The translations under genes and the position numbers were made by a program. From Brumimicrobium glaciale (GTDB lineage: Bacteria; Bacteroidota; Bacteroidia; Flavobacteriales_D; Crocinitomicaceae): a stretch of DNA of 64,000 bases. This document shows, in pieces, positions 1-64,000 of the stretch. The stretch's first letter is position 1, and each line of letters opens with the position of its first letter. Under the pieces are notes generated by a model, which was not told where the DNA came from, did not search any database, and worked only from the letters and a program-made list of their open reading frames with translations. The stretch is taken from contig NZ_SETE01000002.1 of NCBI RefSeq assembly GCF_004152935.1, positions 496,001-560,000 of the forward strand, given 5' to 3'.

Positions 1-472
1 TGCGCTTTACATAAAAAGGTAAGGATTCATAAATCTTATGATGCGACAAGAATCCAGTCCAATGCACAGTGGCGACATACGGAGTTCCGTAATTATTTTT
101 TATCCATCTGGCAAACATCCCAGCAGGAAAAACAGCATTAAGGTGAACAACATCATACGTGTTGTCTAAATACTTGTAACCTGTTCTTAAAGCGAGTAAA
201 TAAGTCTCTTTTTTGAGAACAGTACTAATAAAAGGTACATTTGATTTAATAGGTGGGTAGTAAACGATAACAGTGCGTACATTATTAACCAGTTCATCAA
301 CAACAGTGATTTCATCTACAGTTTCTGAATCTACTGCGTAGAGTACATCCACATTTGCAATTTCATTTGCTAACTCAGCATGTTTTTGAACAAAATTGCC
401 AAGTGTAGAATTCTCTTTGCTTGGATACCAACTAGCTAAAAACAGCACTTTTTTCTCTGATTTCTTCCCCAT
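1..472 (-). CDS. Glycosyltransferase family 4-like protein, N-terminal part (cut by window edge)
   Basis: This frame is open from an ATG at 470-472 to the window edge, giving about 157 residues. The N-terminus reads VLFLASWYPSKENSTLGNF followed by VQKHAEL, the usual opening of GT4-type glycosyltransferases with a GT-B fold (a strand, a SWYP turn and a helix). Further in, DVVHLNAVFPAGMFA matches the conserved strand-helix of the N-terminal GT-B domain. The donor-sugar-binding C-terminal domain lies outside the window. It is the third gene of a minus-strand run after glutathione peroxidase and bshB1, separated from bshB1 by 54 bp. The N-terminus does not look like BshA (which opens with a GGSG-type loop), so I infer a general cell-surface or polysaccharide glycosyltransferase rather than a bacillithiol enzyme. 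Confidence 0.75.
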   Translation of the reverse strand, partial: MGKKSEKKVLFLASWYPSKENSTLGNFVQKHAELANEIANVDVLYAVDSETVDEITVVDELVNNVRTVIVYYPPIKSNVPFISTVLKKETYLLALRTGYKYLDNTYDVVHLNAVFPAGMFARWIKNNYGTPYVATVHWTGFLSHHKIYESLPFYVKR

Positions 473-526
473 AAGTAAAAAGTTAGTGTTTTTAATAGGA
501 TGAAGATAAAAGCTTTTTTTTAATAA

Positions 527-1249
527 CTAAAGAAAATCTGAAATATCATTCGTACCAACCGGTCTTTCGGTAATAAAACCTTCGCCATACTTAACTCCAA
601 TATCCCTCCCGTATTGTACTAAACGCGCTTCGAGTGCAGCTAAAAATTCTTGTCCAGAAATAGGCGTTTTAGGTCCTGTCATATCTGATTGGAAAAACTG
701 TGTTTTATAAGCCAAAATTGCTTCAAACTTTTGATCTCTTTGCTCAGAGACATCTACAATAAAATTAGGCGTTAAATACCTGTCTTGGATATAGTGGTAC
801 ACAACTTTTGGACGCCAATGTAATTGTTGCTGTCCTTCCTCTTCTGTTTCAATTTTCAGTAAACCAGATAAAAAACAAGCACGCGAAATCAATCCATTAC
901 CCCTTCCATGATCTGGGTGACGATCAGATGGCGCATTGGCAAAAACAATCTCAGGTTGATATTTTCGAATTGCAGTGATTACTTTTATCAAACTTTCTTC
1001 GTTTACTTCAAAGAAACCATCTGCTAACTGAAGATTCTCCCTAAAATTAACGCCCATAATTTTAGCTGCATTTGCTGCTTCATCGTAACGGGTCTCAATT
1101 GTTCCTCTAGAACCAAGTTCTCCTTGCGTTAAATCAACAATAGCAACTTTCTTTCCCTGTTGAATACTTTTGATGATCGTCCCTCCTGCTGCTAACTCAA
1201 CATCATCTGGATGTGCGCCAAAAGCTAATATATCTACCTTATTAACCAT
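527..1249 (-). CDS. bshB1: Bacillithiol biosynthesis deacetylase BshB1
   Basis: A PIG-L/LmbE-family zinc hydrolase of about 240 residues. BshB1 removes the acetyl group from GlcNAc-malate during synthesis of bacillithiol, the cytosolic thiol of many Bacteroidota and Firmicutes. The N-terminal motif AFGAHPDDVEL supplies the zinc-binding His-Asp pair, and HPDHGRG around residue 110 supplies a further zinc ligand. The C-terminal YGRDIGVKYGEGF is typical of BshB1. An upstream in-frame ATG at 1276 exists. I prefer the ATG at 1247-1249 because family members start just before the LDILAFGAHPDD strand and because it leaves only an 8-bp overlap with the glutathione peroxidase stop. That overlap suggests translational coupling in one thiol-redox operon. 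Confidence 0.93.
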   Translation of the reverse strand: MVNKVDILAFGAHPDDVELAAGGTIIKSIQQGKKVAIVDLTQGELGSRGTIETRYDEAANAAKIMGVNFRENLQLADGFFEVNEESLIKVITAIRKYQPEIVFANAPSDRHPDHGRGNGLISRACFLSGLLKIETEEEGQQQLHWRPKVVYHYIQDRYLTPNFIVDVSEQRDQKFEAILAYKTQFFQSDMTGPKTPISGQEFLAALEARLVQYGRDIGVKYGEGFITERPVGTNDISDFL

Positions 1250-1718
1250 TGATCCAATCTGTGATTTCTTTTGCATTTGGAAGTGTTTTCGGGTGAATCT
1301 CTTTCACAAAATTACCCTCTTCATCAATTAAGAATTTATGGAAATTCCAAGCTACTTCTTCTGCTCCGCCATTGTTTTGACTTTCTTCTAGTAACCAAGA
1401 ATATAAAGGGTGTTGTTCACTTCCTTTAACAGCAATTTTTGACATCATAGGGAAGGTAACTCCATAATTCTTTTGACAGAAAGAAGCGACCTCATCGTTT
1501 GCTCCTGGTTCTTGCGCTCCAAAATCATTTGAAGGAAAACCAATAATCATAAATTCATCTCGAGAAGATCCTTCAAAAAGTTCTTGCAATTGCTCGTACT
1601 GAGGAGTCAATCCACATTCAGAAGCAGTGTTCACCACCATTACTTTTTTTCCTTTCAACGCACTTAAGTCAAAAGACTCGCCGTTGATTTGATCTACTTT
1701 AAAATCGTATAAATTCAT
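1242..1718 (-). CDS. Glutathione peroxidase-family thiol peroxidase
   Basis: 158 residues, the usual size for bacterial Gpx/BsaA proteins that reduce hydroperoxides with thiol or thioredoxin electrons. The peroxidatic cysteine is in NTASECGLTPQYEQL at residue 35 (cysteine, not selenocysteine). The conserved Gln is in GFPSNDFGAQEPG near residue 69, and the Trp-Asn pair is in AWNFHKFL at residues 124-125, so the catalytic tetrad looks complete. No signal peptide is visible, so it is cytosolic. It sits 4 bp downstream of the ccsBA gene and overlaps bshB1 by 8 bp; the neighbouring bacillithiol gene fits a role in thiol-dependent peroxide defence. The true reductant cannot be told from sequence. 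Confidence 0.92.
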   Translation of the reverse strand: MNLYDFKVDQINGESFDLSALKGKKVMVVNTASECGLTPQYEQLQELFEGSSRDEFMIIGFPSNDFGAQEPGANDEVASFCQKNYGVTFPMMSKIAVKGSEQHPLYSWLLEESQNNGGAEEVAWNFHKFLIDEEGNFVKEIHPKTLPNAKEITDWING

Positions 1719-1722
1719 AATT

Positions 1723-5046
<3,324 letters not shown>

Positions 5047-5149
5047 TCTCTTTTCCTGTTTTACCTGACAAAACTACGAAAGCTTTGCTAATTTAGATTG
5101 ATTTTAAATGTTAATTTTGGGCTAAATAAGGGATTCTTAAAAAGTATTT

Positions 5150-5923
5150 ATGGCAAAAAGACAGGAACATATAGTAATTATTGGTACGGGAAAGGTGGCT
5201 CAGCATTTAGGACTCCACTTGATGCGAAGTGGACATAAAATTAAGAATGTTTGGGGCCGAGATATTTCAAAAGCAAAAAAGCTAGCAAAGCTTTTTGAAA
5301 CCACTACAATACCCTCTTTAGATAAATTCCCAGTAGAGTGTCTAGCTTTAGTTTGCGTTACAGATGATGCAATCGAGGAAGTGATCTCTGAGCTTCATGC
5401 GGATGTGAAAGTGGCTTACACCTCTGGTAGTGTTCGATTAGAAGATATTACAGATAGAAAAAATCTAGGTGTATTTTATCCACTTCAATCTTTTAGTGAA
5501 AATAGAAATGTAGATATTTCAGTGGTTCCTTTTTTAATTGAAGGAACAAATGAAGAATTCGAAGCCACTTTAAAACGTTTAGCTAAAACAATGAGTTCTA
5601 AAGTAACAGTTGCGAATTCACAAGATAGATTCAACACACATATTGCGGCGGTGATGGTTAATAATTTCACCAACTTTATTTATCATTTAGCACAACAGCA
5701 TTTGAATGAAACCAAAATTGATTTCGATTTATTAAAACCATTAATCAAAGAAACTGTTAGTAAACTTAATGAGCTCACACCTTTGGAGGCTCAAACGGGT
5801 CCAGCTGTAAGAGGAGATAAAAATATAATTGAAAAACACATAAACTCTATAAGCAGTCCTGAAACCAAACAAGTTTATCGTTTGTTTAGTGAATTAATAG
5901 AAAAAGAAATAAATAAATCATGA
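5150..5923 (+). CDS. Rossmann-fold / DUF2520 oxidoreductase-like protein
   Basis: 257 residues. The N-terminal Rossmann domain starts IVIIGTGKVAQHLGLHL, with the glycine-rich dinucleotide-binding loop GTGKVA at residues ~12-17. LALVCVTDDAIEEV and VAYTSGSV follow, as in F420/NADP-dependent reductase-like proteins. The C-terminal helical half contains NNFTNFIYHLA and LTPLEAQTGPAVRGD, a signature of the DUF2520 family (relatives of ketopantoate and pyrroline-5-carboxylate reductases). The true substrate is unknown. It overlaps the kdsC start by 4 bp (ATGA), a pairing frequent in Bacteroidota and suggestive of co-translation. A TAATTTTG element at 5112-5119 resembles the -7 box of Bacteroidota promoters. 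It is divergent from ccsBA. Confidence 0.88.
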   Translation: MAKRQEHIVIIGTGKVAQHLGLHLMRSGHKIKNVWGRDISKAKKLAKLFETTTIPSLDKFPVECLALVCVTDDAIEEVISELHADVKVAYTSGSVRLEDITDRKNLGVFYPLQSFSENRNVDISVVPFLIEGTNEEFEATLKRLAKTMSSKVTVANSQDRFNTHIAAVMVNNFTNFIYHLAQQHLNETKIDFDLLKPLIKETVSKLNELTPLEAQTGPAVRGDKNIIEKHINSISSPETKQVYRLFSELIEKEINKS

Positions 5924-6435
5924 GTTATAAATTAAAACTTCCCTCAATAAACACTTTTATTTTTGATGTTGATGGAGTACTGACAGACGGAACTGTAATA
6001 CTTTATAAAGATGAAGTTGTAAGAACTATAAATGCCCGAGATGGGTATGCTCTGCAATATGCTTCAAAAATGGGATATAATATTTTCATAATTACTGGCG
6101 GAGATTCACAGGCAGTAAAAGACAGGTTGATTAACGCTGGAGCAAAAGAAGTGATTCTAAAAGCTTCTAACAAAGTGAAAGTATATGAAGAACTGAAGGA
6201 AAAATACAATTTCAAAGACGAGGAGGTTCTTTACATGGGAGATGATATTCCTGACTATAATGTAATGAGAAAAGTAGGTGTTTCTACTTGTCCTCAAGAT
6301 GCAGCAATCGAGATTAAAAATATTTCAGATTATCAGTCACCATTAAAAGGAGGACATCATTGTGTAAGAGACGTTATTGAACAGACTTTGCGCGTACAAG
6401 GTAAATGGTTTACTGACCAAGCACATGAATGGTAG
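5920..6435 (+). CDS. kdsC: HAD-family KDO-8-phosphate phosphatase-like protein
   Basis: 171 residues, the size of KdsC-type C0 HAD phosphatases. Motif I is FDVDGVLTDG (Asp nucleophile and acid-base Asp, residues ~15-24). Motif II is IITGGDS (~55-61), with a Lys in LKASNKVKVY, and motif III is YMGDDIPDYNVM (~103). KdsC hydrolyses 3-deoxy-D-manno-octulosonate 8-phosphate on the path to the inner core of lipopolysaccharide; paralogues act on other sugar phosphates such as KDN 9-P. No other KDO gene is in view, so the substrate is inferred from family and length. It is translationally coupled to the preceding Rossmann gene and followed by a hairpin. Confidence 0.88.
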   Translation: MSYKLKLPSINTFIFDVDGVLTDGTVILYKDEVVRTINARDGYALQYASKMGYNIFIITGGDSQAVKDRLINAGAKEVILKASNKVKVYEELKEKYNFKDEEVLYMGDDIPDYNVMRKVGVSTCPQDAAIEIKNISDYQSPLKGGHHCVRDVIEQTLRVQGKWFTDQAHEW

Positions 6436-6448
6436 ACAGTCTTTAGTT

Positions 6449-6480
6449 TTCTTGTAGACACTAGATAGCGCCTACAAGAA
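6449..6480 (+). terminator. Hairpin between convergent genes, likely terminator of kdsC
   Basis: TTCTTGTAG at 6449-6457 pairs perfectly with CTACAAGAA at 6472-6480 (9-bp stem, 14-nt loop), followed on the plus strand by a T-rich stretch. It sits in the 48-bp gap between kdsC and the convergent T9SS gene, so it may act in both directions, though only the plus side has a T-run. Confidence 0.6.
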
Positions 6481-6483
6481 ATC

Positions 6484-7932
6484 CTATTTTTTAATGATTT
6501 TTGTTGACCAGATTTGGTTTTGATCATTTATGTTCAAGAAATAAATTCCATTCTCCAAATTATGCATAAATATTTGAGAAGTCACCTTTCCTGATTTTAC
6601 TATCTGACCTTGAATATTTCTTAATTCGTAAGCATTATTATTCAATTCATTTGGAATATTAATGAATGAACTGGTTGGATTTGGATGTACAATGAAGGTT
6701 TTCTTTTCTTCAGTCATTACGCTTACTAAATCTAAGTCTAAATCGGGAAATGAGGTTATTTCATCATTTAACCCAATTTTTACTAGCATAACATTTGTTC
6801 CCATTGTAAGAGCACCGGGATCATCGCTTACAGTTCCTACAAATGCAACACCACCATCGTTTGTAACAATCATATTATTAATAAAATCTTCATCGAAACC
6901 TGAGTAACTCTCGCCTGATAAAAAACTCAAATCATATAAAAAACAATGCGTACTAGCATCCAATCCCCCAGGGTATGGATTTAATTCTTGAGTTTCAGAC
7001 ATAATTCCTAAATATATTTTATTATTTCCATTGACAACAATGGTATTATAAAAACTACTTGAAGTATAGAAGGGATTCATTTCTTGACCCAAGAAACCAC
7101 CTGTCAAATCCGTTTTAACAAACCAAATATCCGTTTTATCTTCTACTGGATGTTGTAAATCTCCAGCTGCGTATATATTACTTTGGTGGATTGTAATGTC
7201 ATTAACCCTTGTAATGCCTGCCTGATCTAAAAATTCAATCCAGTTTTCTGTTCCATCAATATTGTAAGATGCTAACATACCTTTTGACAAACCAAACTCA
7301 CCTTTATTTCCTCCAATTATAAATTCCGTTGGTGATAAAACCTCTACAGCACTTACATAATCATCTTCTGGGGTTTGAATGGTTTTGGTCCAAACCGTAT
7401 CCCCAAGTGGAGTTGTTCTCACCATAAAGATGTCTTTCTTTTGTGATGAAAAACCTTCAGTTTCTCCAACTAGAATTAATCCTCCATCTGATAAAAGTGC
7501 GGCATCATGTAATTGTTCCCAATCGAGTCCACCGTACATTTTCTCCCAAAGCAAATTACCTTGTTCATCGGTTTTATAGAGAACAAAATCAAAATTACCA
7601 TTACTTGTAGATCCAGAAAAACCGGCAATAAAGAATCCATCATTAGGCACATGAATTACTCTTACACCAATATCCTCACCGAATCCGCCATAATTTTTCG
7701 TCCACTTCTGATTTCCTAAACTATCCGTAATCATCAAAAAAGCCTGACCTGAATTATTATCAAAGGCAGCAGATGTTCCAGTTACAGCATAGCTTGAGTC
7801 AGGAAGTTGGGTTAATCCATTTCCTTGATCAAATGGTCCGCCTGTATATTTTTTATAAAAAGTAATTTGTGAAATTCCTACAAAAGGAAAAGCACAGATA
7901 AAAATGAATATTATTTTTCTTAAAATTTCCAT
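6484..7932 (-). CDS. Secreted repeat protein with T9SS type A sorting domain
   Basis: 482 residues. A signal peptide (membrane stretch IIFIFICAFPFVGISQ) leads into repeated blade-like units of the type GNLLWEKMYGGLDWEQ and GNQKWTKNYGGFGED with LPDSSYAVTG-like strands, as in beta-propeller delta-60 repeat proteins. The last ~75 residues start at VHPNPTSSFINIPN and end with GIYFLNINDQNQIWSTKIIKK-type strands, the Por/T9SS C-terminal sorting domain that sends proteins through the type IX secretion system to the cell surface. The start overlaps the end of the upstream DUF5723 gene by 13 bp, so the two are probably one transcript. No catalytic motif is visible, so an adhesive or structural surface role is inferred. 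Confidence 0.88.
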   Translation of the reverse strand: MEILRKIIFIFICAFPFVGISQITFYKKYTGGPFDQGNGLTQLPDSSYAVTGTSAAFDNNSGQAFLMITDSLGNQKWTKNYGGFGEDIGVRVIHVPNDGFFIAGFSGSTSNGNFDFVLYKTDEQGNLLWEKMYGGLDWEQLHDAALLSDGGLILVGETEGFSSQKKDIFMVRTTPLGDTVWTKTIQTPEDDYVSAVEVLSPTEFIIGGNKGEFGLSKGMLASYNIDGTENWIEFLDQAGITRVNDITIHQSNIYAAGDLQHPVEDKTDIWFVKTDLTGGFLGQEMNPFYTSSSFYNTIVVNGNNKIYLGIMSETQELNPYPGGLDASTHCFLYDLSFLSGESYSGFDEDFINNMIVTNDGGVAFVGTVSDDPGALTMGTNVMLVKIGLNDEITSFPDLDLDLVSVMTEEKKTFIVHPNPTSSFINIPNELNNNAYELRNIQGQIVKSGKVTSQIFMHNLENGIYFLNINDQNQIWSTKIIKK

Positions 7933-9146
7933 GCTAATCTTATTAATCCTGAATGTCCGTATTGACTTTTTAATAAAGCACCAAGAATATCTTCAGTACC
8001 TATACCTATCATTATATTTTTCGCTGTGTAATTAGCATAGAGTCCAAGTCTAAATCCGCCATAACCGCCATAACTAATTTGTGACCCTAATGAAAAGCTT
8101 GTCAATGGTTGATAATGAACTCCTAAATAAATCATTGGTTTGTAAAAATAGTTGGTGTACATTCTCACACCAAAAGTTGATTGTAGTTTATGTTTAGAAT
8201 CAGCAGTTGCTACTTTACCCACCTGAATAAATCCTGGTAAAAGTCTCGTTGGCGAAGTTGTTGACTCTCGCACACCCAAAGTATCTTTTAATGTTGTCAT
8301 TTGTGAATCATTAGCAAAATCTGCTAACTGAAAACCACTATAGGAAATACTATTATCGATTTCTTGAAGTTTTGCATTGTGTAACTGATAAAAACCTAAA
8401 TTTCGACCAGTAACCTTCATTACACCGCTGAAAGACTCAGAATTCCCAAAAGGAATATTAAAATCAAAATTCACTGCTGCTCCTAGTCCTTTAAAATAAG
8501 GATCAGCTGCTGCTTCCAATATTTCACCTTGCAAAATCAAATCAATGTTTGCGCCATCTTCAGCAAAGGAGACATTACCTTTATTGACTGATAACATAAA
8601 GAAATTTTGAGGTAAAATTGCGTTTAAAGAAATGAAGTTTTTGTTCTTTCTATTGTGAATTCCACCTCCAATACTTAAATACTGAACATATTGAGCAGAA
8701 GAGTTTGAGAAATTCACAGATTCACCTAAAAACGAAGCATTCCCTAAAAATGCAAGACCTAATAGATCACCTGAATAATCAGCTGTACCATGAACTTCAT
8801 TTGCTAAATCAATCATCCAACTCCAACTGGGTTTTGATTTAAAAATTTGATTTGCAGATTTATAAGCAATTCTGAATTTTGCGCCTCCTCCTATTCTATT
8901 GTATTTTTTCTGACCCTCGTAAGTTCTTTGACTCAATTCATCTGATATTTCACCCCCAAAAATAAATTTTCTAGAAAAATCATTCTTTAAGGAGGAACCA
9001 TGCTGAAAAAAGCTTCCATTCATAATAATTTGACGATTCGCCAATGTAGAATCATACATCACAGGTAACAACTCTTGACCATTCACATTATTCCCAATCG
9101 CAAATAGAATTCCGAAAAATATCAGGTTTATTTTTTTCAGGATCAT
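7920..9146 (-). CDS. DUF5723-like outer-membrane barrel protein
   Basis: 408 residues with an N-terminal signal peptide (INLIFFGILFAIGNNVNGQ) and a body of alternating strands rich in glycine and aromatic residues, ending in a C-terminal aromatic (RLAWKF) as outer-membrane beta-barrels do. The opening after the signal (LLPVMYDSTLANRQIIMN) and the overall size match DUF5723 proteins of Bacteroidota, whose function is unknown. It overlaps the upstream lipoprotein gene by 4 bp and the downstream T9SS gene by 13 bp, so the three form a tight operon (lipoprotein, barrel, secreted propeller), consistent with a joint cell-envelope role. Confidence 0.75.
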   Translation of the reverse strand: MILKKINLIFFGILFAIGNNVNGQELLPVMYDSTLANRQIIMNGSFFQHGSSLKNDFSRKFIFGGEISDELSQRTYEGQKKYNRIGGGAKFRIAYKSANQIFKSKPSWSWMIDLANEVHGTADYSGDLLGLAFLGNASFLGESVNFSNSSAQYVQYLSIGGGIHNRKNKNFISLNAILPQNFFMLSVNKGNVSFAEDGANIDLILQGEILEAAADPYFKGLGAAVNFDFNIPFGNSESFSGVMKVTGRNLGFYQLHNAKLQEIDNSISYSGFQLADFANDSQMTTLKDTLGVRESTTSPTRLLPGFIQVGKVATADSKHKLQSTFGVRMYTNYFYKPMIYLGVHYQPLTSFSLGSQISYGGYGGFRLGLYANYTAKNIMIGIGTEDILGALLKSQYGHSGLIRLAWKF

Positions 9147-10711
9147 AATTCAGACTTTAATTTTAATCGGCTTGTGAGTAAAAGCTTAAGCGCGGCATTT
9201 GCAAAAACTTTATTATTGGTATATGTAGTACTTGAAAAAACAGCTGTTACCATAATCGATTTCGTTTCAGCAAGTAAATCAGCAGCTTCTTCATCTATCA
9301 TAAATTCAAGTTTTTCTTTAATTGGAAGATGTGCATTTCCAGCACTATTTATTTGCGCTGGAGAAATCAACCCTGTTGAACTTATTTGTTTTATGCTATT
9401 GTTATTTTCGTCTAACAATTCCAGTTTCACTTCAGCTCCGAAAGGAAAAGTATTTGTTGTATTCAATATTAGCTTTCCATTTAGTACACGAACCAATTTA
9501 CTGTCATTTTTAAAATCAATTTCAAAAGTGTCTCTCAATGTTAGCTTATCCGCTCCAATCAATAATGGAAAATTTGCTTTTAAATCAATTCCCAAACTAC
9601 TTTGCGGATAGAGCACATCGTTTCCGCTTGAAGTATTTCCAAGGGGATTCAATTCAATAGCGTATCCTATTTCATATTTACTTCCAATATTCTCAATAAA
9701 GTTTTCCATATTCCCAGTTGTTTGATCAAACAGGAAAGGTAATTCTGAAGGCGCAAGTGAATTCCATGCCCCTAAAGCAGGTTCTATATTGAATTGTTGT
9801 CCAAAATAAGGATGCGTTAATCCTACAACGTTGTTGTTATAATTGATACTTTCAAATAAATTAACTTCTCCAACCGCTCTTACTTTTATTCCATTTCGGA
9901 TAATTAATTGCAAGTTAATGTCTTCCACATTAATAGAACCGCCAGTAATTTTAGAAAGTTCTTTAACATCTACAATTGTGGTATCTGAAAACATTACGTT
10001 TCCAAAGTAACCTTTTGCATAATCTACTTTTAAGCCTTCAAACTTAACTCTTGTTTTAAAAACATCTTGATTTGTTATAGTAATTGAAGGTCCATTTGGA
10101 TCGGTAGAAACTTTCATTTTAGATTGAAGTAAATTGTAGAGTTGTCCACTTTCGCCAGTCATATCAATTGTATAACCTTTTAAGTTGAGCACCAAATTCC
10201 CTATTCCAGGATTAGCGGCTGTTCCGCCAGACACTATCTCAGTAAAAGAGAATTCTACACCATCTTTAATTACTCCGGGAAGAGAAACTGTAAATACACC
10301 TTTGCTAGAAACTGGATTTTCGATGCGAATAATAGCTTTTCCTGATTTTATTCTTGCTGAGGTAAGTACAATTTCTTCAAAAGAGAACTCATGTTGTTTA
10401 ATTTCGTCTATAAAACTTGAGCCTGGCGCCAAGGTCAAAGATGGTAATCCAATTGCAAAAGACTGAACAACTGAAGTATCCGGAATTTCAATTATTGAAG
10501 AAAGATCCAAATTGATAAGATTTCTTTCGGCTATAATTTGAATGGTTTGATCACCGTTTATTGCTAAAGTACTATCATTTACATAGTCTTTAATTAAAAG
10601 CGAATCGTTAATTAACGGAACAACCCAATCAGAGTTCCAGGTCGTTTTATCCTTACGACAGCCAAAAGCCATGGAAAGAATTATGGTGAAAAATATATAT
10701 TTTATTTTCAT
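9143..10711 (-). CDS. Predicted lipoprotein of unknown function
   Basis: About 522 residues from the ATG at 10709-10711. A longer frame begins at 10747, but the internal start puts a normal lipoprotein signal at the N-terminus (MKIKYIFFTIILSMAFGC with the cysteine lipobox followed by RKDK). The mature part is rich in beta strands with repeated short Ig-like stretches such as GKAIIRIENPVSSKGVFTVS and GAEVKLELLDENNNSIKQ. No enzyme motif is seen. It is the first gene of an operon with a DUF5723 barrel and a T9SS-secreted protein. I do not recognise a named family; the likely place is the periplasmic face or the surface of the outer membrane. Confidence 0.75.
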   Translation of the reverse strand: MKIKYIFFTIILSMAFGCRKDKTTWNSDWVVPLINDSLLIKDYVNDSTLAINGDQTIQIIAERNLINLDLSSIIEIPDTSVVQSFAIGLPSLTLAPGSSFIDEIKQHEFSFEEIVLTSARIKSGKAIIRIENPVSSKGVFTVSLPGVIKDGVEFSFTEIVSGGTAANPGIGNLVLNLKGYTIDMTGESGQLYNLLQSKMKVSTDPNGPSITITNQDVFKTRVKFEGLKVDYAKGYFGNVMFSDTTIVDVKELSKITGGSINVEDINLQLIIRNGIKVRAVGEVNLFESINYNNNVVGLTHPYFGQQFNIEPALGAWNSLAPSELPFLFDQTTGNMENFIENIGSKYEIGYAIELNPLGNTSSGNDVLYPQSSLGIDLKANFPLLIGADKLTLRDTFEIDFKNDSKLVRVLNGKLILNTTNTFPFGAEVKLELLDENNNSIKQISSTGLISPAQINSAGNAHLPIKEKLEFMIDEEAADLLAETKSIMVTAVFSSTTYTNNKVFANAALKLLLTSRLKLKSEL

Positions 10712-10948
10712 ACAGTTAATCATAATAGTAAATAGAACGCTATTCACATCACCAAAGTTGGCAGGCTATAAAACCATTCGATTAAATTGAACCAAATATA
10801 CCATTTCAATAAGTAAAACGCAGTAAGGAACAAATTTAATCAAAAACATTTATTCAAATGAATTTCATTGGATTAATAAATAATTCGAGATTTATAAGTC
10901 GATATTAATGAAAGCATGTTAATTTTGATGAAATCATATTTTTAAAAA

Positions 10949-11470
10949 ATGGAGTACATAACTTATATAATTGTTGCCTTAGTGCCTGCCCTAGCTGTTA
11001 TTTACATTGTTAATACGTTTCTTAAAAAACAAAACGAACGTGAAATCACCAATTTGAATGTTAATTTAAAGATGGAGCGTCAAAAATTCTTTTTAGAGCC
11101 ACGAATGGAGGCTTACCAAAGAATTGTTTTGCTTTTGGAGCGCATTAATCCTCAAAGTTTAATAATGAGATTACATGATGCAAATAAATCAGCAATTATG
11201 CTTCAAACTGAATTACTGAGCAATATCAGAAGTGAGTTTGACCACAATGTTGCACAGCAAATATTTATTTCTACTTCTGCTTGGGAAATGGTAAAAAAGA
11301 GTAAAGAAGAAACGATTAAAATCATCAACGTAGCTGCTCAGACCTTGGATGAAAAAGCTACTTCAATAGAATTGAGCAATAAGGTTTTTGAAATCGTTGG
11401 TGAACTAGATGAATTACCAACAGAGATAACTATTAAGCTTTTGAAAGAGGAACTTCAAAGGTTATTTTAA
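10949..11470 (+). CDS. Membrane-anchored small conserved protein
   Basis: 173 residues. A single N-terminal membrane helix (ITYIIVALVPALAVIYIVNTF, residues ~4-24) is followed by a charged, mostly helical cytosolic domain with RQKFFLEPRMEAYQRIVLLLERI and a regular amphipathic pattern that could form a coiled coil or helical bundle. It resembles a conserved uncharacterised Bacteroidota family; no catalytic residues stand out. A TAATTTTG element at 10920-10927 resembles a Bacteroidota -7 promoter box. It stands alone upstream of a secreted regulatory-domain protein with a 56-bp gap, so the two may be cotranscribed. Confidence 0.7.
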   Translation: MEYITYIIVALVPALAVIYIVNTFLKKQNEREITNLNVNLKMERQKFFLEPRMEAYQRIVLLLERINPQSLIMRLHDANKSAIMLQTELLSNIRSEFDHNVAQQIFISTSAWEMVKKSKEETIKIINVAAQTLDEKATSIELSNKVFEIVGELDELPTEITIKLLKEELQRLF

Positions 11471-11526
11471 CACTTCAAAAGAATCGTTTGAAGATTTTTT
11501 TTTGTAATATTGATTAAAACAAAACT

Positions 11527-12162
11527 ATGAGGATTTTTATATTATTTATCACTTTACTAATTGGCTTTTCTTCTGCTTTAAATGCACAGAATGGAGGAAA
11601 GAAAAAAAGCTTAATTCAATTTTCAGGAGTACTGGTTTCAAGCGATAGTTTGGACCAAGTATCATACGCTTCTGTAGTCGACAAAACAACTGGAAAAGGT
11701 ACAATGTCAGATTATTACGGATATTTCAGCTTTGTAACAAGACCTGGAGACACTATTCTTTTTAATGCTTTTGGATACAAGACAAGTTCATACATCGTTC
11801 CCGATTCGTTAAAAGAAATTCGTTATTCTATTATTCATGTAATGACACCAGACACTTTATTATTGCCAGAGGTAGATATTTATCCTTGGCCTTCAAGAGA
11901 AGAATTTGCTAGGGCATTTGTTGAAATGGATCCTTACGATGATGCTTTAAGAAGAGCTCAGAAACAACTTTCTGGTGAAAGCTTAGCATTTATAGCTTCA
12001 AGAGTTCCAACAGATGGAAGATTATCTTACAACTGGGAATCTGAACAAAGACAGACACAAATTTATACGCAAGGTCAAACACCAATGAACAACTTGTTAA
12101 ATCCTGCTGCTTGGGGTAGATTCATTGATTCTTGGAAAAACGGTCAGCTTCAAAGAGAATAG
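11527..12162 (+). CDS. Secreted protein with carboxypeptidase-regulatory-like domain
   Basis: 211 residues with a signal peptide (ILFITLLIGFSSALNAQ) and an Ig-like carboxypeptidase-D-regulatory-type domain at about residues 35-105: FSGVLVSSDSLDQVSYASV, GTMSDYYGYFSFVTRPGDTI and FNAFGYKTSSYIV form the usual strand pattern of TonB-receptor N-terminal regulatory domains. It lacks a plug and barrel, so it is not a receptor. The C-terminal ~90 residues are polar with YPWPSREEFARAF and FIDSWKNGQLQRE. Stand-alone forms are common in Bacteroidota; the role is unknown, probably periplasmic or outer-membrane-associated. A hairpin-T-run terminator follows at 12346. Confidence 0.72.
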   Translation: MRIFILFITLLIGFSSALNAQNGGKKKSLIQFSGVLVSSDSLDQVSYASVVDKTTGKGTMSDYYGYFSFVTRPGDTILFNAFGYKTSSYIVPDSLKEIRYSIIHVMTPDTLLLPEVDIYPWPSREEFARAFVEMDPYDDALRRAQKQLSGESLAFIASRVPTDGRLSYNWESEQRQTQIYTQGQTPMNNLLNPAAWGRFIDSWKNGQLQRE

Positions 12163-12171
12163 GATAACTTA

Positions 12172-12245
12172 TGTTAGACTTTAGATGTTAGACTATTAGA
12201 TGTTAGACATTAGATTTTAGACAATTAGACTATAGACTTTTTAGA
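12172..12245. repeat. Short degenerate tandem repeat (TTAGATGTTAGAC-like)
   Basis: A run of imperfect copies of a ~13-14-bp unit (TTAGATGTTAGAC and variants) directly after the stop of the regulatory-domain gene. It is low-complexity, AT-rich, and not coding in a consistent frame. Confidence 0.7.
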
Positions 12246-12249
12246 AGCT

Positions 12250-12315
12250 AAATCTAGATGCACTAATCCCGATGGCTTATCGGGAGCATATTTTCAGTTC
12301 TCTCTGAGACCAATA
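12250..12315 (+). repeat. Dispersed intergenic repeat, copy 1 (hairpin TCCCGAT/ATCGGGA)
   Basis: About 60 bp nearly identical to 27046-27106: both contain ACTAATCCCGATGGCTTATC and GGGAGCATATTTT, then CTGAGACCAA. The core TCCCGAT-GGCTT-ATCGGGA is a perfect 7-bp stem with a 5-nt loop. Both copies are intergenic and on the same strand. Confidence 0.8.
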
Positions 12316-12345
12316 AAAAAAGATTCCGGCAGAGGTCGGAGAGCT

Positions 12346-12389
12346 CCCCATCGTTGCACTAATGCTTAATGATGGGGTTTTGTTGTTTT
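12346..12389 (+). terminator. Rho-independent terminator
   Basis: CCCCATCGTT at 12346-12355 pairs with AATGATGGGG at 12368-12377 (10-bp stem with one G-U pair, 12-nt loop), followed by TTTTGTTGTTTT. It lies downstream of the secreted regulatory-domain gene and before the convergent comEC. The 308-bp gap 12163-12470 otherwise holds only the repeats listed here. Confidence 0.75.
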
Positions 12390-12470
12390 GAGGGAACGTG
12401 ATTGCTTTTTTAATCACCACCTCAATTTAAAATGAAACTAGCTTTTTAGAACAGTTTAAAAAGAGCTTCC

Positions 12471-14447
12471 TCAACTCTTCTTGACAATTAGTGCTTTTTG
12501 AGTTGTATTCAAATCCGTTTTTTCATTCTCTAAATACGGGTTCCAAGCTCCTTTGACAATTGATTCACCAGAATAATCATGTTTGCTATTTATTATATTA
12601 GCTAAAAAGAAGCGCTTGTTTTCATAATTAATCAACCAGCCTTCTTCGGAGCTTTGAAAATAAACACCATCAATAATTTTCAATTCTTCTCCTTTATTTA
12701 ATGGAAGGATTTGTGCTTTTACACCTACAGAGTTTTCATAACCTCTTACTAAAAAATCGATTGATTTCTGGGTTGTTGGGTAGGTGTCGTCATAAATAAA
12801 ATACAATTTTCGATTCGTTTTGAATAAAACTGATTTTCGATAATGGTTTAATACGATAAGTTCTTCTTTGGATTTATTATACTCTCGATTGGCGATTAAA
12901 CTAAGGCCTAAAAAAAAGAGCACAAGTATTCCTAATCGGAAAGCTTTGCGTTTTCTTCTTTGCCAAAAATAGAATGTGAATCCTAGGACTAAATACAACA
13001 AGGTGACTTGTAAAACACTTGGTGTGAATCCTGTGCTTACTTCACCGGGTAAAGAATTAATCCATTTGATAAAATTAGTAAGCGTGTCATATATAAGGTT
13101 GACACCATCAGCCAACAAATCGTTTAAATAAGGAACTGCATGAAATATAAACAACACAACAACGCTAATTAATGCAATGGCAGCTAGCACTATTAATCCA
13201 ATATTGGTCAAAAAGAAATAATTCGGGAATTGATTGAAGTAATACAAAGTCAAGGGAAGTGTTCCAATTTGAGCTGCAATTCCTATTGTAGTTCCTTGCC
13301 AAAAGTAGTTGACAATTTTATAGCGAAAATGGACTAAGTCAATTATAGGTCGATAGAAAAATGCTATTCCAAGGACGGCTAAATAGGACAATTGGAAGCC
13401 GATATCAAATAAGAATAAAGGATTTAAGATGAGCAATATTAAAGCGGATGCAAATATAGCTTGCAAACCAAAGAACTTCTTCCCCATTAATTGGCCTACA
13501 GCTAAAATACTAAACATAGTTACTGCTCTAGCTACAGATGCTGACATTCCTGTTAAGAATGCAAAAGCCCAAATTAAAATCAAGGCAAAATACAAGTATA
13601 GATTTCTTTTCCTAAGTGGTTTGATTAGAAAGAAGATCCATTGAAGAAAACCAAGCAAGATTCCAACATGCATTCCTGAAACTGCTAAAACATGCATTGC
13701 TCCGGCATTGGCAAAATGATTTCTTTTCTCGATTGTTAGTTTTGATTTGTCTCCCAAAGTTAAAGCGACTACTAACCCTTGATTCTCTTCTGAAATTTTT
13801 TCTTTTATGATATTGATTAAATATTCTCTTGAATTTGTCCAAAAACCTGAGAAACTATTTACAAAACCCAATTCAGAAACATTTTCGTCTCCTAAAAATG
13901 AAATTGTTCTTATGCCTTTCGCTTTCCAGTATTTCTCGGCGTCAAATTCTCCTGGATTATTTTTGTTTTTTATGGACTGTAATTCTGGCTGTAAGATCAC
14001 TACACTTCCTTCAGATAAATTTTCTGAACTGGTTTTTATATAACACAGCAATTGACCTTGCGCATAAATATTAGTATGTGGTTTAACAATTTGCTGTACT
14101 GAAACGATTGCTTTATCGTAATCCCCTTTCCCCTCTTGATAATCAATAATTCCTCCAATCAGTTGATCATTTTCGAGATAAAGTCCATTAAAATCTTGTT
14201 CGAAAGAAGATGGCATTTTCAATTGATAACCTAACATTCCGGAGAAGAATAGGACGATAATTACATTCCAACTGATCCATTTTTTAAAGAACAAAACTTG
14301 TTCACCGAATCTAAGAAGTATGATTAATGTCAATAATAAAGTTGCCCAAATAGTAAAAGTCAGCACCCAATGAATGTCTATCCTATCGCCCGCAAATATT
14401 CCTACTAGGAAAGCGGATAAAGCAATGAAGATTGAACTTTTGAGCAA
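12471..14447 (-). CDS. comEC: ComEC/Rec2-family DNA uptake channel protein
   Basis: 658 residues. An N-terminal part with membrane segments and a DUF4131-like OB domain (GEFDAEKYWKAKGI) leads into the Competence domain: LTLGDKSKLT, FANAGAMHVLAVSGMHVG (the diagnostic AxSGxH motif around residue 255) and many membrane helices. ComEC forms the inner-membrane channel that takes single-stranded DNA into the cytosol during natural transformation. The metallo-beta-lactamase-like domain seen at the C-terminus of Bacillus ComEC is absent. Instead there is a short ~130-residue beta-rich tail after VLNHYRKSVLFKTNRKLYF, the normal form in Flavobacteriia. It stands alone, convergent with the preceding genes. 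Confidence 0.92.
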   Translation of the reverse strand: MLKSSIFIALSAFLVGIFAGDRIDIHWVLTFTIWATLLLTLIILLRFGEQVLFFKKWISWNVIIVLFFSGMLGYQLKMPSSFEQDFNGLYLENDQLIGGIIDYQEGKGDYDKAIVSVQQIVKPHTNIYAQGQLLCYIKTSSENLSEGSVVILQPELQSIKNKNNPGEFDAEKYWKAKGIRTISFLGDENVSELGFVNSFSGFWTNSREYLINIIKEKISEENQGLVVALTLGDKSKLTIEKRNHFANAGAMHVLAVSGMHVGILLGFLQWIFFLIKPLRKRNLYLYFALILIWAFAFLTGMSASVARAVTMFSILAVGQLMGKKFFGLQAIFASALILLILNPLFLFDIGFQLSYLAVLGIAFFYRPIIDLVHFRYKIVNYFWQGTTIGIAAQIGTLPLTLYYFNQFPNYFFLTNIGLIVLAAIALISVVVLFIFHAVPYLNDLLADGVNLIYDTLTNFIKWINSLPGEVSTGFTPSVLQVTLLYLVLGFTFYFWQRRKRKAFRLGILVLFFLGLSLIANREYNKSKEELIVLNHYRKSVLFKTNRKLYFIYDDTYPTTQKSIDFLVRGYENSVGVKAQILPLNKGEELKIIDGVYFQSSEEGWLINYENKRFFLANIINSKHDYSGESIVKGAWNPYLENEKTDLNTTQKALIVKKS

Positions 14448-15192
14448 AATGATTTAAGTTTTATGTAGTGAATTTGACTTGAAATTAAAAATAATAATTG
14501 AAAATGAGTAGGTTGAGAGGTGTTTTTTTTGGTATTGAATGAGTTTTGGGTGAGAGAAAGAGGAGGTGGACAAGGGAGAATGACGCGGAGTTTCGCGGAG
14601 GGGCGGAGTCCCGTACAGCTGTCGGGACGCAGAGAGCACCGGCGGCACTTGTTTTTTTACACAGAGATAAAGGGAGGTTTTTCACAGCGTTGCACTGAGC
14701 TTGCCGAATGTGAGGGTCACGGAGAAAAAAAAGTTATGCGTAAAAAATGGATACCAAGTTTTGGGGAGCGCCTTTGGCATTGGTTTATTTACACAGAGAT
14801 AAAAGGAGGTTTTTCACAGCGTTGCACTGAGCAAGCTGAATGTGAGGGTCACGGAGAAAAAAAAGTTGTGCATGAAAAATGGATGCCGAGTTTTGGGGAG
14901 CGCCTTTGGTACTGGTTTATTTTACATGGAAAAAAAGTTAATTCCGAAGTTATTATTCGGTTTTGCGTGAGGGATAGTAACGGCATCCTTTTTATTACCA
15001 CGAGTTGAAAATTCGCGGTGATAAAAAGATATAGTGGAAAGCCCGACGCAGTTAATTTTCCGATTCTTTTCAATAAATTATTTTTAAAAGTAGAGCCGGA
15101 AAATTGACTGGGGCACGCCCAAAAGAAAGATATTCAGCTACACTTCATATTAAGCGTAGAAATTTTCTATTTTTGCTTAAAATATTTTAAAA
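14448..15192. other. 745-bp non-coding region rich in repeats
   Basis: No convincing gene. It holds a perfect short hairpin (GTCCCG-N9-CGGGAC, near 14608-14628), two tandem 132-bp repeats (listed separately) and GC-richer text unlike the neighbouring genes. A 162-codon open frame crosses it at 14520-15008, but it exists because the repeat period is a multiple of three. A TATTTTTG element at 15168-15175, 17 bp before hisS, resembles a Bacteroidota -7 promoter box. Confidence 0.75.
14659..14922. repeat. Two tandem copies of a 132-bp repeat
   Basis: Copy 1 at 14659-14790 and copy 2 at 14791-14922 start with ACACAGAGATAAA and share GGAGGTTTTTCACAGCGTTG, GTGAGGGTCACGGAG and GGGGAGCGCCTTTGG. They differ at only about ten to fifteen positions by eye. 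The text (CACTGAGC, CACGGAG, CACAGAG) is of the type found in dispersed intergenic repeats of Bacteroidota. Confidence 0.9.
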
Positions 15193-16563
15193 ATGGCTCA
15201 AAAACCAAGTATTCCAAAAGGGACACGTGATTTTCTACCTTTTCAGGTGAACAGAAGAAATTATATTTATGACACGATTAAAAATGTGTTTAAAAAATAT
15301 GCTTTCGCTCCTATTGAAACTCCATCGTTTGAACTTTCAACGACCTTGATGGGGAAATATGGTGAGGAAGGAGACCGTTTGATTTTTAGAATTTTAAACT
15401 CTGGTGACAAGGTCAAAAAAGCAGATTTAAAAGCGCTTGAGGAAGGAAACTTACCGAAATTCGCTAATTCACTTTCTGAAAAAGCTTTGCGTTATGACTT
15501 AACTGTGCCTTTTGCACGCTTCGTTGTACAGCACCAAAATGATTTGACATTTCCATTTAAAAGATACCAAATTCAACCCGTTTGGAGAGCTGATCGTCCA
15601 CAAAAAGGGCGCTACCAAGAATTTTATCAGTGTGATGCTGATGTGGTAGGAAGTGATTCCCTCCTATTTGAAGTAGACTTTATTCAGATTTTTGATGAAG
15701 TACTTTCAGCGTTAAAAGTTCCAGATTTTACGGTTCAAATTAATAACCGCAAGATTCTTTCTGGAATTGCAGAAGTAACTGGCGAAGAAGATAAAATCAT
15801 TGATATTACTGTCGCTATCGACAAACTGGATAAAATCGGGGAAGATGGCGTGATCAAAGAATTGAATGAAAAAGGAGTAAGCGAAAAAGCAATTGCTATG
15901 ATTCGTCCTTTGTTTAGCTTGAAAGGCGACACTGCAAAAATGTTAGCGTTCATGAATGAGTTTCTTGCTGAGAGTGAAATTGGGAAGAAAGGAATTGAGG
16001 AATTAGCATACGTATTTAAGAAAACTGAAATTCTAGGATTGAAAAATGCAAAACTAGAATTTGATGTTACACTTGCACGTGGATTAAACTATTACACAGG
16101 CGCAATTTTCGAAGTGAAAGCGAATGGTGTAAATATGGGTTCTATTTGTGGTGGTGGTCGATATGATGATTTAACTGGATTATTTGGAATGAAAGATCTT
16201 TCGGGAGTTGGAATTTCATTTGGTGCAGATCGAATTTATGATGTGTTGACAGAATTGGAATTATTTCCAACAGACATCAATGAAACGCTTGAATATTTGT
16301 TCATCAACTTTGGCGAGAAAGAAGTTGAGTATTCCTTACCTATTTTACAGCAATTGAGAAACAACAATGTTACGGCGGAACTTTATCCGGACGAAGCAAA
16401 ATTGAAGAAACAGTTTAAATACGCAGACGATAGAAATGCAAAATATGCAGTTATTGTTGGCGAAAGTGAACTTAAAAATAATGAGATTACCATTAAAGAA
16501 ATGAAATCTGGAGATCAAGAAACGATGTCCGTTAAATCATTCACCGAAAAATATTGTTCATAA
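15193..16563 (+). CDS. hisS: Histidyl-tRNA synthetase
   Basis: 456 residues, a full-length class II synthetase that charges tRNA-His in the cytosol. Motif 1 lies near KGTRDFLPFQVNRRNYI. Motif 2 is in PVWRADRPQKGRYQEFYQCD (residues ~130-150). The His-A and His-B signatures are LARGLNYYTGAIFEV (~295) and GGGRYDDLTGLFG (~320), and motif 3 is GVGISFGADRI (~340). The C-terminal anticodon-binding domain runs from about 370 (LPILQQLRNNNVTAELYPD). The frame starts with ATG, with a TATTTTTG -7-like box 17 bp upstream. Its stop overlaps the start of the histidine ammonia-lyase gene by one base (TAATG). Confidence 0.97.
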   Translation: MAQKPSIPKGTRDFLPFQVNRRNYIYDTIKNVFKKYAFAPIETPSFELSTTLMGKYGEEGDRLIFRILNSGDKVKKADLKALEEGNLPKFANSLSEKALRYDLTVPFARFVVQHQNDLTFPFKRYQIQPVWRADRPQKGRYQEFYQCDADVVGSDSLLFEVDFIQIFDEVLSALKVPDFTVQINNRKILSGIAEVTGEEDKIIDITVAIDKLDKIGEDGVIKELNEKGVSEKAIAMIRPLFSLKGDTAKMLAFMNEFLAESEIGKKGIEELAYVFKKTEILGLKNAKLEFDVTLARGLNYYTGAIFEVKANGVNMGSICGGGRYDDLTGLFGMKDLSGVGISFGADRIYDVLTELELFPTDINETLEYLFINFGEKEVEYSLPILQQLRNNNVTAELYPDEAKLKKQFKYADDRNAKYAVIVGESELKNNEITIKEMKSGDQETMSVKSFTEKYCS

Positions 16564-18059
16564 TGAAAACATTAGTTCTAGATCATCAGCAATTCGAAAT
16601 TGACGAATTATTTCAATTTATTCTATCAGGAAACAAAGTAGAATTAGGAGAAAATGGACGTAAAGCCGTACTAAAATGCCGTGAATATCTTAACGATAAA
16701 ATGGAAAATACGGAAGGAAACATTTACGGTATCAATACTGGATTTGGATCACTTTATGACCAATCGATTTCGAAAGCAGATTTAGCGAAGTTACAAGTGA
16801 ACTTAGTTCGTTCTCACGCATGCGGAACAGGAGCTGAAGTTCCTCAATCTATTGTGAAAACAATGCTTTTATTTAAAGCTATTGGATTGCATTACGGACA
16901 TTCCGGAGTTCAGGTAGAAACTGTTGAACGCTTGATCTATTTTTACAATAACGATATTATTCCAGTAGTTTATGAACAAGGAAGTTTAGGCGCTTCTGGT
17001 GATTTATCTCCATTGGCACACATCGCACTTGCTTTAATTGGCGAAGGCGAAGTCTATTATATAGGAAAGAAAACGAATACTGAAGAAGTAATGTCTTCAT
17101 TGGACCTCGCTCCTATTCAATTACAATCTAAAGAAGGATTGGCATTATTGAACGGAACACAATTTATGAGTGCATATTTAGCGCATTGTGTTTATGAAGG
17201 AAAAAACATTCTAAAACAAGCGAATATAAACGTCGCAATGTCATTAGAAGCTTATGACGGAAGAATTGATCCATTTACTCCTTCTGTAAATAAGATAAGA
17301 AATCAGGCTGGACAAATAAAGGCCGCTGCGGCGATTTCTAAACACTTAATTGGCAGTCATTTTATTGGTCAAGAAAAAGTGCATGTTCAGGATCCTTACA
17401 GTTTCCGCTGTGTTCCTCAAGTTCATGGCGCAAGTTGGGATACTTTAGATCACGTTGAAAAAGTGGTGACAAGAGAAATTAACGCGGTTACAGACAATCC
17501 TACAATTTTTCCAGATGAAGATTTAATTGTTTCAGCTGGAAATTTCCATGGTCAACCTTTGGCTTTGGCTTTAGACTTTCTAGCGATAGCATTGGCTGAA
17601 TTGGGAAGCATTTCTGAAAGAAGAACTTACAAATTAATGGCTGGAATTAGAGGTTTACCTGCATTTCTAGTTGCAAAACCAGGCTTAAACAGTGGATTTA
17701 TGATTGCGCAATATACTGCAGCATCCATTGTAAGTCAGAATAAACAATTGTGTACTCCAGCTTCAGTAGATTCAATTGATTCATCGAATGGACAAGAAGA
17801 CCATGTAAGTATGGGTGCAAATGCTGCGACTAAATTGCACAGAGTGGTTGAGAATGTTTGGCAGATTTTAGGAATAGAATTAATGGCAGGAGCTCAAGGA
17901 TTAGAATTTAAAGGAGTCGAAAAAACGAGTCCCTTATTACAAGACATCCACAAGAAGTTTAGAAAAAGCATTCCATTTATCAACGAAGACGAATATATGT
18001 CTGCTTATTTAAGAGCGAGTAAAACGCATATCAAAAAAGAAAATAATTCTTTAGTATGA
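16563..18059 (+). CDS. hutH: Histidine ammonia-lyase
   Basis: About 498 residues. The enzyme converts L-histidine to urocanate and ammonia, the first step of histidine breakdown. The autocatalytic MIO cofactor forms from Ala-Ser-Gly in GSLGASGDLSPLAH at residues ~143-145. The start of the chain carries YGINTGFGSL, and the specificity loop reads VRSHACGTG: the Ser-His pair fits a histidine-specific lyase rather than tyrosine or phenylalanine lyases. QDPYSFRCVPQVHGA and the late EDHVSMGANAA complete the family pattern. I chose the ATG overlapping the hisS stop over an upstream TTG. The other hut genes (hutU, hutI, hutG) are not here. Confidence 0.93.
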   Translation: MKTLVLDHQQFEIDELFQFILSGNKVELGENGRKAVLKCREYLNDKMENTEGNIYGINTGFGSLYDQSISKADLAKLQVNLVRSHACGTGAEVPQSIVKTMLLFKAIGLHYGHSGVQVETVERLIYFYNNDIIPVVYEQGSLGASGDLSPLAHIALALIGEGEVYYIGKKTNTEEVMSSLDLAPIQLQSKEGLALLNGTQFMSAYLAHCVYEGKNILKQANINVAMSLEAYDGRIDPFTPSVNKIRNQAGQIKAAAAISKHLIGSHFIGQEKVHVQDPYSFRCVPQVHGASWDTLDHVEKVVTREINAVTDNPTIFPDEDLIVSAGNFHGQPLALALDFLAIALAELGSISERRTYKLMAGIRGLPAFLVAKPGLNSGFMIAQYTAASIVSQNKQLCTPASVDSIDSSNGQEDHVSMGANAATKLHRVVENVWQILGIELMAGAQGLEFKGVEKTSPLLQDIHKKFRKSIPFINEDEYMSAYLRASKTHIKKENNSLV

Positions 18060-18589
18060 ATAACCAACAAGAAAATTTAATTGATTCCGAGCTTTCAAAC
18101 GCAGATGGAAAACGTCCACGATCGCTTAATGTTCTCTTAATACTGAGTTCCATTTATATTGTGATGAGCTTTTCTGCAACACTTCAATCTCTTTCAGATG
18201 GTCCACGAACTGAAGTTCAAATGGAGACTGATACTGCTGAATTTTATAGTTCAATTGTTGAATTGAAAGACCAAGGAATTGGCGAAGGCTTAACGGATAT
18301 GGCTGGAGTAATGATCGAATCTTCTTTTTACATCAATAATGAAGCTTTTTATTTGACCAATAACCTTAGACTACTTGAGCTTATTATTGGAGCAATTAGT
18401 ATTGTATTGATGTTTCAATTGAAAAAGACTGGATTTCATGTTTACCTATTCTACAGTCTATTTCCAATTATTACGACCTATATCACTTTACCACAAAAAT
18501 TTATACTTACAGCTTCAATTGTTCTCATGTTAATTTTTGCTGCGTTATTTGCTTTCCTATATGGTTCGAAGTTAAAGTACATGAAGTAG
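18056..18589 (+). CDS. Membrane protein, paralogue A of a local family
   Basis: 177 residues, starting 4 bp inside hutH (ATGA), so cotranscribed with hisS-hutH. A polar N-terminus is followed by a membrane helix (LNVLLILSSIYIVMSFSATL, ~25-45). Then comes a ~60-residue polar loop (DGPRTEVQMETDTAEFYSS... ending SSFYINNEAFYLTNN) and three further membrane helices (LLELIIGAISIVLMF, FHVYLFYSLFPIITTYITL, FILTASIVLMLIFAALFAFLY). It is clearly related to the two genes at 19047 and 20980 (shared DGPxTEVQxE, SRYINNExFYL-type and FYLxYSxxPIIxTY motifs) but more diverged. The function is unknown, and no match to a named family is recognised. Confidence 0.8.
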   Translation: MNNQQENLIDSELSNADGKRPRSLNVLLILSSIYIVMSFSATLQSLSDGPRTEVQMETDTAEFYSSIVELKDQGIGEGLTDMAGVMIESSFYINNEAFYLTNNLRLLELIIGAISIVLMFQLKKTGFHVYLFYSLFPIITTYITLPQKFILTASIVLMLIFAALFAFLYGSKLKYMK

Positions 18590-19046
18590 AAATTACTTAG
18601 GAATATAATATCTCCTCTCAAGTATATAATTTTTGAAAAATCCAATTAATAACATGGTTTGAGACAAGAAAAGTTTCATTACGACAAAAGAACATCATTT
18701 TACTCATAAAAAAGAGGTTTTAAACTCAGTTAAATCACCTAAGAAACCCGTTATATCTTGTTTTTAGAAAAGCTTGGTCGAATCTCCGCTATAAAATCAA
18801 CTTTTTTCTGAAAATATTTATTTTAGACGATTAAGGCGTTTTCAATGCTTAACGATAATATAAAAGCGACAGACCCAAGAAAACAGCAGAATATCGAATA
18901 ACGAATTTTCGAGAATTCCAAGCTATTCGTCTAAAACATTGCTAACATTAGAAAAAACATTGTACATTAGTGTAAGTAACAAGTGATATTTTCATGTAAA
19001 TACCGTGAAAAATATCGAAACTACAGATAATTTAAAATACACTATT
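18590..19046. other. 457-bp upstream region of paralogue B, duplicated before paralogue C
   Basis: No gene. The stretch is AT-rich and homologous to ~20540-20979: both contain AGAATTCCAAGCTATTCGTC, TAAAAC, a run AGAAAAAAC, AAGTAA(C/T)AAGTGA and finally TTTAAAATACACTATTATG at the start codon. A conserved TAC(A/T)TTAG element (18963-18970 here) could be the -7 box of the promoter. Confidence 0.7.
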
Positions 19047-19604
19047 ATGAACTACTCAAACGAAACATATGTTGAAGATTATACTTCTTTAAGTACGACT
19101 AAAAGACCAAAATTATTAAGCTTCTTACTTCTATTGAGTTCTATATTTATTCTTTCAACATTAACAGCGGTTACACAAAAACTAATTGATGGTCCAATGA
19201 CACAAGTTCAATTGGAACAACAAATGTCTGAACTTTATGGGAATACTCAAATTTTGGTAAACCAAGGTGCTAGTAATGAGTTCATGGAAGAGACGCAACT
19301 AATTGTAGAAAACTCTAGATATATTAATAATGAAATATTTTATTTATCAAATGTATCGTTACTTGCTACGCTTGGAATTGGATTGATAAGTGTTTTCCTT
19401 ATGTTCTTCGGATTTAAAATAGGATTATGTTTTTACTTAATCTACAGTATGCTTCCAATTATCAGCACTTATCTTATTACTCCATCAGGCTTGATTTTAG
19501 AAACTCCAATTTTCATCATTGCATTTACATCTGCAGTTTTATTTTTCCTTTACACAATTGGTTTCCATAAACTTGATGTAGCGAAGAAAAACAACAAGTC
19601 TTAA
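19047..19604 (+). CDS. Membrane protein, paralogue B of a local family
   Basis: 185 residues from the ATG at 19047. An upstream in-frame GTG at 19005 would add 14 residues, but paralogue C starts exactly at the matching ATG and both share the same preceding bases. The layout is a short polar N-terminus, a membrane helix (LLSFLLLLSSIFILSTLTAV), a polar loop (DGPMTQVQLEQQMSELYGN ... NSRYINNEIFYLSN), then three membrane helices. The 3' half is almost identical to paralogue C at the DNA level (a few differences over ~200 bp), pointing to recent duplication or gene conversion. The function is unknown. Confidence 0.82.
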   Translation: MNYSNETYVEDYTSLSTTKRPKLLSFLLLLSSIFILSTLTAVTQKLIDGPMTQVQLEQQMSELYGNTQILVNQGASNEFMEETQLIVENSRYINNEIFYLSNVSLLATLGIGLISVFLMFFGFKIGLCFYLIYSMLPIISTYLITPSGLILETPIFIIAFTSAVLFFLYTIGFHKLDVAKKNNKS

Positions 19605-20402
19605 TATCGCTTATTAATTAGATCTGGTTTTTTGGGATAATAACACGTTTTACTGCTACTGTATTAGGGGATCAAATGTTTTTCACGCGGATTGTAATGA
19701 TTTAAAAGATCTCTGAACTGCCTTTTAATGACAATTTCGTCACAAATGAAGAAGGTACAGTTCTAATTGGATACACAGATAGATAGCAAATATAAAATCT
19801 CTCGTAAGGTATCTGAATAAAAATACTATTAAGGTGGAGGTTTATTTATTTCGAATTCAAAACAGGTGCTTATGCTTATCTAGTTTCAAACTGTGTCTTT
19901 ATAATACACTGTTTATGAAAATAAAATCTATTCCTTTAACACTATAAAACGTTTTACTCCTACTGTATTCGTGTATCAAATATTTTTCACGCAGATTGTA
20001 ATGATTTAAAAGATCTCTGAACTGTCTTTTAATGTTGATTTCGTCACAAATGAAGAAGGTACAGTTCTAATTGGATACACAGATAGATAGCAAATATAAA
20101 ATCTCTCGTGAGGTACCTGAATCAGAATACTATTAAGGTAGAGGTTTATTTATTTCGAATTCAAAACAGGTGCTTATGCTTATCTAGTTTCAAACGGTGT
20201 CTTTATAATACACTGTTTATGAAAATCAGATCTATTCCATTAAGATTATAAAACGCTTTACTCCTAATGTATTAGTGGATCAATTTTTTTTCACGCAGAT
20301 TGTAATGATTTAAAATATTTTTGAACTGCCTTTTAATGACGATCTCTTTATGATCAAAAAGGCAGATTTGTTGCTTGGTCTTTTTTAAACACTCATATAA
20401 AA
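19605..20402. repeat. 304-bp tandem repeats (two full copies and one partial)
   Basis: The copies begin at 19651, 19955 and 20259 (TACTnCTACTGTATT in the first two, TACTCCTAATGTATT in the third), so the period is exactly 304 bp; the third is complete only to about 20345. A diverged fourth copy lies at ~21660-21840. Each full copy contains a stretch (e.g. 19842-19920) that reads FIYFEFKTGAYAYLVSNCVF in one frame. This parallels LMFQLKKTGFHVYLFYSLFP of paralogue A, so the repeat seems to be a decayed 3' fragment of the same family. No intact gene is present. Confidence 0.75.
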
Positions 20403-20525
20403 ACTGAGACCCCTGTTATTAAAAGTTCGATAGTTGAGCTAAAAAATCATGGAATTGAGAAATTTCTTACGGATATGACTAAAGTAAAGACAGAAATTTA
20501 TTTTTACAAAACAATGAAGTTTTAA
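20403..20525 (+). pseudogene. Remnant of a fourth member of the local membrane-protein family
   Basis: In one frame this reads TETPVIKSSIVELKNHGIEK then FLTDMTKVKTEIYFYKTMKF and stop. That aligns with ETDTAEFYSSIVELKDQGIG and EGLTDMAGVMIESSFYINNE of paralogue A (18056-18589). Only the middle loop is preserved. No start codon, N-terminal helix or C-terminal helices remain. It follows directly on the partial third 304-bp repeat. Confidence 0.8.
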
Positions 20526-20979
20526 TGTGAGTTTCAGCCTGACACTTTAATACTATAACAAGGAATAAGCTAATTATTTTAAAAAAAATCAAGCAATATA
20601 CGTTATGAGGTAGGAATAGTTTCATTTCGACAAAAGAATACTTATAAATGGAGAAAATGAGCTATTAAAAACTTCTAAAAACGCTTAATATCGCTTATTC
20701 AACATATTTTAGTCGAATCTCACCAAAGAAATCTAACTACTATTTGGCGCTTGTTTTCTTAGATGATTAAGCATTATTTTAAGCTTAACAATGTGATAAT
20801 TTCGATAAATCTATAAAAAGATAAAAACCTTCTCAAAACACATTTAAGAATTCCAAGCTATTCGTCTAAAACTTTTTCGCCATCAAGAAAAAACGAATAC
20901 TTTAGCACAAGTAATAAGTGAATTATTCATCACAATTACTTTACAAATAAGAAATACTTTTAATTTAAAATACACTATT

Positions 20980-21537
20980 ATGGATTACTCAAACGAAACA
21001 TATGTTGAAAATTACACTTCTATAAGCACTACTAAAAGACCAAAACTATTGAGCTTTTTACTTTTATTGAGTTCTATTTTTATCCTTTCGACATTAACAG
21101 CAGTTACACAAAGATTAATAGATGGCCCAATGACAGAGGTTCAATTGGAGCAAGAAATGTCTAAACTATATGGTAATACTCAAGTTTTGGTAAACCAGGG
21201 TGCAAGCAATGAATTCATGCAAGAGACACAACTAATTGTAGAAAACTCTAGATACATTAATAATGAAATATTTTATTTATCAAATGTATCATTAGTGGCT
21301 ACGCTTGGAATTGGATTGATAAGTGTTTTCCTTATGTTCTTCGGATTTAAAATAGGATTATGTTTTTACTTAATCTACAGTATGCTTCCAATTATCAGCA
21401 CTTATCTTATCACTCCATCAGGATTGATTTTAGAAACTCCAATTTTCATCATTGCATTTACATCTGCAGTTTTATTTTTCCTTTACACAATTGGTTTCAA
21501 CAAACTTGATGAAAATAAGAAAAAGGCCAAGTCATAA
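20980..21537 (+). CDS. Membrane protein, paralogue C of a local family
   Basis: 185 residues, the nearest relative of paralogue B. Both share the start MxYSNETYVExYTS, the first helix LLSFLLLLSSIFILSTLTAV, the loop DGPMTEVQLEQEMSKLYGNT with NSRYINNEIFYLSNVSL, and an almost identical C-terminal half with three membrane helices (LGIGLISVFLMFFGFKIGL, YLIYSMLPIISTYL, TPIFIIAFTSAVLFFLYTI). The upstream ~430 bp is also homologous to that of paralogue B, so a whole promoter-gene unit was duplicated. No function can be assigned. Confidence 0.82.
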   Translation: MDYSNETYVENYTSISTTKRPKLLSFLLLLSSIFILSTLTAVTQRLIDGPMTEVQLEQEMSKLYGNTQVLVNQGASNEFMQETQLIVENSRYINNEIFYLSNVSLVATLGIGLISVFLMFFGFKIGLCFYLIYSMLPIISTYLITPSGLILETPIFIIAFTSAVLFFLYTIGFNKLDENKKKAKS

Positions 21538-21844
21538 CAGTATTAATTTTAATGACAAAACAAACAGATAATAGTATTTCAAAAAGAGTATTTCTAATCA
21601 ATGGATTCTAATATTTAGATTTAGACCTAAATCATTATGGTAACAAAATGCTTAACGTCTACTTATTTAATGCATTAACTACTTTTTACACGGATTAAAA
21701 AGATTTAGAAGATTAAAAAAATACTTTTCAATCATGTTTCCTTTACAAATAAAGAGGTACAATTCTAATTGAAATCACAAATAGATAACACTTTTAAATC
21801 ACTCGTAAAATTTTCTGAATCAAGACGCTAGTAGGAACTATAAT
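21538..21844. repeat. Diverged copy of the 304-bp repeat
   Basis: This 307-bp gap has no gene. From about 21660 it aligns with the 304-bp repeats: ACAAATAAAGAGGTACAATT then CTAATTG, ATAGATAAC, CACTCGTAA and TCTGAATCAAGACGCTAGTA match ACAAATGAAGAAGGTACAGT, CTAATTGG, ATAGATAGC, CTCTCGTAA and TCTGAATAAAAATACTATTA. Every paralogue unit is therefore followed by this element. Confidence 0.7.
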
Positions 21845-23011
21845 TTACCTACTCGACTTACCAATAGCGCGCAAACGGAAATTCACTAGATAAAAGAACG
21901 CTAAAACACTACCTATACTTGCCAAGCCAGCTCCAACAAGTAATGGCGTATTGAACGCATAACCCAATCCGATTGGAATAGCGCCAAGATAAGCACCTAG
22001 ACTATTTCCGATATTAAAAGCACCTTGTCCGGCAGAGGCAGCTAGCGTTTCTGCACCTTCAGCACTATTGATAAGCATCATTTGCAAGCTAGAACCAATA
22101 CTAAAGGCAATTCCTCCAGTTAAGAAAGCCATTGGATAAGCAGCCCATTCTATGTGAGATACAAAATACCCGAAAACTAAGCATACTGCCATGGCCATAA
22201 ATGAGAACATTGCGGCTTTGGTAGGAATTACTGTATCGGCCAATTTTCCACCAATAAGATTTCCGATAAACATTCCTAAGCCCACTAAAAACATAATTAT
22301 TGGAACGTGGGTTTCATCCAACCCAGAAACTTTAGTCACCAATGGTCCGATATAGCTGATCCATGCAAATAATCCACCTGTACCAATTGAAATAACAGAA
22401 ATAATTAGCCAAGCTTCTTTTCTAGAAAAATAATTCATTTGCTTGCGCATATTAACTTTAGGTTTTTCAATTTCAGGAAGCCAAAAATAGATGGTTAGTG
22501 CAGTCACCAAACCCAAACAACTGATTACACCGTAAGTAATTCTCCAAGAAAAGTGCTGACCGACATAAGTTCCAAGAGGAATTCCGGCCAAGTTAGCCAA
22601 GGTCATCCCGGTAAACATAATTGAAATTGCTTGTGCTTCTTTCCCTGGTTTAGCGAGTTTTGCAGCAACCACTGAAGCTACTCCAAAAAAAGCTCCATGC
22701 GGCAAACCAGAAACAAAACGAGAAATGTATAAACTCCATTCATTAGGTGCAATTGAAAAAATCCCGTTGAAAAAGAAAAACAATAACATTAAGAAGAAAA
22801 GTACTTTTTTAGGGCGCATATTTGCTGTGGCAATAACTAGAATTGGAGCCCCAACCACCACTCCTAAAGCATAAAGTCCGATCAAGTTACTCGCTTTTGG
22901 AATACTGATGTTGATGTCATCTGCAATATTCATGAGCAAACCCATCATATTGAATTCGGTCATCCCCATTGCTAAACCTCCAAATGCTAATGCGATTAAT
23001 CCTTTGTTCAT
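21845..23011 (-). CDS. MFS transporter (AraJ/drug-efflux type)
   Basis: 388 residues with about 12 membrane helices. The opening LIALAFGGLAMGMTEFNMMG and the loop after helix 2-3 are those of the DHA1/AraJ group of major facilitator antiporters. ISRFVSGLPHGAFFGVASVVAAKL is motif B/C-like and GNLIGGKLAD matches the motif A repeat in the second half. It should export small molecules (sugars or drugs) by proton antiport across the inner membrane; the substrate is unknown. It stands alone, convergent with paralogue C and divergent from the nuclease-like gene. Confidence 0.9.
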   Translation of the reverse strand: MNKGLIALAFGGLAMGMTEFNMMGLLMNIADDINISIPKASNLIGLYALGVVVGAPILVIATANMRPKKVLFFLMLLFFFFNGIFSIAPNEWSLYISRFVSGLPHGAFFGVASVVAAKLAKPGKEAQAISIMFTGMTLANLAGIPLGTYVGQHFSWRITYGVISCLGLVTALTIYFWLPEIEKPKVNMRKQMNYFSRKEAWLIISVISIGTGGLFAWISYIGPLVTKVSGLDETHVPIIMFLVGLGMFIGNLIGGKLADTVIPTKAAMFSFMAMAVCLVFGYFVSHIEWAAYPMAFLTGGIAFSIGSSLQMMLINSAEGAETLAASAGQGAFNIGNSLGAYLGAIPIGLGYAFNTPLLVGAGLASIGSVLAFFYLVNFRLRAIGKSSR

Positions 23012-23232
23012 CTCTACTACTACCGTTTAAAAAAAGAGTGCAAAGATATTGATTTTTTCGTGGGTTGGTTTGTATTTAGAAGAAGATGGGAAATGAAATA
23101 AATAGTTTGGAATCCAAAATTTAAATCACATTAAACTTTAAGGATTAAGAAAAGTTGCTATTTTTGAAAGTAAATGAATATGTATTTTCAACACTATATA
23201 TATTCAAAAAAAACCTCTAAACACTTACAATC

Positions 23233-25077
23233 ATGAAGTTAGAAAAAATATTAGATAAGCTTGGTTCTTTAGAAAAGAATTCTTTCATAAAAATAATTGA
23301 TAATATCATATCAAAAAACCCTAAAAACCTTAAAGAAATCAACAGTATATTGAGCTCCTCGGATAAAGGACTAAAATCAGTTGATAATCAAAATATTTCA
23401 AAAATATTCTCTTTAATATCTTCTGAATTTCAAGAACATATAAAATGTGAGTTTCAAGAAATTACAAATCAACTAGACGTTTTAATAGATATAATAATCC
23501 GCGATGGTAATTGTATTATGAAACAAGATTGGTTTTCAAGACTATATGATGACGAATTGAAAAATTTAAAATCAAATTTAAAAGATTTAAACACTGATTT
23601 TGAAGATGAAAAATCAGAGCTAAGTATCTCGAGAAAAAGAGACTATAAAATATATAAAGCGTGTTTACATACGGCCTACAATAATGACAAAATTAATAAT
23701 AGAGATGCTAAAATAACATCAGATGAATTATCAATAATATTGACTTTATCAAAACACCTTGGACTTTCTCAGGAGGAGATTAAACTGATAAACTATTCAA
23801 TATTACCTATTCAGAAAATCGATATTCAAGAGGTGATAAAGAGCTTGAAAAATATTGGTGTAATATTCTATTCGACTAAAGAGAACACTATTTATGTTGC
23901 AGACGAAATGGTAAGAATATTAAGAAAAGTTCGTGAGAAAGAGGTGGCTCAAAAATTTTATCGTCGAACTCTCATTCTACTAAAAGAGCCAATCATTAAC
24001 CAAATTGCTAAAGAGCATAACATCGACAGAAAAAAATCATATTCTGAAAAAATTGAAAAAATAATTAATGGTGGTGTTCCTTTTACAAATTTACTCCTAA
24101 ATAATATTTATAAAATGGGAAGTAACTTGACAGAAAAGAAAAAAACTTTAAACGAACTTTGCGAAAAAGGCTTAAATATAAGCACTTTGAAAGGCAGTAC
24201 ACTAGATGAGAAGATAAATAGTTTAATTGAACATTTTGAAAATGTTGAACGTGATGAGAAAGTAGGAATTTCAATAGATGGATATGACAAACTATTGACA
24301 GAACTGAATGAAACTCTTACCGGTTTAAACCAACAAATCAGAACTCAGTTTGAGTTACAGGAAGAATATGTATTAAAAGCAGACTTTTTACTTGATTACA
24401 ACATCAAACCACGAGACATTTTAGACTTAATAGAAAAAAATGACTTAAACAGTTTTATAAAAGAATACGGAGTAAAACAAAGAGGAGACAACATCTTAAA
24501 TATTTTAGATCATTATAAAGATGTTGAGAATCTATATCTGGAAAATTATGAGAATGTAGCCTATAGGAACTTAAATATTCTGAAAGAAAATGGTATTATA
24601 GTTAAAGAAAGTGAGTTAGGGATTAAATTTGAAGAACTCACAAAAGTTATCTTTAAAGATTTAGGATTTAATCTCGATGATACATTAAAAAATCAATTAA
24701 ATACCAAAAATGATTTAATGGATTTACTCATAAACTTAGGGAATGATGAGATAATAATAATTGAATGTAAAACCAGTAAAGAAAGAGGTTATAATAAATT
24801 CAGTTCAGTTTCAAGGCAATTAAAATCATATCAAAATGTTGCTTTAAAAAGTAACTTACGAATTGTAAAAATCCTACTTATTGCACCTGAATTTAGTGAT
24901 GACTTTGTAACAGATTGTGAAATGGATACGGAAATGAATTTGTCACTAATAACGGCCTCCACTCTTTTAAATATTTCAGAAGCTTTCAAAACATCAAAAT
25001 ATACTGAGTTTCCTCATGTATTATTCCGCGACATCGTTATTAATGAAGAGAGAATTATTAAGGCATTAAGTAAATAG
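23233..25077 (+). CDS. Orphan PD-(D/E)XK nuclease-like protein with TerB-like segment
   Basis: 614 residues, cytosolic, Lys/Asn/Ile-rich. The long helical N-terminus includes a TerB-like stretch at ~155-186 (DAKITSDELSIILTLSKHLG then LSQEEIKLI) and a coiled-coil region around 360-385. The C-terminal ~150 residues look like a restriction-endonuclease fold: FEELTKVIFKDLGF (conserved Glu, ~465), then DLMDLLINLGND and IIIIECKTSK (D-x13-ExK, ~494-516), the pattern of Mrr-type and other PD-(D/E)XK nucleases. A TATTTTTG -7-like box lies at 23159-23166. A broken copy of its 3' end lies ~1.5 kb downstream. No modification methylase is adjacent. A defence or DNA-repair role is inference. Confidence 0.7.
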   Translation: MKLEKILDKLGSLEKNSFIKIIDNIISKNPKNLKEINSILSSSDKGLKSVDNQNISKIFSLISSEFQEHIKCEFQEITNQLDVLIDIIIRDGNCIMKQDWFSRLYDDELKNLKSNLKDLNTDFEDEKSELSISRKRDYKIYKACLHTAYNNDKINNRDAKITSDELSIILTLSKHLGLSQEEIKLINYSILPIQKIDIQEVIKSLKNIGVIFYSTKENTIYVADEMVRILRKVREKEVAQKFYRRTLILLKEPIINQIAKEHNIDRKKSYSEKIEKIINGGVPFTNLLLNNIYKMGSNLTEKKKTLNELCEKGLNISTLKGSTLDEKINSLIEHFENVERDEKVGISIDGYDKLLTELNETLTGLNQQIRTQFELQEEYVLKADFLLDYNIKPRDILDLIEKNDLNSFIKEYGVKQRGDNILNILDHYKDVENLYLENYENVAYRNLNILKENGIIVKESELGIKFEELTKVIFKDLGFNLDDTLKNQLNTKNDLMDLLINLGNDEIIIIECKTSKERGYNKFSSVSRQLKSYQNVALKSNLRIVKILLIAPEFSDDFVTDCEMDTEMNLSLITASTLLNISEAFKTSKYTEFPHVLFRDIVINEERIIKALSK

Positions 25078-25602
25078 CTAATTTGATCCCCATCTATTTA
25101 AAAGTGGACCTAAATTAATTACAACCTTGTAGTATTTCTTAGCTCAAAATTAATATTAGAAACATCAATAAAATGAAGTTTTCCTAAGGTTCACCGACTG
25201 AAGAGAGCTTCAAAGTTCATCTTAAAAAGCAATGATAAAAGTAGGCTTAATATCTTCAATAAAAAGTTTTACTGGCATTTGAACTTAAGCGTCAATCCAG
25301 CCATCAGCAATACAATACTGTTTAATTTTTTAAGCACAGAATAAGAATTTCCATTGGAATAGAGTTAGTCGAAACATAAATGGGGATATGATGGAATTTG
25401 TTGAGAATATATTTAAAGATAGGCTATAATTGTTGACCAATATAACTGGTAGATGGTCGGAAATCAATTAATGAAAAGCTATTAATTAAAAAGAAGTGAT
25501 AATTAATGTCATGGATTAGAAAAATGGTGTTTATTTTGCAATTCTTTTTTCTCAGGAATAATATTTCTGGTAAATTTTAAATATTAATTAAGGATTAATT
25601 AA
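25078..25602. other. 525-bp AT-rich region without a gene
   Basis: No open frame of note on either strand and no clear repeat. The left edge has GATCCCCATCTATTTAAAAG and the right part CATAAATGGGGATATGATGG. These are loosely complementary (CCCCAT/ATGGGG), which could mark the ends of a decayed insertion, but nothing transposase-like can be read. Confidence 0.4.
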
Positions 25603-26337
25603 ATGACTATAAAGGATTTTATTAGAGAAGCTTTGATCTTTTCGCATATTGATTTAACTAAAAATCTAAAATACGATAGACTCACAAAAGCTATCATGAA
25701 AAAGCACATCAAGAATGATTCAAACTGTGTAGATATTGGTTGTCATAAAGGTGAAATCCTCAGTTTAATGATTAAATTCTCTCCAAAAGGAAAACATTAT
25801 GCTTTTGAACCTATTCCTTATTTATTTAATGAAATAAAGGAGAAGTTTGAAGACAAAGCCAAAATTTATCCTTTTGCACTTTCTGACACCAATGGAAAAA
25901 CCACTTTCCAATTGGTTAAAAATGCCCCTGCATATAGCGGAATCAAGCAAAGAAAATATGCGATAAAGAATCCAGAGATTGAAGAAATAGAAGTTGAGAT
26001 GAAAAAACTGGATGATGTGATATCATTAAAAGAAAAAATTGACTTTATAAAAATTGATGTTGAAGGAGGAGAATTTGGTGTATTGAAAGGAGCACAAAAA
26101 ATAATAAATAAAGACAAACCGATTGTTCTATTTGAATGTGGAAGAGGTGCAAGTGAATTTTACGGAACCAAGCCAGAAGATATTTACGATTTCATCACAA
26201 AAGAAATAGGCATGAAGATATTTACCCTACAATCATTTATTAAAAACAATAGTTCCATGGGTGCAAAAGAGTTTCAAAATTGCTTTAATACAGGTGAAGA
26301 GTATTATTTTGTTGCAGCGCCACACCAAAATTCATAA
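25603..26337 (+). CDS. FkbM-family methyltransferase
   Basis: 244 residues. The SAM-binding motif I is CVDIGCHKGEILSLM (~45-59), followed by HYAFEPIPYLFNEIKEKF (acidic end of beta 2) and FIKIDVEGGEFGVLKGA (~150), the hallmark of the FkbM/Methyltransf_21 group. Members O-methylate sugars or other small molecules, often in surface polysaccharide or natural-product clusters; the acceptor is unknown here. It is isolated, 525 bp from the nuclease-like gene and followed by a relic of that same gene, which suggests it sits inside a duplicated or inserted segment. Confidence 0.88.
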   Translation: MTIKDFIREALIFSHIDLTKNLKYDRLTKAIMKKHIKNDSNCVDIGCHKGEILSLMIKFSPKGKHYAFEPIPYLFNEIKEKFEDKAKIYPFALSDTNGKTTFQLVKNAPAYSGIKQRKYAIKNPEIEEIEVEMKKLDDVISLKEKIDFIKIDVEGGEFGVLKGAQKIINKDKPIVLFECGRGASEFYGTKPEDIYDFITKEIGMKIFTLQSFIKNNSSMGAKEFQNCFNTGEEYYFVAAPHQNS

Positions 26338-26548
26338 TGACAATACTGCGTTAATTTTGATTAAAGCCTTCAGCTAAGAGAAAGAAAGTCTAGTCGTTAA
26401 CTCTTTAAAATCCAATTCAAAAACATTGATATTCAGCAAGAATTCTAATTCTCGGGACTGTTGAAAACACATCAAAACCTTACTTAATTCACCCGGATTT
26501 ATAGATGACGTTGTCACAGATTGTGAAATGGATACGTATAAAAGAATT

Positions 26549-26762
26549 GGCCTACCAATATAGGTCGTTAATCCCTAATTTTAACGATGTGTTTTTTCAA
26601 TAATACAGCCGATAATCGCATTGATTAATTTTACCTAGAGTTAAACTTTAGCAAAAAGGAAGAAGGGATTCCTCAGTTGTTAAAATCTAAGATTTTCTCA
26701 ACTATCGGAATGAAACGATGAGGAATCTCTTTTTAAAAAATTAAGACTTAGCTTGGTAACCC
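26549..26762. mobile_element. MITE-like ~214-bp insertion inside the nuclease relic
   Basis: The segment interrupts the relic exactly where homology to the intact gene breaks. It is flanked by a 13-bp direct repeat, ATAAAAGAATTGG, at 26538-26550 and 26764-26776. Its ends are imperfect inverted repeats (GGCCTACCAATATAGG at the left; reverse complement of the right end GGGTTACCAAGCTAAG; 11 of 16 match). Inside is a long hairpin (26664-26730). It has no coding capacity. Confidence 0.45.
26664..26730 (+). repeat. Long hairpin repeat (AGGGATTCCTCA / TGAGGAATCTCT)
   Basis: AGGGATTCCTCA (26664-26675) pairs with TGAGGAATCTCT (26719-26730), 12 bp with one G-U pair. An inner stem is formed by AAAATCT/AGATTTT flanked by GTTG/CAAC. 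The ATTCCTCA...CGGAATGA...TGAGGAAT text is of a kind found as dispersed intergenic repeats in many bacteria. A T-run follows, so it could also terminate transcription. Confidence 0.65.
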
Positions 26763-27045
26763 AATAAAAGAATTGGGCTATAACATCGGCTTACTTGCAT
26801 TTAAAATAATTAAGAAGCTTTCAATACATCAAGATATACTGAGTTTCCTAATGTATCATTCCGCGACATCGTTAATAACGAAGAGAGAAGTATTAAGGCA
26901 TTAACTGAACTACTAGGGACGAAAATACAATAGGTTCAAATGAGAATGAAATTCTATACCTATCAAGATATTTAGATACTAGACATTATATTTTTTGTCT
27001 TTTGCCTAAAATCCATTGTTTGATTTAAAACTTTTGGAAGCTGAA

Positions 27046-27106
27046 GATGCATGTACTAATCCCGATGGCTTATCGGGAGCATATTTTGAACTATTTCTGA
27101 GACCAA
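27046..27106 (+). repeat. Dispersed intergenic repeat, copy 2
   Basis: Second copy of the ~60-bp element at 12250-12315, with the same TCCCGAT-GGCTT-ATCGGGA hairpin and the flanks CTTTTGGAAGCTGAAGATG and CTGAGACCAAC. The remaining parts of the gap 26338-27409 not covered by the relic and this repeat show nothing recognisable. Confidence 0.8.
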
Positions 27107-27409
27107 CAAATTCACCACGAAATTTGGCTAAATGCTGAAAATTATTAATTTTGTTATGACTAATTATTGAAACATACAGCAAATGAAATCTACATTCCAC
27201 TTTGCAATAGCTCTATAAAACTCGATTTCTTAGCGTTTTTAAAGCGCATCAATTTGATTATATCGTTCTAAAACATAAAGGTTCGTATTACATTTATTTT
27301 GGGAAATTCTAAAAAAAAACACTTTATACAAATGGAGCCAGAAACCATTTCAAAAACGGGGCGATACTGAAAAGCCTTACGAGTAGGAAAGATCTTAATT
27401 TAATAAAAT

Positions 27410-27853
27410 ATGAATGTGTTAAAATTTTTAATCATTAGCGTAGCATTGGCTGGAACTTCAGTTCTTTCAAGCTGCAAAAAAGAAGGTTGTATAGATTCAT
27501 CTAGCGTAAACTATAGCGCTGATGCAAAAAAAGACGATGGTTCTTGTAAATATGAAGGTGAAGCAGTTATTTGGTATGGTGAAGATACATCTCAAGAATT
27601 AATGCTTCAAGGAGTTTCAACGTTGAAGTTCTATGTAGATTCTAAACTTGTAGGTTCAACTTCTGCTTCTGTTTATTGGGCTTCCGCACCAGCATGTGGA
27701 GCGAATGGTTCAATCACGATTACCAAAGATTTGGGATCTGCCAAAAACAAAACTTATACGTATACTGTTGAAGATGATCTTGGCTTTACAGTTGCTGGAG
27801 GTATTTTAAACTTTGAGGCAAACTCATGTGAATCTGTTGAAATAGTGTACTAA
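27410..27853 (+). CDS. Small lipoprotein with Asp-rich cysteine motif
   Basis: 147 residues. The lipoprotein signal MNVLKFLIISVALAGTSVLS is followed by the lipobox SSC and a charged KKEG. Right after it comes CIDSSSVNYSADAKKDDGSC, a short Asp/Asn-rich cysteine-bounded motif found in many Bacteroidota surface proteins (typically GCTDPxAxNYNPxAxxDDGSC). The rest is a compact beta-rich domain with two more cysteines (APACGANGS, EANSCES). The role is unknown; it should be anchored to the outer membrane. It is monocistronic with a strong terminator directly downstream. Confidence 0.82.
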   Translation: MNVLKFLIISVALAGTSVLSSCKKEGCIDSSSVNYSADAKKDDGSCKYEGEAVIWYGEDTSQELMLQGVSTLKFYVDSKLVGSTSASVYWASAPACGANGSITITKDLGSAKNKTYTYTVEDDLGFTVAGGILNFEANSCESVEIVY

Positions 27854-27872
27854 ACATCTTTTATATATTCCA

Positions 27873-27911
27873 TAAATGAGGTAGCTTATTGAGTTACCTC
27901 ATTTATTTTTC
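27873..27911 (+). terminator. Rho-independent terminator
   Basis: TAAATGAGGTA (27873-27883) and TACCTCATTTA (27895-27905) form a perfect 11-bp stem with an 11-nt loop, followed by TTTTTC. It lies 20 bp after the lipoprotein stop. Confidence 0.85.
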
Positions 27912-27990
27912 ACTAAGGATCTTCTAGCCCATCTTTTAAAATAAAGTCAAACTAAAAAATTTAACCTATTTCTTTTCCTATATTTATTCC

Positions 27991-28404
27991 ATGGACATCA
28001 ACTTTAGGAGAGTGTTAGGGTTTACTCAACTATTTGTCGCGATTGGAGCAATTCCAGCTGGTTTAACGATGATTTTAGAACCTAATGGATTTACAATTGG
28101 AATGTCTACTGAGATTTTTAAAGACACACCTTTTAATGATTTTTTAATCCCAGGAATATTCTTGCTGGTTGTGAATGGTCTACTCAATCTATTGGCGTCT
28201 TTTTTAACTTTCTCTAAAAACAAATATGCTCCAGCCATAGGAATTACGTTAGGAATCTTTCTTATTTTATGGATGCTCGTTCAAGTCTACTTCATAGGCT
28301 TATTGCACTTCTTACAAGTGTTGTATTTGATTATTGGAATTATGGAAACGACACTAAGCTTTAAATTGCGTTCAATAAGCAAAATTCAAAATCTAATTGA
28401 TTAG
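27991..28404 (+). CDS. Small four-helix membrane protein
   Basis: 137 residues with four predicted membrane helices: LGFTQLFVAIGAIPAGLTMI, FLIPGIFLLVVNGLLNLLASF, APAIGITLGIFLILWMLVQVYFI and LHFLQVLYLIIGIMETTL. The short loop NGFTIGMSTEIFKDTPFNDF sits between helices 1 and 2. It resembles uncharacterised small membrane proteins of Bacteroidota. No functional residues can be named, and it has no operon partner. Confidence 0.72.
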   Translation: MDINFRRVLGFTQLFVAIGAIPAGLTMILEPNGFTIGMSTEIFKDTPFNDFLIPGIFLLVVNGLLNLLASFLTFSKNKYAPAIGITLGIFLILWMLVQVYFIGLLHFLQVLYLIIGIMETTLSFKLRSISKIQNLID

Positions 28405-28540
28405 AAAGAAGTCAAATCGTTTTCAAACAGCTTACATGATTTTCGATTAGCGGATCAAAACCAAAAGACTGTTAAAACAAATTGAAATATGCCATTTTAT
28501 TCTTAACTTTCATAGAACATTTAATTTATAAAAAACAGTT

Positions 28541-28984
28541 ATGAATTCTAGAAAACTTATAGGAAACGCAATTATTACCACTGCAATAGGGATCATCATA
28601 GCAAGATCTAAAAAAGATAAGATCGTCTTTGTTGATACGCTTCCGCAGATTATGAAAGATTATGTTAATATTCATTTCCCTGCTCATACAATCAAAAAAG
28701 CCGTGAAAAGCAAAGATATTTTTAATAGAACTTACGACGTATTTTTAGATGGGAAAATCAATTTAGAATTCAATAAAAGAGGAGAAATAATTGAAATTGA
28801 AGCAAATTCAAAATTACCTGATTCAGTTATTCCTGAAAAGATTATTGCTTTTGTGGCGGCCTATTTTCCTGACAATTCAATTATAGAGTGGGAATTAGAG
28901 CGAAGAACACAAGAAGTTGAATTGGACAATGGATTAGAATTACTTTTTGATTTGAATGATGATTTCTTGAGTATTGATAATTAA
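28541..28984 (+). CDS. PepSY-like (DUF2874-type) domain protein
   Basis: 147 residues with an N-terminal hydrophobic segment (LIGNAIITTAIGIIIA) acting as a signal anchor. The remainder holds two PepSY-like repeats: LPQIMKDYVNIHFPAHTIKK ... YDVFLDGKINLEFNKRGEII and IPEKIIAFVAAYFPDNSIIE ... QEVELDNGLELLFDLNDDFL. The helix followed by three strands, with the pattern LPxxxxxYxxxxFP, is typical of the putative beta-lactamase-inhibitor-like PepSY group. It is probably periplasmic; the function is unknown. Confidence 0.78.
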   Translation: MNSRKLIGNAIITTAIGIIIARSKKDKIVFVDTLPQIMKDYVNIHFPAHTIKKAVKSKDIFNRTYDVFLDGKINLEFNKRGEIIEIEANSKLPDSVIPEKIIAFVAAYFPDNSIIEWELERRTQEVELDNGLELLFDLNDDFLSIDN

Positions 28985-29136
28985 CATGTGCAAAGTAATT
29001 GTTCTTGAAAAACCCATTTAGGAATTATTAGAAGTTGCTTGGTTACGTCTTTAAATTCAAAAATATCGTGTTCTTTAAAACAAATTAACCCCTTATTATT
29101 TATCGTTTATATTGTATTTATTAAAATTGATTTGTT

Positions 29137-29910
29137 GTGGAAAAAATTAGAAAGATAGAAGCAGAAATCTCTGATTTGATAATTGAATTAAAGAACCACA
29201 AACTTTATGATAATCTAGAAGAGATCTCTGATGTGAAAATTTTTATGGAGAGCCATATCTTTGCAGTTTGGGATTTCATGTCTTTATTGAAATCACTTCA
29301 AAGAAATTTAACGAACATTGAAGTGCCTTGGGTTCCAGTAAAAAATGCGACTGTTTGTAGATTTATAAATGAAATAGTTTTTGAGGAAGAAAGTGATGTC
29401 AATGAATTAGGTGAACCCAAAAGCCATTTCGAAATGTACCTTGACGCGATGAAACAAATCGGTGCAAACACAACTTTGATAAATCAGTTTATAGATAAAA
29501 TCCAAGCAGGTAATTCAGTTGAACAGTCTTTAAATTCGATTAAAATTGACAAAAGAGTTGCAGATTTTGTGCGTTTTTCATTTGAAATTATCGCGACTAA
29601 CAAACCTCACGTTATAGCCTCAGCTTTTACATTTAGCAGAGAGGGAATAATCCCTGAAATGTTTATTGCTATTTTACAAAAAGGAAATGCTGAAAACAAA
29701 TCTTATAATAAACTGACTTACTACCTTCAACGACATATAGATTTAGATGGCGATGGACATGGGCCTGCTTCACATAAAATGATATCAGAATTATGTGCAT
29801 CTGATGAAAATAAATGGAGTGAAACACTTGAAATTGCAAAGCAATCTATAAAACAAAGGATTTCACTTTGGAATGCTATTGATGAAATGATAACTGAAAG
29901 TAAATCTTAA
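29137..29910 (+). CDS. DUF3050 family haem-oxygenase-like fold protein
   Basis: 257 residues starting with GTG (no nearer ATG in frame). Conserved features of DUF3050 are visible: [16 protein letters not shown] near residue 50, [10 protein letters not shown] with [10 protein letters not shown] around 90-115, [18 protein letters not shown] around 165, and [19 protein letters not shown] near 205. The His/Glu pattern suggests a haem-oxygenase-like di-metal fold, but no activity is established for the family. It stands alone, followed 121 bp later by a small hypothetical gene. Confidence 0.85.
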
Positions 29911-30031
29911 AAACATTATTTTATAGATTAAAAAATAGTAGAGATTCTATAGGATAAAACATTTGAAAAGAATAAGTTTGAACTAACTACATAGGTGATT
30001 GATATTTAATCAACACCAATTAAAAAAACTT

Positions 30032-30448
30032 ATGTCTTTCAAATACACCATTTGTCATCCAGATAAACAAGCAATAGAATATCCCTCAGAGGTATTGAAT
30101 AATCAGCAAGTTATTGATTTAGCTAAAAAATATCCTTGGAAAGAACAAATTGACTTATGCTTCAGTTTACTTGAAGAACAGATTTTTTATAGTCCATCAT
30201 TGGAATTTATAAATACCACTTCTAAGTATTCCTTAACACTAACAGCAGATTTTATCGATGGAGAAATTAGCTTTGCATTGTGGTTTAATAGACCTAAGAA
30301 AGTGAAAATACTTTTTGGATTATTGGGACAAACTGAAAGAATGGAAGTAGATGATGTATGGCCTTTTACGCTAGACGAATCAATTAAATACTTAGAGCAT
30401 TTTGTGAATGAAAATTATTCAGTAATCGAAAAGTTATACCAAAAATAA
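30032..30448 (+). CDS. Hypothetical small cytosolic protein
   Basis: About 138 residues from the ATG at 30032; a longer frame would need a TTG at 29999. No signal, membrane segment or known motif. The sequence has alternating strands (SLTLTADFIDGEISFALWF, KVKILFGLLGQTERMEV) and a C-terminal helix (SIKYLEHFVNENYSVIEKL). It overlaps the DUF1697 start by one base (TAATG), so the two are coupled. I do not recognise the family. Confidence 0.65.
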   Translation: MSFKYTICHPDKQAIEYPSEVLNNQQVIDLAKKYPWKEQIDLCFSLLEEQIFYSPSLEFINTTSKYSLTLTADFIDGEISFALWFNRPKKVKILFGLLGQTERMEVDDVWPFTLDESIKYLEHFVNENYSVIEKLYQK

Positions 30449-30984
30449 TGGAAAAGAAAATTGCAATTCTAAGAGGAATAAACGTTGGCGGAAATCGAAA
30501 AATTTTGATGAATGATTTAAAGTCTATGTTTCATGATTTGGGAATTCCTGATGCGATCACTTACATTCAAAGTGGAAATGTGATTTTTGAATCAAGCCTT
30601 GATCCAATAGAATTATCTGATCTAATTGAATCTGCTATTCTTGAAAAGTTTGGGTTTGTTGTTCCTGTAATTATTAGAAAAGCGAAAGAATTAGAGAAAT
30701 CTATAAAATCTAATCCATTCTACGATTCAGAGGCTGATGTAAATAATTTACACCTAACTTTTTTAAAGCAAAAGCCGTTGAAAAGTGATTTAGATTTGAT
30801 TCAGTCAATTGATTATACTCCTGATTTATTTGTGGTAAAAGACATGAATGTTTTTATATATTGTGAAGGGAAATATCATGAATCGAAGTTGACCAATAAC
30901 TTTTTTGAGAAGAAATTGAAAGTTGGGGCGACGACGAGGAATTGGAAAACTGTTTTAAAATTGATGGAGTTGAGTGAAGGTTGA
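30448..30984 (+). CDS. DUF1697 family protein
   Basis: 178 residues. The N-terminus IAILRGINVGGNRKILMNDL, followed by LGIPDAITYIQSGNVIFES, is the clear signature of DUF1697, a widespread cytosolic family of alpha/beta fold and unknown function. The C-terminus GATTRNWKTVLKLMEL is the second conserved block. The length is normal. It is cotranslated with the small hypothetical gene before it. Confidence 0.9.
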   Translation: MEKKIAILRGINVGGNRKILMNDLKSMFHDLGIPDAITYIQSGNVIFESSLDPIELSDLIESAILEKFGFVVPVIIRKAKELEKSIKSNPFYDSEADVNNLHLTFLKQKPLKSDLDLIQSIDYTPDLFVVKDMNVFIYCEGKYHESKLTNNFFEKKLKVGATTRNWKTVLKLMELSEG

Positions 30985-31347
30985 AATTATTTAATCTGAA
31001 ATAAGAATAGTATAATCGATTGTATGGTTTGCTCATTTGCGCTGTATTGGAACGCGGAACTTGTCCCGCATTTTAATCGGGATGACGCGGATGCTTAAAA
31101 AAGCTACGCGGATGATTGTAGATTTTGTGGTGCGCATGTATTATTTTATCAAAAAATAAAACTTGCTCGGTCACTGCATTCATTTGAAGGGAAATTCAAC
31201 TTGGAACTTGTTCCATAATTTACGGAAGAAGCTAGTCTTTTTCATCCTCCCAAACTAAACTACCTTTTCTTGCAGACGCGGAAAGGTGAAGAAAACTTCT
31301 TTACATTCGAAAAGCTAACTTTAAAAATAAGTTTGTATATTTATGTT
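30985..31347. other. 363-bp gap holding a dispersed repeat
   Basis: No gene. At 31039-31140 it carries TGCGCTGTATTGGAACGCGG, then ACGCGGATG twice and GTGGTGCGCATG. This matches the minus strand of 43935-44070 (TGCGCTGTTATGGAACGCGG; GCGGATTTTTT; GTGGTG), so it is a member of a dispersed family. The last ~60 bp before the antitoxin gene is AT-rich and includes TATATTTA, a weak -7-like box. Confidence 0.6.
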
Positions 31348-31554
31348 ATGAAAGAAGTAATTTTAAAAATACCCGAAAATAAGTTCGACTTTTTTATGGA
31401 ACTTGTGAAACAGTTAGGGATTAAAACTGCTGATCAAGATGAGGAGTTCGAAACTCCTGAATGGCACAAGGAGCTTGTTCTTGAGAGAATGAAGAATGCC
31501 AAAGAGAAGGATTTCTTTCCTTTAGAAGATTTGGATAATAAAATTAAACTTTAA
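31348..31554 (+). CDS. Antitoxin of a ParE/RelE-type toxin-antitoxin pair
   Basis: 68 residues from the ATG at 31348; an upstream frame exists, but this start begins the protein with KEVILKIPENKFDFFMELVK, the usual N-terminus of small Bacteroidota addiction-module antitoxins. The C-terminal half PEWHKELVLERMKNAKEKDF then FPLEDLDNKIK is the acidic/charged part likely to wrap the toxin. It lies 3 bp before the toxin gene. Such antitoxins usually repress their own promoter. A decayed second copy of this antitoxin lies just downstream of the toxin. Confidence 0.82.
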   Translation: MKEVILKIPENKFDFFMELVKQLGIKTADQDEEFETPEWHKELVLERMKNAKEKDFFPLEDLDNKIKL

Positions 31555-31557
31555 AAT

Positions 31558-31863
31558 GTGAAGCACTTTTTCAAAGTGATTATAAATGAACACGCAGCCC
31601 AAGATATTCAAAAAGGTGTTGATTTTTATAATGAGAAACAAGATTCGCTTGGGACAAGATTCTATACTTCATCAAAAGCAACACCAAAGTCCCTAAATAA
31701 AGATGCACTTTTGTATCAAATAAAATATAGTAGCATAAGGTGTGTAAAAGTTAACAACTTTCCATATTTAATTCACTATTCAGTCAATCAGAAATCAAAT
31801 ACTGTTCGTGTTTATTCTGTGATTCCTACCCGTAAAGACCCTCATACAAATTGGGTGAGATAA
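31558..31863 (+). CDS. ParE/RelE-superfamily toxin
   Basis: 101 residues starting with GTG directly after the antitoxin. FFKVIINEHAAQDIQKGVDF, then YNEKQDSLGTRFY, is the N-terminal strand and helix pair of the ParE/RelE fold. IRCVKVNNFPYLIHYSVNQK then SNTVRVYSVIPTRKDP is the conserved beta-sheet core with an Arg and the final VIHTxRDP-like strand. ParE members poison gyrase and RelE members cut ribosome-bound mRNA; which applies cannot be told from sequence. It is complete in length. Confidence 0.87.
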   Translation: MKHFFKVIINEHAAQDIQKGVDFYNEKQDSLGTRFYTSSKATPKSLNKDALLYQIKYSSIRCVKVNNFPYLIHYSVNQKSNTVRVYSVIPTRKDPHTNWVR

Positions 31864-31887
31864 ATAAATTTTAACCTATTAAAAGAA

Positions 31888-32126
31888 ATCGAGGATAAAT
31901 TACCTAAATGCAATATTGATATTTTTATGGATATCTTAACTCAAGGCTGAACCTAGAAATAACAAACGTATTTATTGTTCTAGCATTAGTATGAGGCTTG
32001 AAACTTCTAAAAAAAAAGAAGATTTTGTAATTCTAAAATGGTCAAAGAAAGTTGTGATTGAGCGTATTAGATAAACAAAAAGCAGGATTTACTCCCTTGG
32101 GAAACAATATTCCATTAAATTCGTGA
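31888..32126 (+). pseudogene. Decayed second antitoxin gene
   Basis: Broken frames line up with the intact antitoxin at 31348. KLPKCNIDIFMDILTQ (31897-31944) parallels KIPENKFDFFMELVKQ. After ~50 bp of extra sequence, GLKLLKKKEDFVILKWSKKV then VIERIR parallels GIKTADQDEEFETPEWHKEL then VLERMK. After a stop and frameshift, KQKAGFTPLGNNIPLNS parallels AKEKDFFPLEDLDNKIK. No matching second toxin is seen. It lies 24 bp after the toxin stop. Confidence 0.75.
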
Positions 32127-32133
32127 GAAAACT

Positions 32134-32808
32134 ATGAAACATATCTATACATTACTAAGTTTCGCCTTAGGAATGCTTTTATCCTTCACAGGGCTTGCAC
32201 AATCGAATGAAATTAAAATCAAATTTATTGGAAATTGTGGCTTATACATGACCGATGGAGACTTGAATATTTATTCGGATTTTCCTTATAAATCAGGCGC
32301 TTATGGCTATATGGAGTTTGATAATTCTGAACTAGATAGCATCAAAGAAAATTCAATTTTTATTTTCACTCATAAACATGCTGACCATTATTCAGGCAAA
32401 AACATGAGGAAAACTTTAAGAGCAAAAGGCGGAAAGAAATATGGTCCATCGAATATTAAAAAACTAAAGAAATTTGCTGATTCAAATCCAGATTTTGAAA
32501 TTCAGACCTTTAAAACCAAGCATAGATTTTCTTTCAGTCAGTATTCATATCTGATTACATGGCATAGAAAGAAGATTTTTCTATCTGGAGATACTGAAAG
32601 TGCTGAAACCATTGGAGAAATTAAAAATATGGATATGGCATTTCTTCCGTCTTGGATTTTTATAGACGCTAAAGAAAAGGATATTAAAATAGACGCCAAA
32701 CGAATTGGTCTCTATCATCTTTATCCTAATGAAACTGTTAGTGGTAATATTCCTGACAATATGATTATTTTACGAAAACAAAAAGCAATTATCTCGCTTC
32801 CTTATTAA
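32134..32808 (+). CDS. Secreted metallo-beta-lactamase-fold hydrolase
   Basis: 224 residues with a signal peptide (LLSFALGMLLSFTGLAQ), so periplasmic. The zinc motif HxHxDH appears as THKHADHYSG around residue 87, followed by SGDTESAETIG (~150; the metal-bridging Asp) and LYHLYPNE (~190) as a late His. The short form and low similarity to classical lactamases place it with UlaG-like or uncharacterised MBL-fold proteins. KFIGNCGLYMTDGDLNIYSD near the N-terminus is the typical beta-hairpin. The substrate is unknown. Confidence 0.82.
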   Translation: MKHIYTLLSFALGMLLSFTGLAQSNEIKIKFIGNCGLYMTDGDLNIYSDFPYKSGAYGYMEFDNSELDSIKENSIFIFTHKHADHYSGKNMRKTLRAKGGKKYGPSNIKKLKKFADSNPDFEIQTFKTKHRFSFSQYSYLITWHRKKIFLSGDTESAETIGEIKNMDMAFLPSWIFIDAKEKDIKIDAKRIGLYHLYPNETVSGNIPDNMIILRKQKAIISLPY

Positions 32809-32813
32809 ACATA

Positions 32814-32987
32814 ATGAAACATTCAATTGAAGAAATAGCAATAAATTTTGCAAATGGAGAATTTGATAAAACATCAGATCATTTAAATGAAAATATCATT
32901 TGGAATGTTGTAGGAGAAAGTAAATTTAAAGGTATTAGCTACTGCGCTGCAATAATCGAATTTCAAGAGTATAATTTCAATTCATAA
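32814..32987 (+). pseudogene. Truncated SnoaL-like (NTF2-fold) gene
   Basis: A 57-codon frame starting ATG five bases after the MBL gene stop. It reads MKHSIEEIAINFANGEFDKT then SDHLNENIIWNVVGESKFKG, the first helix and strand of SnoaL-like/ketosteroid-isomerase-type proteins (normally 110-130 residues). After FKG the similarity stops and the frame ends with SYCAAIIEFQEYNFNS. The C-terminal two thirds are lost, so I regard it as a broken gene. Confidence 0.65.
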
Positions 32988-32990
32988 AAA

Positions 32991-33161
32991 TCAATTCTTC
33001 TTCAGTCGATCTGTTTTTGGATCATAACCATAAGGACAATGTCTGCAATTGTTTTTACAACAATAGCCTCGCCTCAGTAAATACTGTTCTGTGAAAACGA
33101 TATAACCTTCTTCGGTTTTGTAGTAATCGCCTTCTATCATTGGAATTTTCTTCTTAAACAT
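32991..33161 (-). CDS. DUF5522 small cysteine-rich protein
   Basis: 56 residues, below the size usually called automatically. It reads GDYYKTEEGYIVFTEQYLLR, then RGYCCKNNCRHCPYGYDP. The motif YCCxNxCRHCPY with four cysteines is the signature of the DUF5522 family and may bind a metal ion. Its ATG lies one base beyond the TAG of the upstream outer-membrane protein gene (TAGTATG), so the two are cotranslated. The function is unknown. Confidence 0.85.
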   Translation of the reverse strand: MFKKKIPMIEGDYYKTEEGYIVFTEQYLLRRGYCCKNNCRHCPYGYDPKTDRLKKN

Positions 33162-33162
33162 A

Positions 33163-33759
33163 CTAATCTTTGTTTCTGTTTAATGGAAAGAAAAATGCGA
33201 TACGATAAATTATCGGCATGTATTTACCTAGATTTGGATTATTGGGATCAGAAACTCTAAAGAAATAGTCTCCACTTAATGGTGAAGGATTTGAAGTCAA
33301 AGGATCAGAAATTGCATCTGCAACATCATAAAGAATTCCTACGTTTAATCTTACAAAGTCGAAATCCTTTGAAATCCCTCCTCCTAAAAATGCGGTTAAT
33401 TTCCAATTTTTCTGTGGATTAACATAGCGGTAAGGATTTTTCAATACTTCGACCTCTGTCCCCAAGAAAAACCATTCTAAAAATCGATAATGAAGAAATC
33501 CACCACCTCCAAATACAAAAGCACTACTTGATGTTCCGAGATAAGTGTTTTGACTAAACAAATATTGGAATCTAAAACTTGGTCCATACGCTAAAGATTC
33601 TTCTTCAACGAAAGCCCATTTTAGAGCTCCACCGATTGTTCCTCCCATATTTGAGAAACTTGCAGCTTGAACTTCAACGCCAAGTTCTGAGTGATAGGAC
33701 TGCGCAAATCCAAATAAGGAAGTAAAGAAGAATACAACTACAAAAGTAAATCTAATCAT
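33163..33759 (-). CDS. Outer-membrane beta-barrel protein
   Basis: 198 residues. The signal peptide FTFVVVFFFTSLFGFAQ is followed by a sequence of about eight amphipathic strands with aromatic edges, e.g. SLAYGPSFRFQYLFSQ, GGGGFLHYRFLEWFFLG and VRLNVGILYDVADAI. This looks like a small (8-stranded, OmpA/OmpW-like) barrel. No named family is recognised. It is followed immediately by the DUF5522 gene. Confidence 0.75.
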   Translation of the reverse strand: MIRFTFVVVFFFTSLFGFAQSYHSELGVEVQAASFSNMGGTIGGALKWAFVEEESLAYGPSFRFQYLFSQNTYLGTSSSAFVFGGGGFLHYRFLEWFFLGTEVEVLKNPYRYVNPQKNWKLTAFLGGGISKDFDFVRLNVGILYDVADAISDPLTSNPSPLSGDYFFRVSDPNNPNLGKYMPIIYRIAFFFPLNRNKD

Positions 33760-33805
33760 GCCTAATATTTTTAACGAAAATAAGAGTTTTCAGGGTCTTT
33801 CTAAA

Positions 33806-35227
33806 CTATTTACTAATTTGATGTCTTCCTTTGACCAACATTCCTTTCCAATGTCCTGTTTTGTAATAAATAAAACCAACTAAGGCTGCCAAAAAGTTTG
33901 AAATTGGGAAAGACCACCACAATCCAACCTCATCTAAAGACGTATTATTGGAGAGTAAAAATGCAACTGGGAAACGAATCATCCAAAGTCCAAAAATAGA
34001 AATCAATAATGAAATTTGTGTAAATCCAGCACCATTGAAAACACCATTCAAAACTTGCTGTAATCCTAAAAGTCCAAAACTAGGTGCCATAATCTTGATA
34101 AACAAAGCACTTTCTTTAATTACTTGTGGATCATTTGGAACAAAGAAAGCAGTAATAGGTTCAGCAAAAACAAAGAGTAAGATCCCTACTCCTGTCAAAC
34201 CAAAAAAGGCGATTTTAGCACTTAAATCTCCAACTTTTTCTGCTCTTTTAATTTGATTGGCTCCGATGTTTTGTCCAACCAAAGTTGTTGTGGCAATAGA
34301 GAATCCAAGTGCTGGAATTACGATTAAACTCAAAATCCGCACTCCAATTCCATAAGCGGCGACGACTTCACTTCCGAAACTGGTTACCAAAACCACCAAC
34401 ATTGTCATTGCTCCTGCTCTTGTGGATTGTTCCAAACTTGACGGAATTCCGATGGCAAACATTTGTTTGGTCCATTTAAAATCCCATTTCATTTGAGGGA
34501 ACTTTATTTTAATTCCCCGTTTTCCTTTAAAGAGAATGATCATTCCGATAACTGCCGAAATTCCTTGGGTAATTACACTAGAAATCGCTGCTCCTGCTAC
34601 TCCCATTCCTTCGAATGAACCATAACCAAAAATGAATAATGGATCGAGCACCAAATTTAAAAGTACTGTCCCCAATACGATATACATTGGCAGCCAAACA
34701 TTTCCGATTCCACGCATTAAAGATTGGAAGACGAAAAACATGAATAGAAATACAAATCCGAAGGAAGAATATTTAAAATAAATAACTGATTCGGTTAGAA
34801 TTTCTGGTCCAGCACCAACTAATCTCATCAGAGGTTCGGAAGCATGATAGGTTACAAATGACAATAAAATGGATAGAAAAAAGATGACTACAACAGTTTG
34901 TGACGAACTATAATTCACATTTTTCTGATTCTTCGCTCCTTTTGCTTGAGCGACAATTACTGATCCAGCTAATGTTAATCCAGCTCCTAATGATAGAATT
35001 AAAAATAATATCGGGAAACTCAAACTGACTGCGGCAACGGCATTAACTCCTAATCTACCCAGCCAAAAAGTATCAATCAATTGATACATACTTTGTAAAG
35101 CATTCGCCAAAATAATAGGCACAGAAAGATTGATTAAGGAGCTTAAAATGCTTCCTTGCGTTAAATTTCTATCTTTTAATTGCTTCACTCTATTTCTATT
35201 TTTGTTTACTTTTGAATTTATACCCAA
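33806..35227 (-). CDS. MATE-family efflux transporter
   Basis: 473 residues with 12 membrane helices in two similar halves, as in multidrug and toxic compound extrusion antiporters. The first half starts LINLSVPIILANALQSMYQL with IDTFWLGRLGVNAVAAVSLS (NorM/DinF-type). The second half starts FAIGIPSSLEQSTRAGAMTM with FGSEVVAAYGIG. It exports cationic or other small compounds using Na+ or H+; the substrate is unknown. It lies 46 bp upstream (in transcription) of the barrel gene, possibly in one unit. Confidence 0.92.
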   Translation of the reverse strand: MGINSKVNKNRNRVKQLKDRNLTQGSILSSLINLSVPIILANALQSMYQLIDTFWLGRLGVNAVAAVSLSFPILFLILSLGAGLTLAGSVIVAQAKGAKNQKNVNYSSSQTVVVIFFLSILLSFVTYHASEPLMRLVGAGPEILTESVIYFKYSSFGFVFLFMFFVFQSLMRGIGNVWLPMYIVLGTVLLNLVLDPLFIFGYGSFEGMGVAGAAISSVITQGISAVIGMIILFKGKRGIKIKFPQMKWDFKWTKQMFAIGIPSSLEQSTRAGAMTMLVVLVTSFGSEVVAAYGIGVRILSLIVIPALGFSIATTTLVGQNIGANQIKRAEKVGDLSAKIAFFGLTGVGILLFVFAEPITAFFVPNDPQVIKESALFIKIMAPSFGLLGLQQVLNGVFNGAGFTQISLLISIFGLWMIRFPVAFLLSNNTSLDEVGLWWSFPISNFLAALVGFIYYKTGHWKGMLVKGRHQISK

Positions 35228-35272
35228 CGCTATAAAATCAGTTTTGTTCGATTAGAATTCTATTCTTTCACT

Positions 35273-36253
35273 CTACGGCTTTACCATAAAATGTTGAACC
35301 GCTGTGAGCACATCTCGATACGCCCAATGTACTAATTTATCTTCTTCGATAAATGGTAATCCACCAGCTAAAAATAAGGTTTGAACAACTTTAAATATTT
35401 TCATATTGTTTCCCCCCAACTCTGTTCGCATATTTTGCTCATCTTCCGCTTGATATTCTCCAGCTAAACAAGCTTTTTCAATTTGACTAGCGAGTGCATA
35501 AAGCTTTTCTGCTGAGGAATGAAGCAAAGGCAATAAATCAATTTCTATAGTCGATATAACCAATGGTTTTCTTAAATCTTTCAGACAAATCTTTACTAAA
35601 CATTTAATTACTCCCAGGTAAGATGCGCTCATACACAAGCGAGCGAAAGATTGAAATGGAATATGAAAAACACCGTAATCAGCATTATTTTTGATGACAT
35701 TCATTTGAAAATCATAGCCTGTTGGAATTTCAACTTCATTTAAAGTTATTCCAAATGATGAAGAATTCCGCATTCCCATAATTGGCCATTTCTCTTCAGA
35801 CAACTGAACTTTATCTTTTGGAACAACGAAAATTTTGGAATTATGTTCGTCATTATTTGCCGCTAAACTGAATAACGTAGCATGATTTGCTCCGGTACAT
35901 TTACTCCATTCTCCCGTGATTTTAAATCCTAATTCTGTAGGTTTGCAATTCCCATTTGTAGTTCCACTTCCTGCGATTACAGCATTTTCTGGAGTAAATA
36001 ATTCTTTGGCAATTTCATCATCGAAAAATCCAGAAAACCAATTCGCACCAGCACCCAGATTAACTGTCCATCCTAAACCTCCTTGAATTTCGGCAGTTTT
36101 CAATAATTCCCGACAACCATCTTCCATTGAAAGTTGAAGTCCGTTATAGGATTTAGGAACAAAAAGCTTAAACCATTTCTCGGCGTAGCATTTTTGTAAT
36201 CTGTCTTCGTTCAGATGAAATTGCTGGTATTCTTGGATTGTGAATGCGTTCAT
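35273..36253 (-). CDS. Acyl-CoA dehydrogenase-like flavoprotein
   Basis: 326 residues, shorter than the classical ~380. The layout is an N-terminal helical domain (DGCRELLKTAEIQGGLGWTV), a middle beta domain binding FAD (GFKITGEWSKCTGANHATLF, MGMRNSSSFGITLNEVEIP) and a C-terminal helical domain (SFARLCMSASYLGVIKCLVK). It resembles HpaB/HsaA-type and other divergent acyl-CoA dehydrogenase relatives that act as flavin-dependent monooxygenases or oxidases. The usual catalytic Glu cannot be placed, so the reaction is open. Confidence 0.75.
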   Translation of the reverse strand: MNAFTIQEYQQFHLNEDRLQKCYAEKWFKLFVPKSYNGLQLSMEDGCRELLKTAEIQGGLGWTVNLGAGANWFSGFFDDEIAKELFTPENAVIAGSGTTNGNCKPTELGFKITGEWSKCTGANHATLFSLAANNDEHNSKIFVVPKDKVQLSEEKWPIMGMRNSSSFGITLNEVEIPTGYDFQMNVIKNNADYGVFHIPFQSFARLCMSASYLGVIKCLVKICLKDLRKPLVISTIEIDLLPLLHSSAEKLYALASQIEKACLAGEYQAEDEQNMRTELGGNNMKIFKVVQTLFLAGGLPFIEEDKLVHWAYRDVLTAVQHFMVKP

Positions 36254-36353
36254 ATTACTTTTAATTCAAAGATTCAAGTATTGAAAAATTCAAAAATTAA
36301 CTGCGTTGAGGGCTTCGCCGTTCGTCATTGAAGAATTCAAAAATATTTTAAAA

Positions 36354-36614
36354 TTATTTATTCAGTATATATTCATTTGGAAATTTATCTCCTGCCAAAA
36401 GAATGGGCTTTTCCAAGCACTCTTTCATTTTATTGAGTGTCCAAGCTACACTTTAAACATCCTCACCACCAACGCTTATAGCATTTTCTGTGTATGAAAC
36501 AGGAGTACCATTGTCGCCATAATAAACTTCGTGAATTTCTAAATAAACCTCACCATCATCATTGTGTGCTAATACCCTGTGATTCCAACCCTTTATTTTT
36601 GATTCAACATTCAT
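36354..36614 (-). pseudogene. Small conserved gene interrupted by an internal stop
   Basis: From the ATG at 36612-36614 the frame reads 53 codons (MNVESKIKGWNHRVLAHNDD, GEVYLEIHEVYYGDNGTPVS, YTENAISVGGEDV), then TAA at 36453-36455. In the same frame it continues SVAWTLNKMKECLEKPILLA, GDKFPNEYILNK to a second TAA at 36354-36356. The second half is exactly what is expected of this small protein type (WNHRV...EVYY...V..E.......L..L..ML.C..KP.L), so a single nonsense change (AAA to TAA is the simplest) has split it. It lies between the acyl-CoA dehydrogenase and aroB, 16 bp from the aroB stop, on the same strand. Confidence 0.72.
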
Positions 36615-36630
36615 AATTAATCACTTATAA

Positions 36631-37692
36631 TTATTTAAAAACATCATTTAACGCTTCTACAATTTGTTCTTCTTCTAATTGATAATCCACTGTTGATTCT
36701 CCAATTGCATTCAATAAAGTGAAATTGATTTTATCTCCTTGGTTCTTCTTGTCATGACGCATCAAATGAATAAGATTTCCAAATTCGGATTCATCTATAG
36801 TCAATTCAGGATAAGTTTTTCGAATAAAAGTTTCAATTGTCTCTAATTCTTTTTCAGTTAAACCAGCAAATTCATAAGAGAGATAAGATTCAACCAACAT
36901 TCCCCAAGCTACACATTCGCCATGGGTGATTTCAACACCTTTCTCTAATAAATATCCTTCTATGCTGTGTCCGATTGTGTGACCGAAATTCAATTTCTTG
37001 CGTTCCCCTTGTTCCTTATAATCTCTATCTACAATATCTGATTTAATCTGAATCGCTGCTTCGATTAACTTCTCAGATGGAATTTCGTTTTTATCTTTCA
37101 ATAAATCATTAAATAACGATGCCGAAGCAATCAATCCATGTTTAATCATTTCAGCCTTTCCAGAAAGTAATTCTTTTGGCTCTAAAGTATGTAGAAATGA
37201 AGGATCGCAAACTGTTAATTCAGGCGCTGAAAAAACCCCCAATTGATTTTTATGTGCTCCCAAATTAATTCCCGTTTTGCCACCAACAGAGGCATCAACC
37301 ATCGATAAAAGCGTAGTTGGAATATTAATAAAGTCGATTCCGCGCTTATAAACTGAGGCAATAAATCCTCCCATGTCCGTCACTACTCCTCCACCGAGAT
37401 TAATCACTAAATCGTTGCGTTGGATATGATAATTCGTGAAAGCTTCCCAAACTTGAAAGCAAACTTCCATGACTTTATTCTCCTCACCCGAAGGCAAAAG
37501 AATCACTTCAGCATCACTCAACGCTTCAAAAGTGGTCAATAAAAAAGGCCAACATTCTTGTTCCGTATTTTCATCGACGATAACAATTTTCTTGCTGTCT
37601 TTATATTTTGTGGTTAGAAGCAAGTTAAAACTAGAACTTGTCAACAATCCCAACTCTATTTTGTTACTTTTAGAGGCGATTTGCTTTGCCAT
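36631..37692 (-). CDS. aroB: 3-dehydroquinate synthase
   Basis: 353 residues, full length. The enzyme converts DAHP to 3-dehydroquinate in the shikimate pathway, using NAD+ and a divalent metal. The NAD-binding region NLGGGVVTDMGGFIASVYKR, the substrate loop FINIPTTLLSMVDASVGGKT with GINLGAHKNQLG, the metal-binding ELLSGKAEMIKHGL (Glu) and the His-rich KLNFGHTIGHSIEGYL with HGECVAWGM are all present. It is divergent from the proline dehydrogenase gene, and no other aro gene is nearby. Confidence 0.96.
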   Translation of the reverse strand: MAKQIASKSNKIELGLLTSSSFNLLLTTKYKDSKKIVIVDENTEQECWPFLLTTFEALSDAEVILLPSGEENKVMEVCFQVWEAFTNYHIQRNDLVINLGGGVVTDMGGFIASVYKRGIDFINIPTTLLSMVDASVGGKTGINLGAHKNQLGVFSAPELTVCDPSFLHTLEPKELLSGKAEMIKHGLIASASLFNDLLKDKNEIPSEKLIEAAIQIKSDIVDRDYKEQGERKKLNFGHTIGHSIEGYLLEKGVEITHGECVAWGMLVESYLSYEFAGLTEKELETIETFIRKTYPELTIDESEFGNLIHLMRHDKKNQGDKINFTLLNAIGESTVDYQLEEEQIVEALNDVFK

Positions 37693-37825
37693 ACTTTATA
37701 ATATTATGTTGATGGAGGACAAAGCAACTGAAACTTTTTAACTTTCGAAAGAAGATCAGTTAAAAAAATGAATAACATCAGTTAAAAAAGCTTGTCTATA
37801 AAATATTAGAAATTAAATTTGCCGA

Positions 37826-38998
37826 ATGATATCATTTGATAATACAGAAATCGCGTTTAAATATAAGTCTACAAAAGACTTGAAGCGCGCGTACACCATG
37901 TTTAAACTAGTGGGTAAATCTTGGTTAGTACAATTTGGAAAATTCATGGTTCCTATTGCTTTCAAGCTTAGGCTACCAATCAATGGAATTATAAAAGCCA
38001 CTATTTTTAAGCAATTTTGTGGTGGAGAAACAATTGATAATTGTGATGACACTATTAAAACCCTTCATGAAAACAATGTAGGAACGATTCTCGATTATTC
38101 TGTTGAAGGAAAAACTGATGAAAAAGATTTTGATTTCACACGTGATGAAATTCTAGCAACAATAGAAAAAGCCAATGGAAATAAAGGAATTCCTTTCTCT
38201 GTATTTAAAGTTACTGGGCTTTCGCGTCATGCATTATTAGAAAAATTAAACGATGAAAAAGCTGAACCAAGCGCATTAGAAAAAGCAGAATTTGCAAGAG
38301 TCGTGAACCGCATAAATGATATTTGTAAACACGCGCATGATTCTAAAGTTCCCATTTTTATTGATGCCGAAGAATCTTGGATTCAAGAAACCTTAGACAG
38401 AGTTGTTGAGTCCATGATGGCGAAATACAACAAAGAGCAATGTATAGTTTACAATACTTTTCAAATGTATCGTCATGACAGATTGCAACATATTAAGGAA
38501 GGAATAGAAAAAGCGAAAAGAGAAGGATACAAATTTGGTGGAAAAGTTGTTCGTGGTGCTTACATGGAAAAAGAACGTGAAAGAGCTGCGGAAATGGAAT
38601 ATCCATCGCCAATTCAACCTGACAAAATCTCAACTGATATTGATTTTAATGCAGCGATTAAATTAATGGTTGAAGAAATCGAACATTGTGCACTCTGCTG
38701 TGGAACACATAACGAGGACAGTTCGCACATGTTGGTCAACTTAATGGATGAAAAAAACATTGCAAAAGATGATAAAAGAATCTATTTCGCTCAACTTTTA
38801 GGAATGTCAGACAACATTTCATTCAACCTAGCCTATCATGGTTATCAAGTGGCAAAATATGTTCCTTACGGTCCTGTTAAAGAAGTTATGCCATATTTGT
38901 TGAGAAGAGCGGATGAGAATACTTCTGTTGCCGGTCAAACGGGAAGGGAGTTGAATTTGATTTCTAGAGAATGGAAGAGGCGGAAGCTTTTGAAATAA
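37826..38998 (+). CDS. Proline dehydrogenase (PRODH domain)
   Basis: 390 residues, the stand-alone form of the FAD-linked (beta-alpha)8 enzyme that oxidises proline to pyrroline-5-carboxylate and feeds electrons to quinone. Conserved blocks are TILDYSVEG, PIFIDAEESWIQ, VYNTFQMYRHDRLQHI, GGKVVRGAYMEKER, CGTHNEDSSHMLV and, at the C-terminus, YVPYGPVKEVMPYLLRRADE. The last block holds the Arg pair binding the proline carboxylate. Both this length and the RGAYMEKER block match the monofunctional Bacteroidota enzymes. Expected at the inner face of the cytoplasmic membrane. A partner P5C dehydrogenase is not in view. Confidence 0.94.
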   Translation: MISFDNTEIAFKYKSTKDLKRAYTMFKLVGKSWLVQFGKFMVPIAFKLRLPINGIIKATIFKQFCGGETIDNCDDTIKTLHENNVGTILDYSVEGKTDEKDFDFTRDEILATIEKANGNKGIPFSVFKVTGLSRHALLEKLNDEKAEPSALEKAEFARVVNRINDICKHAHDSKVPIFIDAEESWIQETLDRVVESMMAKYNKEQCIVYNTFQMYRHDRLQHIKEGIEKAKREGYKFGGKVVRGAYMEKERERAAEMEYPSPIQPDKISTDIDFNAAIKLMVEEIEHCALCCGTHNEDSSHMLVNLMDEKNIAKDDKRIYFAQLLGMSDNISFNLAYHGYQVAKYVPYGPVKEVMPYLLRRADENTSVAGQTGRELNLISREWKRRKLLK

Positions 38999-39525
38999 TT
39001 GATAATTCACAATTGATAATTGATAATTATTAATGTTTAAGGTTTAATTATTAATGCGATAGGGGTGTGTTTTAATTTTAAACGAAAAAAGAGCTTCGAA
39101 ATATGCTGCTTTTTGGAAGAGTAATTCTTGATTTTAAGCTATGTTTCTTTTACTACTAATTATTAAGCATGGATTTTATCCTAAACAAATTGCTGGTTAT
39201 TTGCCCTTTACTTTAACTCGCCAGAAGGGATTAAGTTAGGGGTTTTTAGCTAATCTGTGATTTCAGAGTTTTTCACGACAGTGTAATCTTTTCTATTTTC
39301 TAATTAAATTTCGATTCATTTTTACGAGAAGATAATTAAATATTTATTCACGTTAGAGAATTATATTTAATTGAAAATAGTAAATCCATAAACTAAATCA
39401 TCGCTTATGATTAGCATTTATTTCCGAAATCACTCATAATCAAATACAAAGCGTGGAAATTTTTAATCTATATATTTCATAAAAAAAACTTAACTTAGTT
39501 TTCTCAAAACTTAAAGAACTACTTT
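38999..39525. repeat. 527-bp AT-rich gap with short repeats
   Basis: No gene. Directly after the proline dehydrogenase stop there are several AATTGATAATT units, then TTAATGTTTAAGGTTTAATT and ATTAATGCGATAGGG (39026-39065). The latter recurs at ~40620-40650 on the other side of the T9SS gene. The rest is AT-rich with no recognised feature. Confidence 0.6.
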
Positions 39526-40572
39526 ATGAAAACTATATTAGCCATATTATTCTCACTCAACTTACTTATAATCAACGCGCAATTAACGACTAACAATAGT
39601 TTAAGTCCTAATTTCCTTGCACAATCTATACTTTCTGGTTATGGTGTTAATGTTTCAAATGTGAGTTATACAGGGAATGTTTCCTCAATGGGCTTATTTA
39701 ATGGAGCAAATACTGTTCTAGAAATTCAGTACGGTTTGATAATGACAACAGGAACTGCGGGATATAGTGAAAATGGTCCTCACGGTCCAAATGACCAATC
39801 AAATGCTGGGGTTGATAATGGCGCGCTCGGCAACGCTTTACTAACACAATTGGCAGGTGTTGAAACTTATAATGCTTCTCTTTTAGAATTTGACCTAGTT
39901 GCAAATTCTGACACATTGAAATTAGATTACATCTTCGGATCTGACGAATATCCAGAATTTGTTGGAACTAGTTTTAACGGTGTTTTTGGAATATTTATTT
40001 CTGGACCTGGAATTGTTGGAGGGATTCAAAATATAGCTACAGTTCCTAATACTTCCCAACCGATTAATATCAATACTATTAACCAACTAACCAACCCTAT
40101 TTTTTATAATAACAACGGTAATGGAACAGAAGCTCCTTTCAATCAAGATGATCAATTCATTCAATACGATGGGTTCACGACTAAATTAACAGCATATTCT
40201 CAAATTATTCCTGGTGAAACCTATCATTTAATCATTGGTATTGCAGATGTTGGTGACGGCATTTATGATACTGGAGTATTTATAGAAGCCAGCAGTTTAT
40301 CAACTAGGCTAACTGAATCACAAAAGATAAAACACGTCAATTTATATCCTAATCCCAATAAAGGCGTATTTTCGATTGAAAAGCCTTCAGAAAATGATGT
40401 TGAAAATTTGAAAGTTATTTCATCATTAGGACGAGAAGTTTCTTTTAAAATTGAAAAAAATAACGATTCTCAAATTAGAATTAAACTTGAGAAAGCAAAT
40501 CCTGGAGTTTATTGGATAAATTTCAATTCTAAAAATGGAGATTTTTATTCATCTAAATTTGTGGTAGAATAA
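39526..40572 (+). CDS. Secreted choice-of-anchor L protein with T9SS sorting domain
   Basis: 348 residues. The signal peptide ILAILFSLNLLIINAQ is followed by the choice-of-anchor L domain (residues ~20-260): LAQSILSGYGVNVSNVSYTG, IQYGLIMTTGTA, LEFDLVANSDTLKLDYIFGS then DEYPEFVGTSFNGVFGIFIS, and the later YHLIIGIADVGDGIYDTGVF IEA. The C-terminal ~75 residues (VNLYPNPNKGVFSIEKPS to the final SSKFVVE) form the T9SS type A sorting domain. It should be a cell-surface protein, possibly adhesive. It is monocistronic and flanked on both sides by related AT-rich repeats. Confidence 0.9.
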   Translation: MKTILAILFSLNLLIINAQLTTNNSLSPNFLAQSILSGYGVNVSNVSYTGNVSSMGLFNGANTVLEIQYGLIMTTGTAGYSENGPHGPNDQSNAGVDNGALGNALLTQLAGVETYNASLLEFDLVANSDTLKLDYIFGSDEYPEFVGTSFNGVFGIFISGPGIVGGIQNIATVPNTSQPININTINQLTNPIFYNNNGNGTEAPFNQDDQFIQYDGFTTKLTAYSQIIPGETYHLIIGIADVGDGIYDTGVFIEASSLSTRLTESQKIKHVNLYPNPNKGVFSIEKPSENDVENLKVISSLGREVSFKIEKNNDSQIRIKLEKANPGVYWINFNSKNGDFYSSKFVVE

Positions 40573-40605
40573 GCGGGAAAGACAGGAAGGCTTTATAATT
40601 ATTAA

Positions 40606-40725
40606 GGCTTGATCTAATTAATAATGTTTAAGGTTTAATTATTAACGCAATAGGGATCTTAATTATTAACTCTAAAGGTTTGATTATTAACGTTATATGG
40701 ATTTTAATTATTAATATATAAGAAT
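40606..40725. repeat. AT-rich tandem repeat related to 39026-39075
   Basis: About two and a half imperfect units of ~46 bp: TTAAGGTTTAATTATTAACG, CAATAGGGATCTTAATTATT, then TAAAGGTTTGATTATTAACG, TTATATGGATTTTAATTATT. The first unit matches 39026-39065 closely. The palindromic TTAATTATTAA core recurs in every unit. Confidence 0.7.
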
Positions 40726-40799
40726 ATAATCCGCCAGTTGTCCGACAAGTGGTTTAACGCTTTAGGAGATCAGTTTATTTTATTAGAGGTATTGCATTT

Positions 40800-41381
40800 T
40801 TACTTATTAACTTGCACCACTACAATTCCAAAAGCTTCATCGCTACTAATAGCAATCGAAGGAACATCGAAGTCTTGAATAACCAACAAATTCCCTTTTT
40901 GAAGTAAATAATCTTCTCCTGAAATCTCTACAGTAATATTTCCATTAGTTGCGTAGAAAAATAAATCTTTGCAATTTAAAAGGGGTGCAAACTTGAAATT
41001 CTTCGCTCCGTTCATCCTCAAGGGATACAATCCAATCTCTTTATCACCAGTTGTCATGACATTAAAATCTGTGCAAGTTCCTATAGAAGTTGTTTTCCAA
41101 TCTCCTTTGAAAGTATCTACATCGAAAGGTTTCAGGTGTTTGCTGTATTGATCTTCATGCGAAATAGTGATTCCCCCTTCCAAAATCATCAACTTTCGAT
41201 TTATGCCAGGCAGAGAAGTGAAAGTAGATTCGTTTGCTTCGACTTTGGCTGTACTGATTCTTAGATTGAAATCTTTATTTGCTAAAGTTGCGCTCTCTGG
41301 GGAGATGTAGAGTTGCGTTGTTGTTCCTCCAGACCAATTTGTGGTTTGGAAGTTTTTCGGGGTGAGTATCTTGAATTTCAT
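40800..41381 (-). CDS. HutD/Ves family protein
   Basis: 193 residues of cupin-like (double beta-helix) type. The start FKILTPKNFQTTNWSGGTTTQLYI and the block NLRISTAKVEANESTFTSLP then GINRKLMILEGGITI are the signature of the HutD/Ves family (DUF886). In some bacteria hutD lies with histidine-utilisation genes; here hutH is 23 kb away, so a direct link is not supported. It ends with KEIGLYPLRMNG and YLLQKGNLLVIQDFD. The biochemical role is not known; perhaps a small-molecule sensor. Confidence 0.88.
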   Translation of the reverse strand: MKFKILTPKNFQTTNWSGGTTTQLYISPESATLANKDFNLRISTAKVEANESTFTSLPGINRKLMILEGGITISHEDQYSKHLKPFDVDTFKGDWKTTSIGTCTDFNVMTTGDKEIGLYPLRMNGAKNFKFAPLLNCKDLFFYATNGNITVEISGEDYLLQKGNLLVIQDFDVPSIAISSDEAFGIVVVQVNK

Positions 41382-41443
41382 TTGAAATTTTTGTTATTAT
41401 TTTGGATGTCAAAATGAGCAGTTAAATTATCAAACACAATATA

Positions 41444-42163
41444 CTACGATGTTTGATTTTTACTTAACAAATCGCTTACATCTTCACCATTCCATATTCC
41501 TGCCATTTTATAAGGTACAAATCGAGCAAACAATTCCTCTTTGTACCAATTCAATTTACGCGTGAGTTTGATAACTTTTTTATGCGCTTCGTTCTTATAA
41601 GCATAATCCATCATTTCAGCTTGCGTTTGCCAAATACTAATCGTTGCTTGCTGGATAAGTGGCCACTCGCCTATTCCAATAGAAACAAGAACACCATCGT
41701 AATTCTCTAAACTGTGACTTACTTTTCCTACTTTCCTCCAAAAGGAAATTAATTTAGTAAAACGAATTCTTGCTCTTGTTAGCACTAAAACAGGTTGATC
41801 CAACTCCAATTTTGCTTTCTTTTTAAAAGGTTGTTTTTTATCCCAAAAACCATGTGATTCAGCAGCATTTGAAAACACAGTAAAATTTTCAGTGCTTTTT
41901 TCTTGATAGTTTTTGAAGAAAGTATTTTCATTGAAAAAATTCTCCGCCTCTTTTTCAGAGTTCCATACGCAAAGCAAAACATAAGTACCAAAATTAGGAA
42001 TAGAACTAAAACCGTTTTTGGATCCCGATCCTAATATTTTAGAGAATGTTAAACCTTCAACATTTTTTAAAGAATAATGTCCCAGCTGCATTTGCTTAAA
42101 TGCCCACCATTTGGCGGAGAGAGTGTCTAGCTTAAAAAAACTGCATGTGGTGACTTGATTCAT
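41444..42163 (-). CDS. Spheroidene monooxygenase (CrtA)-like protein
   Basis: 239 residues resembling CrtA-like haem-dependent monooxygenase-fold proteins (dimeric alpha-beta barrel type). Conserved blocks are WAFKQMQLGHYSLKNVEGLT, FSKILGSGSKNGFSSIPNFG, TYVLLCVWNSEKEAENFF and, in the second half, VLTRARIRFTKLISFWRKVG then SIGIGEWPLIQQATISIWQT. True CrtA oxidises carotenoids; no carotenoid genes are here, so the substrate is uncertain. C-terminal KEELFARFVPYKMAGIWNG is also family-typical. It follows HutD/Ves on the same strand but with a 62-bp gap. Confidence 0.8.
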   Translation of the reverse strand: MNQVTTCSFFKLDTLSAKWWAFKQMQLGHYSLKNVEGLTFSKILGSGSKNGFSSIPNFGTYVLLCVWNSEKEAENFFNENTFFKNYQEKSTENFTVFSNAAESHGFWDKKQPFKKKAKLELDQPVLVLTRARIRFTKLISFWRKVGKVSHSLENYDGVLVSIGIGEWPLIQQATISIWQTQAEMMDYAYKNEAHKKVIKLTRKLNWYKEELFARFVPYKMAGIWNGEDVSDLLSKNQTS

Positions 42164-42339
42164 ATGTAATTGTTATTATACTTTTTGGCAAATTGTTCAA
42201 TTTGGATTTTTTTTAACAAGCCTGCTTATACGAATAAAAAAACACCGTAACACGTGTTATTGTTTTGAATGTTTATAGTTCATGTAGGTGAAAATCAAAA
42301 AACGAAGGGTAAATTAGTTCAATACCAATCGCTCCTCAC

Positions 42340-42726
42340 TCATGTTTTCTTTAAAATCCTAAATAACAAGAAAGCAAAAAGACCTGTTACAAGCGCAAAA
42401 AACTTTTCGAAATTTGTTTTTGCAAAAACATTCCCTATGGTATTGAGAATAAAGATTACAAAGAAGATCCAGAGAATTATATTGACAATTCGATTAGAAA
42501 ACTTAAATTTTACCAGATTACCTCTCATTAATAAAATCCATATCAAAAATAGATTGACTAGAATTGAAATGGATTCAAACACATACATTTCTTGGTCATT
42601 TTGAAGCCTTCCACCCCAAGCTATGTCGTAAGGAATTATTTTTAGAAGAATACAAATATGGAAAATGGTTATTGCTGTCAATAATCCCAATAGCAGCTTA
42701 ATTGCATTTTTAGATAAGAATTTCAT
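42340..42726 (-). CDS. Four-helix membrane protein of unknown function
   Basis: 128 residues with four hydrophobic helices (AIKLLLGLLTAITIFHICIL, FESISILVNLFLIWILLMRG, VNIILWIFFVIFILNTIGNV, FFALVTGLFAFLLFRIL). The conserved-looking segment IPYDIAWGGRLQNDQEMYVF lies between helices 1 and 2, and FAKTNFEKFFA before helix 4. This pattern is seen in a common family of small Bacteroidota membrane proteins without known role. The adjacent upstream gene at 42742 also encodes a small membrane protein 15 bp away, so they are probably cotranscribed. Confidence 0.75.
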   Translation of the reverse strand: MKFLSKNAIKLLLGLLTAITIFHICILLKIIPYDIAWGGRLQNDQEMYVFESISILVNLFLIWILLMRGNLVKFKFSNRIVNIILWIFFVIFILNTIGNVFAKTNFEKFFALVTGLFAFLLFRILKKT

Positions 42727-42741
42727 GATATTTAGTGAAAT

Positions 42742-42924
42742 CTAACCAAAATGAATCACTAAAAACAATACAATTACAAAAATAAAAACTCCATAAATCG
42801 CTATCTTAAATTTTGAATCTATGTTCTCACTTTTATAAAGTCCATACAAACCAAACGGAGGCCAAAACATCAATAACGTTCCAACCAATTGCGGCTTGTT
42901 GTACCATTTTTCTTTAGTTTCCAT
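42742..42924 (-). CDS. Small membrane protein (60 aa)
   Basis: 60 residues. KEKWYNKPQLVGTLLMFWPP then FGLYGLYKSE forms a first hydrophobic helix with an aromatic, proline-bounded core, followed by KFKIAIYGVFIFVIVLFLVI as a second helix. The WYNxxxxVxxxxxxxPxGLYxLxK pattern is found in many small Bacteroidota membrane proteins and supports a real gene. The function is unknown. A palindrome AACACGTGTT lies nearby at about 42250 but is not linked. Confidence 0.7.
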   Translation of the reverse strand: METKEKWYNKPQLVGTLLMFWPPFGLYGLYKSENIDSKFKIAIYGVFIFVIVLFLVIHFG

Positions 42925-43072
42925 AATTGTGTTTTTTAGGTGAATCTTTGAAATAGCTATGTTTGCAGTTAATTACCTGAAAGTAAATATAATAAATCCA
43001 CCTGAATTCAAAGATTATATTCCTAGTAAAAAGGAGAAAAGGATTTAGAATTGAACAAACATAAATACTCTA

Positions 43073-43717
43073 TCACTTCAAGCCCAAATAATAATTTCTA
43101 GTCACCTGATCGAGTTTTTCAATCGCATACCGAAGCATTATTCTCGGCATATCCACAGCATATTTATCAAGAAAATCCCTCAACTTTTCTTCATCTCTTT
43201 TCCCTGCTTCTCTCACCCAACTTCCCACAGCGGTTTGAACAAAATGTTCTGAATCATGAACAAGGATTTCAGCGATTTTAAAGGTGTCTTCAATTTCATC
43301 TTTGCGAATGAAATAATAGGTACTCACAATTGCTGTTCGGCGCTCCATTGGATTTTTGGATTTCGCCAAATCATACAAAGGCTTCCTATCCATATCATAC
43401 AAATATCCTCCTACAACATAAGGAGCTGCTCTATCCACCATTCCCCAATCGTCAATGAACTCATGATTTTGAATGTAAGCTTCATAAACGGCTTTTTTTT
43501 CTTCTTCGGAAGTTTTCTTATTTCGTGCTTTCCAATCTAAAATTGAAATAGCGCTGATTTTTTGATTGTTAGATTTGCCTTTCAAAAGTTTCACCACCTC
43601 ATCCACTGGCATTTGCTGATATTCTTTCGCTAAAGCAAAGATTTCCCTTTTAGGAATTGCTCCAAGATAATCTCGGCCTATCATTTCTAAAGTTTCGATG
43701 AATTCTTCGGCTGACAT
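43073..43717 (-). CDS. AlkD-like DNA alkylation repair protein
   Basis: 214 residues, all helical HEAT-like repeats as in AlkC/AlkD DNA glycosylases that remove N3- and N7-alkylated purines. Typical blocks: VVKLLKGKSNNQKISAISIL, FIDDWGMVDRAAPYVVGGYL (the WxxxDxxxP motif that in AlkD carries the catalytic Trp-Asp pair), NPMERRTAIVSTYYFIRK (with the conserved Arg) and HFVQTAVGSWVREAGKRDEE. The key aromatic and acidic residues look present. Single gene. Confidence 0.88.
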   Translation of the reverse strand: MSAEEFIETLEMIGRDYLGAIPKREIFALAKEYQQMPVDEVVKLLKGKSNNQKISAISILDWKARNKKTSEEEKKAVYEAYIQNHEFIDDWGMVDRAAPYVVGGYLYDMDRKPLYDLAKSKNPMERRTAIVSTYYFIRKDEIEDTFKIAEILVHDSEHFVQTAVGSWVREAGKRDEEKLRDFLDKYAVDMPRIMLRYAIEKLDQVTRNYYLGLK

Positions 43718-43934
43718 TTGATTTTGTTTTTAGAATATAAATTTAGGATTCTAAATTGTAAAATGAATTGTCTTATGGTAAAAAAAAGAATGTTTTATGT
43801 ATTAATATTGTTGAAATTAAGAATAGTTCTACCACCAATTTAATGGAATAAGGCATGCCATTGAGAATAAACTTTAAAGATTTTTCTAGTAATATACTTT
43901 TTTTAAAAATCGGCGATTATCATAAAACACCACA

Positions 43935-44070
43935 GGTGAAAAAATCCGCGATCATCCACTTCGACTTCGCTCTGCACATGCGCGTTGCTTGCAGTTCTTT
44001 CGCGGTGACTGAGCATGCGCTGCATTGAGCTTGTCGAAATGCCGAAGGTCCGCGTTCCATAACAGCGCAC
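43935..44070 (-). repeat. Dispersed intergenic repeat with internal inverted arms
   Basis: Minus strand TGCGCTGTTATGGAACGCGG matches the plus strand at 31039. CACTTCGACTTCGCTCTGCA and GCATTGAGCTTGTCGAAATG within it are partly inverted relative to each other (TTCGAC/GTCGAA). The GAGCTTG(T/C)CGAA text is shared with the 132-bp repeats at 14659-14922 (GAGCTTGCCGAATG). It belongs to the same loose family of GC-richer intergenic repeats. Confidence 0.65.
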
Positions 44071-44176
44071 TCAAAAAGATCAATCAAAGCTCTTGGGTCC
44101 TTCATTTTACACAAACCTTATTTATAATTTAATTTTCACAAACAAGCATATAGAACCCTGTATTTCAATTTCTTAT

Positions 44177-44366
44177 CCCCGACGGGACGGCATATTAATA
44201 GCCAAGGACATAAGTCCTTGGTTTAAAAAAAATAGATATAATACAAAACCCCACAAAATCGACCTAATTGCATGCAATTAGGTCGATTTTGTGGGGTTTT
44301 GTTTCGGTTTGTATCGTTTGGCGGATGGACTTACTTCCATCCCTATTAACATGCCGTCCCTCGGGG
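44177..44366. repeat. REPIN-like inverted repeat pair around a perfect 60-bp palindrome
   Basis: Left arm 44177-44221 and right arm (inverted) 44322-44366 share CCCCGA(C/G)GGGACGGCAT, then (A/G)TTAATAG and TAAGTCC. Each arm carries its own hairpin with compensated bases: CCAAGGAC-ATAA-GTCCTTGG on the left (44202-44221), GGATGGA/TCCATCC on the right (44323-44342). Between them 44243-44302 is a perfect 60-bp palindrome beginning ACAAAACCCCACAAAATCGA and centred on GCATGC. The arms look like REP elements, the whole like a REPIN/BIME. Confidence 0.85.
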
Positions 44367-44534
44367 ACTTCGAATGATAAATAATTAAATATCAGTAACT
44401 TATAAAGTTAAGCCAATTGTATTTTAATAGAAAGTTTCCATTTAAATAAAAGTAGTACCAAATTAACAATCGTTTTGCCTCAATTAAAATCATAGATTTT
44501 AAATCTACCCACACAAAATCATATAGAACCTTTG

Positions 44535-45266
44535 TTATTTATCAATTTTTTCTAAATATTCCTCCAGAACATGTTTTGCTCTACTTGTCTGTTCAATAAG
44601 ATTATTTCGATGTTGTATTGTTAACCTTTTAGCTGCAATTGTCATGGATAAAAAGTTGAAGAATTTTTGATTAGTCTTAAGTTCACTAAAATTATTGGGT
44701 CGCATAGAAAAAAATGATTTACCTGTTTCAAAATAAGCTATAGATATATCATATCTGCGGTTTACTATATCTAATTCAAAAGCATTCCCTGCTTGCTCTA
44801 TCATTGGAAGCGATTGTTCGAATAATTCTATCAAAACCCGTTTTAAGGTATCGTTATGAATTAAGTCTATTCCCCTTTCTTTCAGATTTTCATAAGCACC
44901 ATCTATTACGAAGTAAGGGCTATATACTCCTATAAGACCGAACATTATATCTAATGAATCATGATAGGTTGAGTTTTCATCCTTAAGAATTTCAATCAAT
45001 TTCTCGCCATTATTTAGTATAGTGGAATCATGTTTCAAATAACTCTCTTGCTGAATAATATTTTGGTCAAGGTTTCGTCCAACTTCTTTTAAAGCTGATA
45101 TTTCATTTATTCTTAGTTTTCTATTTTCATTCCAGTTGTTTACCTGTAAGGCTAGCAAAATACCAATCATGACAAGCAGTATTTCACCAGTGGCATAAAG
45201 CAAGTATTTACCAAACTTGTTTTCGATAAGCATGCGTTGTCGAAATTTTCTAAAGAATTTTATCAT
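44535..45266 (-). CDS. DUF6090 protein, paralogue 1
   Basis: 243 residues; first of eight related genes in the window. All start MIKFFRK(F/I)RQ, then a basic stretch ENKxxKYLxYAxGE and one membrane helix (EILLVMIGILLALQVNNW, ~28-45 here). The rest is a long helical domain with a shared central motif of the form (A)Y-x2-L-x3-G-x-(D/L)-L-I-x-N-x2-L, here GAYENLKERGIDLIHNDTLK (~120-139). By the positive-inside rule the short basic N-terminus should be cytosolic and the large domain periplasmic. The family has no known function. An own promoter lies at 45335-45365. Confidence 0.85.
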   Translation of the reverse strand: MIKFFRKFRQRMLIENKFGKYLLYATGEILLVMIGILLALQVNNWNENRKLRINEISALKEVGRNLDQNIIQQESYLKHDSTILNNGEKLIEILKDENSTYHDSLDIMFGLIGVYSPYFVIDGAYENLKERGIDLIHNDTLKRVLIELFEQSLPMIEQAGNAFELDIVNRRYDISIAYFETGKSFFSMRPNNFSELKTNQKFFNFLSMTIAAKRLTIQHRNNLIEQTSRAKHVLEEYLEKIDK

Positions 45267-45334
45267 TGGTTAGTGGTTTATTGAAATATAATAATTGGTT
45301 TATGACATAGCATAAATTCGAAATAGATGTTCAT

Positions 45335-45365
45335 CAAATTTAAAAAAAAACAAACTGTCTTTCAG
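45335..45365 (-). promoter_or_regulatory. Promoter of DUF6090 paralogue 1
   Basis: -7 box TAAATTTG (45335-45342 on the minus strand) with a weak -33 CTG 20 bp upstream. It matches the promoters of the other paralogues in position relative to the gene. Confidence 0.55.
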
Positions 45366-45375
45366 TCATTTAACT

Positions 45376-46659
45376 CTATCTGTTTAAAAACTTAGGATGA
45401 TTCATACTAATGCAATGTATTCCGCCACCACCCAAATTAACAGCAAGAGCATCAATCATTACTATTTTTCGGCGAGTAAAAACAGATTGCAATATTTGCG
45501 CTGCCTTTTCATCTTTTTCTTTCAATTCAATAGGCATTCCTTCTCGCCAACAAGTTTGACCAACGATTACTTTGTCGGTAATAATAAAGTTGAGATAACT
45601 AAATGCTGGCATAACCTTTACGGTGTCTCCAGAAGGGAAAATACTTCCATCAATGTAATCAAGTGTTTTAATGTATTCATAAACATAATCACCGGGACTC
45701 AATGTTGAAAAAATAGTTACTGCTAGTGGCATTCGAATAATAGTAAATGGGTTATCATCTTGATCTGTTGCTGCGGATAAGATTTGATAATTTTCTTCAA
45801 TTCGTTTGTGATTTTCATAAGCAATTGGGTCGCTAAATTCTGAACTATCTATTTGTGCCAAAAGGATTGTGGAGTCATTTACAAAACGCGCAAATTCGTC
45901 AATGTGCCCGTTTGTGGTAACAACAGTGTAGGCTTTTGTTCCGTCAGAAGTTAAAACAGGGCCTAGGAAAGTGTGGCTGTCTTCAACTAAACCTTGTTTC
46001 AGCCAAATCGTTTTTTTAACTCCTAAAAGTCGATTGTATTCAGCCTCCATTTCCTTTTTGGTCATGGTTGGATTTCTTCCCATTTCAACCGATTCTGTGG
46101 TCAACAAAATTCCTTTTCCGTTTACTTCTCTATTCCCGCCTTCACTAATCATTGTACTCGAAATAACAGGTAAGTTATAATGTTCAGCTGCTCTTACATC
46201 ATACATTTCTTCTGTTTTCGTATCGTTGTCTAAAGTATCTGAATATCCCCAAGAATTAAAATTAAAGTCCGCAATTGCCAAAGTATTTTTATTTGTTTCT
46301 ACGAATGTTGGCCCCATGTCTCTTACCCAAATTTCAAAAGATGGGATTTCTATAAATTTAATACTTGGCTGATTACCAAAGTGATTTTCTACCGTTTGTT
46401 TTGCTTGTCCTAGGAGTTCTTTATCCTTGCAAGTAACTACAATGTTACTATTGTCAATTAAAGCTTCAATAATAGAAAGGGTAACATTTTCAACCGATTC
46501 TCCTTCTTTGTGATTCGTGGATGGCCATATCAACCAAATCGCTTCTTGGGCTTCAAACTCTGCTGGTTGGTTTACAACAATTAGAATGTCTGTTGATTTT
46601 GGAGCAGAGCATGAAATGATAAAAAAGACGATTAAAAAGATGGAAAAAATCGATTTCAT
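45376..46659 (-). CDS. Lipoprotein agmatine deiminase / peptidyl-arginine deiminase-family protein
   Basis: 427 residues. The lipoprotein signal MKSIFSIFLIVFFIISC is followed by SAPKS. The body is a pentein-fold guanidino-group hydrolase: FEAQEAIWLIWPS, the substrate site WVRDMGPTFVETN (~110), EGGNREVNGKGILL (~175), TNGHIDEFARFV (His-x-Asp, ~245) and the nucleophilic cysteine in LGGGGIHCISMNHP near the C-terminus. Classical agmatine deiminase is cytosolic and converts agmatine to N-carbamoylputrescine; a lipidated, exported version is unusual and may deiminate peptidyl-arginine or external agmatine. It has a strong promoter at 46736-46764. Confidence 0.88.
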   Translation of the reverse strand: MKSIFSIFLIVFFIISCSAPKSTDILIVVNQPAEFEAQEAIWLIWPSTNHKEGESVENVTLSIIEALIDNSNIVVTCKDKELLGQAKQTVENHFGNQPSIKFIEIPSFEIWVRDMGPTFVETNKNTLAIADFNFNSWGYSDTLDNDTKTEEMYDVRAAEHYNLPVISSTMISEGGNREVNGKGILLTTESVEMGRNPTMTKKEMEAEYNRLLGVKKTIWLKQGLVEDSHTFLGPVLTSDGTKAYTVVTTNGHIDEFARFVNDSTILLAQIDSSEFSDPIAYENHKRIEENYQILSAATDQDDNPFTIIRMPLAVTIFSTLSPGDYVYEYIKTLDYIDGSIFPSGDTVKVMPAFSYLNFIITDKVIVGQTCWREGMPIELKEKDEKAAQILQSVFTRRKIVMIDALAVNLGGGGIHCISMNHPKFLNR

Positions 46660-46735
46660 AAGGTGTGTTATGTGTTTTGGTGCTGTTTGAAAATTGGTTA
46701 ATCTTTTTTGGATTAATTAAATTAATTTTGATATT

Positions 46736-46764
46736 CAAATTTAGTAAAACTAATTGATTATCAA
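46736..46764 (-). promoter_or_regulatory. Promoter of the deiminase gene (TTG-N18-TAAATTTG)
   Basis: On the minus strand TTG (46762-46764), 18 bp, then TAAATTTG (46736-46743): a full match to the Bacteroidota consensus TTG-N17-20-TAnnTTTG. The start codon lies about 77 bp downstream of the -7 box. Confidence 0.75.
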
Positions 46765-46920
46765 GTATCTGATTTCAATTTATAGTTAGGAAAGAAAATA
46801 GAGTTTGTGAATGATTAGTTAAGTGGTTTAGCAAGGATCTTTTTTAATACAAGCTGAATTTAGAAAATCCATATCTTTATGTTTTAAAATATTCACCCAT
46901 CAACTTCCACAAAAATACAC

Positions 46921-47649
46921 CTAACCTTCTTGTTCAAAAATAATATTTCTTTCCGAATCTTTTTTGTACATGTTCTTAGGAATAATCCCTTTGTTCGCAT
47001 TTGAACGATAGCTTTTATTATGTGGATTTAGAATACATTCGAGTTGATACTCAATCATTTTTTCAAAAGGAAAAAGGAAATTCTTCGTGTCGCATTGTTC
47101 TAAGTTGCCTTCTTTAAGTAAATTTATGACAGTAAAAACTGACTCAATAGTACTGAGGCAAAGAGATGCTGGTTGCTGCTTAATTATAAATTTTGATTTT
47201 ATTTTATTATCAAAACTCACTCTTTTTAGTTTTTGCAAATTCTTACTTAGTTTAAGCATTTTACGGGCGCAAGGCCATGTGCCATCGAGAAGGAAGATGC
47301 TTGGGTTATTACCCATAAATGAATTTATTTCTGAACCTTTGCTCGTCGATAAGTTGAAATTTTCTTTTCCTGGATAAAGCAAAAAAGAAGAACTATTTTC
47401 TTTATTCAGTATTTCATTTACACGTTTATTATCGGTAAAATCGACACCCACTATAATTTCTGAATTTTCAAGTTGAAGATTGGTCATTCGTCCCGTTCCG
47501 TTTTTTTCTTTTTTGTACTCCATTGGGTGCATAAGAATAATAAAACGTGTTTTGGTCTGTAAAGGATTAGTGTGTTTACAAATACATGCACTCGAAGGCC
47601 TCATGCATTTGTAACATTTGATTCTTGGATTTTTTATTTCTACTTGCAA
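46921..47649 (-). CDS. DTW-domain tRNA-uridine aminocarboxypropyltransferase-like protein
   Basis: 242 residues. The N-terminal zinc ribbon KCYKCMRPSSACIC (CxxC...CxC) and the central motif LLDGTWPCARKML (D-x-T-W, the DTW signature, ~125) identify the family of SAM-dependent enzymes that add the acp group to tRNA uridines (TapT/YfiP and DTWD1/2). ILMHPMEYKKEKNGTGRMT and the late LSTIESVFTVINLL complete the pattern. It is cytosolic and its length is normal. It lies next to the attC-like element at 47693. Confidence 0.88.
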   Translation of the reverse strand: MQVEIKNPRIKCYKCMRPSSACICKHTNPLQTKTRFIILMHPMEYKKEKNGTGRMTNLQLENSEIIVGVDFTDNKRVNEILNKENSSSFLLYPGKENFNLSTSKGSEINSFMGNNPSIFLLDGTWPCARKMLKLSKNLQKLKRVSFDNKIKSKFIIKQQPASLCLSTIESVFTVINLLKEGNLEQCDTKNFLFPFEKMIEYQLECILNPHNKSYRSNANKGIIPKNMYKKDSERNIIFEQEG

Positions 47650-47692
47650 AGTGAATGTTTATTTATTTTTCTGATTACCAATCTTTTATATC

Positions 47693-47798
47693 ATGGGCGC
47701 AACTGGTTAGCGTATTGTTTATCGAAAATACAAATATTTAATCTTCAAGAATACAAAAGTAGAAGGTTTTTACATTCATGCAAAGGCTATTCTAGCAA
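47693..47798 (-). repeat. Cassette-end element, copy 1
   Basis: It shares with copy 2 the body CGAA(A/G)ATACAAA(T/C)ATTTA, (A/G)TAGAAGGTT and the end CAAAGGCT(A/G)T(T/G)(C/T)TAGCAA. The left part CAACTGGTTAGCGTATTG is matched at 49291-49309 by CAATTGGCTAAACGTATTA. On the minus strand it begins 8 bp after the stop of the HigA relic. The inverted-box structure is less complete than in copy 2. Confidence 0.65.
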
Positions 47799-47805
47799 AA
47801 ATGTT

Positions 47806-47955
47806 TTAATAATTCTCAATCAAAGATTCATAAGGAATATTCAATTTTTCGTGTAAGTTTCTAATCATATTAAGAGAAAGTTTTCTTTTTCTACTTAAAA
47901 TTTCAGACACTCTGCTTTTATAACCTATGATTTGAGCTAAATCTTTATTTGACAA
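47806..47955 (-). pseudogene. HigA-type antitoxin, C-terminal HTH remnant
   Basis: The minus-strand frame reads LSNKDLAQIIGYKSRVSEIL, SRKRKLSLNMIRNLHEKLNI, PYESLIENY and stop: the helix-turn-helix and C-terminus of HigA/XRE-type antitoxins. A TAA lies two codons upstream of the first conserved residue, and the usual ~60 N-terminal residues are missing. No HigB toxin is recognisable beside it. Confidence 0.85.
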
Positions 47956-48116
47956 AAGTTACCAATATGGTAAAACTAAATAAAAAGAGTTCCTTGAATT
48001 ACTCATCCTCCGTCTCTTTAGAAAATTGGTTTATATGCTAAAGATTTAATGAATGCTATTATTTTATTACCAGAAATGATAGGAGAGTTGAGTTATAGTT
48101 GTTCTATTTAAGGTTT

Positions 48117-48243
48117 GCTAACAGATAAGGCTTTGCGGCGGCCTGTTTAATAAATGTTTTACCGAAGATACAAACATTTAGATTTACATGAATGTAAAAA
48201 TAGAAGGTTATTAAAGGCTGACCGTCAAAGGCTGTGTTAGCAA
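48117..48243 (-). repeat. attC-like imperfect palindrome (cassette-end element, copy 2)
   Basis: The ends TTGCTAACA and TGTTAGCAA are perfect 9-bp complements. Just inside, CTTTG-CGG (left) pairs with CCGTCAAAG (right) with one unpaired base. The outer and inner boxes are separated by unequal short spacers. This nested R/L-box layout, the ~125-bp length and the position 7 bp after the stop of the 48251 gene are those of an integron attC site, although the R box (GTTAGCA) does not fit GTTRRRY. Confidence 0.6.
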
Positions 48244-48250
48244 TTTACTT

Positions 48251-49264
48251 TTATTTTCTTGGCCAATTAGATGATTTGTAATCTGCATTTCCAATTCCTA
48301 AAGGTAATCTTTGTGCAAAATGCGGTTCAGGATTAAAAACTGCATCTTTTTGTAAAACAAAATTCAGCAATGCAAGTGAAGAACTTACTCCCATTGCATC
48401 TCGCATTGTTATGAGTAAAAAACCTGTATCAATAACGCAATTAATCCATATTGTAGCTTCTTCAATTGTTATAATCAAAGATGGTGGGTCAAAATGCATA
48501 AAGTGATTTCTTAATTCACGAAGCTTTGTGAAACTTGGTAAAAACTTTTCAGCTTTCAAATGATTCCCTGTTATTTTATAAATCCAATTTATTTTATCAT
48601 CAAATTTTCTACCATGTCTTTTTCCTAAAACTTCAATGTCAAAAGTCCAATTCGGTAATGGATCATATTCAGCTTTAATATAAAACTGTGTGAGTGTTAT
48701 TTCAACGAGAGAAATGGTATCACTTATTAATGACCTTAGGTCAAAAAACCAATCGTCATCAACAATAACTTGAGAGTTATTTATCAGTCTATCACGTAAC
48801 TTTCTTATTCTATTTAAGAGTTGCGGTTGCAAAGTTGTGAAAGACCTACCTTCTCTACTCATTATAGGCTCAATAGGATATTTCTCGCCAAATTGTTGTT
48901 TAGTAAATCCATCAAAAACTGATAAACCATTTGGTGCTGTATGATCAAATTTGTGCCAATTAACAGCAATGTCAAGTGAAGTGTCAAGCCAAAAACATTC
49001 CAATGGTGATAAATTGAAATATTGATAATCGAAATAGCCTTTTTCTCTTATGTATTTCGCTATTATTAGATAATTGATTGGCTTACTACTTTGTTTTATT
49101 TCGTTTCCATCAATCCAATTTACATTATAAGTCTTGTTATCCTTTTTCCACTTTTTTCTAGTCTGTGTTTTCCCGAAATAATGCTCTATAATTCTGAAAG
49201 ATATTTCTGTATTAACTCCAACCCTCTGTTTATCACTATAAATTATATATTTATGTTCGTTCAT
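48251..49264 (-). CDS. Orphan protein with HEPN-type R-x4-H motif
   Basis: 337 residues, cytosolic, no family recognised. The C-terminal half is helical and contains LPSFTKLRELRNHFMHFDPP (~250-270): R-N-x3-H preceded by an amphipathic helix, as in the active site of HEPN ribonucleases, with VEITLTQFYIKAEYDP as a possible partner helix. The N-terminal ~110 residues (IIYSDKQRVGVNTEISFRII, WLDTSLDIAVNWHKFDHTAP) are unlike anything I can name. The gene is the cargo of a cassette-like unit: attC-like element 7 bp after its stop and a related boundary sequence (49291-49319) upstream of its start. A defence or toxin role is inference. Confidence 0.7.
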   Translation of the reverse strand: MNEHKYIIYSDKQRVGVNTEISFRIIEHYFGKTQTRKKWKKDNKTYNVNWIDGNEIKQSSKPINYLIIAKYIREKGYFDYQYFNLSPLECFWLDTSLDIAVNWHKFDHTAPNGLSVFDGFTKQQFGEKYPIEPIMSREGRSFTTLQPQLLNRIRKLRDRLINNSQVIVDDDWFFDLRSLISDTISLVEITLTQFYIKAEYDPLPNWTFDIEVLGKRHGRKFDDKINWIYKITGNHLKAEKFLPSFTKLRELRNHFMHFDPPSLIITIEEATIWINCVIDTGFLLITMRDAMGVSSSLALLNFVLQKDAVFNPEPHFAQRLPLGIGNADYKSSNWPRK

Positions 49265-49584
49265 AACGATAGTTGTTAAAGTTTTTGCTACAATTGGCTA
49301 AACGTATTACGCATACCCAAGCTATATCTTTTCAATCAAATTTAATAATTTAATTAGACTTTTCATTGTTTAAACAATCACAAAAACTTAACTCTACATT
49401 TTCCGAAGTTAATCCATGTAAAATCCATTCACGAAAACGAAAATCCACTTCCCCCACCATAATTACCAGCAGAATTCCATCATTCAAAAAAACCTACAAC
49501 AAAATTCAAAACATACCCTTACCAATCCACCAAATACTCAGATAAACCCTGATTTTTAAACTATTCAATTTGTTTTTGATAACA
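49265..49584. other. 320-bp gap with a cassette boundary sequence
   Basis: CAATTGGCTAAACGTATTA at 49291-49309 resembles the left end of the cassette element copy 1 (CAACTGGTTAGCGTATTG). The remainder is AT-rich, C-rich in its second half on the plus strand, with no gene. Confidence 0.55.
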
Positions 49585-50316
49585 TTACCAATTCGAAAGT
49601 CGTTCTATTTCTAACTCAAGCCTATTCAAAATACTTTCACATTCCTTCTTCGCTCTACTGTACCTGCTAATCGATACATTTCTTACTTGTGCTGTATATG
49701 CTAATCTACTGTGAAACACAGTATCTTTACTAATTTCATCGAAACTCCTTGGCTTTGCCGACTCAAAAAGTTTCCAATTGGTCATATTCTCAATCATAAA
49801 GATTTTGTTTTGTTCTAAATCTATGTAGTTAAAATTCCGCTGATTCTCCAAGATTTCAGAATAGATAATATCATACATCAACTGTACTTGTCTTCGCAAG
49901 CTGTCATTGCTGATAATGTCCAAACCTCTGGATTTTAAAGTCTCATAAGCACCAGTATTATTTACGAATACTGAAATAATATAGAATTGACCGAAATGGC
50001 GATCTAAACTATCATGATACGGCAATCCCTGATCGAAGGCAGAAATCAACTGCTCACACGCATAAAGTCCTTTCTTGTTAAAGTTAAGATTGAAGTTAAT
50101 GTCATTCAAATCTTCCCTAAAAGACGATTTCAATTCACTCAATGTACTTATCTCTAGTATTTTTTCATTATTTTTTTCTTTCCAATTGTTGAGCTGTAAC
50201 GCTATTAAAATTCCAATTACAACAAGTATAATTTCTCCACTGGCATAAAGTAGGTATTTACCCATCTTGTTTTCCAGAAGCATGCGTTGGCGAAATTTTC
50301 TAAAGAATTTTATCAT
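49585..50316 (-). CDS. DUF6090 protein, paralogue 2
   Basis: 243 residues. The N-terminus MIKFFRKFRQRMLLENKMGK and helix GEIILVVIGILIALQLNNWK are close to those of paralogue 3. The central motif reads GAYETLKSRGLDIISNDSLR (~117-136). The C-terminal helices (NFNYIDLEQNKIFMIENMTN, RAKKECESILNRLELEIERL) are its own. A perfect promoter lies at 50390-50418, so it is probably transcribed separately from paralogue 3, 254 bp upstream. It is nearest to the cassette island. Confidence 0.85.
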   Translation of the reverse strand: MIKFFRKFRQRMLLENKMGKYLLYASGEIILVVIGILIALQLNNWKEKNNEKILEISTLSELKSSFREDLNDINFNLNFNKKGLYACEQLISAFDQGLPYHDSLDRHFGQFYIISVFVNNTGAYETLKSRGLDIISNDSLRRQVQLMYDIIYSEILENQRNFNYIDLEQNKIFMIENMTNWKLFESAKPRSFDEISKDTVFHSRLAYTAQVRNVSISRYSRAKKECESILNRLELEIERLSNW

Positions 50317-50389
50317 TGGTTGGTGGTTTCTGATAATGAATCAAAACAATTGGATAGTCCAAAGCATAAATTCAGAATATATGTCAATC

Positions 50390-50418
50390 CAAATTTAACA
50401 AAACAAACTGAATTTCAA
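50390..50418 (-). promoter_or_regulatory. Promoter of DUF6090 paralogue 2 (TTG-N18-TAAATTTG)
   Basis: On the minus strand TTG at 50416-50418, 18 bp, TAAATTTG at 50390-50397. The spacer GTTTGTTTTG text is shared with the promoters of paralogues 1 and 3. Confidence 0.75.
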
Positions 50419-50570
50419 TTATTTAATTCCATTTCAAACTTGAAACCATCATATTGAATAATAGTAGTTTTTATGGTTTAATTGAATCCTGTGTCAAGCA
50501 ATTGTTTAGTGTATAGACGAGATGTTAATAAATTTAATCTTCTATTCAATATTGTACTTTGCTAATTCCA

Positions 50571-51299
50571 TTAATTTTTAACCTCATTATAGGATTCCAA
50601 ATCATCTATCAATTTATTCAGATCGAGAGAAGATCTTTCTAATACGCTGTTTAGGCGATTGCAGGTATTTAGAAATAATTTAGCATAAGAAATAAATTCT
50701 TTATCCACACTTTTAATTCTTTCCTTAATTTCTAAATTACTTTGATTTAAATCAATCAAATTATTTGGGACTAAAAAATTTAATTTACAATGAGTCCCAT
50801 ATTCAGTAGCTTTATCTAATTGTATTTTTACCCCCATTATTTTCAGACGGTACATATTGTCGATTTGTTTAGTCAAACTATCTGGTAATTGATTTAATAA
50901 GTCTGAGTTGGATAGACTGTTGTAGAGAGGCGAATTTTCATTTTGAAAATAAATATCCGTACCCAACCTTTTTAAAGTCCATTTTAGATTAGTAGTATCA
51001 ATTTCTTTTTCATTTTCCCAATGATCTATTGTTTTATGAAATGATTTAATCACATTTTCAGTGTCTTTTAAGTCTGAGAAATGCTCTCTTTGTTTTCCTT
51101 TTAAATCTGAAATTAACAAATCAATTAATTGCCCCTCCAAGCGCTGTTCCTTTCTTTCTTCATTCCAATTATTAATCTGCAACGCTATTAATATTCCAAT
51201 TACAACAAGTATAATTTCTCCACTGGCATAAAGCAGGTATTTACCCATCTTGTTTTCAATAAGCATGCGTTGGCGAAATTTTCTAAAGAATTTTATCAT
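50571..51299 (-). CDS. DUF6090 protein, paralogue 3
   Basis: 242 residues. The N-terminal 45 residues are almost those of paralogue 2 (MIKFFRKFRQRMLIENKMGK). The central motif is more diverged: SPLYNSLSNSDLLNQLPDSL (~128-147), lacking the usual Gly. The periplasmic-type domain starts with a longer charged linker (ERKEQRLEGQLIDLLISDLK, likely coiled coil). Promoter at 51378-51406 with TAAATTTA in place of TAAATTTG. Confidence 0.85.
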   Translation of the reverse strand: MIKFFRKFRQRMLIENKMGKYLLYASGEIILVVIGILIALQINNWNEERKEQRLEGQLIDLLISDLKGKQREHFSDLKDTENVIKSFHKTIDHWENEKEIDTTNLKWTLKRLGTDIYFQNENSPLYNSLSNSDLLNQLPDSLTKQIDNMYRLKIMGVKIQLDKATEYGTHCKLNFLVPNNLIDLNQSNLEIKERIKSVDKEFISYAKLFLNTCNRLNSVLERSSLDLNKLIDDLESYNEVKN

Positions 51300-51377
51300 T
51301 TGGTTGGCGGTTTTTGCTGTTGGAGTAAAACAATTGGATAGTCTCTGTTAAGAGTTCCAGCCTAAATCTATTAATTT

Positions 51378-51406
51378 TAAATTTAATAAAACAAACTGAA
51401 TTTCAG
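51378..51406 (-). promoter_or_regulatory. Promoter of DUF6090 paralogue 3
   Basis: CTG at 51404-51406, 18 bp, TAAATTTA at 51378-51385 on the minus strand: one mismatch in each box from TTG-N18-TAAATTTG. The spacer is nearly the same as in paralogue 2. Confidence 0.6.
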
Positions 51407-51544
51407 ATATTTAATTCTAATTTCTACCAGAAAAGAAAATGTGAATATTCGTAAATTTTATTTATTTTGAAACCATCCTAGCTCTAAATTGTTAAGCGAA
51501 TTTATCCAGAGAAGAGGATAGGCTTTCCATCTATTCTAATAATA

Positions 51545-52291
51545 TCAATTCTCATTTATAATTTTGTCAATTTCTAAAATTAATCTCTTGGTTTTTTCTA
51601 ACAAGATTGTTCTAAAATAATTGACTCCCTGAAGTCCAAATATTTTCGAAGAAATCGCAGCATTTAAGTCTATAATTAGCTTGTTGTGATCAATTTGTTC
51701 CCAAAACGGATTCAAAATCTGACCATTAATTGCGTTAGTGGCAATGTTTAGCGGATAACTTTGGGAATATTCTACACCGACATTTGCAGCAATTTCTAGA
51801 TTAAAATCAATTCCTTTTAAAACGGTTAACTGGTAAGCATGGTGTTCTTGAATTTTTTTAACAAAACCCTTGTCAAGCAAATCCAAATTACCCGTTGCAA
51901 TCAATGCATTAAATGTGCTTAAGTTCAATTCATTTGAAGGGTCAAAATAAGGTAAAAATTCGTAACGCGCTATTTCTATTATCGTGTCAATATCAGCAGT
52001 GACAGAGGAAAGTCGTTTTGACAAAGCCAAATTATTTGACATATCATTTGCAAAACGCGCTATTTGGTCTTCGAGTAAAATAACGTCAGCTCTTAAATCT
52101 GATTGCAATGCGATTATGTAACTATCACTGATTTTTTCCTTTTTAGATTCCTCATTCCATTCATTTACCTGTAAGGCAATTAAAATTCCAATGACAACAA
52201 GTATAATTTCTCCACTCGCATAAAGCAGGTATTTACTGAACTTGTTTTCAATCAAAGATTTTTGTCGAATTTTTCTAAAGAATTTTATCAT
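51545..52291 (-). CDS. DUF6090 protein, paralogue 4
   Basis: 248 residues. The N-terminus MIKFFRKIRQKSLIENKFSK defines a sub-type shared with paralogue 5 (IRQKSLIENKF instead of FRQRMLIENK). The central motif is STFNALIATGNLDLLDKGFV (~125-144), with the Gly and following hydrophobics in place. The domain before it (RADVILLEDQIARFANDMSN) looks coiled. The ~110 bp upstream is nearly identical to that of paralogue 5, pointing to a recent duplication that included the promoter. Confidence 0.85.
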   Translation of the reverse strand: MIKFFRKIRQKSLIENKFSKYLLYASGEIILVVIGILIALQVNEWNEESKKEKISDSYIIALQSDLRADVILLEDQIARFANDMSNNLALSKRLSSVTADIDTIIEIARYEFLPYFDPSNELNLSTFNALIATGNLDLLDKGFVKKIQEHHAYQLTVLKGIDFNLEIAANVGVEYSQSYPLNIATNAINGQILNPFWEQIDHNKLIIDLNAAISSKIFGLQGVNYFRTILLEKTKRLILEIDKIINEN

Positions 52292-52367
52292 TGGTTAGTT
52301 TTGATTTTAAAAGATGAACAATATTAGGCTAAATGCATTGATGAATTTACACCAAATGTCTTCCATT

Positions 52368-52396
52368 CAAAATTAACAAAACTAATTGATTTTGAA
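52368..52396 (-). promoter_or_regulatory. Promoter of DUF6090 paralogue 4
   Basis: TTC at 52394-52396, 18 bp, TAATTTTG at 52368-52375 on the minus strand; perfect -7 box, -33 with one mismatch. Confidence 0.65.
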
Positions 52397-52557
52397 ATAT
52401 TTAAGGTTTTGTTAAATTGAAATGGTTATTTTGGAAATCACGTGATTGTTTTGGTCTATTTAAGGAGAGGAAATGATTTAAATATTTTTTATTCTACGGT
52501 CGACATGCAGACCAAGTGTGAAGCATGAAAATCATATATCTTTATTTTATACTTCCA

Positions 52558-53289
52558 TTAATCATTCAGATATTGAAGATGTTTATCAAGTTGAATCAAC
52601 ACCAAACTCACTTCCTTTTGAACGTCAATATATTTGTTCTGCATAAAATTCCTCAAGAAAATGTTCAATTTAATAACTTCTAAAAATTCTCTATCTTCTA
52701 TTAATTCCTCATAATTTTCTGGAGTTCCTGAAACCCACAGCATTTCAATATGAATGTGTTTTAAAACCTGAGGATAAAGTTGCTTCCACTGATACCAATC
52801 ATCTACGCCTTTTTCAACATTTTCTAAGTAGACATATTTTGTAGAATATAGGCGAGATAATGAATTTCGCAATGAATCATTTGAAATCAAATCAAAGCCA
52901 ATAGATTTCATATTTTCCCAAGCAGATGTATTCTCCGTTAATTGAAAATTTCCAAAAGTATTTCCAAAATGATATTTTAAAGAATCATTGAAGGGTAGTT
53001 TTGTCTCAAGAGCAGTTTTCACAGCTTCATTTGAACGAATTCTCTCTTTATTTGCTCCTATAGTCCCATTCAATACAGATAAGTCTTCTTTTAAATTGAG
53101 TTGCATCTCAATTAAAAGAATAAGCTCTTTATGTTTTAACTTACTTTCCTCATTTTGATTATTAATTTGAAGTGCGATTACAATTCCAATAACCACTAAA
53201 ACTATTTCTCCAAGTGCATAAATCAGGTATTTAGTGAACTTATTTTCGATTAAAGATTTTTGTCGAATTTTTCTAAAGAATTTTATCAT
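52558..53289 (-). CDS. DUF6090 protein, paralogue 5
   Basis: 243 residues. The N-terminus MIKFFRKIRQKSLIENKFTK and helix GEIVLVVIGIVIALQINNQN are nearest to paralogue 4, but the C-terminal domain resembles paralogues 1 and 2 in its central motif SAWENMKSIGFDLISNDSLR (~117-136). The 5' part and the rest therefore have different nearest relatives, as expected if 5' ends are exchanged between copies. Own promoter at 53367-53395. Confidence 0.85.
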   Translation of the reverse strand: MIKFFRKIRQKSLIENKFTKYLIYALGEIVLVVIGIVIALQINNQNEESKLKHKELILLIEMQLNLKEDLSVLNGTIGANKERIRSNEAVKTALETKLPFNDSLKYHFGNTFGNFQLTENTSAWENMKSIGFDLISNDSLRNSLSRLYSTKYVYLENVEKGVDDWYQWKQLYPQVLKHIHIEMLWVSGTPENYEELIEDREFLEVIKLNIFLRNFMQNKYIDVQKEVSLVLIQLDKHLQYLND

Positions 53290-53366
53290 TTGGTTAGTTT
53301 TGATTTTAAAAGATGAACGATATTAGGTTAAATGCATTGATGAGTTCACATCAACTGTCTTCCTTT

Positions 53367-53395
53367 CAAAATTAACAAAACTATTTGATTTTTAA
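53367..53395 (-). promoter_or_regulatory. Promoter of DUF6090 paralogue 5
   Basis: TTA at 53393-53395, 18 bp, TAATTTTG at 53367-53374 on the minus strand. The surrounding ~110 bp is a near copy of the region upstream of paralogue 4. Confidence 0.65.
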
Positions 53396-53633
53396 TAATT
53401 TAAGGTTTTATTTTAAATTCGAATTGTATAGATTTACATACTTAACTCAAACGCTAACAGATTTGGATAAGCAATGAACACCATATTAATAACGAACATG
53501 AATAGCTTTATTCTATCACTCTAAAATTCCGTGAATTCGTTTAAAAATATAACCCCCTAATTTATCAATGCTTTCAGCAACTAAAATTAAATCTCTTTAT
53601 TTCTTAAGCTGAAAAGCTTATCATAAAAGTTTT

Positions 53634-53709
53634 GGCCAGTGGCGAATCTAAAACACAACTTTCATCATAATTCCGATTATTAATTTCATCCTTAAATTCG
53701 CCACTAACC
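53634..53709. repeat. Spaced inverted repeat downstream of the T9SS propeller gene
   Basis: AGTGGCGAAT (53638-53647) and ATTCGCCACT (53696-53705) are perfect 10-bp complements 48 bp apart; with flanking GGCC/AACC the arms extend to 14 bp with two mismatches. No T-run. The 448-bp gap 53290-53737 otherwise contains only the paralogue 5 promoter. Confidence 0.65.
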
Positions 53710-53737
53710 TCCCTCCTATTTTAACTAAAAACCTCTT

Positions 53738-55183
53738 CTATTCTTTAACTATTTTAACCGACTTCATACTGTTAGCGGTATTGATTACTAGAACATAAAT
53801 TCCCGAATTCAAATCAGTTAAATCAATAACATGGTCTGTTTTTCCTTTAGTAATTTGAGATTTCAGAGTTTTACCATCTAAAGCAATTATGCTGTATGAT
53901 GTAATTTCTAACTCACTCTTTAAGTGAATTATATTTCTTGTAGGATTAGGGTAAACTTCCAAATTATTTAGTGCGCTTATATTGTCAGTACTTAAAGTTA
54001 AATTTTCAATCACCCTAACATGTCCTGAACTTGCGCCATTTGCATCATTTAAAGTTGCACCAGCTGCAATTATAGCCCCATCATCACTAATATCAACTGA
54101 AAAGCCGAAAAAATCTCCCTCAGCTTCTCCTGAAATTGTGCTTCCTTGTTGCATCCAATCTGTTCCATCAAATTGAAAAGCTTTTACATAACCATTTTCT
54201 GCAGCATTGCCGTAAGCACCTGCCACAAGCGTATTACCATCGGCACTCAATTTAGCTTGACCGAAAAAATCTGTTCCTATTTGTTCTCCCTCTAGTATAC
54301 TTCCTTTTTGATTCCAGCTTGCTCCATCCCAAGAAAATACTTTTACATATCCTGTTCCAAAGAGGGCATTACTCTGAGCACTTACTGCCAAAGTATTCCC
54401 AGAAGCATCCAAATGAACGGCAGAACCGAAACCATTATTTTCCTCACCTAACAAAACGTTTCCTTTTTGCAACCAGCTTGAACCATTCCATAAAAATAGA
54501 CTACATTCTCCACCAATTCCTGCTCCCATTGCACCAACAGCCAAAGCTGTACCTGATTCATTTAAACTAACTGAAGCTCCAAATGAATCAAATTGCGCTT
54601 GTCCATCAATATCGATTCCGCGTTGTAACCAATCTGAACCGTCCCACTCATAGATGCGAACATGTCCGGTATAACTGGTAACGTTTGAATTACCAGATGC
54701 ACCAATTGCTATTACGGTTCCGTCACTATTCATACTTACTGATGAGCCTGCTCCATTTAAAATGTTAGCATTTTCACCAAGAATAGTGCTTCCCTTTTGT
54801 AACCATGCTGTTCCATTCCATTCATAAACTTGAGAGTATCCTGGAGAACCAGATACTGCTGCTGATGGCGCTCCAACGAGTATTGTATTTCCATCTGAAC
54901 TAACATCTACACTATTCCCAAATTGTGAACCGCCCTCTAAACCTAATAAACTCGCCCCTTTTTGCATCCAAGTTGTTCCATTCCAATCGAAGACTTTAAC
55001 TTGACCTGTGCTCGTATCGTTTTTTGGAGCTCCAACGATTAAAACTTTTGCATCTGCACTTAAACCTACAGTTGTACCAAATTCATCATTGGCGGAATCC
55101 CCATCCAAATCTGAACCTATTTGGGTCCATTGTCCGAAGACGAAAGTTGGAATGATTGCTAAAACTAAAATTATCTTTTTCAT
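53738..55183 (-). CDS. Secreted FG-GAP-like beta-propeller with T9SS sorting domain
   Basis: 481 residues. The signal peptide IILVLAIIPTFVFGQ leads to about seven ~55-residue blades, each with an FGxxVxxSxDGNTxxVGA-type start and a VxVxxWxGTxWxQKGS end (e.g. SQFGNSVDVSSDGNTILVGA; YEWNGTAWLQKGS), as in FG-GAP/integrin-like propellers. The last ~80 residues (LEVYPNPTRNIIHLKSELE to VKIVKE) are a T9SS type A sorting domain. It should be displayed on the surface or released; adhesion or binding is likely, and no catalytic site is seen. It is transcribed with or after the TPR regulator 102 bp upstream. Confidence 0.9.
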   Translation of the reverse strand: MKKIILVLAIIPTFVFGQWTQIGSDLDGDSANDEFGTTVGLSADAKVLIVGAPKNDTSTGQVKVFDWNGTTWMQKGASLLGLEGGSQFGNSVDVSSDGNTILVGAPSAAVSGSPGYSQVYEWNGTAWLQKGSTILGENANILNGAGSSVSMNSDGTVIAIGASGNSNVTSYTGHVRIYEWDGSDWLQRGIDIDGQAQFDSFGASVSLNESGTALAVGAMGAGIGGECSLFLWNGSSWLQKGNVLLGEENNGFGSAVHLDASGNTLAVSAQSNALFGTGYVKVFSWDGASWNQKGSILEGEQIGTDFFGQAKLSADGNTLVAGAYGNAAENGYVKAFQFDGTDWMQQGSTISGEAEGDFFGFSVDISDDGAIIAAGATLNDANGASSGHVRVIENLTLSTDNISALNNLEVYPNPTRNIIHLKSELEITSYSIIALDGKTLKSQITKGKTDHVIDLTDLNSGIYVLVINTANSMKSVKIVKE

Positions 55184-55285
55184 ATTTCGTTATTTACTTT
55201 TTTTGTTCAACAAAGGTCAACAATCAATGTAAATAAGGCTTCACGGCTAGGGGTGAAATCAAAAAAACACCTTTAGACGTAAAAT

Positions 55286-56917
55286 TTAAGACGGTAAAAT
55301 TGGATTATTGGAAATTTTTATTCCTTCCAATAGCAGAGATATTTTTTTGTATTTAGTTTCCTTAATTCCGAAGTAATCATACATCCTACGCAATGAAGAA
55401 CCAATTCCATCAACACTTTTGAAAGCTTTCTCTGCTATATCTTTATTTGTAATTACAGGGTCATCCAATAGAATATTAAGCACTGTCCAATCAGTTTCGT
55501 TTAATTTCCTTTTAATCGAAATTTCTATTTTTTCTCTCACCAATTCAAATTTATTAGCATCAACAATAAGATTTGAACTTGCATTAAGTTTAAGATTTTC
55601 TATTTCAACAAGTAAATCTTCTCTCTTTTTATGGTTTCTTTTTATGCGAGAAGAATAGTAAATAATAATCAATGCAATTAATAAAGCGGATGCAAAAGTA
55701 ATAGCAAACGTTATTTTTAATTGTTTCAATTCTAGTTTTGCTTGCTCTTTTTCATTTTCTAGCTTGGTTTCAAATAGTTTCACTTCAAAGTCATTTTTAA
55801 CGGCTTCCCTAGCAACGGCAAAATTGTTTTTTTCTAATTGAATACTGTCATTGAAAATGGTGTACTGCTCGTGCATCTCAAGAGATAATCTGATTTTATT
55901 TTGTGCTTTATAACACATATACAATAAATGGTATGCCTCTTTTTTTATGTCTTTGTCTGTTTCCGGAAGAATTAAAGTTAAAATAGCTTCTCCTTGTCTT
56001 GCTGCTTCATCAACATTAGTTTCAAATGTTATCTGCGCAATTACTAAAAGGGCTTCAGCAGTTCCTCTTTCGATATTGAGTTCTTTATTAATTGCTAAAT
56101 TCTTTTCAGCAAATACAAGCGCTTTCTCTAATTTATTTAATTCAAGATATATTTTAGCCAAGAGCTTATAACATCCCGCAATAAAGAATTTCTCATTTTT
56201 TATTTCAAGTATTTTTAGCGCTTTTTCAAAAGGAATTATAGCTTCATTGTACAATTCTTTCTCGAATTTTATTAATCCAATATTCATTAGATTTACAGCT
56301 GTTCCAGTATTTTCAACCCCACTATTTTTGGCTATTTCAAGAGATCTATTGTAATATTCAATTGCTAAATCACGGTTACCAATTGTTAAATAAACGCTTC
56401 CTAAACTTCTCAGCATCCTACCTTCGCCTTTTTTATCTTTTTCTTTTTGGAAAATTTTTAAAGCTTTAGAATAATATTGAGTTGCTTCTTGATAATTTTG
56501 TTGCTTTAAAAAAATATTTCCAATATTACCCGTTATCGTTGCTTGTAGAATTGGATTTTCTAGTTGTATTGCTAATTCCCCTGCTCTATTATAGGATTCC
56601 AAAGATTTAGTAAAGTCACCTTTGAGTCTGTATATATTTCCTCTTCTATTTAAGGCACGAAACATTTCGCGTGTTGCCTTCTTCTCTTTGGCTAAATTGT
56701 AATGGTAATCGATTGAAAATAACGCTGAATCCGGTTGAGAATAGCTGAAAATATCATGATATTCTTTTAGCGCCTTAAATCTTATTGAATCTAATTCTTT
56801 TACATTAGAATATATCGATTGCAAAGAATCTCCTTTGTTTTGGGAATAACTTGTCTTAGCAATAGACGACACTAATAGAATGAATATGAACAATTTTAGT
56901 ACTAATTTCAATCGCAT
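55286..56917 (-). CDS. TPR sensor-type protein with membrane helix and C-terminal HTH
   Basis: 543 residues. A signal peptide (LVLKLFIFILLVSSIAKTSYS) is followed by six to eight TPR units at ~80-350 (e.g. RALNRRGNIYRLKGDFTKSL, MLRSLGSVYLTIGNRDLAIE, AIIPFEKALKILEIKNEKFF). Then come a coiled coil (FETKLENEKEQAKLELKQLK), one membrane helix (ITFAITFASALLIALIIIYY, ~398-417) and a cytosolic C-terminus of ~115 residues. Its end (NETDWTVLNILLDDPVITNK then DIAEKAFKSVDGIGSSLRRM) looks like a LuxR-type helix-turn-helix. This one-component layout (periplasmic TPR, membrane, DNA-binding) is common in Bacteroidota. It lies in the middle of the DUF6090 array, with gene targets unknown. Confidence 0.85.
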   Translation of the reverse strand: MRLKLVLKLFIFILLVSSIAKTSYSQNKGDSLQSIYSNVKELDSIRFKALKEYHDIFSYSQPDSALFSIDYHYNLAKEKKATREMFRALNRRGNIYRLKGDFTKSLESYNRAGELAIQLENPILQATITGNIGNIFLKQQNYQEATQYYSKALKIFQKEKDKKGEGRMLRSLGSVYLTIGNRDLAIEYYNRSLEIAKNSGVENTGTAVNLMNIGLIKFEKELYNEAIIPFEKALKILEIKNEKFFIAGCYKLLAKIYLELNKLEKALVFAEKNLAINKELNIERGTAEALLVIAQITFETNVDEAARQGEAILTLILPETDKDIKKEAYHLLYMCYKAQNKIRLSLEMHEQYTIFNDSIQLEKNNFAVAREAVKNDFEVKLFETKLENEKEQAKLELKQLKITFAITFASALLIALIIIYYSSRIKRNHKKREDLLVEIENLKLNASSNLIVDANKFELVREKIEISIKRKLNETDWTVLNILLDDPVITNKDIAEKAFKSVDGIGSSLRRMYDYFGIKETKYKKISLLLEGIKISNNPILPS

Positions 56918-57323
56918 TTAAGGGTTATTTTTCTGAAATAAATTTTTAAGCTAACGCATCTAGCTTTTTTTCAAACTGGATTTATCTTTTGCATGATCCG
57001 TTTTAATGATCTGGATTTTATATCTCAACAAAATTACTTCAAATAAGCTACAAAACAAACTATATCCTAATGCATGAAATTAGAAAAAGACGCACTTTAT
57101 TCTCTGCGAATTTGTGCTTTTTTTTGTTCTACATAATCATCAAAATTGGGATGGTCTTTTTTGACTGGAAAACTAAAACGACTAATCCGATATTCGCCGT
57201 TTTCTTTGGTAAGTATGAGCAAATACATTCCGCTTTCGACTAGGTGAACTGGACAAGCGGCTTTGGGTTCCTCTTTCTTGGCTTTTCGGAAAAAGGAATC
57301 AAAACGATCAGTTATTATTTAAA
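56918..57323. other. 406-bp gap with a gene remnant
   Basis: Contains the minus-strand remnant at 57097-57318 (below). The part 56918-57096 lies upstream of the TPR gene and should hold its promoter; no clear box was found. Confidence 0.5.
57097..57318 (-). pseudogene. C-terminal remnant of an unidentified gene
   Basis: The minus strand is open for about 74 codons up to TAA at 57097-57099, with the text DRFDSFFRKAKKEEPKAACP, VHLVESGMYLLILTKENGEY, RISRFSFPVKKDHPNFDDYV, EQKKAQIRRE. There is a stop immediately upstream and no start codon except an internal Met. Composition and continuity look protein-like, so I read it as the tail of a broken gene. I do not recognise the family. Confidence 0.5.
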
Positions 57324-58094
57324 TTACTTGAACAATTCCTTTTCAATTAAATGAATCAAATTGAGAATATCTTCTTCAAAATCGGGATAATTGGTTTTGT
57401 GCAGATGCATTGAAGTTGCCAATTGAATTAATAAAATATTTTCAAACTCAGTTGACGATAGGATTTGTTTATTACTTGTAAAAGATGATAATTTAGGGAT
57501 TTCAACATAGTCCGAAAAGCTTGAATAATCAAAAACTGTTCTAAAATTACCATGATTTTCAAAATAGATATTGGCCCTATGCCATGATATCCGCAGTCCT
57601 TTTTCTTGATCTCTCAGTTTAGAAACTTTACCTTCCCAAGACGCCAGTTCATTAACAATAACCAGGTTTTCTATGTCTTTTAAACTTCCAGATGCTATTA
57701 ATTCACTTAAGATACCATTTTCGTAATCAACCTTAATAGTTGGGGAAAGAACAGCGGCTAACACTTTTGAGAGAACCTTTTCGCTTATCGTGTCTAAGGT
57801 CAATTGATTATGCATAAATTCAATTAACTGTCTTTGACTATTGACGTTTTTAGCCAAACTATTTCTTTCCGCTTTTATCGATTCAAGATTGTTAAGCATT
57901 TCGCTTTTAATTAGAGATAAATAAGTATCCTGTTTATCGTGAATTTTATCGGTTTCATTCTGATTATTGATCTGTAAAGCAATTAAAATACCAATAACAA
58001 CAAGAATTATTTCTCCACTGGCATAAATAAGATACTTACCGATTTTATTTTCAACAAGCATTTTTTGGCGAAATTTTCTAAAGAATTTTATCAT
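57324..58094 (-). CDS. DUF6090 protein, paralogue 6
   Basis: 256 residues. MIKFFRKFRQKMLVENKIGK with helix GEIILVVIGILIALQINNQN. The central motif is NGILSELIASGSLKDIENLV (~124-143). The longer N-terminal linker (SEMLNNLESIKAERNSLAKN) is probably coiled. No promoter of the array type is seen in the 110-bp gap to paralogue 7, so it is likely the last gene of an operon of paralogues 8-7-6. Confidence 0.85.
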   Translation of the reverse strand: MIKFFRKFRQKMLVENKIGKYLIYASGEIILVVIGILIALQINNQNETDKIHDKQDTYLSLIKSEMLNNLESIKAERNSLAKNVNSQRQLIEFMHNQLTLDTISEKVLSKVLAAVLSPTIKVDYENGILSELIASGSLKDIENLVIVNELASWEGKVSKLRDQEKGLRISWHRANIYFENHGNFRTVFDYSSFSDYVEIPKLSSFTSNKQILSSTEFENILLIQLATSMHLHKTNYPDFEEDILNLIHLIEKELFK

Positions 58095-58204
58095 TAGTTA
58101 TTGGGTTATTATTGTTTCTTCGCTAACAGTCTAAATGATGAATCATAGCGTTTTATTTCATTTTAAATCAGAAGATTAATTACATTTAAACAGTCTAGAA
58201 CTCG

Positions 58205-59341
58205 TTACTTTTCTAGTTCTAATTCTGAAAGTACTTTTATAGCAGACCCATTTTCTGGATTTAATGCTAATGATTTTTTATAAGCTTTAATGCCATTTTC
58301 TTTATCTCCCATGATCAGTAAGCAAGCGCCATAACTGTCGTATGTGCCCCAAGCTTCAGGATATAGTTCTGTATTGAGTTTAAATAATTTAAGAGCTTCC
58401 GTGTTCCTTTTGACTTCAGTCATAGTATAATAACCTATAGCATTGATTTCTGTTTCAGAGATATCAAAATCTATATTTTCTATATTTCCCTTATCTTGCT
58501 GTTTTATTACTTCAATGATTTCATCAATAGTCCTGCCTGCTTCATATAAAGAATATAAGCTAACAATTGTACTTTCAATATCCTTATCAGGAATGCCTAG
58601 TTCTGCATTAATGATATTATTTAGAATATTTATATAATATTTACCCCCTTTTATTGTACTTAATTGAATTTGTTCATTAACGTTTTTAAATTTAAAAGCT
58701 GCTCTTAAAATCAATACGATTTCTCTATAATTATCATTTATGTTTAGCGCGTTGTACAGGGGATATGAATCATCAAAATTGGCTACATGCACCGTTCTAT
58801 CTGGTAAATCGTACCCTAACTTTGATACATTCATTATTTCCTTCATAAATAGTTCATAGTTTGTTTGCGCTTTATTCGTAACAACAGCTTGAATATTTGC
58901 CGTTTCAAGAAGCTTATTCCTCATGAACGGAGGAATCAATTTAATATCTCCGGTGGTTTCGAGCGTTTTAATAGTATTTGCGTTAAATTTAATAGCATTG
59001 TATTGTAGATTGAGCTTATTGACTAGCCTCAAAGCCGCTTCTGGATTCATTTGATTTTGAAATTCTTCTTTAAATTCGTTGTACATTTTAATATTCGTTT
59101 CCAGGTTATAAATTGCGATATTTATAAGGTTATAGTCCTTTTTTAAATCTTCTTGTATCTGGAAGTAATAATTCTCTAAAATTGCAGCGCTTTTTCTATT
59201 CTCATTCCAAGTGTTTATTTGAAGTGCAATCAAGATTCCAATAACAACAAGTATAATTTCTCCAATGGCATATTTAAAGTACTTTCCAGTTTTGTTTTCT
59301 ATCAAAGCGAGTTGGCGAAATTTTCTAAAGAATTTTATCAT
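58205..59341 (-). CDS. DUF6090 protein with C-terminal TPR extension, paralogue 7
   Basis: 378 residues, ~130 longer than its relatives. The N-terminal ~240 residues are DUF6090-like: MIKFFRKFRQLALIENKTGK, helix GEIILVVIGILIALQINTWN, central motif NTIKTLETTGDIKLIPPFMR (~120-139). The extra C-terminus (~290-378) carries TPR-type helices: NAIGYYTMTEVKRNTEALKL, FKLNTELYPEAWGTYDSYGA, CLLIMGDKENGIKAYKKSLA, LNPENGSAIKVLSELE. This exact TPR tail is common behind other Bacteroidota secreted domains, so the gene is a domain fusion that may give the DUF6090 domain a peptide-binding partner. Confidence 0.87.
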   Translation of the reverse strand: MIKFFRKFRQLALIENKTGKYFKYAIGEIILVVIGILIALQINTWNENRKSAAILENYYFQIQEDLKKDYNLINIAIYNLETNIKMYNEFKEEFQNQMNPEAALRLVNKLNLQYNAIKFNANTIKTLETTGDIKLIPPFMRNKLLETANIQAVVTNKAQTNYELFMKEIMNVSKLGYDLPDRTVHVANFDDSYPLYNALNINDNYREIVLILRAAFKFKNVNEQIQLSTIKGGKYYINILNNIINAELGIPDKDIESTIVSLYSLYEAGRTIDEIIEVIKQQDKGNIENIDFDISETEINAIGYYTMTEVKRNTEALKLFKLNTELYPEAWGTYDSYGACLLIMGDKENGIKAYKKSLALNPENGSAIKVLSELELEK

Positions 59342-59437
59342 TTGGTTCTTGGTTGTTAAAATGATGAACAGCGGTTAGTCTATGAAGCATAGTATCCCTT
59401 GAGGCACTGTGATCTCATAATCTTTGATGTGCTTTCG

Positions 59438-60211
59438 TTATTTATTTTCAGCTAATTCTGAATCAATTGAACTCAATAATTTTTCAGTCATCAAAATCAT
59501 CTTTTTATAGTCAAGAATGAGCCTATTGTTACTGAAAATTGAAAGTACAAATCCATTCTTAAATGTTTGATTTTTTAATAACAATTCCATTTTATCCTTT
59601 GATAATTCTGCTTTTGTTCCTTCTGTTCCTTTTGATACTTGAAAAGTATAGTTTGTAATATCTGATTGAAGGTCAGTAATGCTAAAATAAATTGGGTACA
59701 AATAACTTTCGAAATCTTGCCTCATGTGACGCTCTATAAATTCTATTTGCTTGTAATTCAATTCCATATTGATAAGTAAATTCTTTATTGAATCATTAGA
59801 TATAATTGCAAGGTTTCCAGAGTTTATCAATTCTTGATATGCATTGTTGTTCTTATTAAATGGATACCAAATCTGAACATTTAGATTGTGAAAATTAAAA
59901 TCTTCTGGGTCGACGTTTTCTATATTTTCAAAAAATTCGAGTATAGTTTCAGCTGAATTTACCGATCTTTCTCTTGTTATAATATAAGCTTTGAGTTCGA
60001 TTAAATTAAGATGTGAATCGGCTTTTATATTTGCCAAATAGCTAAGTTCTTTTATTTTTATTTTACGTTCTTCGTTATTATTATTTATTTGTAAAGCAAT
60101 CAAAATTCCAATCACGACAAGAATAATTTCTCCAACAGCATAAAGTAGGTATTTGCCAAACTTATTTTCTATAAGCATGCGTTGTCGGAATTTTCTAAAG
60201 AATTTTATCAT
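59438..60211 (-). CDS. DUF6090 protein, paralogue 8
   Basis: 257 residues. MIKFFRKFRQRMLIENKFGK and helix GEIILVVIGILIALQINNNN are nearest to paralogue 1. The central motif is NNAYQELINSGNLAIISNDS (~123-142). It is the first gene of the probable operon 8-7-6 (gaps 96 and 110 bp), led by a perfect promoter at 60245-60273. Confidence 0.85.
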   Translation of the reverse strand: MIKFFRKFRQRMLIENKFGKYLLYAVGEIILVVIGILIALQINNNNEERKIKIKELSYLANIKADSHLNLIELKAYIITRERSVNSAETILEFFENIENVDPEDFNFHNLNVQIWYPFNKNNNAYQELINSGNLAIISNDSIKNLLINMELNYKQIEFIERHMRQDFESYLYPIYFSITDLQSDITNYTFQVSKGTEGTKAELSKDKMELLLKNQTFKNGFVLSIFSNNRLILDYKKMILMTEKLLSSIDSELAENK

Positions 60212-60244
60212 TGGTTATTGGTTGGTCATAATGAAGTACAATAT

Positions 60245-60273
60245 CAAAATTAAGAAAACCATTTGACTTTCAA
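60245..60273 (-). promoter_or_regulatory. Promoter of DUF6090 paralogues 8-7-6 (TTG-N18-TAATTTTG)
   Basis: On the minus strand TTG at 60271-60273, 18 bp, TAATTTTG at 60245-60252; full match to the Bacteroidota consensus, 34 bp before the ATG. The rest of the 388-bp gap 60212-60599 contains only the terminator at 60548. Confidence 0.78.
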
Positions 60274-60547
60274 TCATTTAATGAACTTATTTGATTTTCA
60301 ATAGTTTAAAATATTATTCCTGTTCGGTCAAATTTCATACTGCATACTTATAATTTATTTGCTTTCTCAAAGCCTTAAAAGTACCATTTGGTTGAATTAA
60401 TATCATTTAAACTATTCCACACTCCTGCTTAAAATCCTTTGGTGAAATTCTAAAGAGTTTGTCAATGTGCAAGGTGTGTGGTATAAATCTTTAGTTTTCT
60501 TGCAGTCGTTATATAAAAAGGCTTAGAGAATACATAACCACTTCATC

Positions 60548-60574
60548 AAAAAGCACCGCCAATTGACGATGCTT
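60548..60574 (-). terminator. Rho-independent terminator of the CxxCH T9SS gene
   Basis: On the minus strand AAGCATCGTC, loop AATT, GGCGGTGCTT (10-bp stem with two G-U pairs) followed by a T-run. It lies 26 bp after the stop of the 60600-62054 gene. Confidence 0.8.
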
Positions 60575-60599
60575 TATTTCAAGATTTGATATCCAAAAA

Positions 60600-62054
60600 C
60601 TATTTTTTCACAACCGAAATAGTCGAAACTCTTGAATTACTTTTAATTCTTAAAAAGTATATTCCTGAATCCAAATTCCCGATATTCATTGAAGAACTAT
60701 TTACAGAAATTTCTTTCACTATTCTTCCATTCGCATCAATTAAAGCAATTGAATTAATATTACCGAATTGATCCATATTTTTAATTTCAAGTACATCAAC
60801 TACTGGATTTGGATAAACTACAACTGACTCGATATTAAATTCATCAACAGAAGCAACATCAACGAGTGTGCAAGCTGATGTTTCCGTACAATTATTAAGT
60901 GTAATTTCCACAGCAAAATTTCCTGTCACCAATGGCGTGAAAGACATATTTGTTGCTCCAGTTATTGCAGCGTTACCATTATCACAATCTACCCATTGGT
61001 AATCCGCTCCAAATTGATTTGCAGTTAATAGGCCACCGAAAAGTGTTGTTGTGATATCAATCACTTCAACAGCTAATGTCAAGTTCACTGTAGAATCACA
61101 ACCGTTCATCGATTGGAAAACTTCGGTGTTTAAACCAGCGTTTGATGCATCCAAGACTTGCGTTCCAAATGTCAAAGTTTCATCTGCACAAATTGTTTCA
61201 GAAGTTGAAGTGATATAATCTGGGTAAATTGTCACGTTTGTATTTGTTGAACCTGATGCATAAACATAGTTAACAGTATACGTTCCAGGAGTTGAAGCGC
61301 TCACATCAATTACACCAGTATTTGCATTAATTGATAAACCAGCTGCTGAACTATAAGTTCCATTTGCAGTTCCAGTTACCTGAGGTGATTGATTTGTTGC
61401 ATCTCCACAAAATGGATTTCCTGTGTATGTTACACTAGTTTGAACTGATTCTGAAATTGTTATAACTCCAGGAGCAGTAACTTGATCTCCTGAAGTTCCG
61501 CCGTTACTGTTTGAAGCTAAACCAATACCATAAAAGCTAATTGATCCTGAATTGGCAGCAGGTGCTGTCCAAGTTGCTTGAAAATTTGCATTCGATGACA
61601 AACCTAAATGTTCGACATAAGATCTTCCAGCTATAGTTACTGTTTGACTCCCTGCAGATGGTGCACTAAATGAACCTCCCGCAGCATTTGTGCTAGTTAA
61701 TGCCACCCCTTGAAAACCAAATCCACTGGAAGTTCCAGCAACTGTATATTCAATGGTATATGTGGTTCCAGCAGTATAGCTAGTTACAGGAACTCCACCA
61801 TCTAAAAGTTGCATTGAAATTGAAGCACCAAAAGATCCACCACTGTGACATTGTGCACATGTTGCAGACGAAAGTGGACTGCCTGTGCGATCTCCAAGTC
61901 CACCTGAACCAGGCCCTCCTGAATAAGTTGGAAGCGGTTTGTAGGATTCTATTTTGTTAGATGTCTCCGAGAGACCAGCAGAAATTAAAACCAATGAAGC
62001 TGATCCAAGTAAAGCTATAAATAAGTATTTTTTTATCATTTGTAGTGTTTTCAC
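60600..62054 (-). CDS. Choice-of-anchor V protein with CxxCH motif and T9SS sorting domain
   Basis: 484 residues. The signal peptide YLFIALLGSASLVLISAGLS is followed by a choice-of-anchor V-type domain with GGPGSGGLGDRTGSPLSSAT then CAQCHSGGSFGASI. The CxxCH is the covalent haem c attachment motif and matches decahaem/reelin-like surface proteins (residues ~64-72). Next comes a beta-sandwich (TTYTIEYTVAGTSSGFGFQG ... FYGIGLASNSNGG). The middle holds Ig-like repeats (SQTICADETLTFG-type), and the last ~75 residues (VVVYPNPVVDVLEIKN to ISVVKK) are a T9SS type A sorting domain. Expected on the cell surface. Haem attachment would depend on a cytochrome c maturation system such as the CcsBA encoded in this window. 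Confidence 0.88.
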   Translation of the reverse strand: MKTLQMIKKYLFIALLGSASLVLISAGLSETSNKIESYKPLPTYSGGPGSGGLGDRTGSPLSSATCAQCHSGGSFGASISMQLLDGGVPVTSYTAGTTYTIEYTVAGTSSGFGFQGVALTSTNAAGGSFSAPSAGSQTVTIAGRSYVEHLGLSSNANFQATWTAPAANSGSISFYGIGLASNSNGGTSGDQVTAPGVITISESVQTSVTYTGNPFCGDATNQSPQVTGTANGTYSSAAGLSINANTGVIDVSASTPGTYTVNYVYASGSTNTNVTIYPDYITSTSETICADETLTFGTQVLDASNAGLNTEVFQSMNGCDSTVNLTLAVEVIDITTTLFGGLLTANQFGADYQWVDCDNGNAAITGATNMSFTPLVTGNFAVEITLNNCTETSACTLVDVASVDEFNIESVVVYPNPVVDVLEIKNMDQFGNINSIALIDANGRIVKEISVNSSSMNIGNLDSGIYFLRIKSNSRVSTISVVKK

Positions 62055-62337
62055 AAGTATAAAAAAATCCTACATAGCATGCTAATTATTAATTCATTAG
62101 TTGAATTTACCCGCTAATAAAATGACTGTTTTTAATAAATGAGACAATTAATAGCTGTTGTTTTTTGGTTATATTCTGTCTTTTATTAAGTATATAATTG
62201 TGGTTATTCCCCAATTTACAGAGAAGTGTTTAAGCTGTTTTTTTGGAATGTTAAATGTGGTGCGTTTTATGAAAAAAAGAATCATACTGAATCGACATAA
62301 TAGAGCATTTGCAAAAGTTATTAAAGCTTTAGACATA
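62055..62337. other. 283-bp gap, promoter region only
   Basis: AT-rich sequence between two minus-strand genes. A 67-codon plus-strand frame starting with TTG (62158-62361) overlaps the helicase end and looks spurious. No repeat or terminator is clear. Confidence 0.5.
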
Positions 62338-64000
62338 CTAAACAATTTCCTCTATCCCTGATTTCCATGTTACAAATCCTTTTTTGTTGTCTGAATAATC
62401 GTGGATGATTCTTGTGAAATTTTGATGGCTATTTTCCAAAAACACCTGTCTCCCTTGTTCTCTAATAATTCCCAATTGTTTATCAATTTGCTTTACTTCT
62501 TCAATTAAAGATTCCTTGTTGTTGGCAGTTTTCCAAATATAAGTTGCTTCTTCAGTATCTAAAGTCTCCAAGACAATAAAGTAATTATTCTCACCAGAAA
62601 GAAGGAAAACAAACGAAAATGGCTTTAAAACAAATCGAATTTTCATGACTTGTTTTTCGTGTCTATCCGCTAAATATTGAATGTGTTCTGAATGTTTGTA
62701 TTGTTTATTTTTCAGAATTTCATTTAGTAAATCTTCTGCGTTATCGTAAACCCGTCCTCCTTCTTGTAGTTCATCTGAAGTTAAAACATTTTTCTTTTTT
62801 GTGCCGAATTGCTTTAGTAATCCCTTATTTAAAAATTGAATTTTTACTCCCTCAACTACTTCTTTATTTATTTTCTCGATATCAGTGGATGAAGCTAATT
62901 GAGAAACTAATTTTCCATTTTCAAACTCAGCAAACAACCCCACTGAAATATTTTTAGATTTTAATACTTTGATTAAATACGGTTTAAGCACTTCAAATTC
63001 AGGACGAATTTCAATGTTTTCGATGTAAAACTCAAGAGTTATATTCATTTCCTTTATAGGATAAGTAAATCCGACATTTCCGTAATTAAACTCCAATTCC
63101 TCAATCGGTATTTTGATTTTCTTTTCTATGGATAAAAGGTCATTTGAAGTTTTAATTTCTTTGTCTGGTTCATCAAACAAAGTTGTTTGTCTACTGATTT
63201 TCCTATAATATGTATTCCGTTTTAAAAAGAGTTTGTTGAGATAATCAATTTTAAAATCCCTGTAATCGTAAATAATAGGATTTATTTCAGAGCGCTGAAC
63301 TCTACCGATGTATTGGATTAACTTTCCTTCAAATGAAAAAGGATAAACTAAAAATAAACAGCTAATGTTTTGCAAATCTGTTCCCTCACCAAAATATTGT
63401 CCAGTAGTTATTAATACTTGAAAATTACCTTCGTTTAATATTTCCCATTTATATTTTTTTGAAATTTCTGAATCTTCTCCGCTTAATGTGATGGTTTCAT
63501 AAGATTGTTTCAAAAACAAATTCAACGAATCAATATGTTCCTTTCGTTCGGTAATAATTACCGCCTTTTTACCTTGATTCAATTCAGTTTTCACATCCGC
63601 TAATATCAGCTTATTTCGTGCAGTATCGTGAATCAATATTTTTGATAATACTTCGAAATTATCCGTTTTAGAATTGTAAGGAACAGCTAATTCTGTATTC
63701 CGAATGATAATTTTCGCATGTTTATAATTTTCTATTTCTGTAGTTTGAATATTGGCAATAATTTCTCCCAAATGCGTAAAAATCATTTTTCCGTCACTGT
63801 ATTTTCTAAAAGGTGTAGCGGTCAATCCATACAGATAATAACTTTTTAATTTCTCAATAGTTTTCCTGAAAGTCTCTGCTGGAACGTGGTGACATTCATC
63901 CACAATGATAGTTCCAAATTGATCTTGAATAGATTCTATTTGTTTAGGTAAACTTTGAATCGTTGCAACCGTAATTTGTTTACCGATTTTTGACCTGCCT
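62338..64000 (-). CDS. SSL2-type DEAD/DEAH helicase (C-terminal part; cut by window edge)
   Basis: At least 553 residues; the frame runs open to the window edge, so the N-terminus (Walker A) is outside. Visible motifs: GKQITVATIQSLPKQIE (motif Ia/Ib region), IVDECHHVPAETFRKTIEKL (motif II, DEAH-like DECHH), LYGLTATPFRK (motif III TATP), VLITTGQYFGEGTDLQNISC (motif V) and LIQYIGRVQRS (motif VI, Q-x2-G-R-x2-R). The ~270-residue tail after IYDYRDFKIDYLNKLFLKRN has no family I can name. Type III restriction, SSL2/XPB-like and TOTE-type conflict-system helicases share this layout. The neighbouring genes beyond the window would decide. Confidence 0.88.
   Translation of the reverse strand, partial: GRSKIGKQITVATIQSLPKQIESIQDQFGTIIVDECHHVPAETFRKTIEKLKSYYLYGLTATPFRKYSDGKMIFTHLGEIIANIQTTEIENYKHAKIIIRNTELAVPYNSKTDNFEVLSKILIHDTARNKLILADVKTELNQGKKAVIITERKEHIDSLNLFLKQSYETITLSGEDSEISKKYKWEILNEGNFQVLITTGQYFGEGTDLQNISCLFLVYPFSFEGKLIQYIGRVQRSEINPIIYDYRDFKIDYLNKLFLKRNTYYRKISRQTTLFDEPDKEIKTSNDLLSIEKKIKIPIEELEFNYGNVGFTYPIKEMNITLEFYIENIEIRPEFEVLKPYLIKVLKSKNISVGLFAEFENGKLVSQLASSTDIEKINKEVVEGVKIQFLNKGLLKQFGTKKKNVLTSDELQEGGRVYDNAEDLLNEILKNKQYKHSEHIQYLADRHEKQVMKIRFVLKPFSFVFLLSGENNYFIVLETLDTEEATYIWKTANNKESLIEEVKQIDKQLGIIREQGRQVFLENSHQNFTRIIHDYSDNKKGFVTWKSGIEEIV

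Follow-up and report, generated by a model that had tools for sequence, protein, structure and literature searches.

A DUF6090 gene array in Brumimicrobium glaciale that is probably a fixed remnant of integron-like gene cassettes

Introduction

The Vibrio superintegron grows by the capture of gene cassettes, and in the pilin and hsdS exchange systems a constant part is joined to a swapped variable part by recombination; both processes are proposed here for a bacterial gene array. The length range of attC, the recombination site of integron cassettes, is given as 57-142 nt in the accessible text of PMC2727003. Integron surveys (PMC9024848, PMC8352920, PMC2426708, PMC8618304) seek the same kind of object as the one described below; for Bacteroidetes, their accessible text records, with IntegronFinder 2.0, In0 elements found earlier and one complete integron, in Salinibacter ruber M1, while the 11 taxon-specific attC models named there include no Bacteroidota. 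The same portions of the four surveys make no mention of Flavobacteriaceae arrays, and among the listed matches of our search for integrons in Flavobacteria or Bacteroidota, as far as their available text goes, none described such arrays. In the Polaribacter phage P12002L, attC sites have been predicted beside DNA methyltransferase genes, and one of them, P12002L_attC2, was recombined with attI1 by IntI1, according to the available sections of PMC9892861, which contain no description of flavobacterial chromosomal arrays.

The proteins encoded by the present array belong to DUF6090 (PF19578), a family that Pfam lists with function unassigned and whose match starts at residue 28, thereby omitting the constant N-terminal tail. 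We found no mention of DUF6090 or of its MIKFFRK start in the literature searched, and a broader search was likewise empty.

Results

The window, by which we mean the whole 64-kb stretch analysed (Brumimicrobium glaciale, GCF_004152935.1, contig NZ_SETE01000002.1, positions 496,001-560,000 of the forward strand), holds eight DUF6090 ORFs of 242-378 aa between window positions 44535 and 60211, all on the minus strand: g1 (44535..45266), g2 (49585..50316), g3 (50571..51299), g4 (51545..52291), g5 (52558..53289), g6 (57324..58094), g7 (58205..59341) and g8 (59438..60211). The Pfam gathering score of 23.5 bits is passed by all eight (26.5-40.4 bits). g7 carries a C-terminal TPR-like extension, whose extra TPR stays below the Pfam cut-off (21.5 vs 27.8 bits, E 0.00019). 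The regulator that a sequence-only reading had placed in mid-array was recovered by domain search, with TPR repeats and a winged HTH (55286..56917, minus strand).

Each gene opens with the same 141-nt 5' module, which runs from the start codon to codon 47 and encodes the N-terminus and the transmembrane (TM) helix (60071..60211, minus strand, in g8). The common MIKFFRK start reported earlier extends to the DNA, the first 21 nt (ATG to codon 7) being identical in 8/8 genes, synonymous sites included; a degenerate version of the start pattern with 1 mismatch allowed averaged 0.03 matches in shuffles. Equally, each protein has the one expected membrane helix, with the top hydrophobic stretch beginning at residue 22-24 and no 19-residue window above 1.27 elsewhere. 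In the six pairs where the BLAST alignment spanned exactly residues 1-50, identity over this stretch is 78-86%, and past residue 50 only 5/28 pairs of window proteins yielded a BLAST match at E<=0.01. The 5' modules of g2 and g3 are 93% identical in DNA, while their C-domains have no BLAST hit to each other; the 123-nt region upstream of g5 shares 90% identity with that of g4. A central motif, previously attributed to all eight proteins, is complete in g1 and g2 and near-complete in g5 and g8, but degenerate in g3, g4, g6 and g7, as judged by eye on the alignment.

Nucleotide-level selection on the start codons was considered and rejected, the 8/8 identity of codons 1-7 being local to the window. 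Across 292 genes (20/312 were left out for want of G27-E28 in register), synonymous sites were mostly near background; the strongest exception was Phe4 (TTC 79% vs 20%), with lesser biases at Arg9, Leu13 and Leu31.

The remainder of the proteins had been described as having little in common, which is true pairwise; all C-parts nevertheless form one homologous domain. A single C-domain HMM matches 300/301 full-length relatives (11 genes <200 aa were left out), ruling out unrelated C-domains, and an HMM built without the window matches 7/8 window proteins at E<1e-3, with g7 at 0.0034. The structure predicted for g8 is a TM-anchored helical bundle, for which fold searches of PDB and BFVD gave nothing at E<=0.001; the TM segment may resemble type IV pilin N-termini. 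The C-domains are under purifying selection, whole-domain dN/dS being 0.02-0.40 in 15 pairs, averages with which single selected sites are still compatible. The positive selection on the C-terminal domain that had been envisaged did not show at this level.

For comparison, we collected 80 loci from relatives, the best among 491 confirmed matches, picked by similarity to g8 and hence biased towards its relatives; g8 itself shares 72% identity with relatives in Lacinutrix jangbogonensis (L001) and in a MAG (L002). Dropping 9/321 DUF6090 hits for want of an ATG start, we counted one ATG-started copy each in L001 and L002 and 20 in L021. The copy number thus differs among relatives. The results bear out the notion of tandem arrays in which the membrane module stays constant and the exported domain varies. 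Not every gene is in our list, as 5/69 'interspersed' proteins proved to be DUF6090 and one copy in L014, with a stop at codon 41, is absent from it. Adjacent DUF6090 genes lie on the same strand in 207/207 pairs, and in 68 of these the start codon falls in an overlap of exactly 8 or 4 nt. The wider context is little shared: 3/11 non-DUF6090 window neighbours were recovered, each in 1/79 loci. The TPR-HTH regulator, considered as a partner of the array, has a relative in only 1/79 loci, and this role was rejected. Among the families listed (the 25 commonest per Pfam scan, covering 69 interspersed, 86/161 flanking and 93 cassette proteins) there was no recurring partner gene, and no recurring toxin or defence partner emerged, each PADLOC model matching one of the 69 interspersed proteins. 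A tblastn search with g8 found no match in either the plasmid or the phage collection.

In 40/80 sequences searched, the covariance model R1 detected an attC-like element between genes. Matches at E<=0.01 numbered 189 (20 of them training sequences), and every one lay on the array strand; after removal of three truncated at a locus end and one borderline case, 185 elements in 40 loci were kept for the pairing counts, with 24 in 20 kb of L078. Of 20 aligned copies, 19 are 118-127 nt long, and some other copies measure only 45-60 nt. The stem comprises 12 pairs, with 90% of cells paired and a covariation score of 0.386 vs 0.126 in shuffled alignments (reached by 0/500 shuffles), and single-strand folds gave z-scores of -1.3 to -4.7. 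Rfam contained no match for the element in six loci.

The elements delimit 128 cassettes, of which 34 carry DUF6090. The longest ORF is on the array strand in 126/127 of them, the median length is 822 nt, and 92/128 contain one ORF of at least 60 aa. The cargo is mixed, ParE-type toxin genes accounting for 2/93 cassette proteins. The head of a cassette is complementary to its own tail (3.19 of 4 paired vs 1.61 permuted, maximum 1.89 in 1,000 permutations; perfect in 84/128 cassettes; 3.09 vs 1.52 without GTTGTGC heads), as expected of site-specific recombination, whereas pairing between a tail and the next cassette's head is at chance level (1.63). The complementarity reaches ~14 nt and is interrupted by a conserved mismatch at position 11; a GTTRRRY core fits only 5/119 GTT-initial heads, so that the integron R' consensus is not the rule here. 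DUF6090 genes are frequent cargo of same-strand, mostly single-gene cassette arrays in relatives. An element is within reach of only 55/304 non-window DUF6090 genes, and for those without one, unequal crossing-over could suffice.

An IntI-family integrase at the head of the arrays was sought, and the loci yielded one candidate recombinase in one locus (L056:3896-5104). It adjoins the array, is encoded on the cassette strand, and its stop codon is followed within <50 nt by the first cassette head. It scores 192 bits in two stretches against TIGR02249 (IntI), below the NCBI cut-off of 265, and 205.6 bits against the XerA-type NF040815, with a cut-off of 220; among PDB sequences, XerA matches best and IntI4 third. 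Its relatives comprise one weak IMG/VR match and 60 plasmids at <60% identity. By these matches, the candidate recombinase is XerA-like, and the arrays are to be regarded as integron-like, not canonical.

By blastn, the element was found in 2 plasmids and nowhere in the phage collection. In a Tenacibaculum plasmid, an IS91 and tyrosine-recombinase gene pair adjoins it; exact element patterns occurred in 0 and 1 IMG/VR contigs. R1, by contrast, detected 10 elements at E<=0.02 in phage P12002L, nine of them within 30.0-39.7 kb, a region with several methyltransferase genes, and on the strand opposite to most surrounding genes, indicating that the element is not confined to chromosomes.

To judge from best matches, the 5' module and the C-domain have different histories. 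Taking as a 'genome' the one to three ~20-kb loci sampled from it, the best C-domain match lay in another genome for 239/247 genes, while the best match of the ~141-nt 5' module lay in the same genome for 88/247 (permuted mean 6.0, maximum 13, 500 permutations); for 158/247, neither was in the own genome. The 5' module, that is the N-terminal tail and TM helix, tends towards homogenisation within a genome, although modestly overall (0.528 within loci vs 0.461 expected; 0.479 vs 0.441 between loci), and homogenised blocks mostly end at nt 140-160 (range 115-194), about where homology stops. C-domains are common to several genomes, some across genera, as gene-sized blocks: they reach 90-96% DNA identity across named genera (L005/L004, L063/L059, L067/L054), the similarity in L067/L054 spanning the whole gene. 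Shared blocks begin within -42..+69 of the ATG in 22/23 pairs and also stop near the stop codon in 16/23, and 14/23 have an element-flanked member.

Among 41 reciprocal-best C-pairs, synonymous identity was higher in C than in N in 30, significantly so in 11, with 1 significant in reverse; DNA identity was higher in C in only 24/41 and protein identity in 11/41. The dS values for N and C were 0.91 vs 0.055 in L011/L013 and 1.03 vs 0.20 in L063/L059. Across the family, the N part is nonetheless the most conserved.

A leader PWM trained outside the window was then run over its 64 kb, the maximum in 20 Markov sequences being 4.7 bits. The best site immediately precedes g8 (60212..60242, minus strand, 39.5 bits), the second-best g2 (50317..50347, minus, 36.8 bits), and the third lies one base further upstream of g3 (51301..51331, minus, 15.4 bits); the fourth (8300-8330, plus, 9.4 bits) precedes no DUF6090 gene, and 5/8 window DUF6090 leaders score weakly or nil. 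An apparent eroded cassette tail of g8, TAACGAAAGCACATC, begins with the stop codon (59426..59440, minus). A degenerate attC-like element (46801..46910, minus, 21.4 bits) has an E of 0.0024 in a 24-kb search with filters off and of 0.14 in the full search. It lies between a DTW-domain gene, its upstream neighbour (46921..47649, minus), and a PAD_porph (peptidyl-arginine deiminase-like) gene (45376..46659, minus). The relative of this PAD gene in Polaribacter sp. IC066 (L014), at 77% identity, is carried by a cassette whose head and tail match. Among the sampled genes, the one whose C-domain best matches that of g1 also sits in a cassette, in Maribacter antarcticus (L036:8391). The relatives' loci show tandem single-ORF cassettes in one orientation with a foldable separating site, the window one degenerate element. 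From this element and the leaders before g8, g2 and g3, the window reads as an eroded version of a cassette array.

A 55-nt repeat (TTG ... TAAATTTG), which we take to be a -33/-7 promoter, precedes g2 (50391..50445, minus strand), with further copies before g3 (51379-51433), g4 (52369-52423), g5 (53368-53422), g8 (60246-60300) and the PAD gene (46737-46791); before g1 (45338-45392) the match was only at the level of shuffled controls. We preferred this reading to that of a shared operator.

Discussion

We consider it probable that integron-like gene cassettes gave rise to the array, which would be their fixed, promoter-bearing remnant. A site-specific tyrosine recombinase would insert and excise DUF6090 genes one at a time. 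Once a gene has arrived, its 5' module would be converted to the host version by homologous recombination with the copies already resident, so that a portable exported domain would come to be mounted on a host-type membrane anchor. By this reading, g8, g2 and g3, and perhaps all eight genes, would have entered the window as cassettes, along with the PAD gene; their recombination elements would since have disappeared, and promoters of their own would have been acquired or retained. Diversity in this family seems to arise from domain exchange and cassette mobility.

A plain history of tandem duplication by unequal crossing-over, with gene conversion of a slow membrane segment, drift of the C-domain and no cassettes in the window, would fit the uniform strand and the exact 8- or 4-nt overlaps of neighbouring genes, the end of the homogenised blocks about where homology stops, and the single weak element in the window. 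We regard it as unlikely, since it leaves unexplained the C-domains common to named genera at 90-96% DNA identity, the gene-sized blocks, the cassette leaders before g8 and g2, and the cassette-borne relatives of g1 and the PAD gene. Far less probable still is that the intergenic element is a terminator, a MITE or another dispersed repeat lying between genes by chance: a terminator or MITE gives no cause for a head complementary to the tail of the same gene, with its conserved mismatch at position 11, nor do 185 elements in 40 loci, all on the array strand and 24 of them within 20 kb of L078, suit this reading, even if the lack of an Rfam match in six loci, the copies of only 45-60 nt and the IS91 and tyrosine-recombinase pair beside the element in the Tenacibaculum plasmid can be cited for it.

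The sequence-only reading had favoured a diversifying receptor, immunity or stress-sensing array, and any of these roles may apply. As regards a receptor or immunity array under positive selection against phages or toxins, the constant anchor with its variable exported domain, the large differences in copy number and the spread between genomes are in keeping with it, but the whole-C-domain dN/dS of 0.02-0.40, being averages that would accommodate single selected sites, the mixed cargo and the lists devoid of a recurring toxin or defence partner make it improbable. As to what the proteins do, we can offer only a rather doubtful picture, in which single-pass proteins with the N-terminus inside bind something variable through the periplasmic helical bundle, and in which their conserved TM segments pack against one another or against a shared partner. 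The cassette-remnant reading also gives DUF6090 a history and a testable logic, in which recombination joins a portable outer domain to a membrane anchor specific to the host.

More tentatively, and with somewhat less than even confidence, we suggest that Flavobacteriaceae may hold a distinct, overlooked class of integrons, with long chromosomal arrays, an attC-type site of ~124 nt, a 14-nt cassette-specific head/tail pairing instead of GTTRRRY and a XerA-like rather than IntI recombinase, whose conspicuous cargo would be membrane-anchored proteins with an exported domain traded between genera and an anchor rewritten to the host version. Integron searches, as far as the accessible parts of the surveys show, rest on attC/IntI models in which Bacteroidota hardly figure. 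If our suggestion is true, a dense class of arrays has been missed in a common marine family, and with it a large reservoir of mobile genes; the covariance model R1 provides a handle on such arrays.

Compared with known systems, the relatives' arrays depart from integrons in that their heads seldom follow G|TTRRRY (5/119) and show instead ~14-nt complementarity with a mismatch at position 11, and in that the sole array-adjacent recombinase falls below the IntI cut-off and shares the strand of the cassettes. Phage P12002L, whose elements, unlike those of the relatives' arrays, run opposite to most genes, carries R1 copies in the same genome for which attC sites were described, a correspondence with the sites in the accessible text of PMC9892861 that holds by phage, not site by site. 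With chromosomal integrons built on attC and IntI, the arrays share same-strand, mostly single-ORF cassettes, a foldable site running from AAC to GTT, cassette heads that complement their own tails and mixed accessory cargo, and with 19/20 aligned elements measuring 118-127 nt, their sites fall inside the 57-142 nt range given for attC in the available text of PMC2727003.

Results

The sequence-only reading had described the eight DUF6090 genes of the window (g1 to g8 by coordinate; 44,535-60,211, minus strand) as paralogues with a constant N-terminus and a divergent remainder. The first part of this description is borne out: all eight proteins pass the Pfam cut-off for DUF6090, codons 1-7 are identical at the DNA level in all eight genes, and an N-terminal segment closing with a transmembrane helix is common to them. 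The divergence holds pairwise, with BLAST matches at E ≤ 0.01 past residue 50 in just 5 of 28 pairs, but not in profile comparisons, by which the divergent parts are one domain. An HMM of this C-domain, built from 301 full-length relatives, recognised 300 of them and none of 301 shuffled sequences; a model made without the window recovered seven of the eight window C-domains at E < 1e-3, and that of g7 at 0.0034.

For comparison, one scan of species genomes supplied 79 loci of about 20 kb from the best 80 of 491 confirmed matches, ranked by similarity to g8, a choice that biases the frequencies given here. Searching these loci and the window with an N-terminal HMM gave 321 DUF6090 ORFs, 312 of them ATG-started; this list is incomplete, as at least five further ORFs escaped the model. 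Copy number per locus ranges from 1 (e.g. L001, L002) to 20 (L021, Winogradskyella vincentii), and a cassette copy with an in-frame stop at codon 41 (L014:4552-5319, Polaribacter sp. IC066) was left out of the counts. Neighbours less than 2 kb apart are on the same strand in 207 of 207 pairs, the commonest overlaps being 8 nt, seen in 37 pairs, and 4 nt, seen in 31 (together 68 of the 207). In many loci, the family start ATGATTAA contains stop codons of both other frames, so that the preceding gene can terminate within it and overlaps of 8 or 4 nt would be allowed. The Phe4 codon is TTC in 79% of the genes versus 20% in the background, perhaps avoiding a run of T.

Some DUF6090 ORFs of just 55-60 aa (L011:11518-11685, L013:11482-11649, L074:10755-10934, L064:13074-13256) extend barely beyond the 5' module, the roughly 141 nt from the start codon to about codon 47 that encode the N-terminal tail and transmembrane helix; they are possibly recombination leftovers or broken copies. 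Seventeen of 301 proteins have at least 285 aa (e.g. L079:10777-11952, L021:8184-9221, L004:8738-9790), some with extra C-terminal parts that by eye are ankyrin-like or resemble DUF3471.

We compared best matches of the 5' module (nt 4-141) and the C-domain in 247 testable genes, a genome here being one to three loci of about 20 kb. The best C-domain match was in another genome for 239 genes, while the best 5'-module match was in the same genome for 88, versus a label-shuffled mean of 6.0 (maximum 13); for 158, neither was at home. At least 75% of synonymous 5'-module codons were shared by 16 of 842 within-locus pairs versus 68 of 41,644 between-locus pairs. Fifteen of these 16 have a C-domain in both genes, and 13 of the 15, six of them neighbours, show no C-domain BLAST match; such a match is absent from 710 of all 811 within-locus pairs with C-domains, so that missing C-domain similarity is the rule. 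In the look-alike pairs, the similar DNA (74-96%) begins at or before the ATG and stops at nt 115-194, mostly 140-160. In the window, g2 and g3 form such a pair, with 93% identity in the 5' module and no C-domain match.

Where C-domains are shared across genomes, their synonymous identity exceeded that of the N part in 30 of 41 reciprocal-best pairs; 11 pairs reached significance in this direction and one in the other. By plain DNA identity, the C part was the more similar one in 24 pairs, and by protein identity in 11. Examples are L011/L013 (DNA identity 98% in C, 84% in N, 84-91% in the flanks), Psychroflexus L063 and Xanthomarina L059 (94% and 80%), and two Hanstruepera loci, L007 and L009 (95%, 77% and 85% in the flank), where the 5' module of the L007 gene is 95% identical to that of its neighbour. 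L067/L054 is a counter-example, with 96% likeness over the whole gene. In 15 pairs, dN/dS over the C-domain ranged from 0.02 to 0.40, so this domain is conserved as a whole; the N part is short, and its dS values are rough.

The shared blocks have the size of a gene. Among 23 cross-genome pairs with at least 75% C identity, 22 have a block that starts within -42 to +69 of the ATG, and in 16 the block also ends near the stop. The edges of the blocks carry GTTGTGCTTCATTA upstream and TAACGAAAGCACAAC downstream. When no more than two mismatches are allowed, 1.38 Mb contain 64 copies of the downstream arm (versus one in a single Markov control), 55 of which lie within 60 nt past a DUF6090 stop, and 85 copies of the upstream arm (versus 23), 32 of which lie exactly 31 nt 5' of an ATG. 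An imperfect, attC-like palindrome separates the tail of one gene from the head of the next; it is 118-127 nt long in 19 of 20 aligned examples. Seven of its 12 stem pairs have changes on both sides, with a covariation score of 0.386; shuffling gave 0.126 and sliding no more than 0.08. Comparison with Rfam gave no match in six loci tested. A covariance model of the element gave 189 matches at E ≤ 0.01 in 80 sequences, including the 20 training sequences, some matches being just 45 nt long. All 189 are on the plus strand once the loci are oriented by their DUF6090 gene. We used 185 elements in 40 loci; L078 alone has 24 in 20 kb, and just 55 of 304 DUF6090 genes outside the window adjoin one.

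If these units are recombination cassettes, a head is predicted to pair with its own tail and not with the neighbour now facing it. Own heads and tails pair at 3.19 of 4 variable core bases, versus 1.61 with permuted tails (maximum of 1,000 permutations 1.89), and perfectly in 84 of 128 cassettes, whereas a tail and the next cassette's head pair at 1.63. Without DUF6090-type heads, the values are 3.09 versus 1.52. Pairing exceeds permutation at positions 4-10 and 12-14; position 11, between them, is a conserved mismatch. The median cassette length is 822 nt, and 126 of 127 cassettes have their longest ORF on the array strand. DUF6090 is carried by 34 of 128 cassettes, in loci picked for DUF6090; the other cargo is mixed (93 proteins; among the 25 of 81 families listed are beta-lactamase-fold, 4; TPR, 4; ParE, 2; hydrolases; and one PAD_porph).

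Judged by its sequence, the window holds an eroded version of such an array. A profile of the 31-nt cassette-type leader, for which 30 non-window genes served as the training set, puts the three best sites of the whole window before g8 (39.5 bits), g2 (36.8) and g3 (15.4, displaced upstream by one base), compared to a maximum of 4.7 bits in 20 Markov sequences. The fourth-best (9.4 bits; 8300-8330, plus strand) is followed by no DUF6090 gene; scores are weak for g1, g4, g5 and g7, and g6 has none. The covariance model detects one degenerate element, between the DTW-domain and PAD_porph genes, and for both g1 and the PAD_porph gene the best match found is cassette-borne (in L036 and L014, respectively). 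A promoter-like repeat occurs at five of the eight DUF6090 genes (g2-g5, g8) and at the PAD_porph gene, that of g1 being at control level; g7 and g6 closely follow g8. The other window genes may once have been cassettes as well.

Elsewhere in the window, a perfect 30-nt inverted repeat with zero spacer lies downstream of g1 (44243-44302), and small genes at 18056, 19005 and 20980 (within 18056-21537) have similar N-termini (...KRP..L..LLLLSSI...).

Discussion

AlphaFold2 gave a confident all-helical model of g8 from 91 sequences (pLDDT 95.4, pTM 0.82; pLDDT 75.6 with 8 sequences), comprising a short helix, one long helix running through and past the transmembrane segment, and a helical bundle. 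At E ≤ 0.001, the model matched neither a solved nor a viral structure. The bundle would be periplasmic, because the N-terminus is basic. Met1 aside, the positions that never vary among the 91 sequences (R9, Y21, Y24, A25, G27, E28, L31, V32, G35, I36, A39) are at or near the membrane. A putative and rather doubtful scenario is that the anchor binds a common partner or forms oligomers, and that the bundle binds varied ligands.

In Polaribacter phage P12002L, attC sites have been reported, one of them active with IntI1 (PMC9892861). Our covariance model finds 10 elements there at E ≤ 0.02, which may include the published IntI1-tested copies, and most genes there are on the strand opposite to the elements. 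The phage elements, about ten in all and several just 45-65 nt long, lie amid DNA methyltransferase genes (L084:30009-40216). On Tenacibaculum finnmarkense plasmid L081, an IS91 transposase and tyrosine recombinase gene pair abuts an attC-like element twice (9894-11878, 13118-15141), as if this transposon targeted the element; L082:20647-21555, on another plasmid of this species, also abuts one, with just the recombinase annotated. Among complete integrons of Bacteroidetes, the IntegronFinder 2.0 paper names one, in Salinibacter (PMC9024848).

From its sequence features, the cassette system appears to work like an integron, yet it departs from the canonical form in two defining features, the GTTRRRY core and the integron integrase. 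Just 5 of 119 cassette heads fit GTTRRRY, and the sole recombinase found beside an array, at one locus (L056:3896-5104, 402 aa), is XerA-like with an N-terminal extension and scores under the NCBI integron-integrase cut-off; its stop lies less than 50 nt ahead of the first cassette head. We therefore class the system as integron-like.
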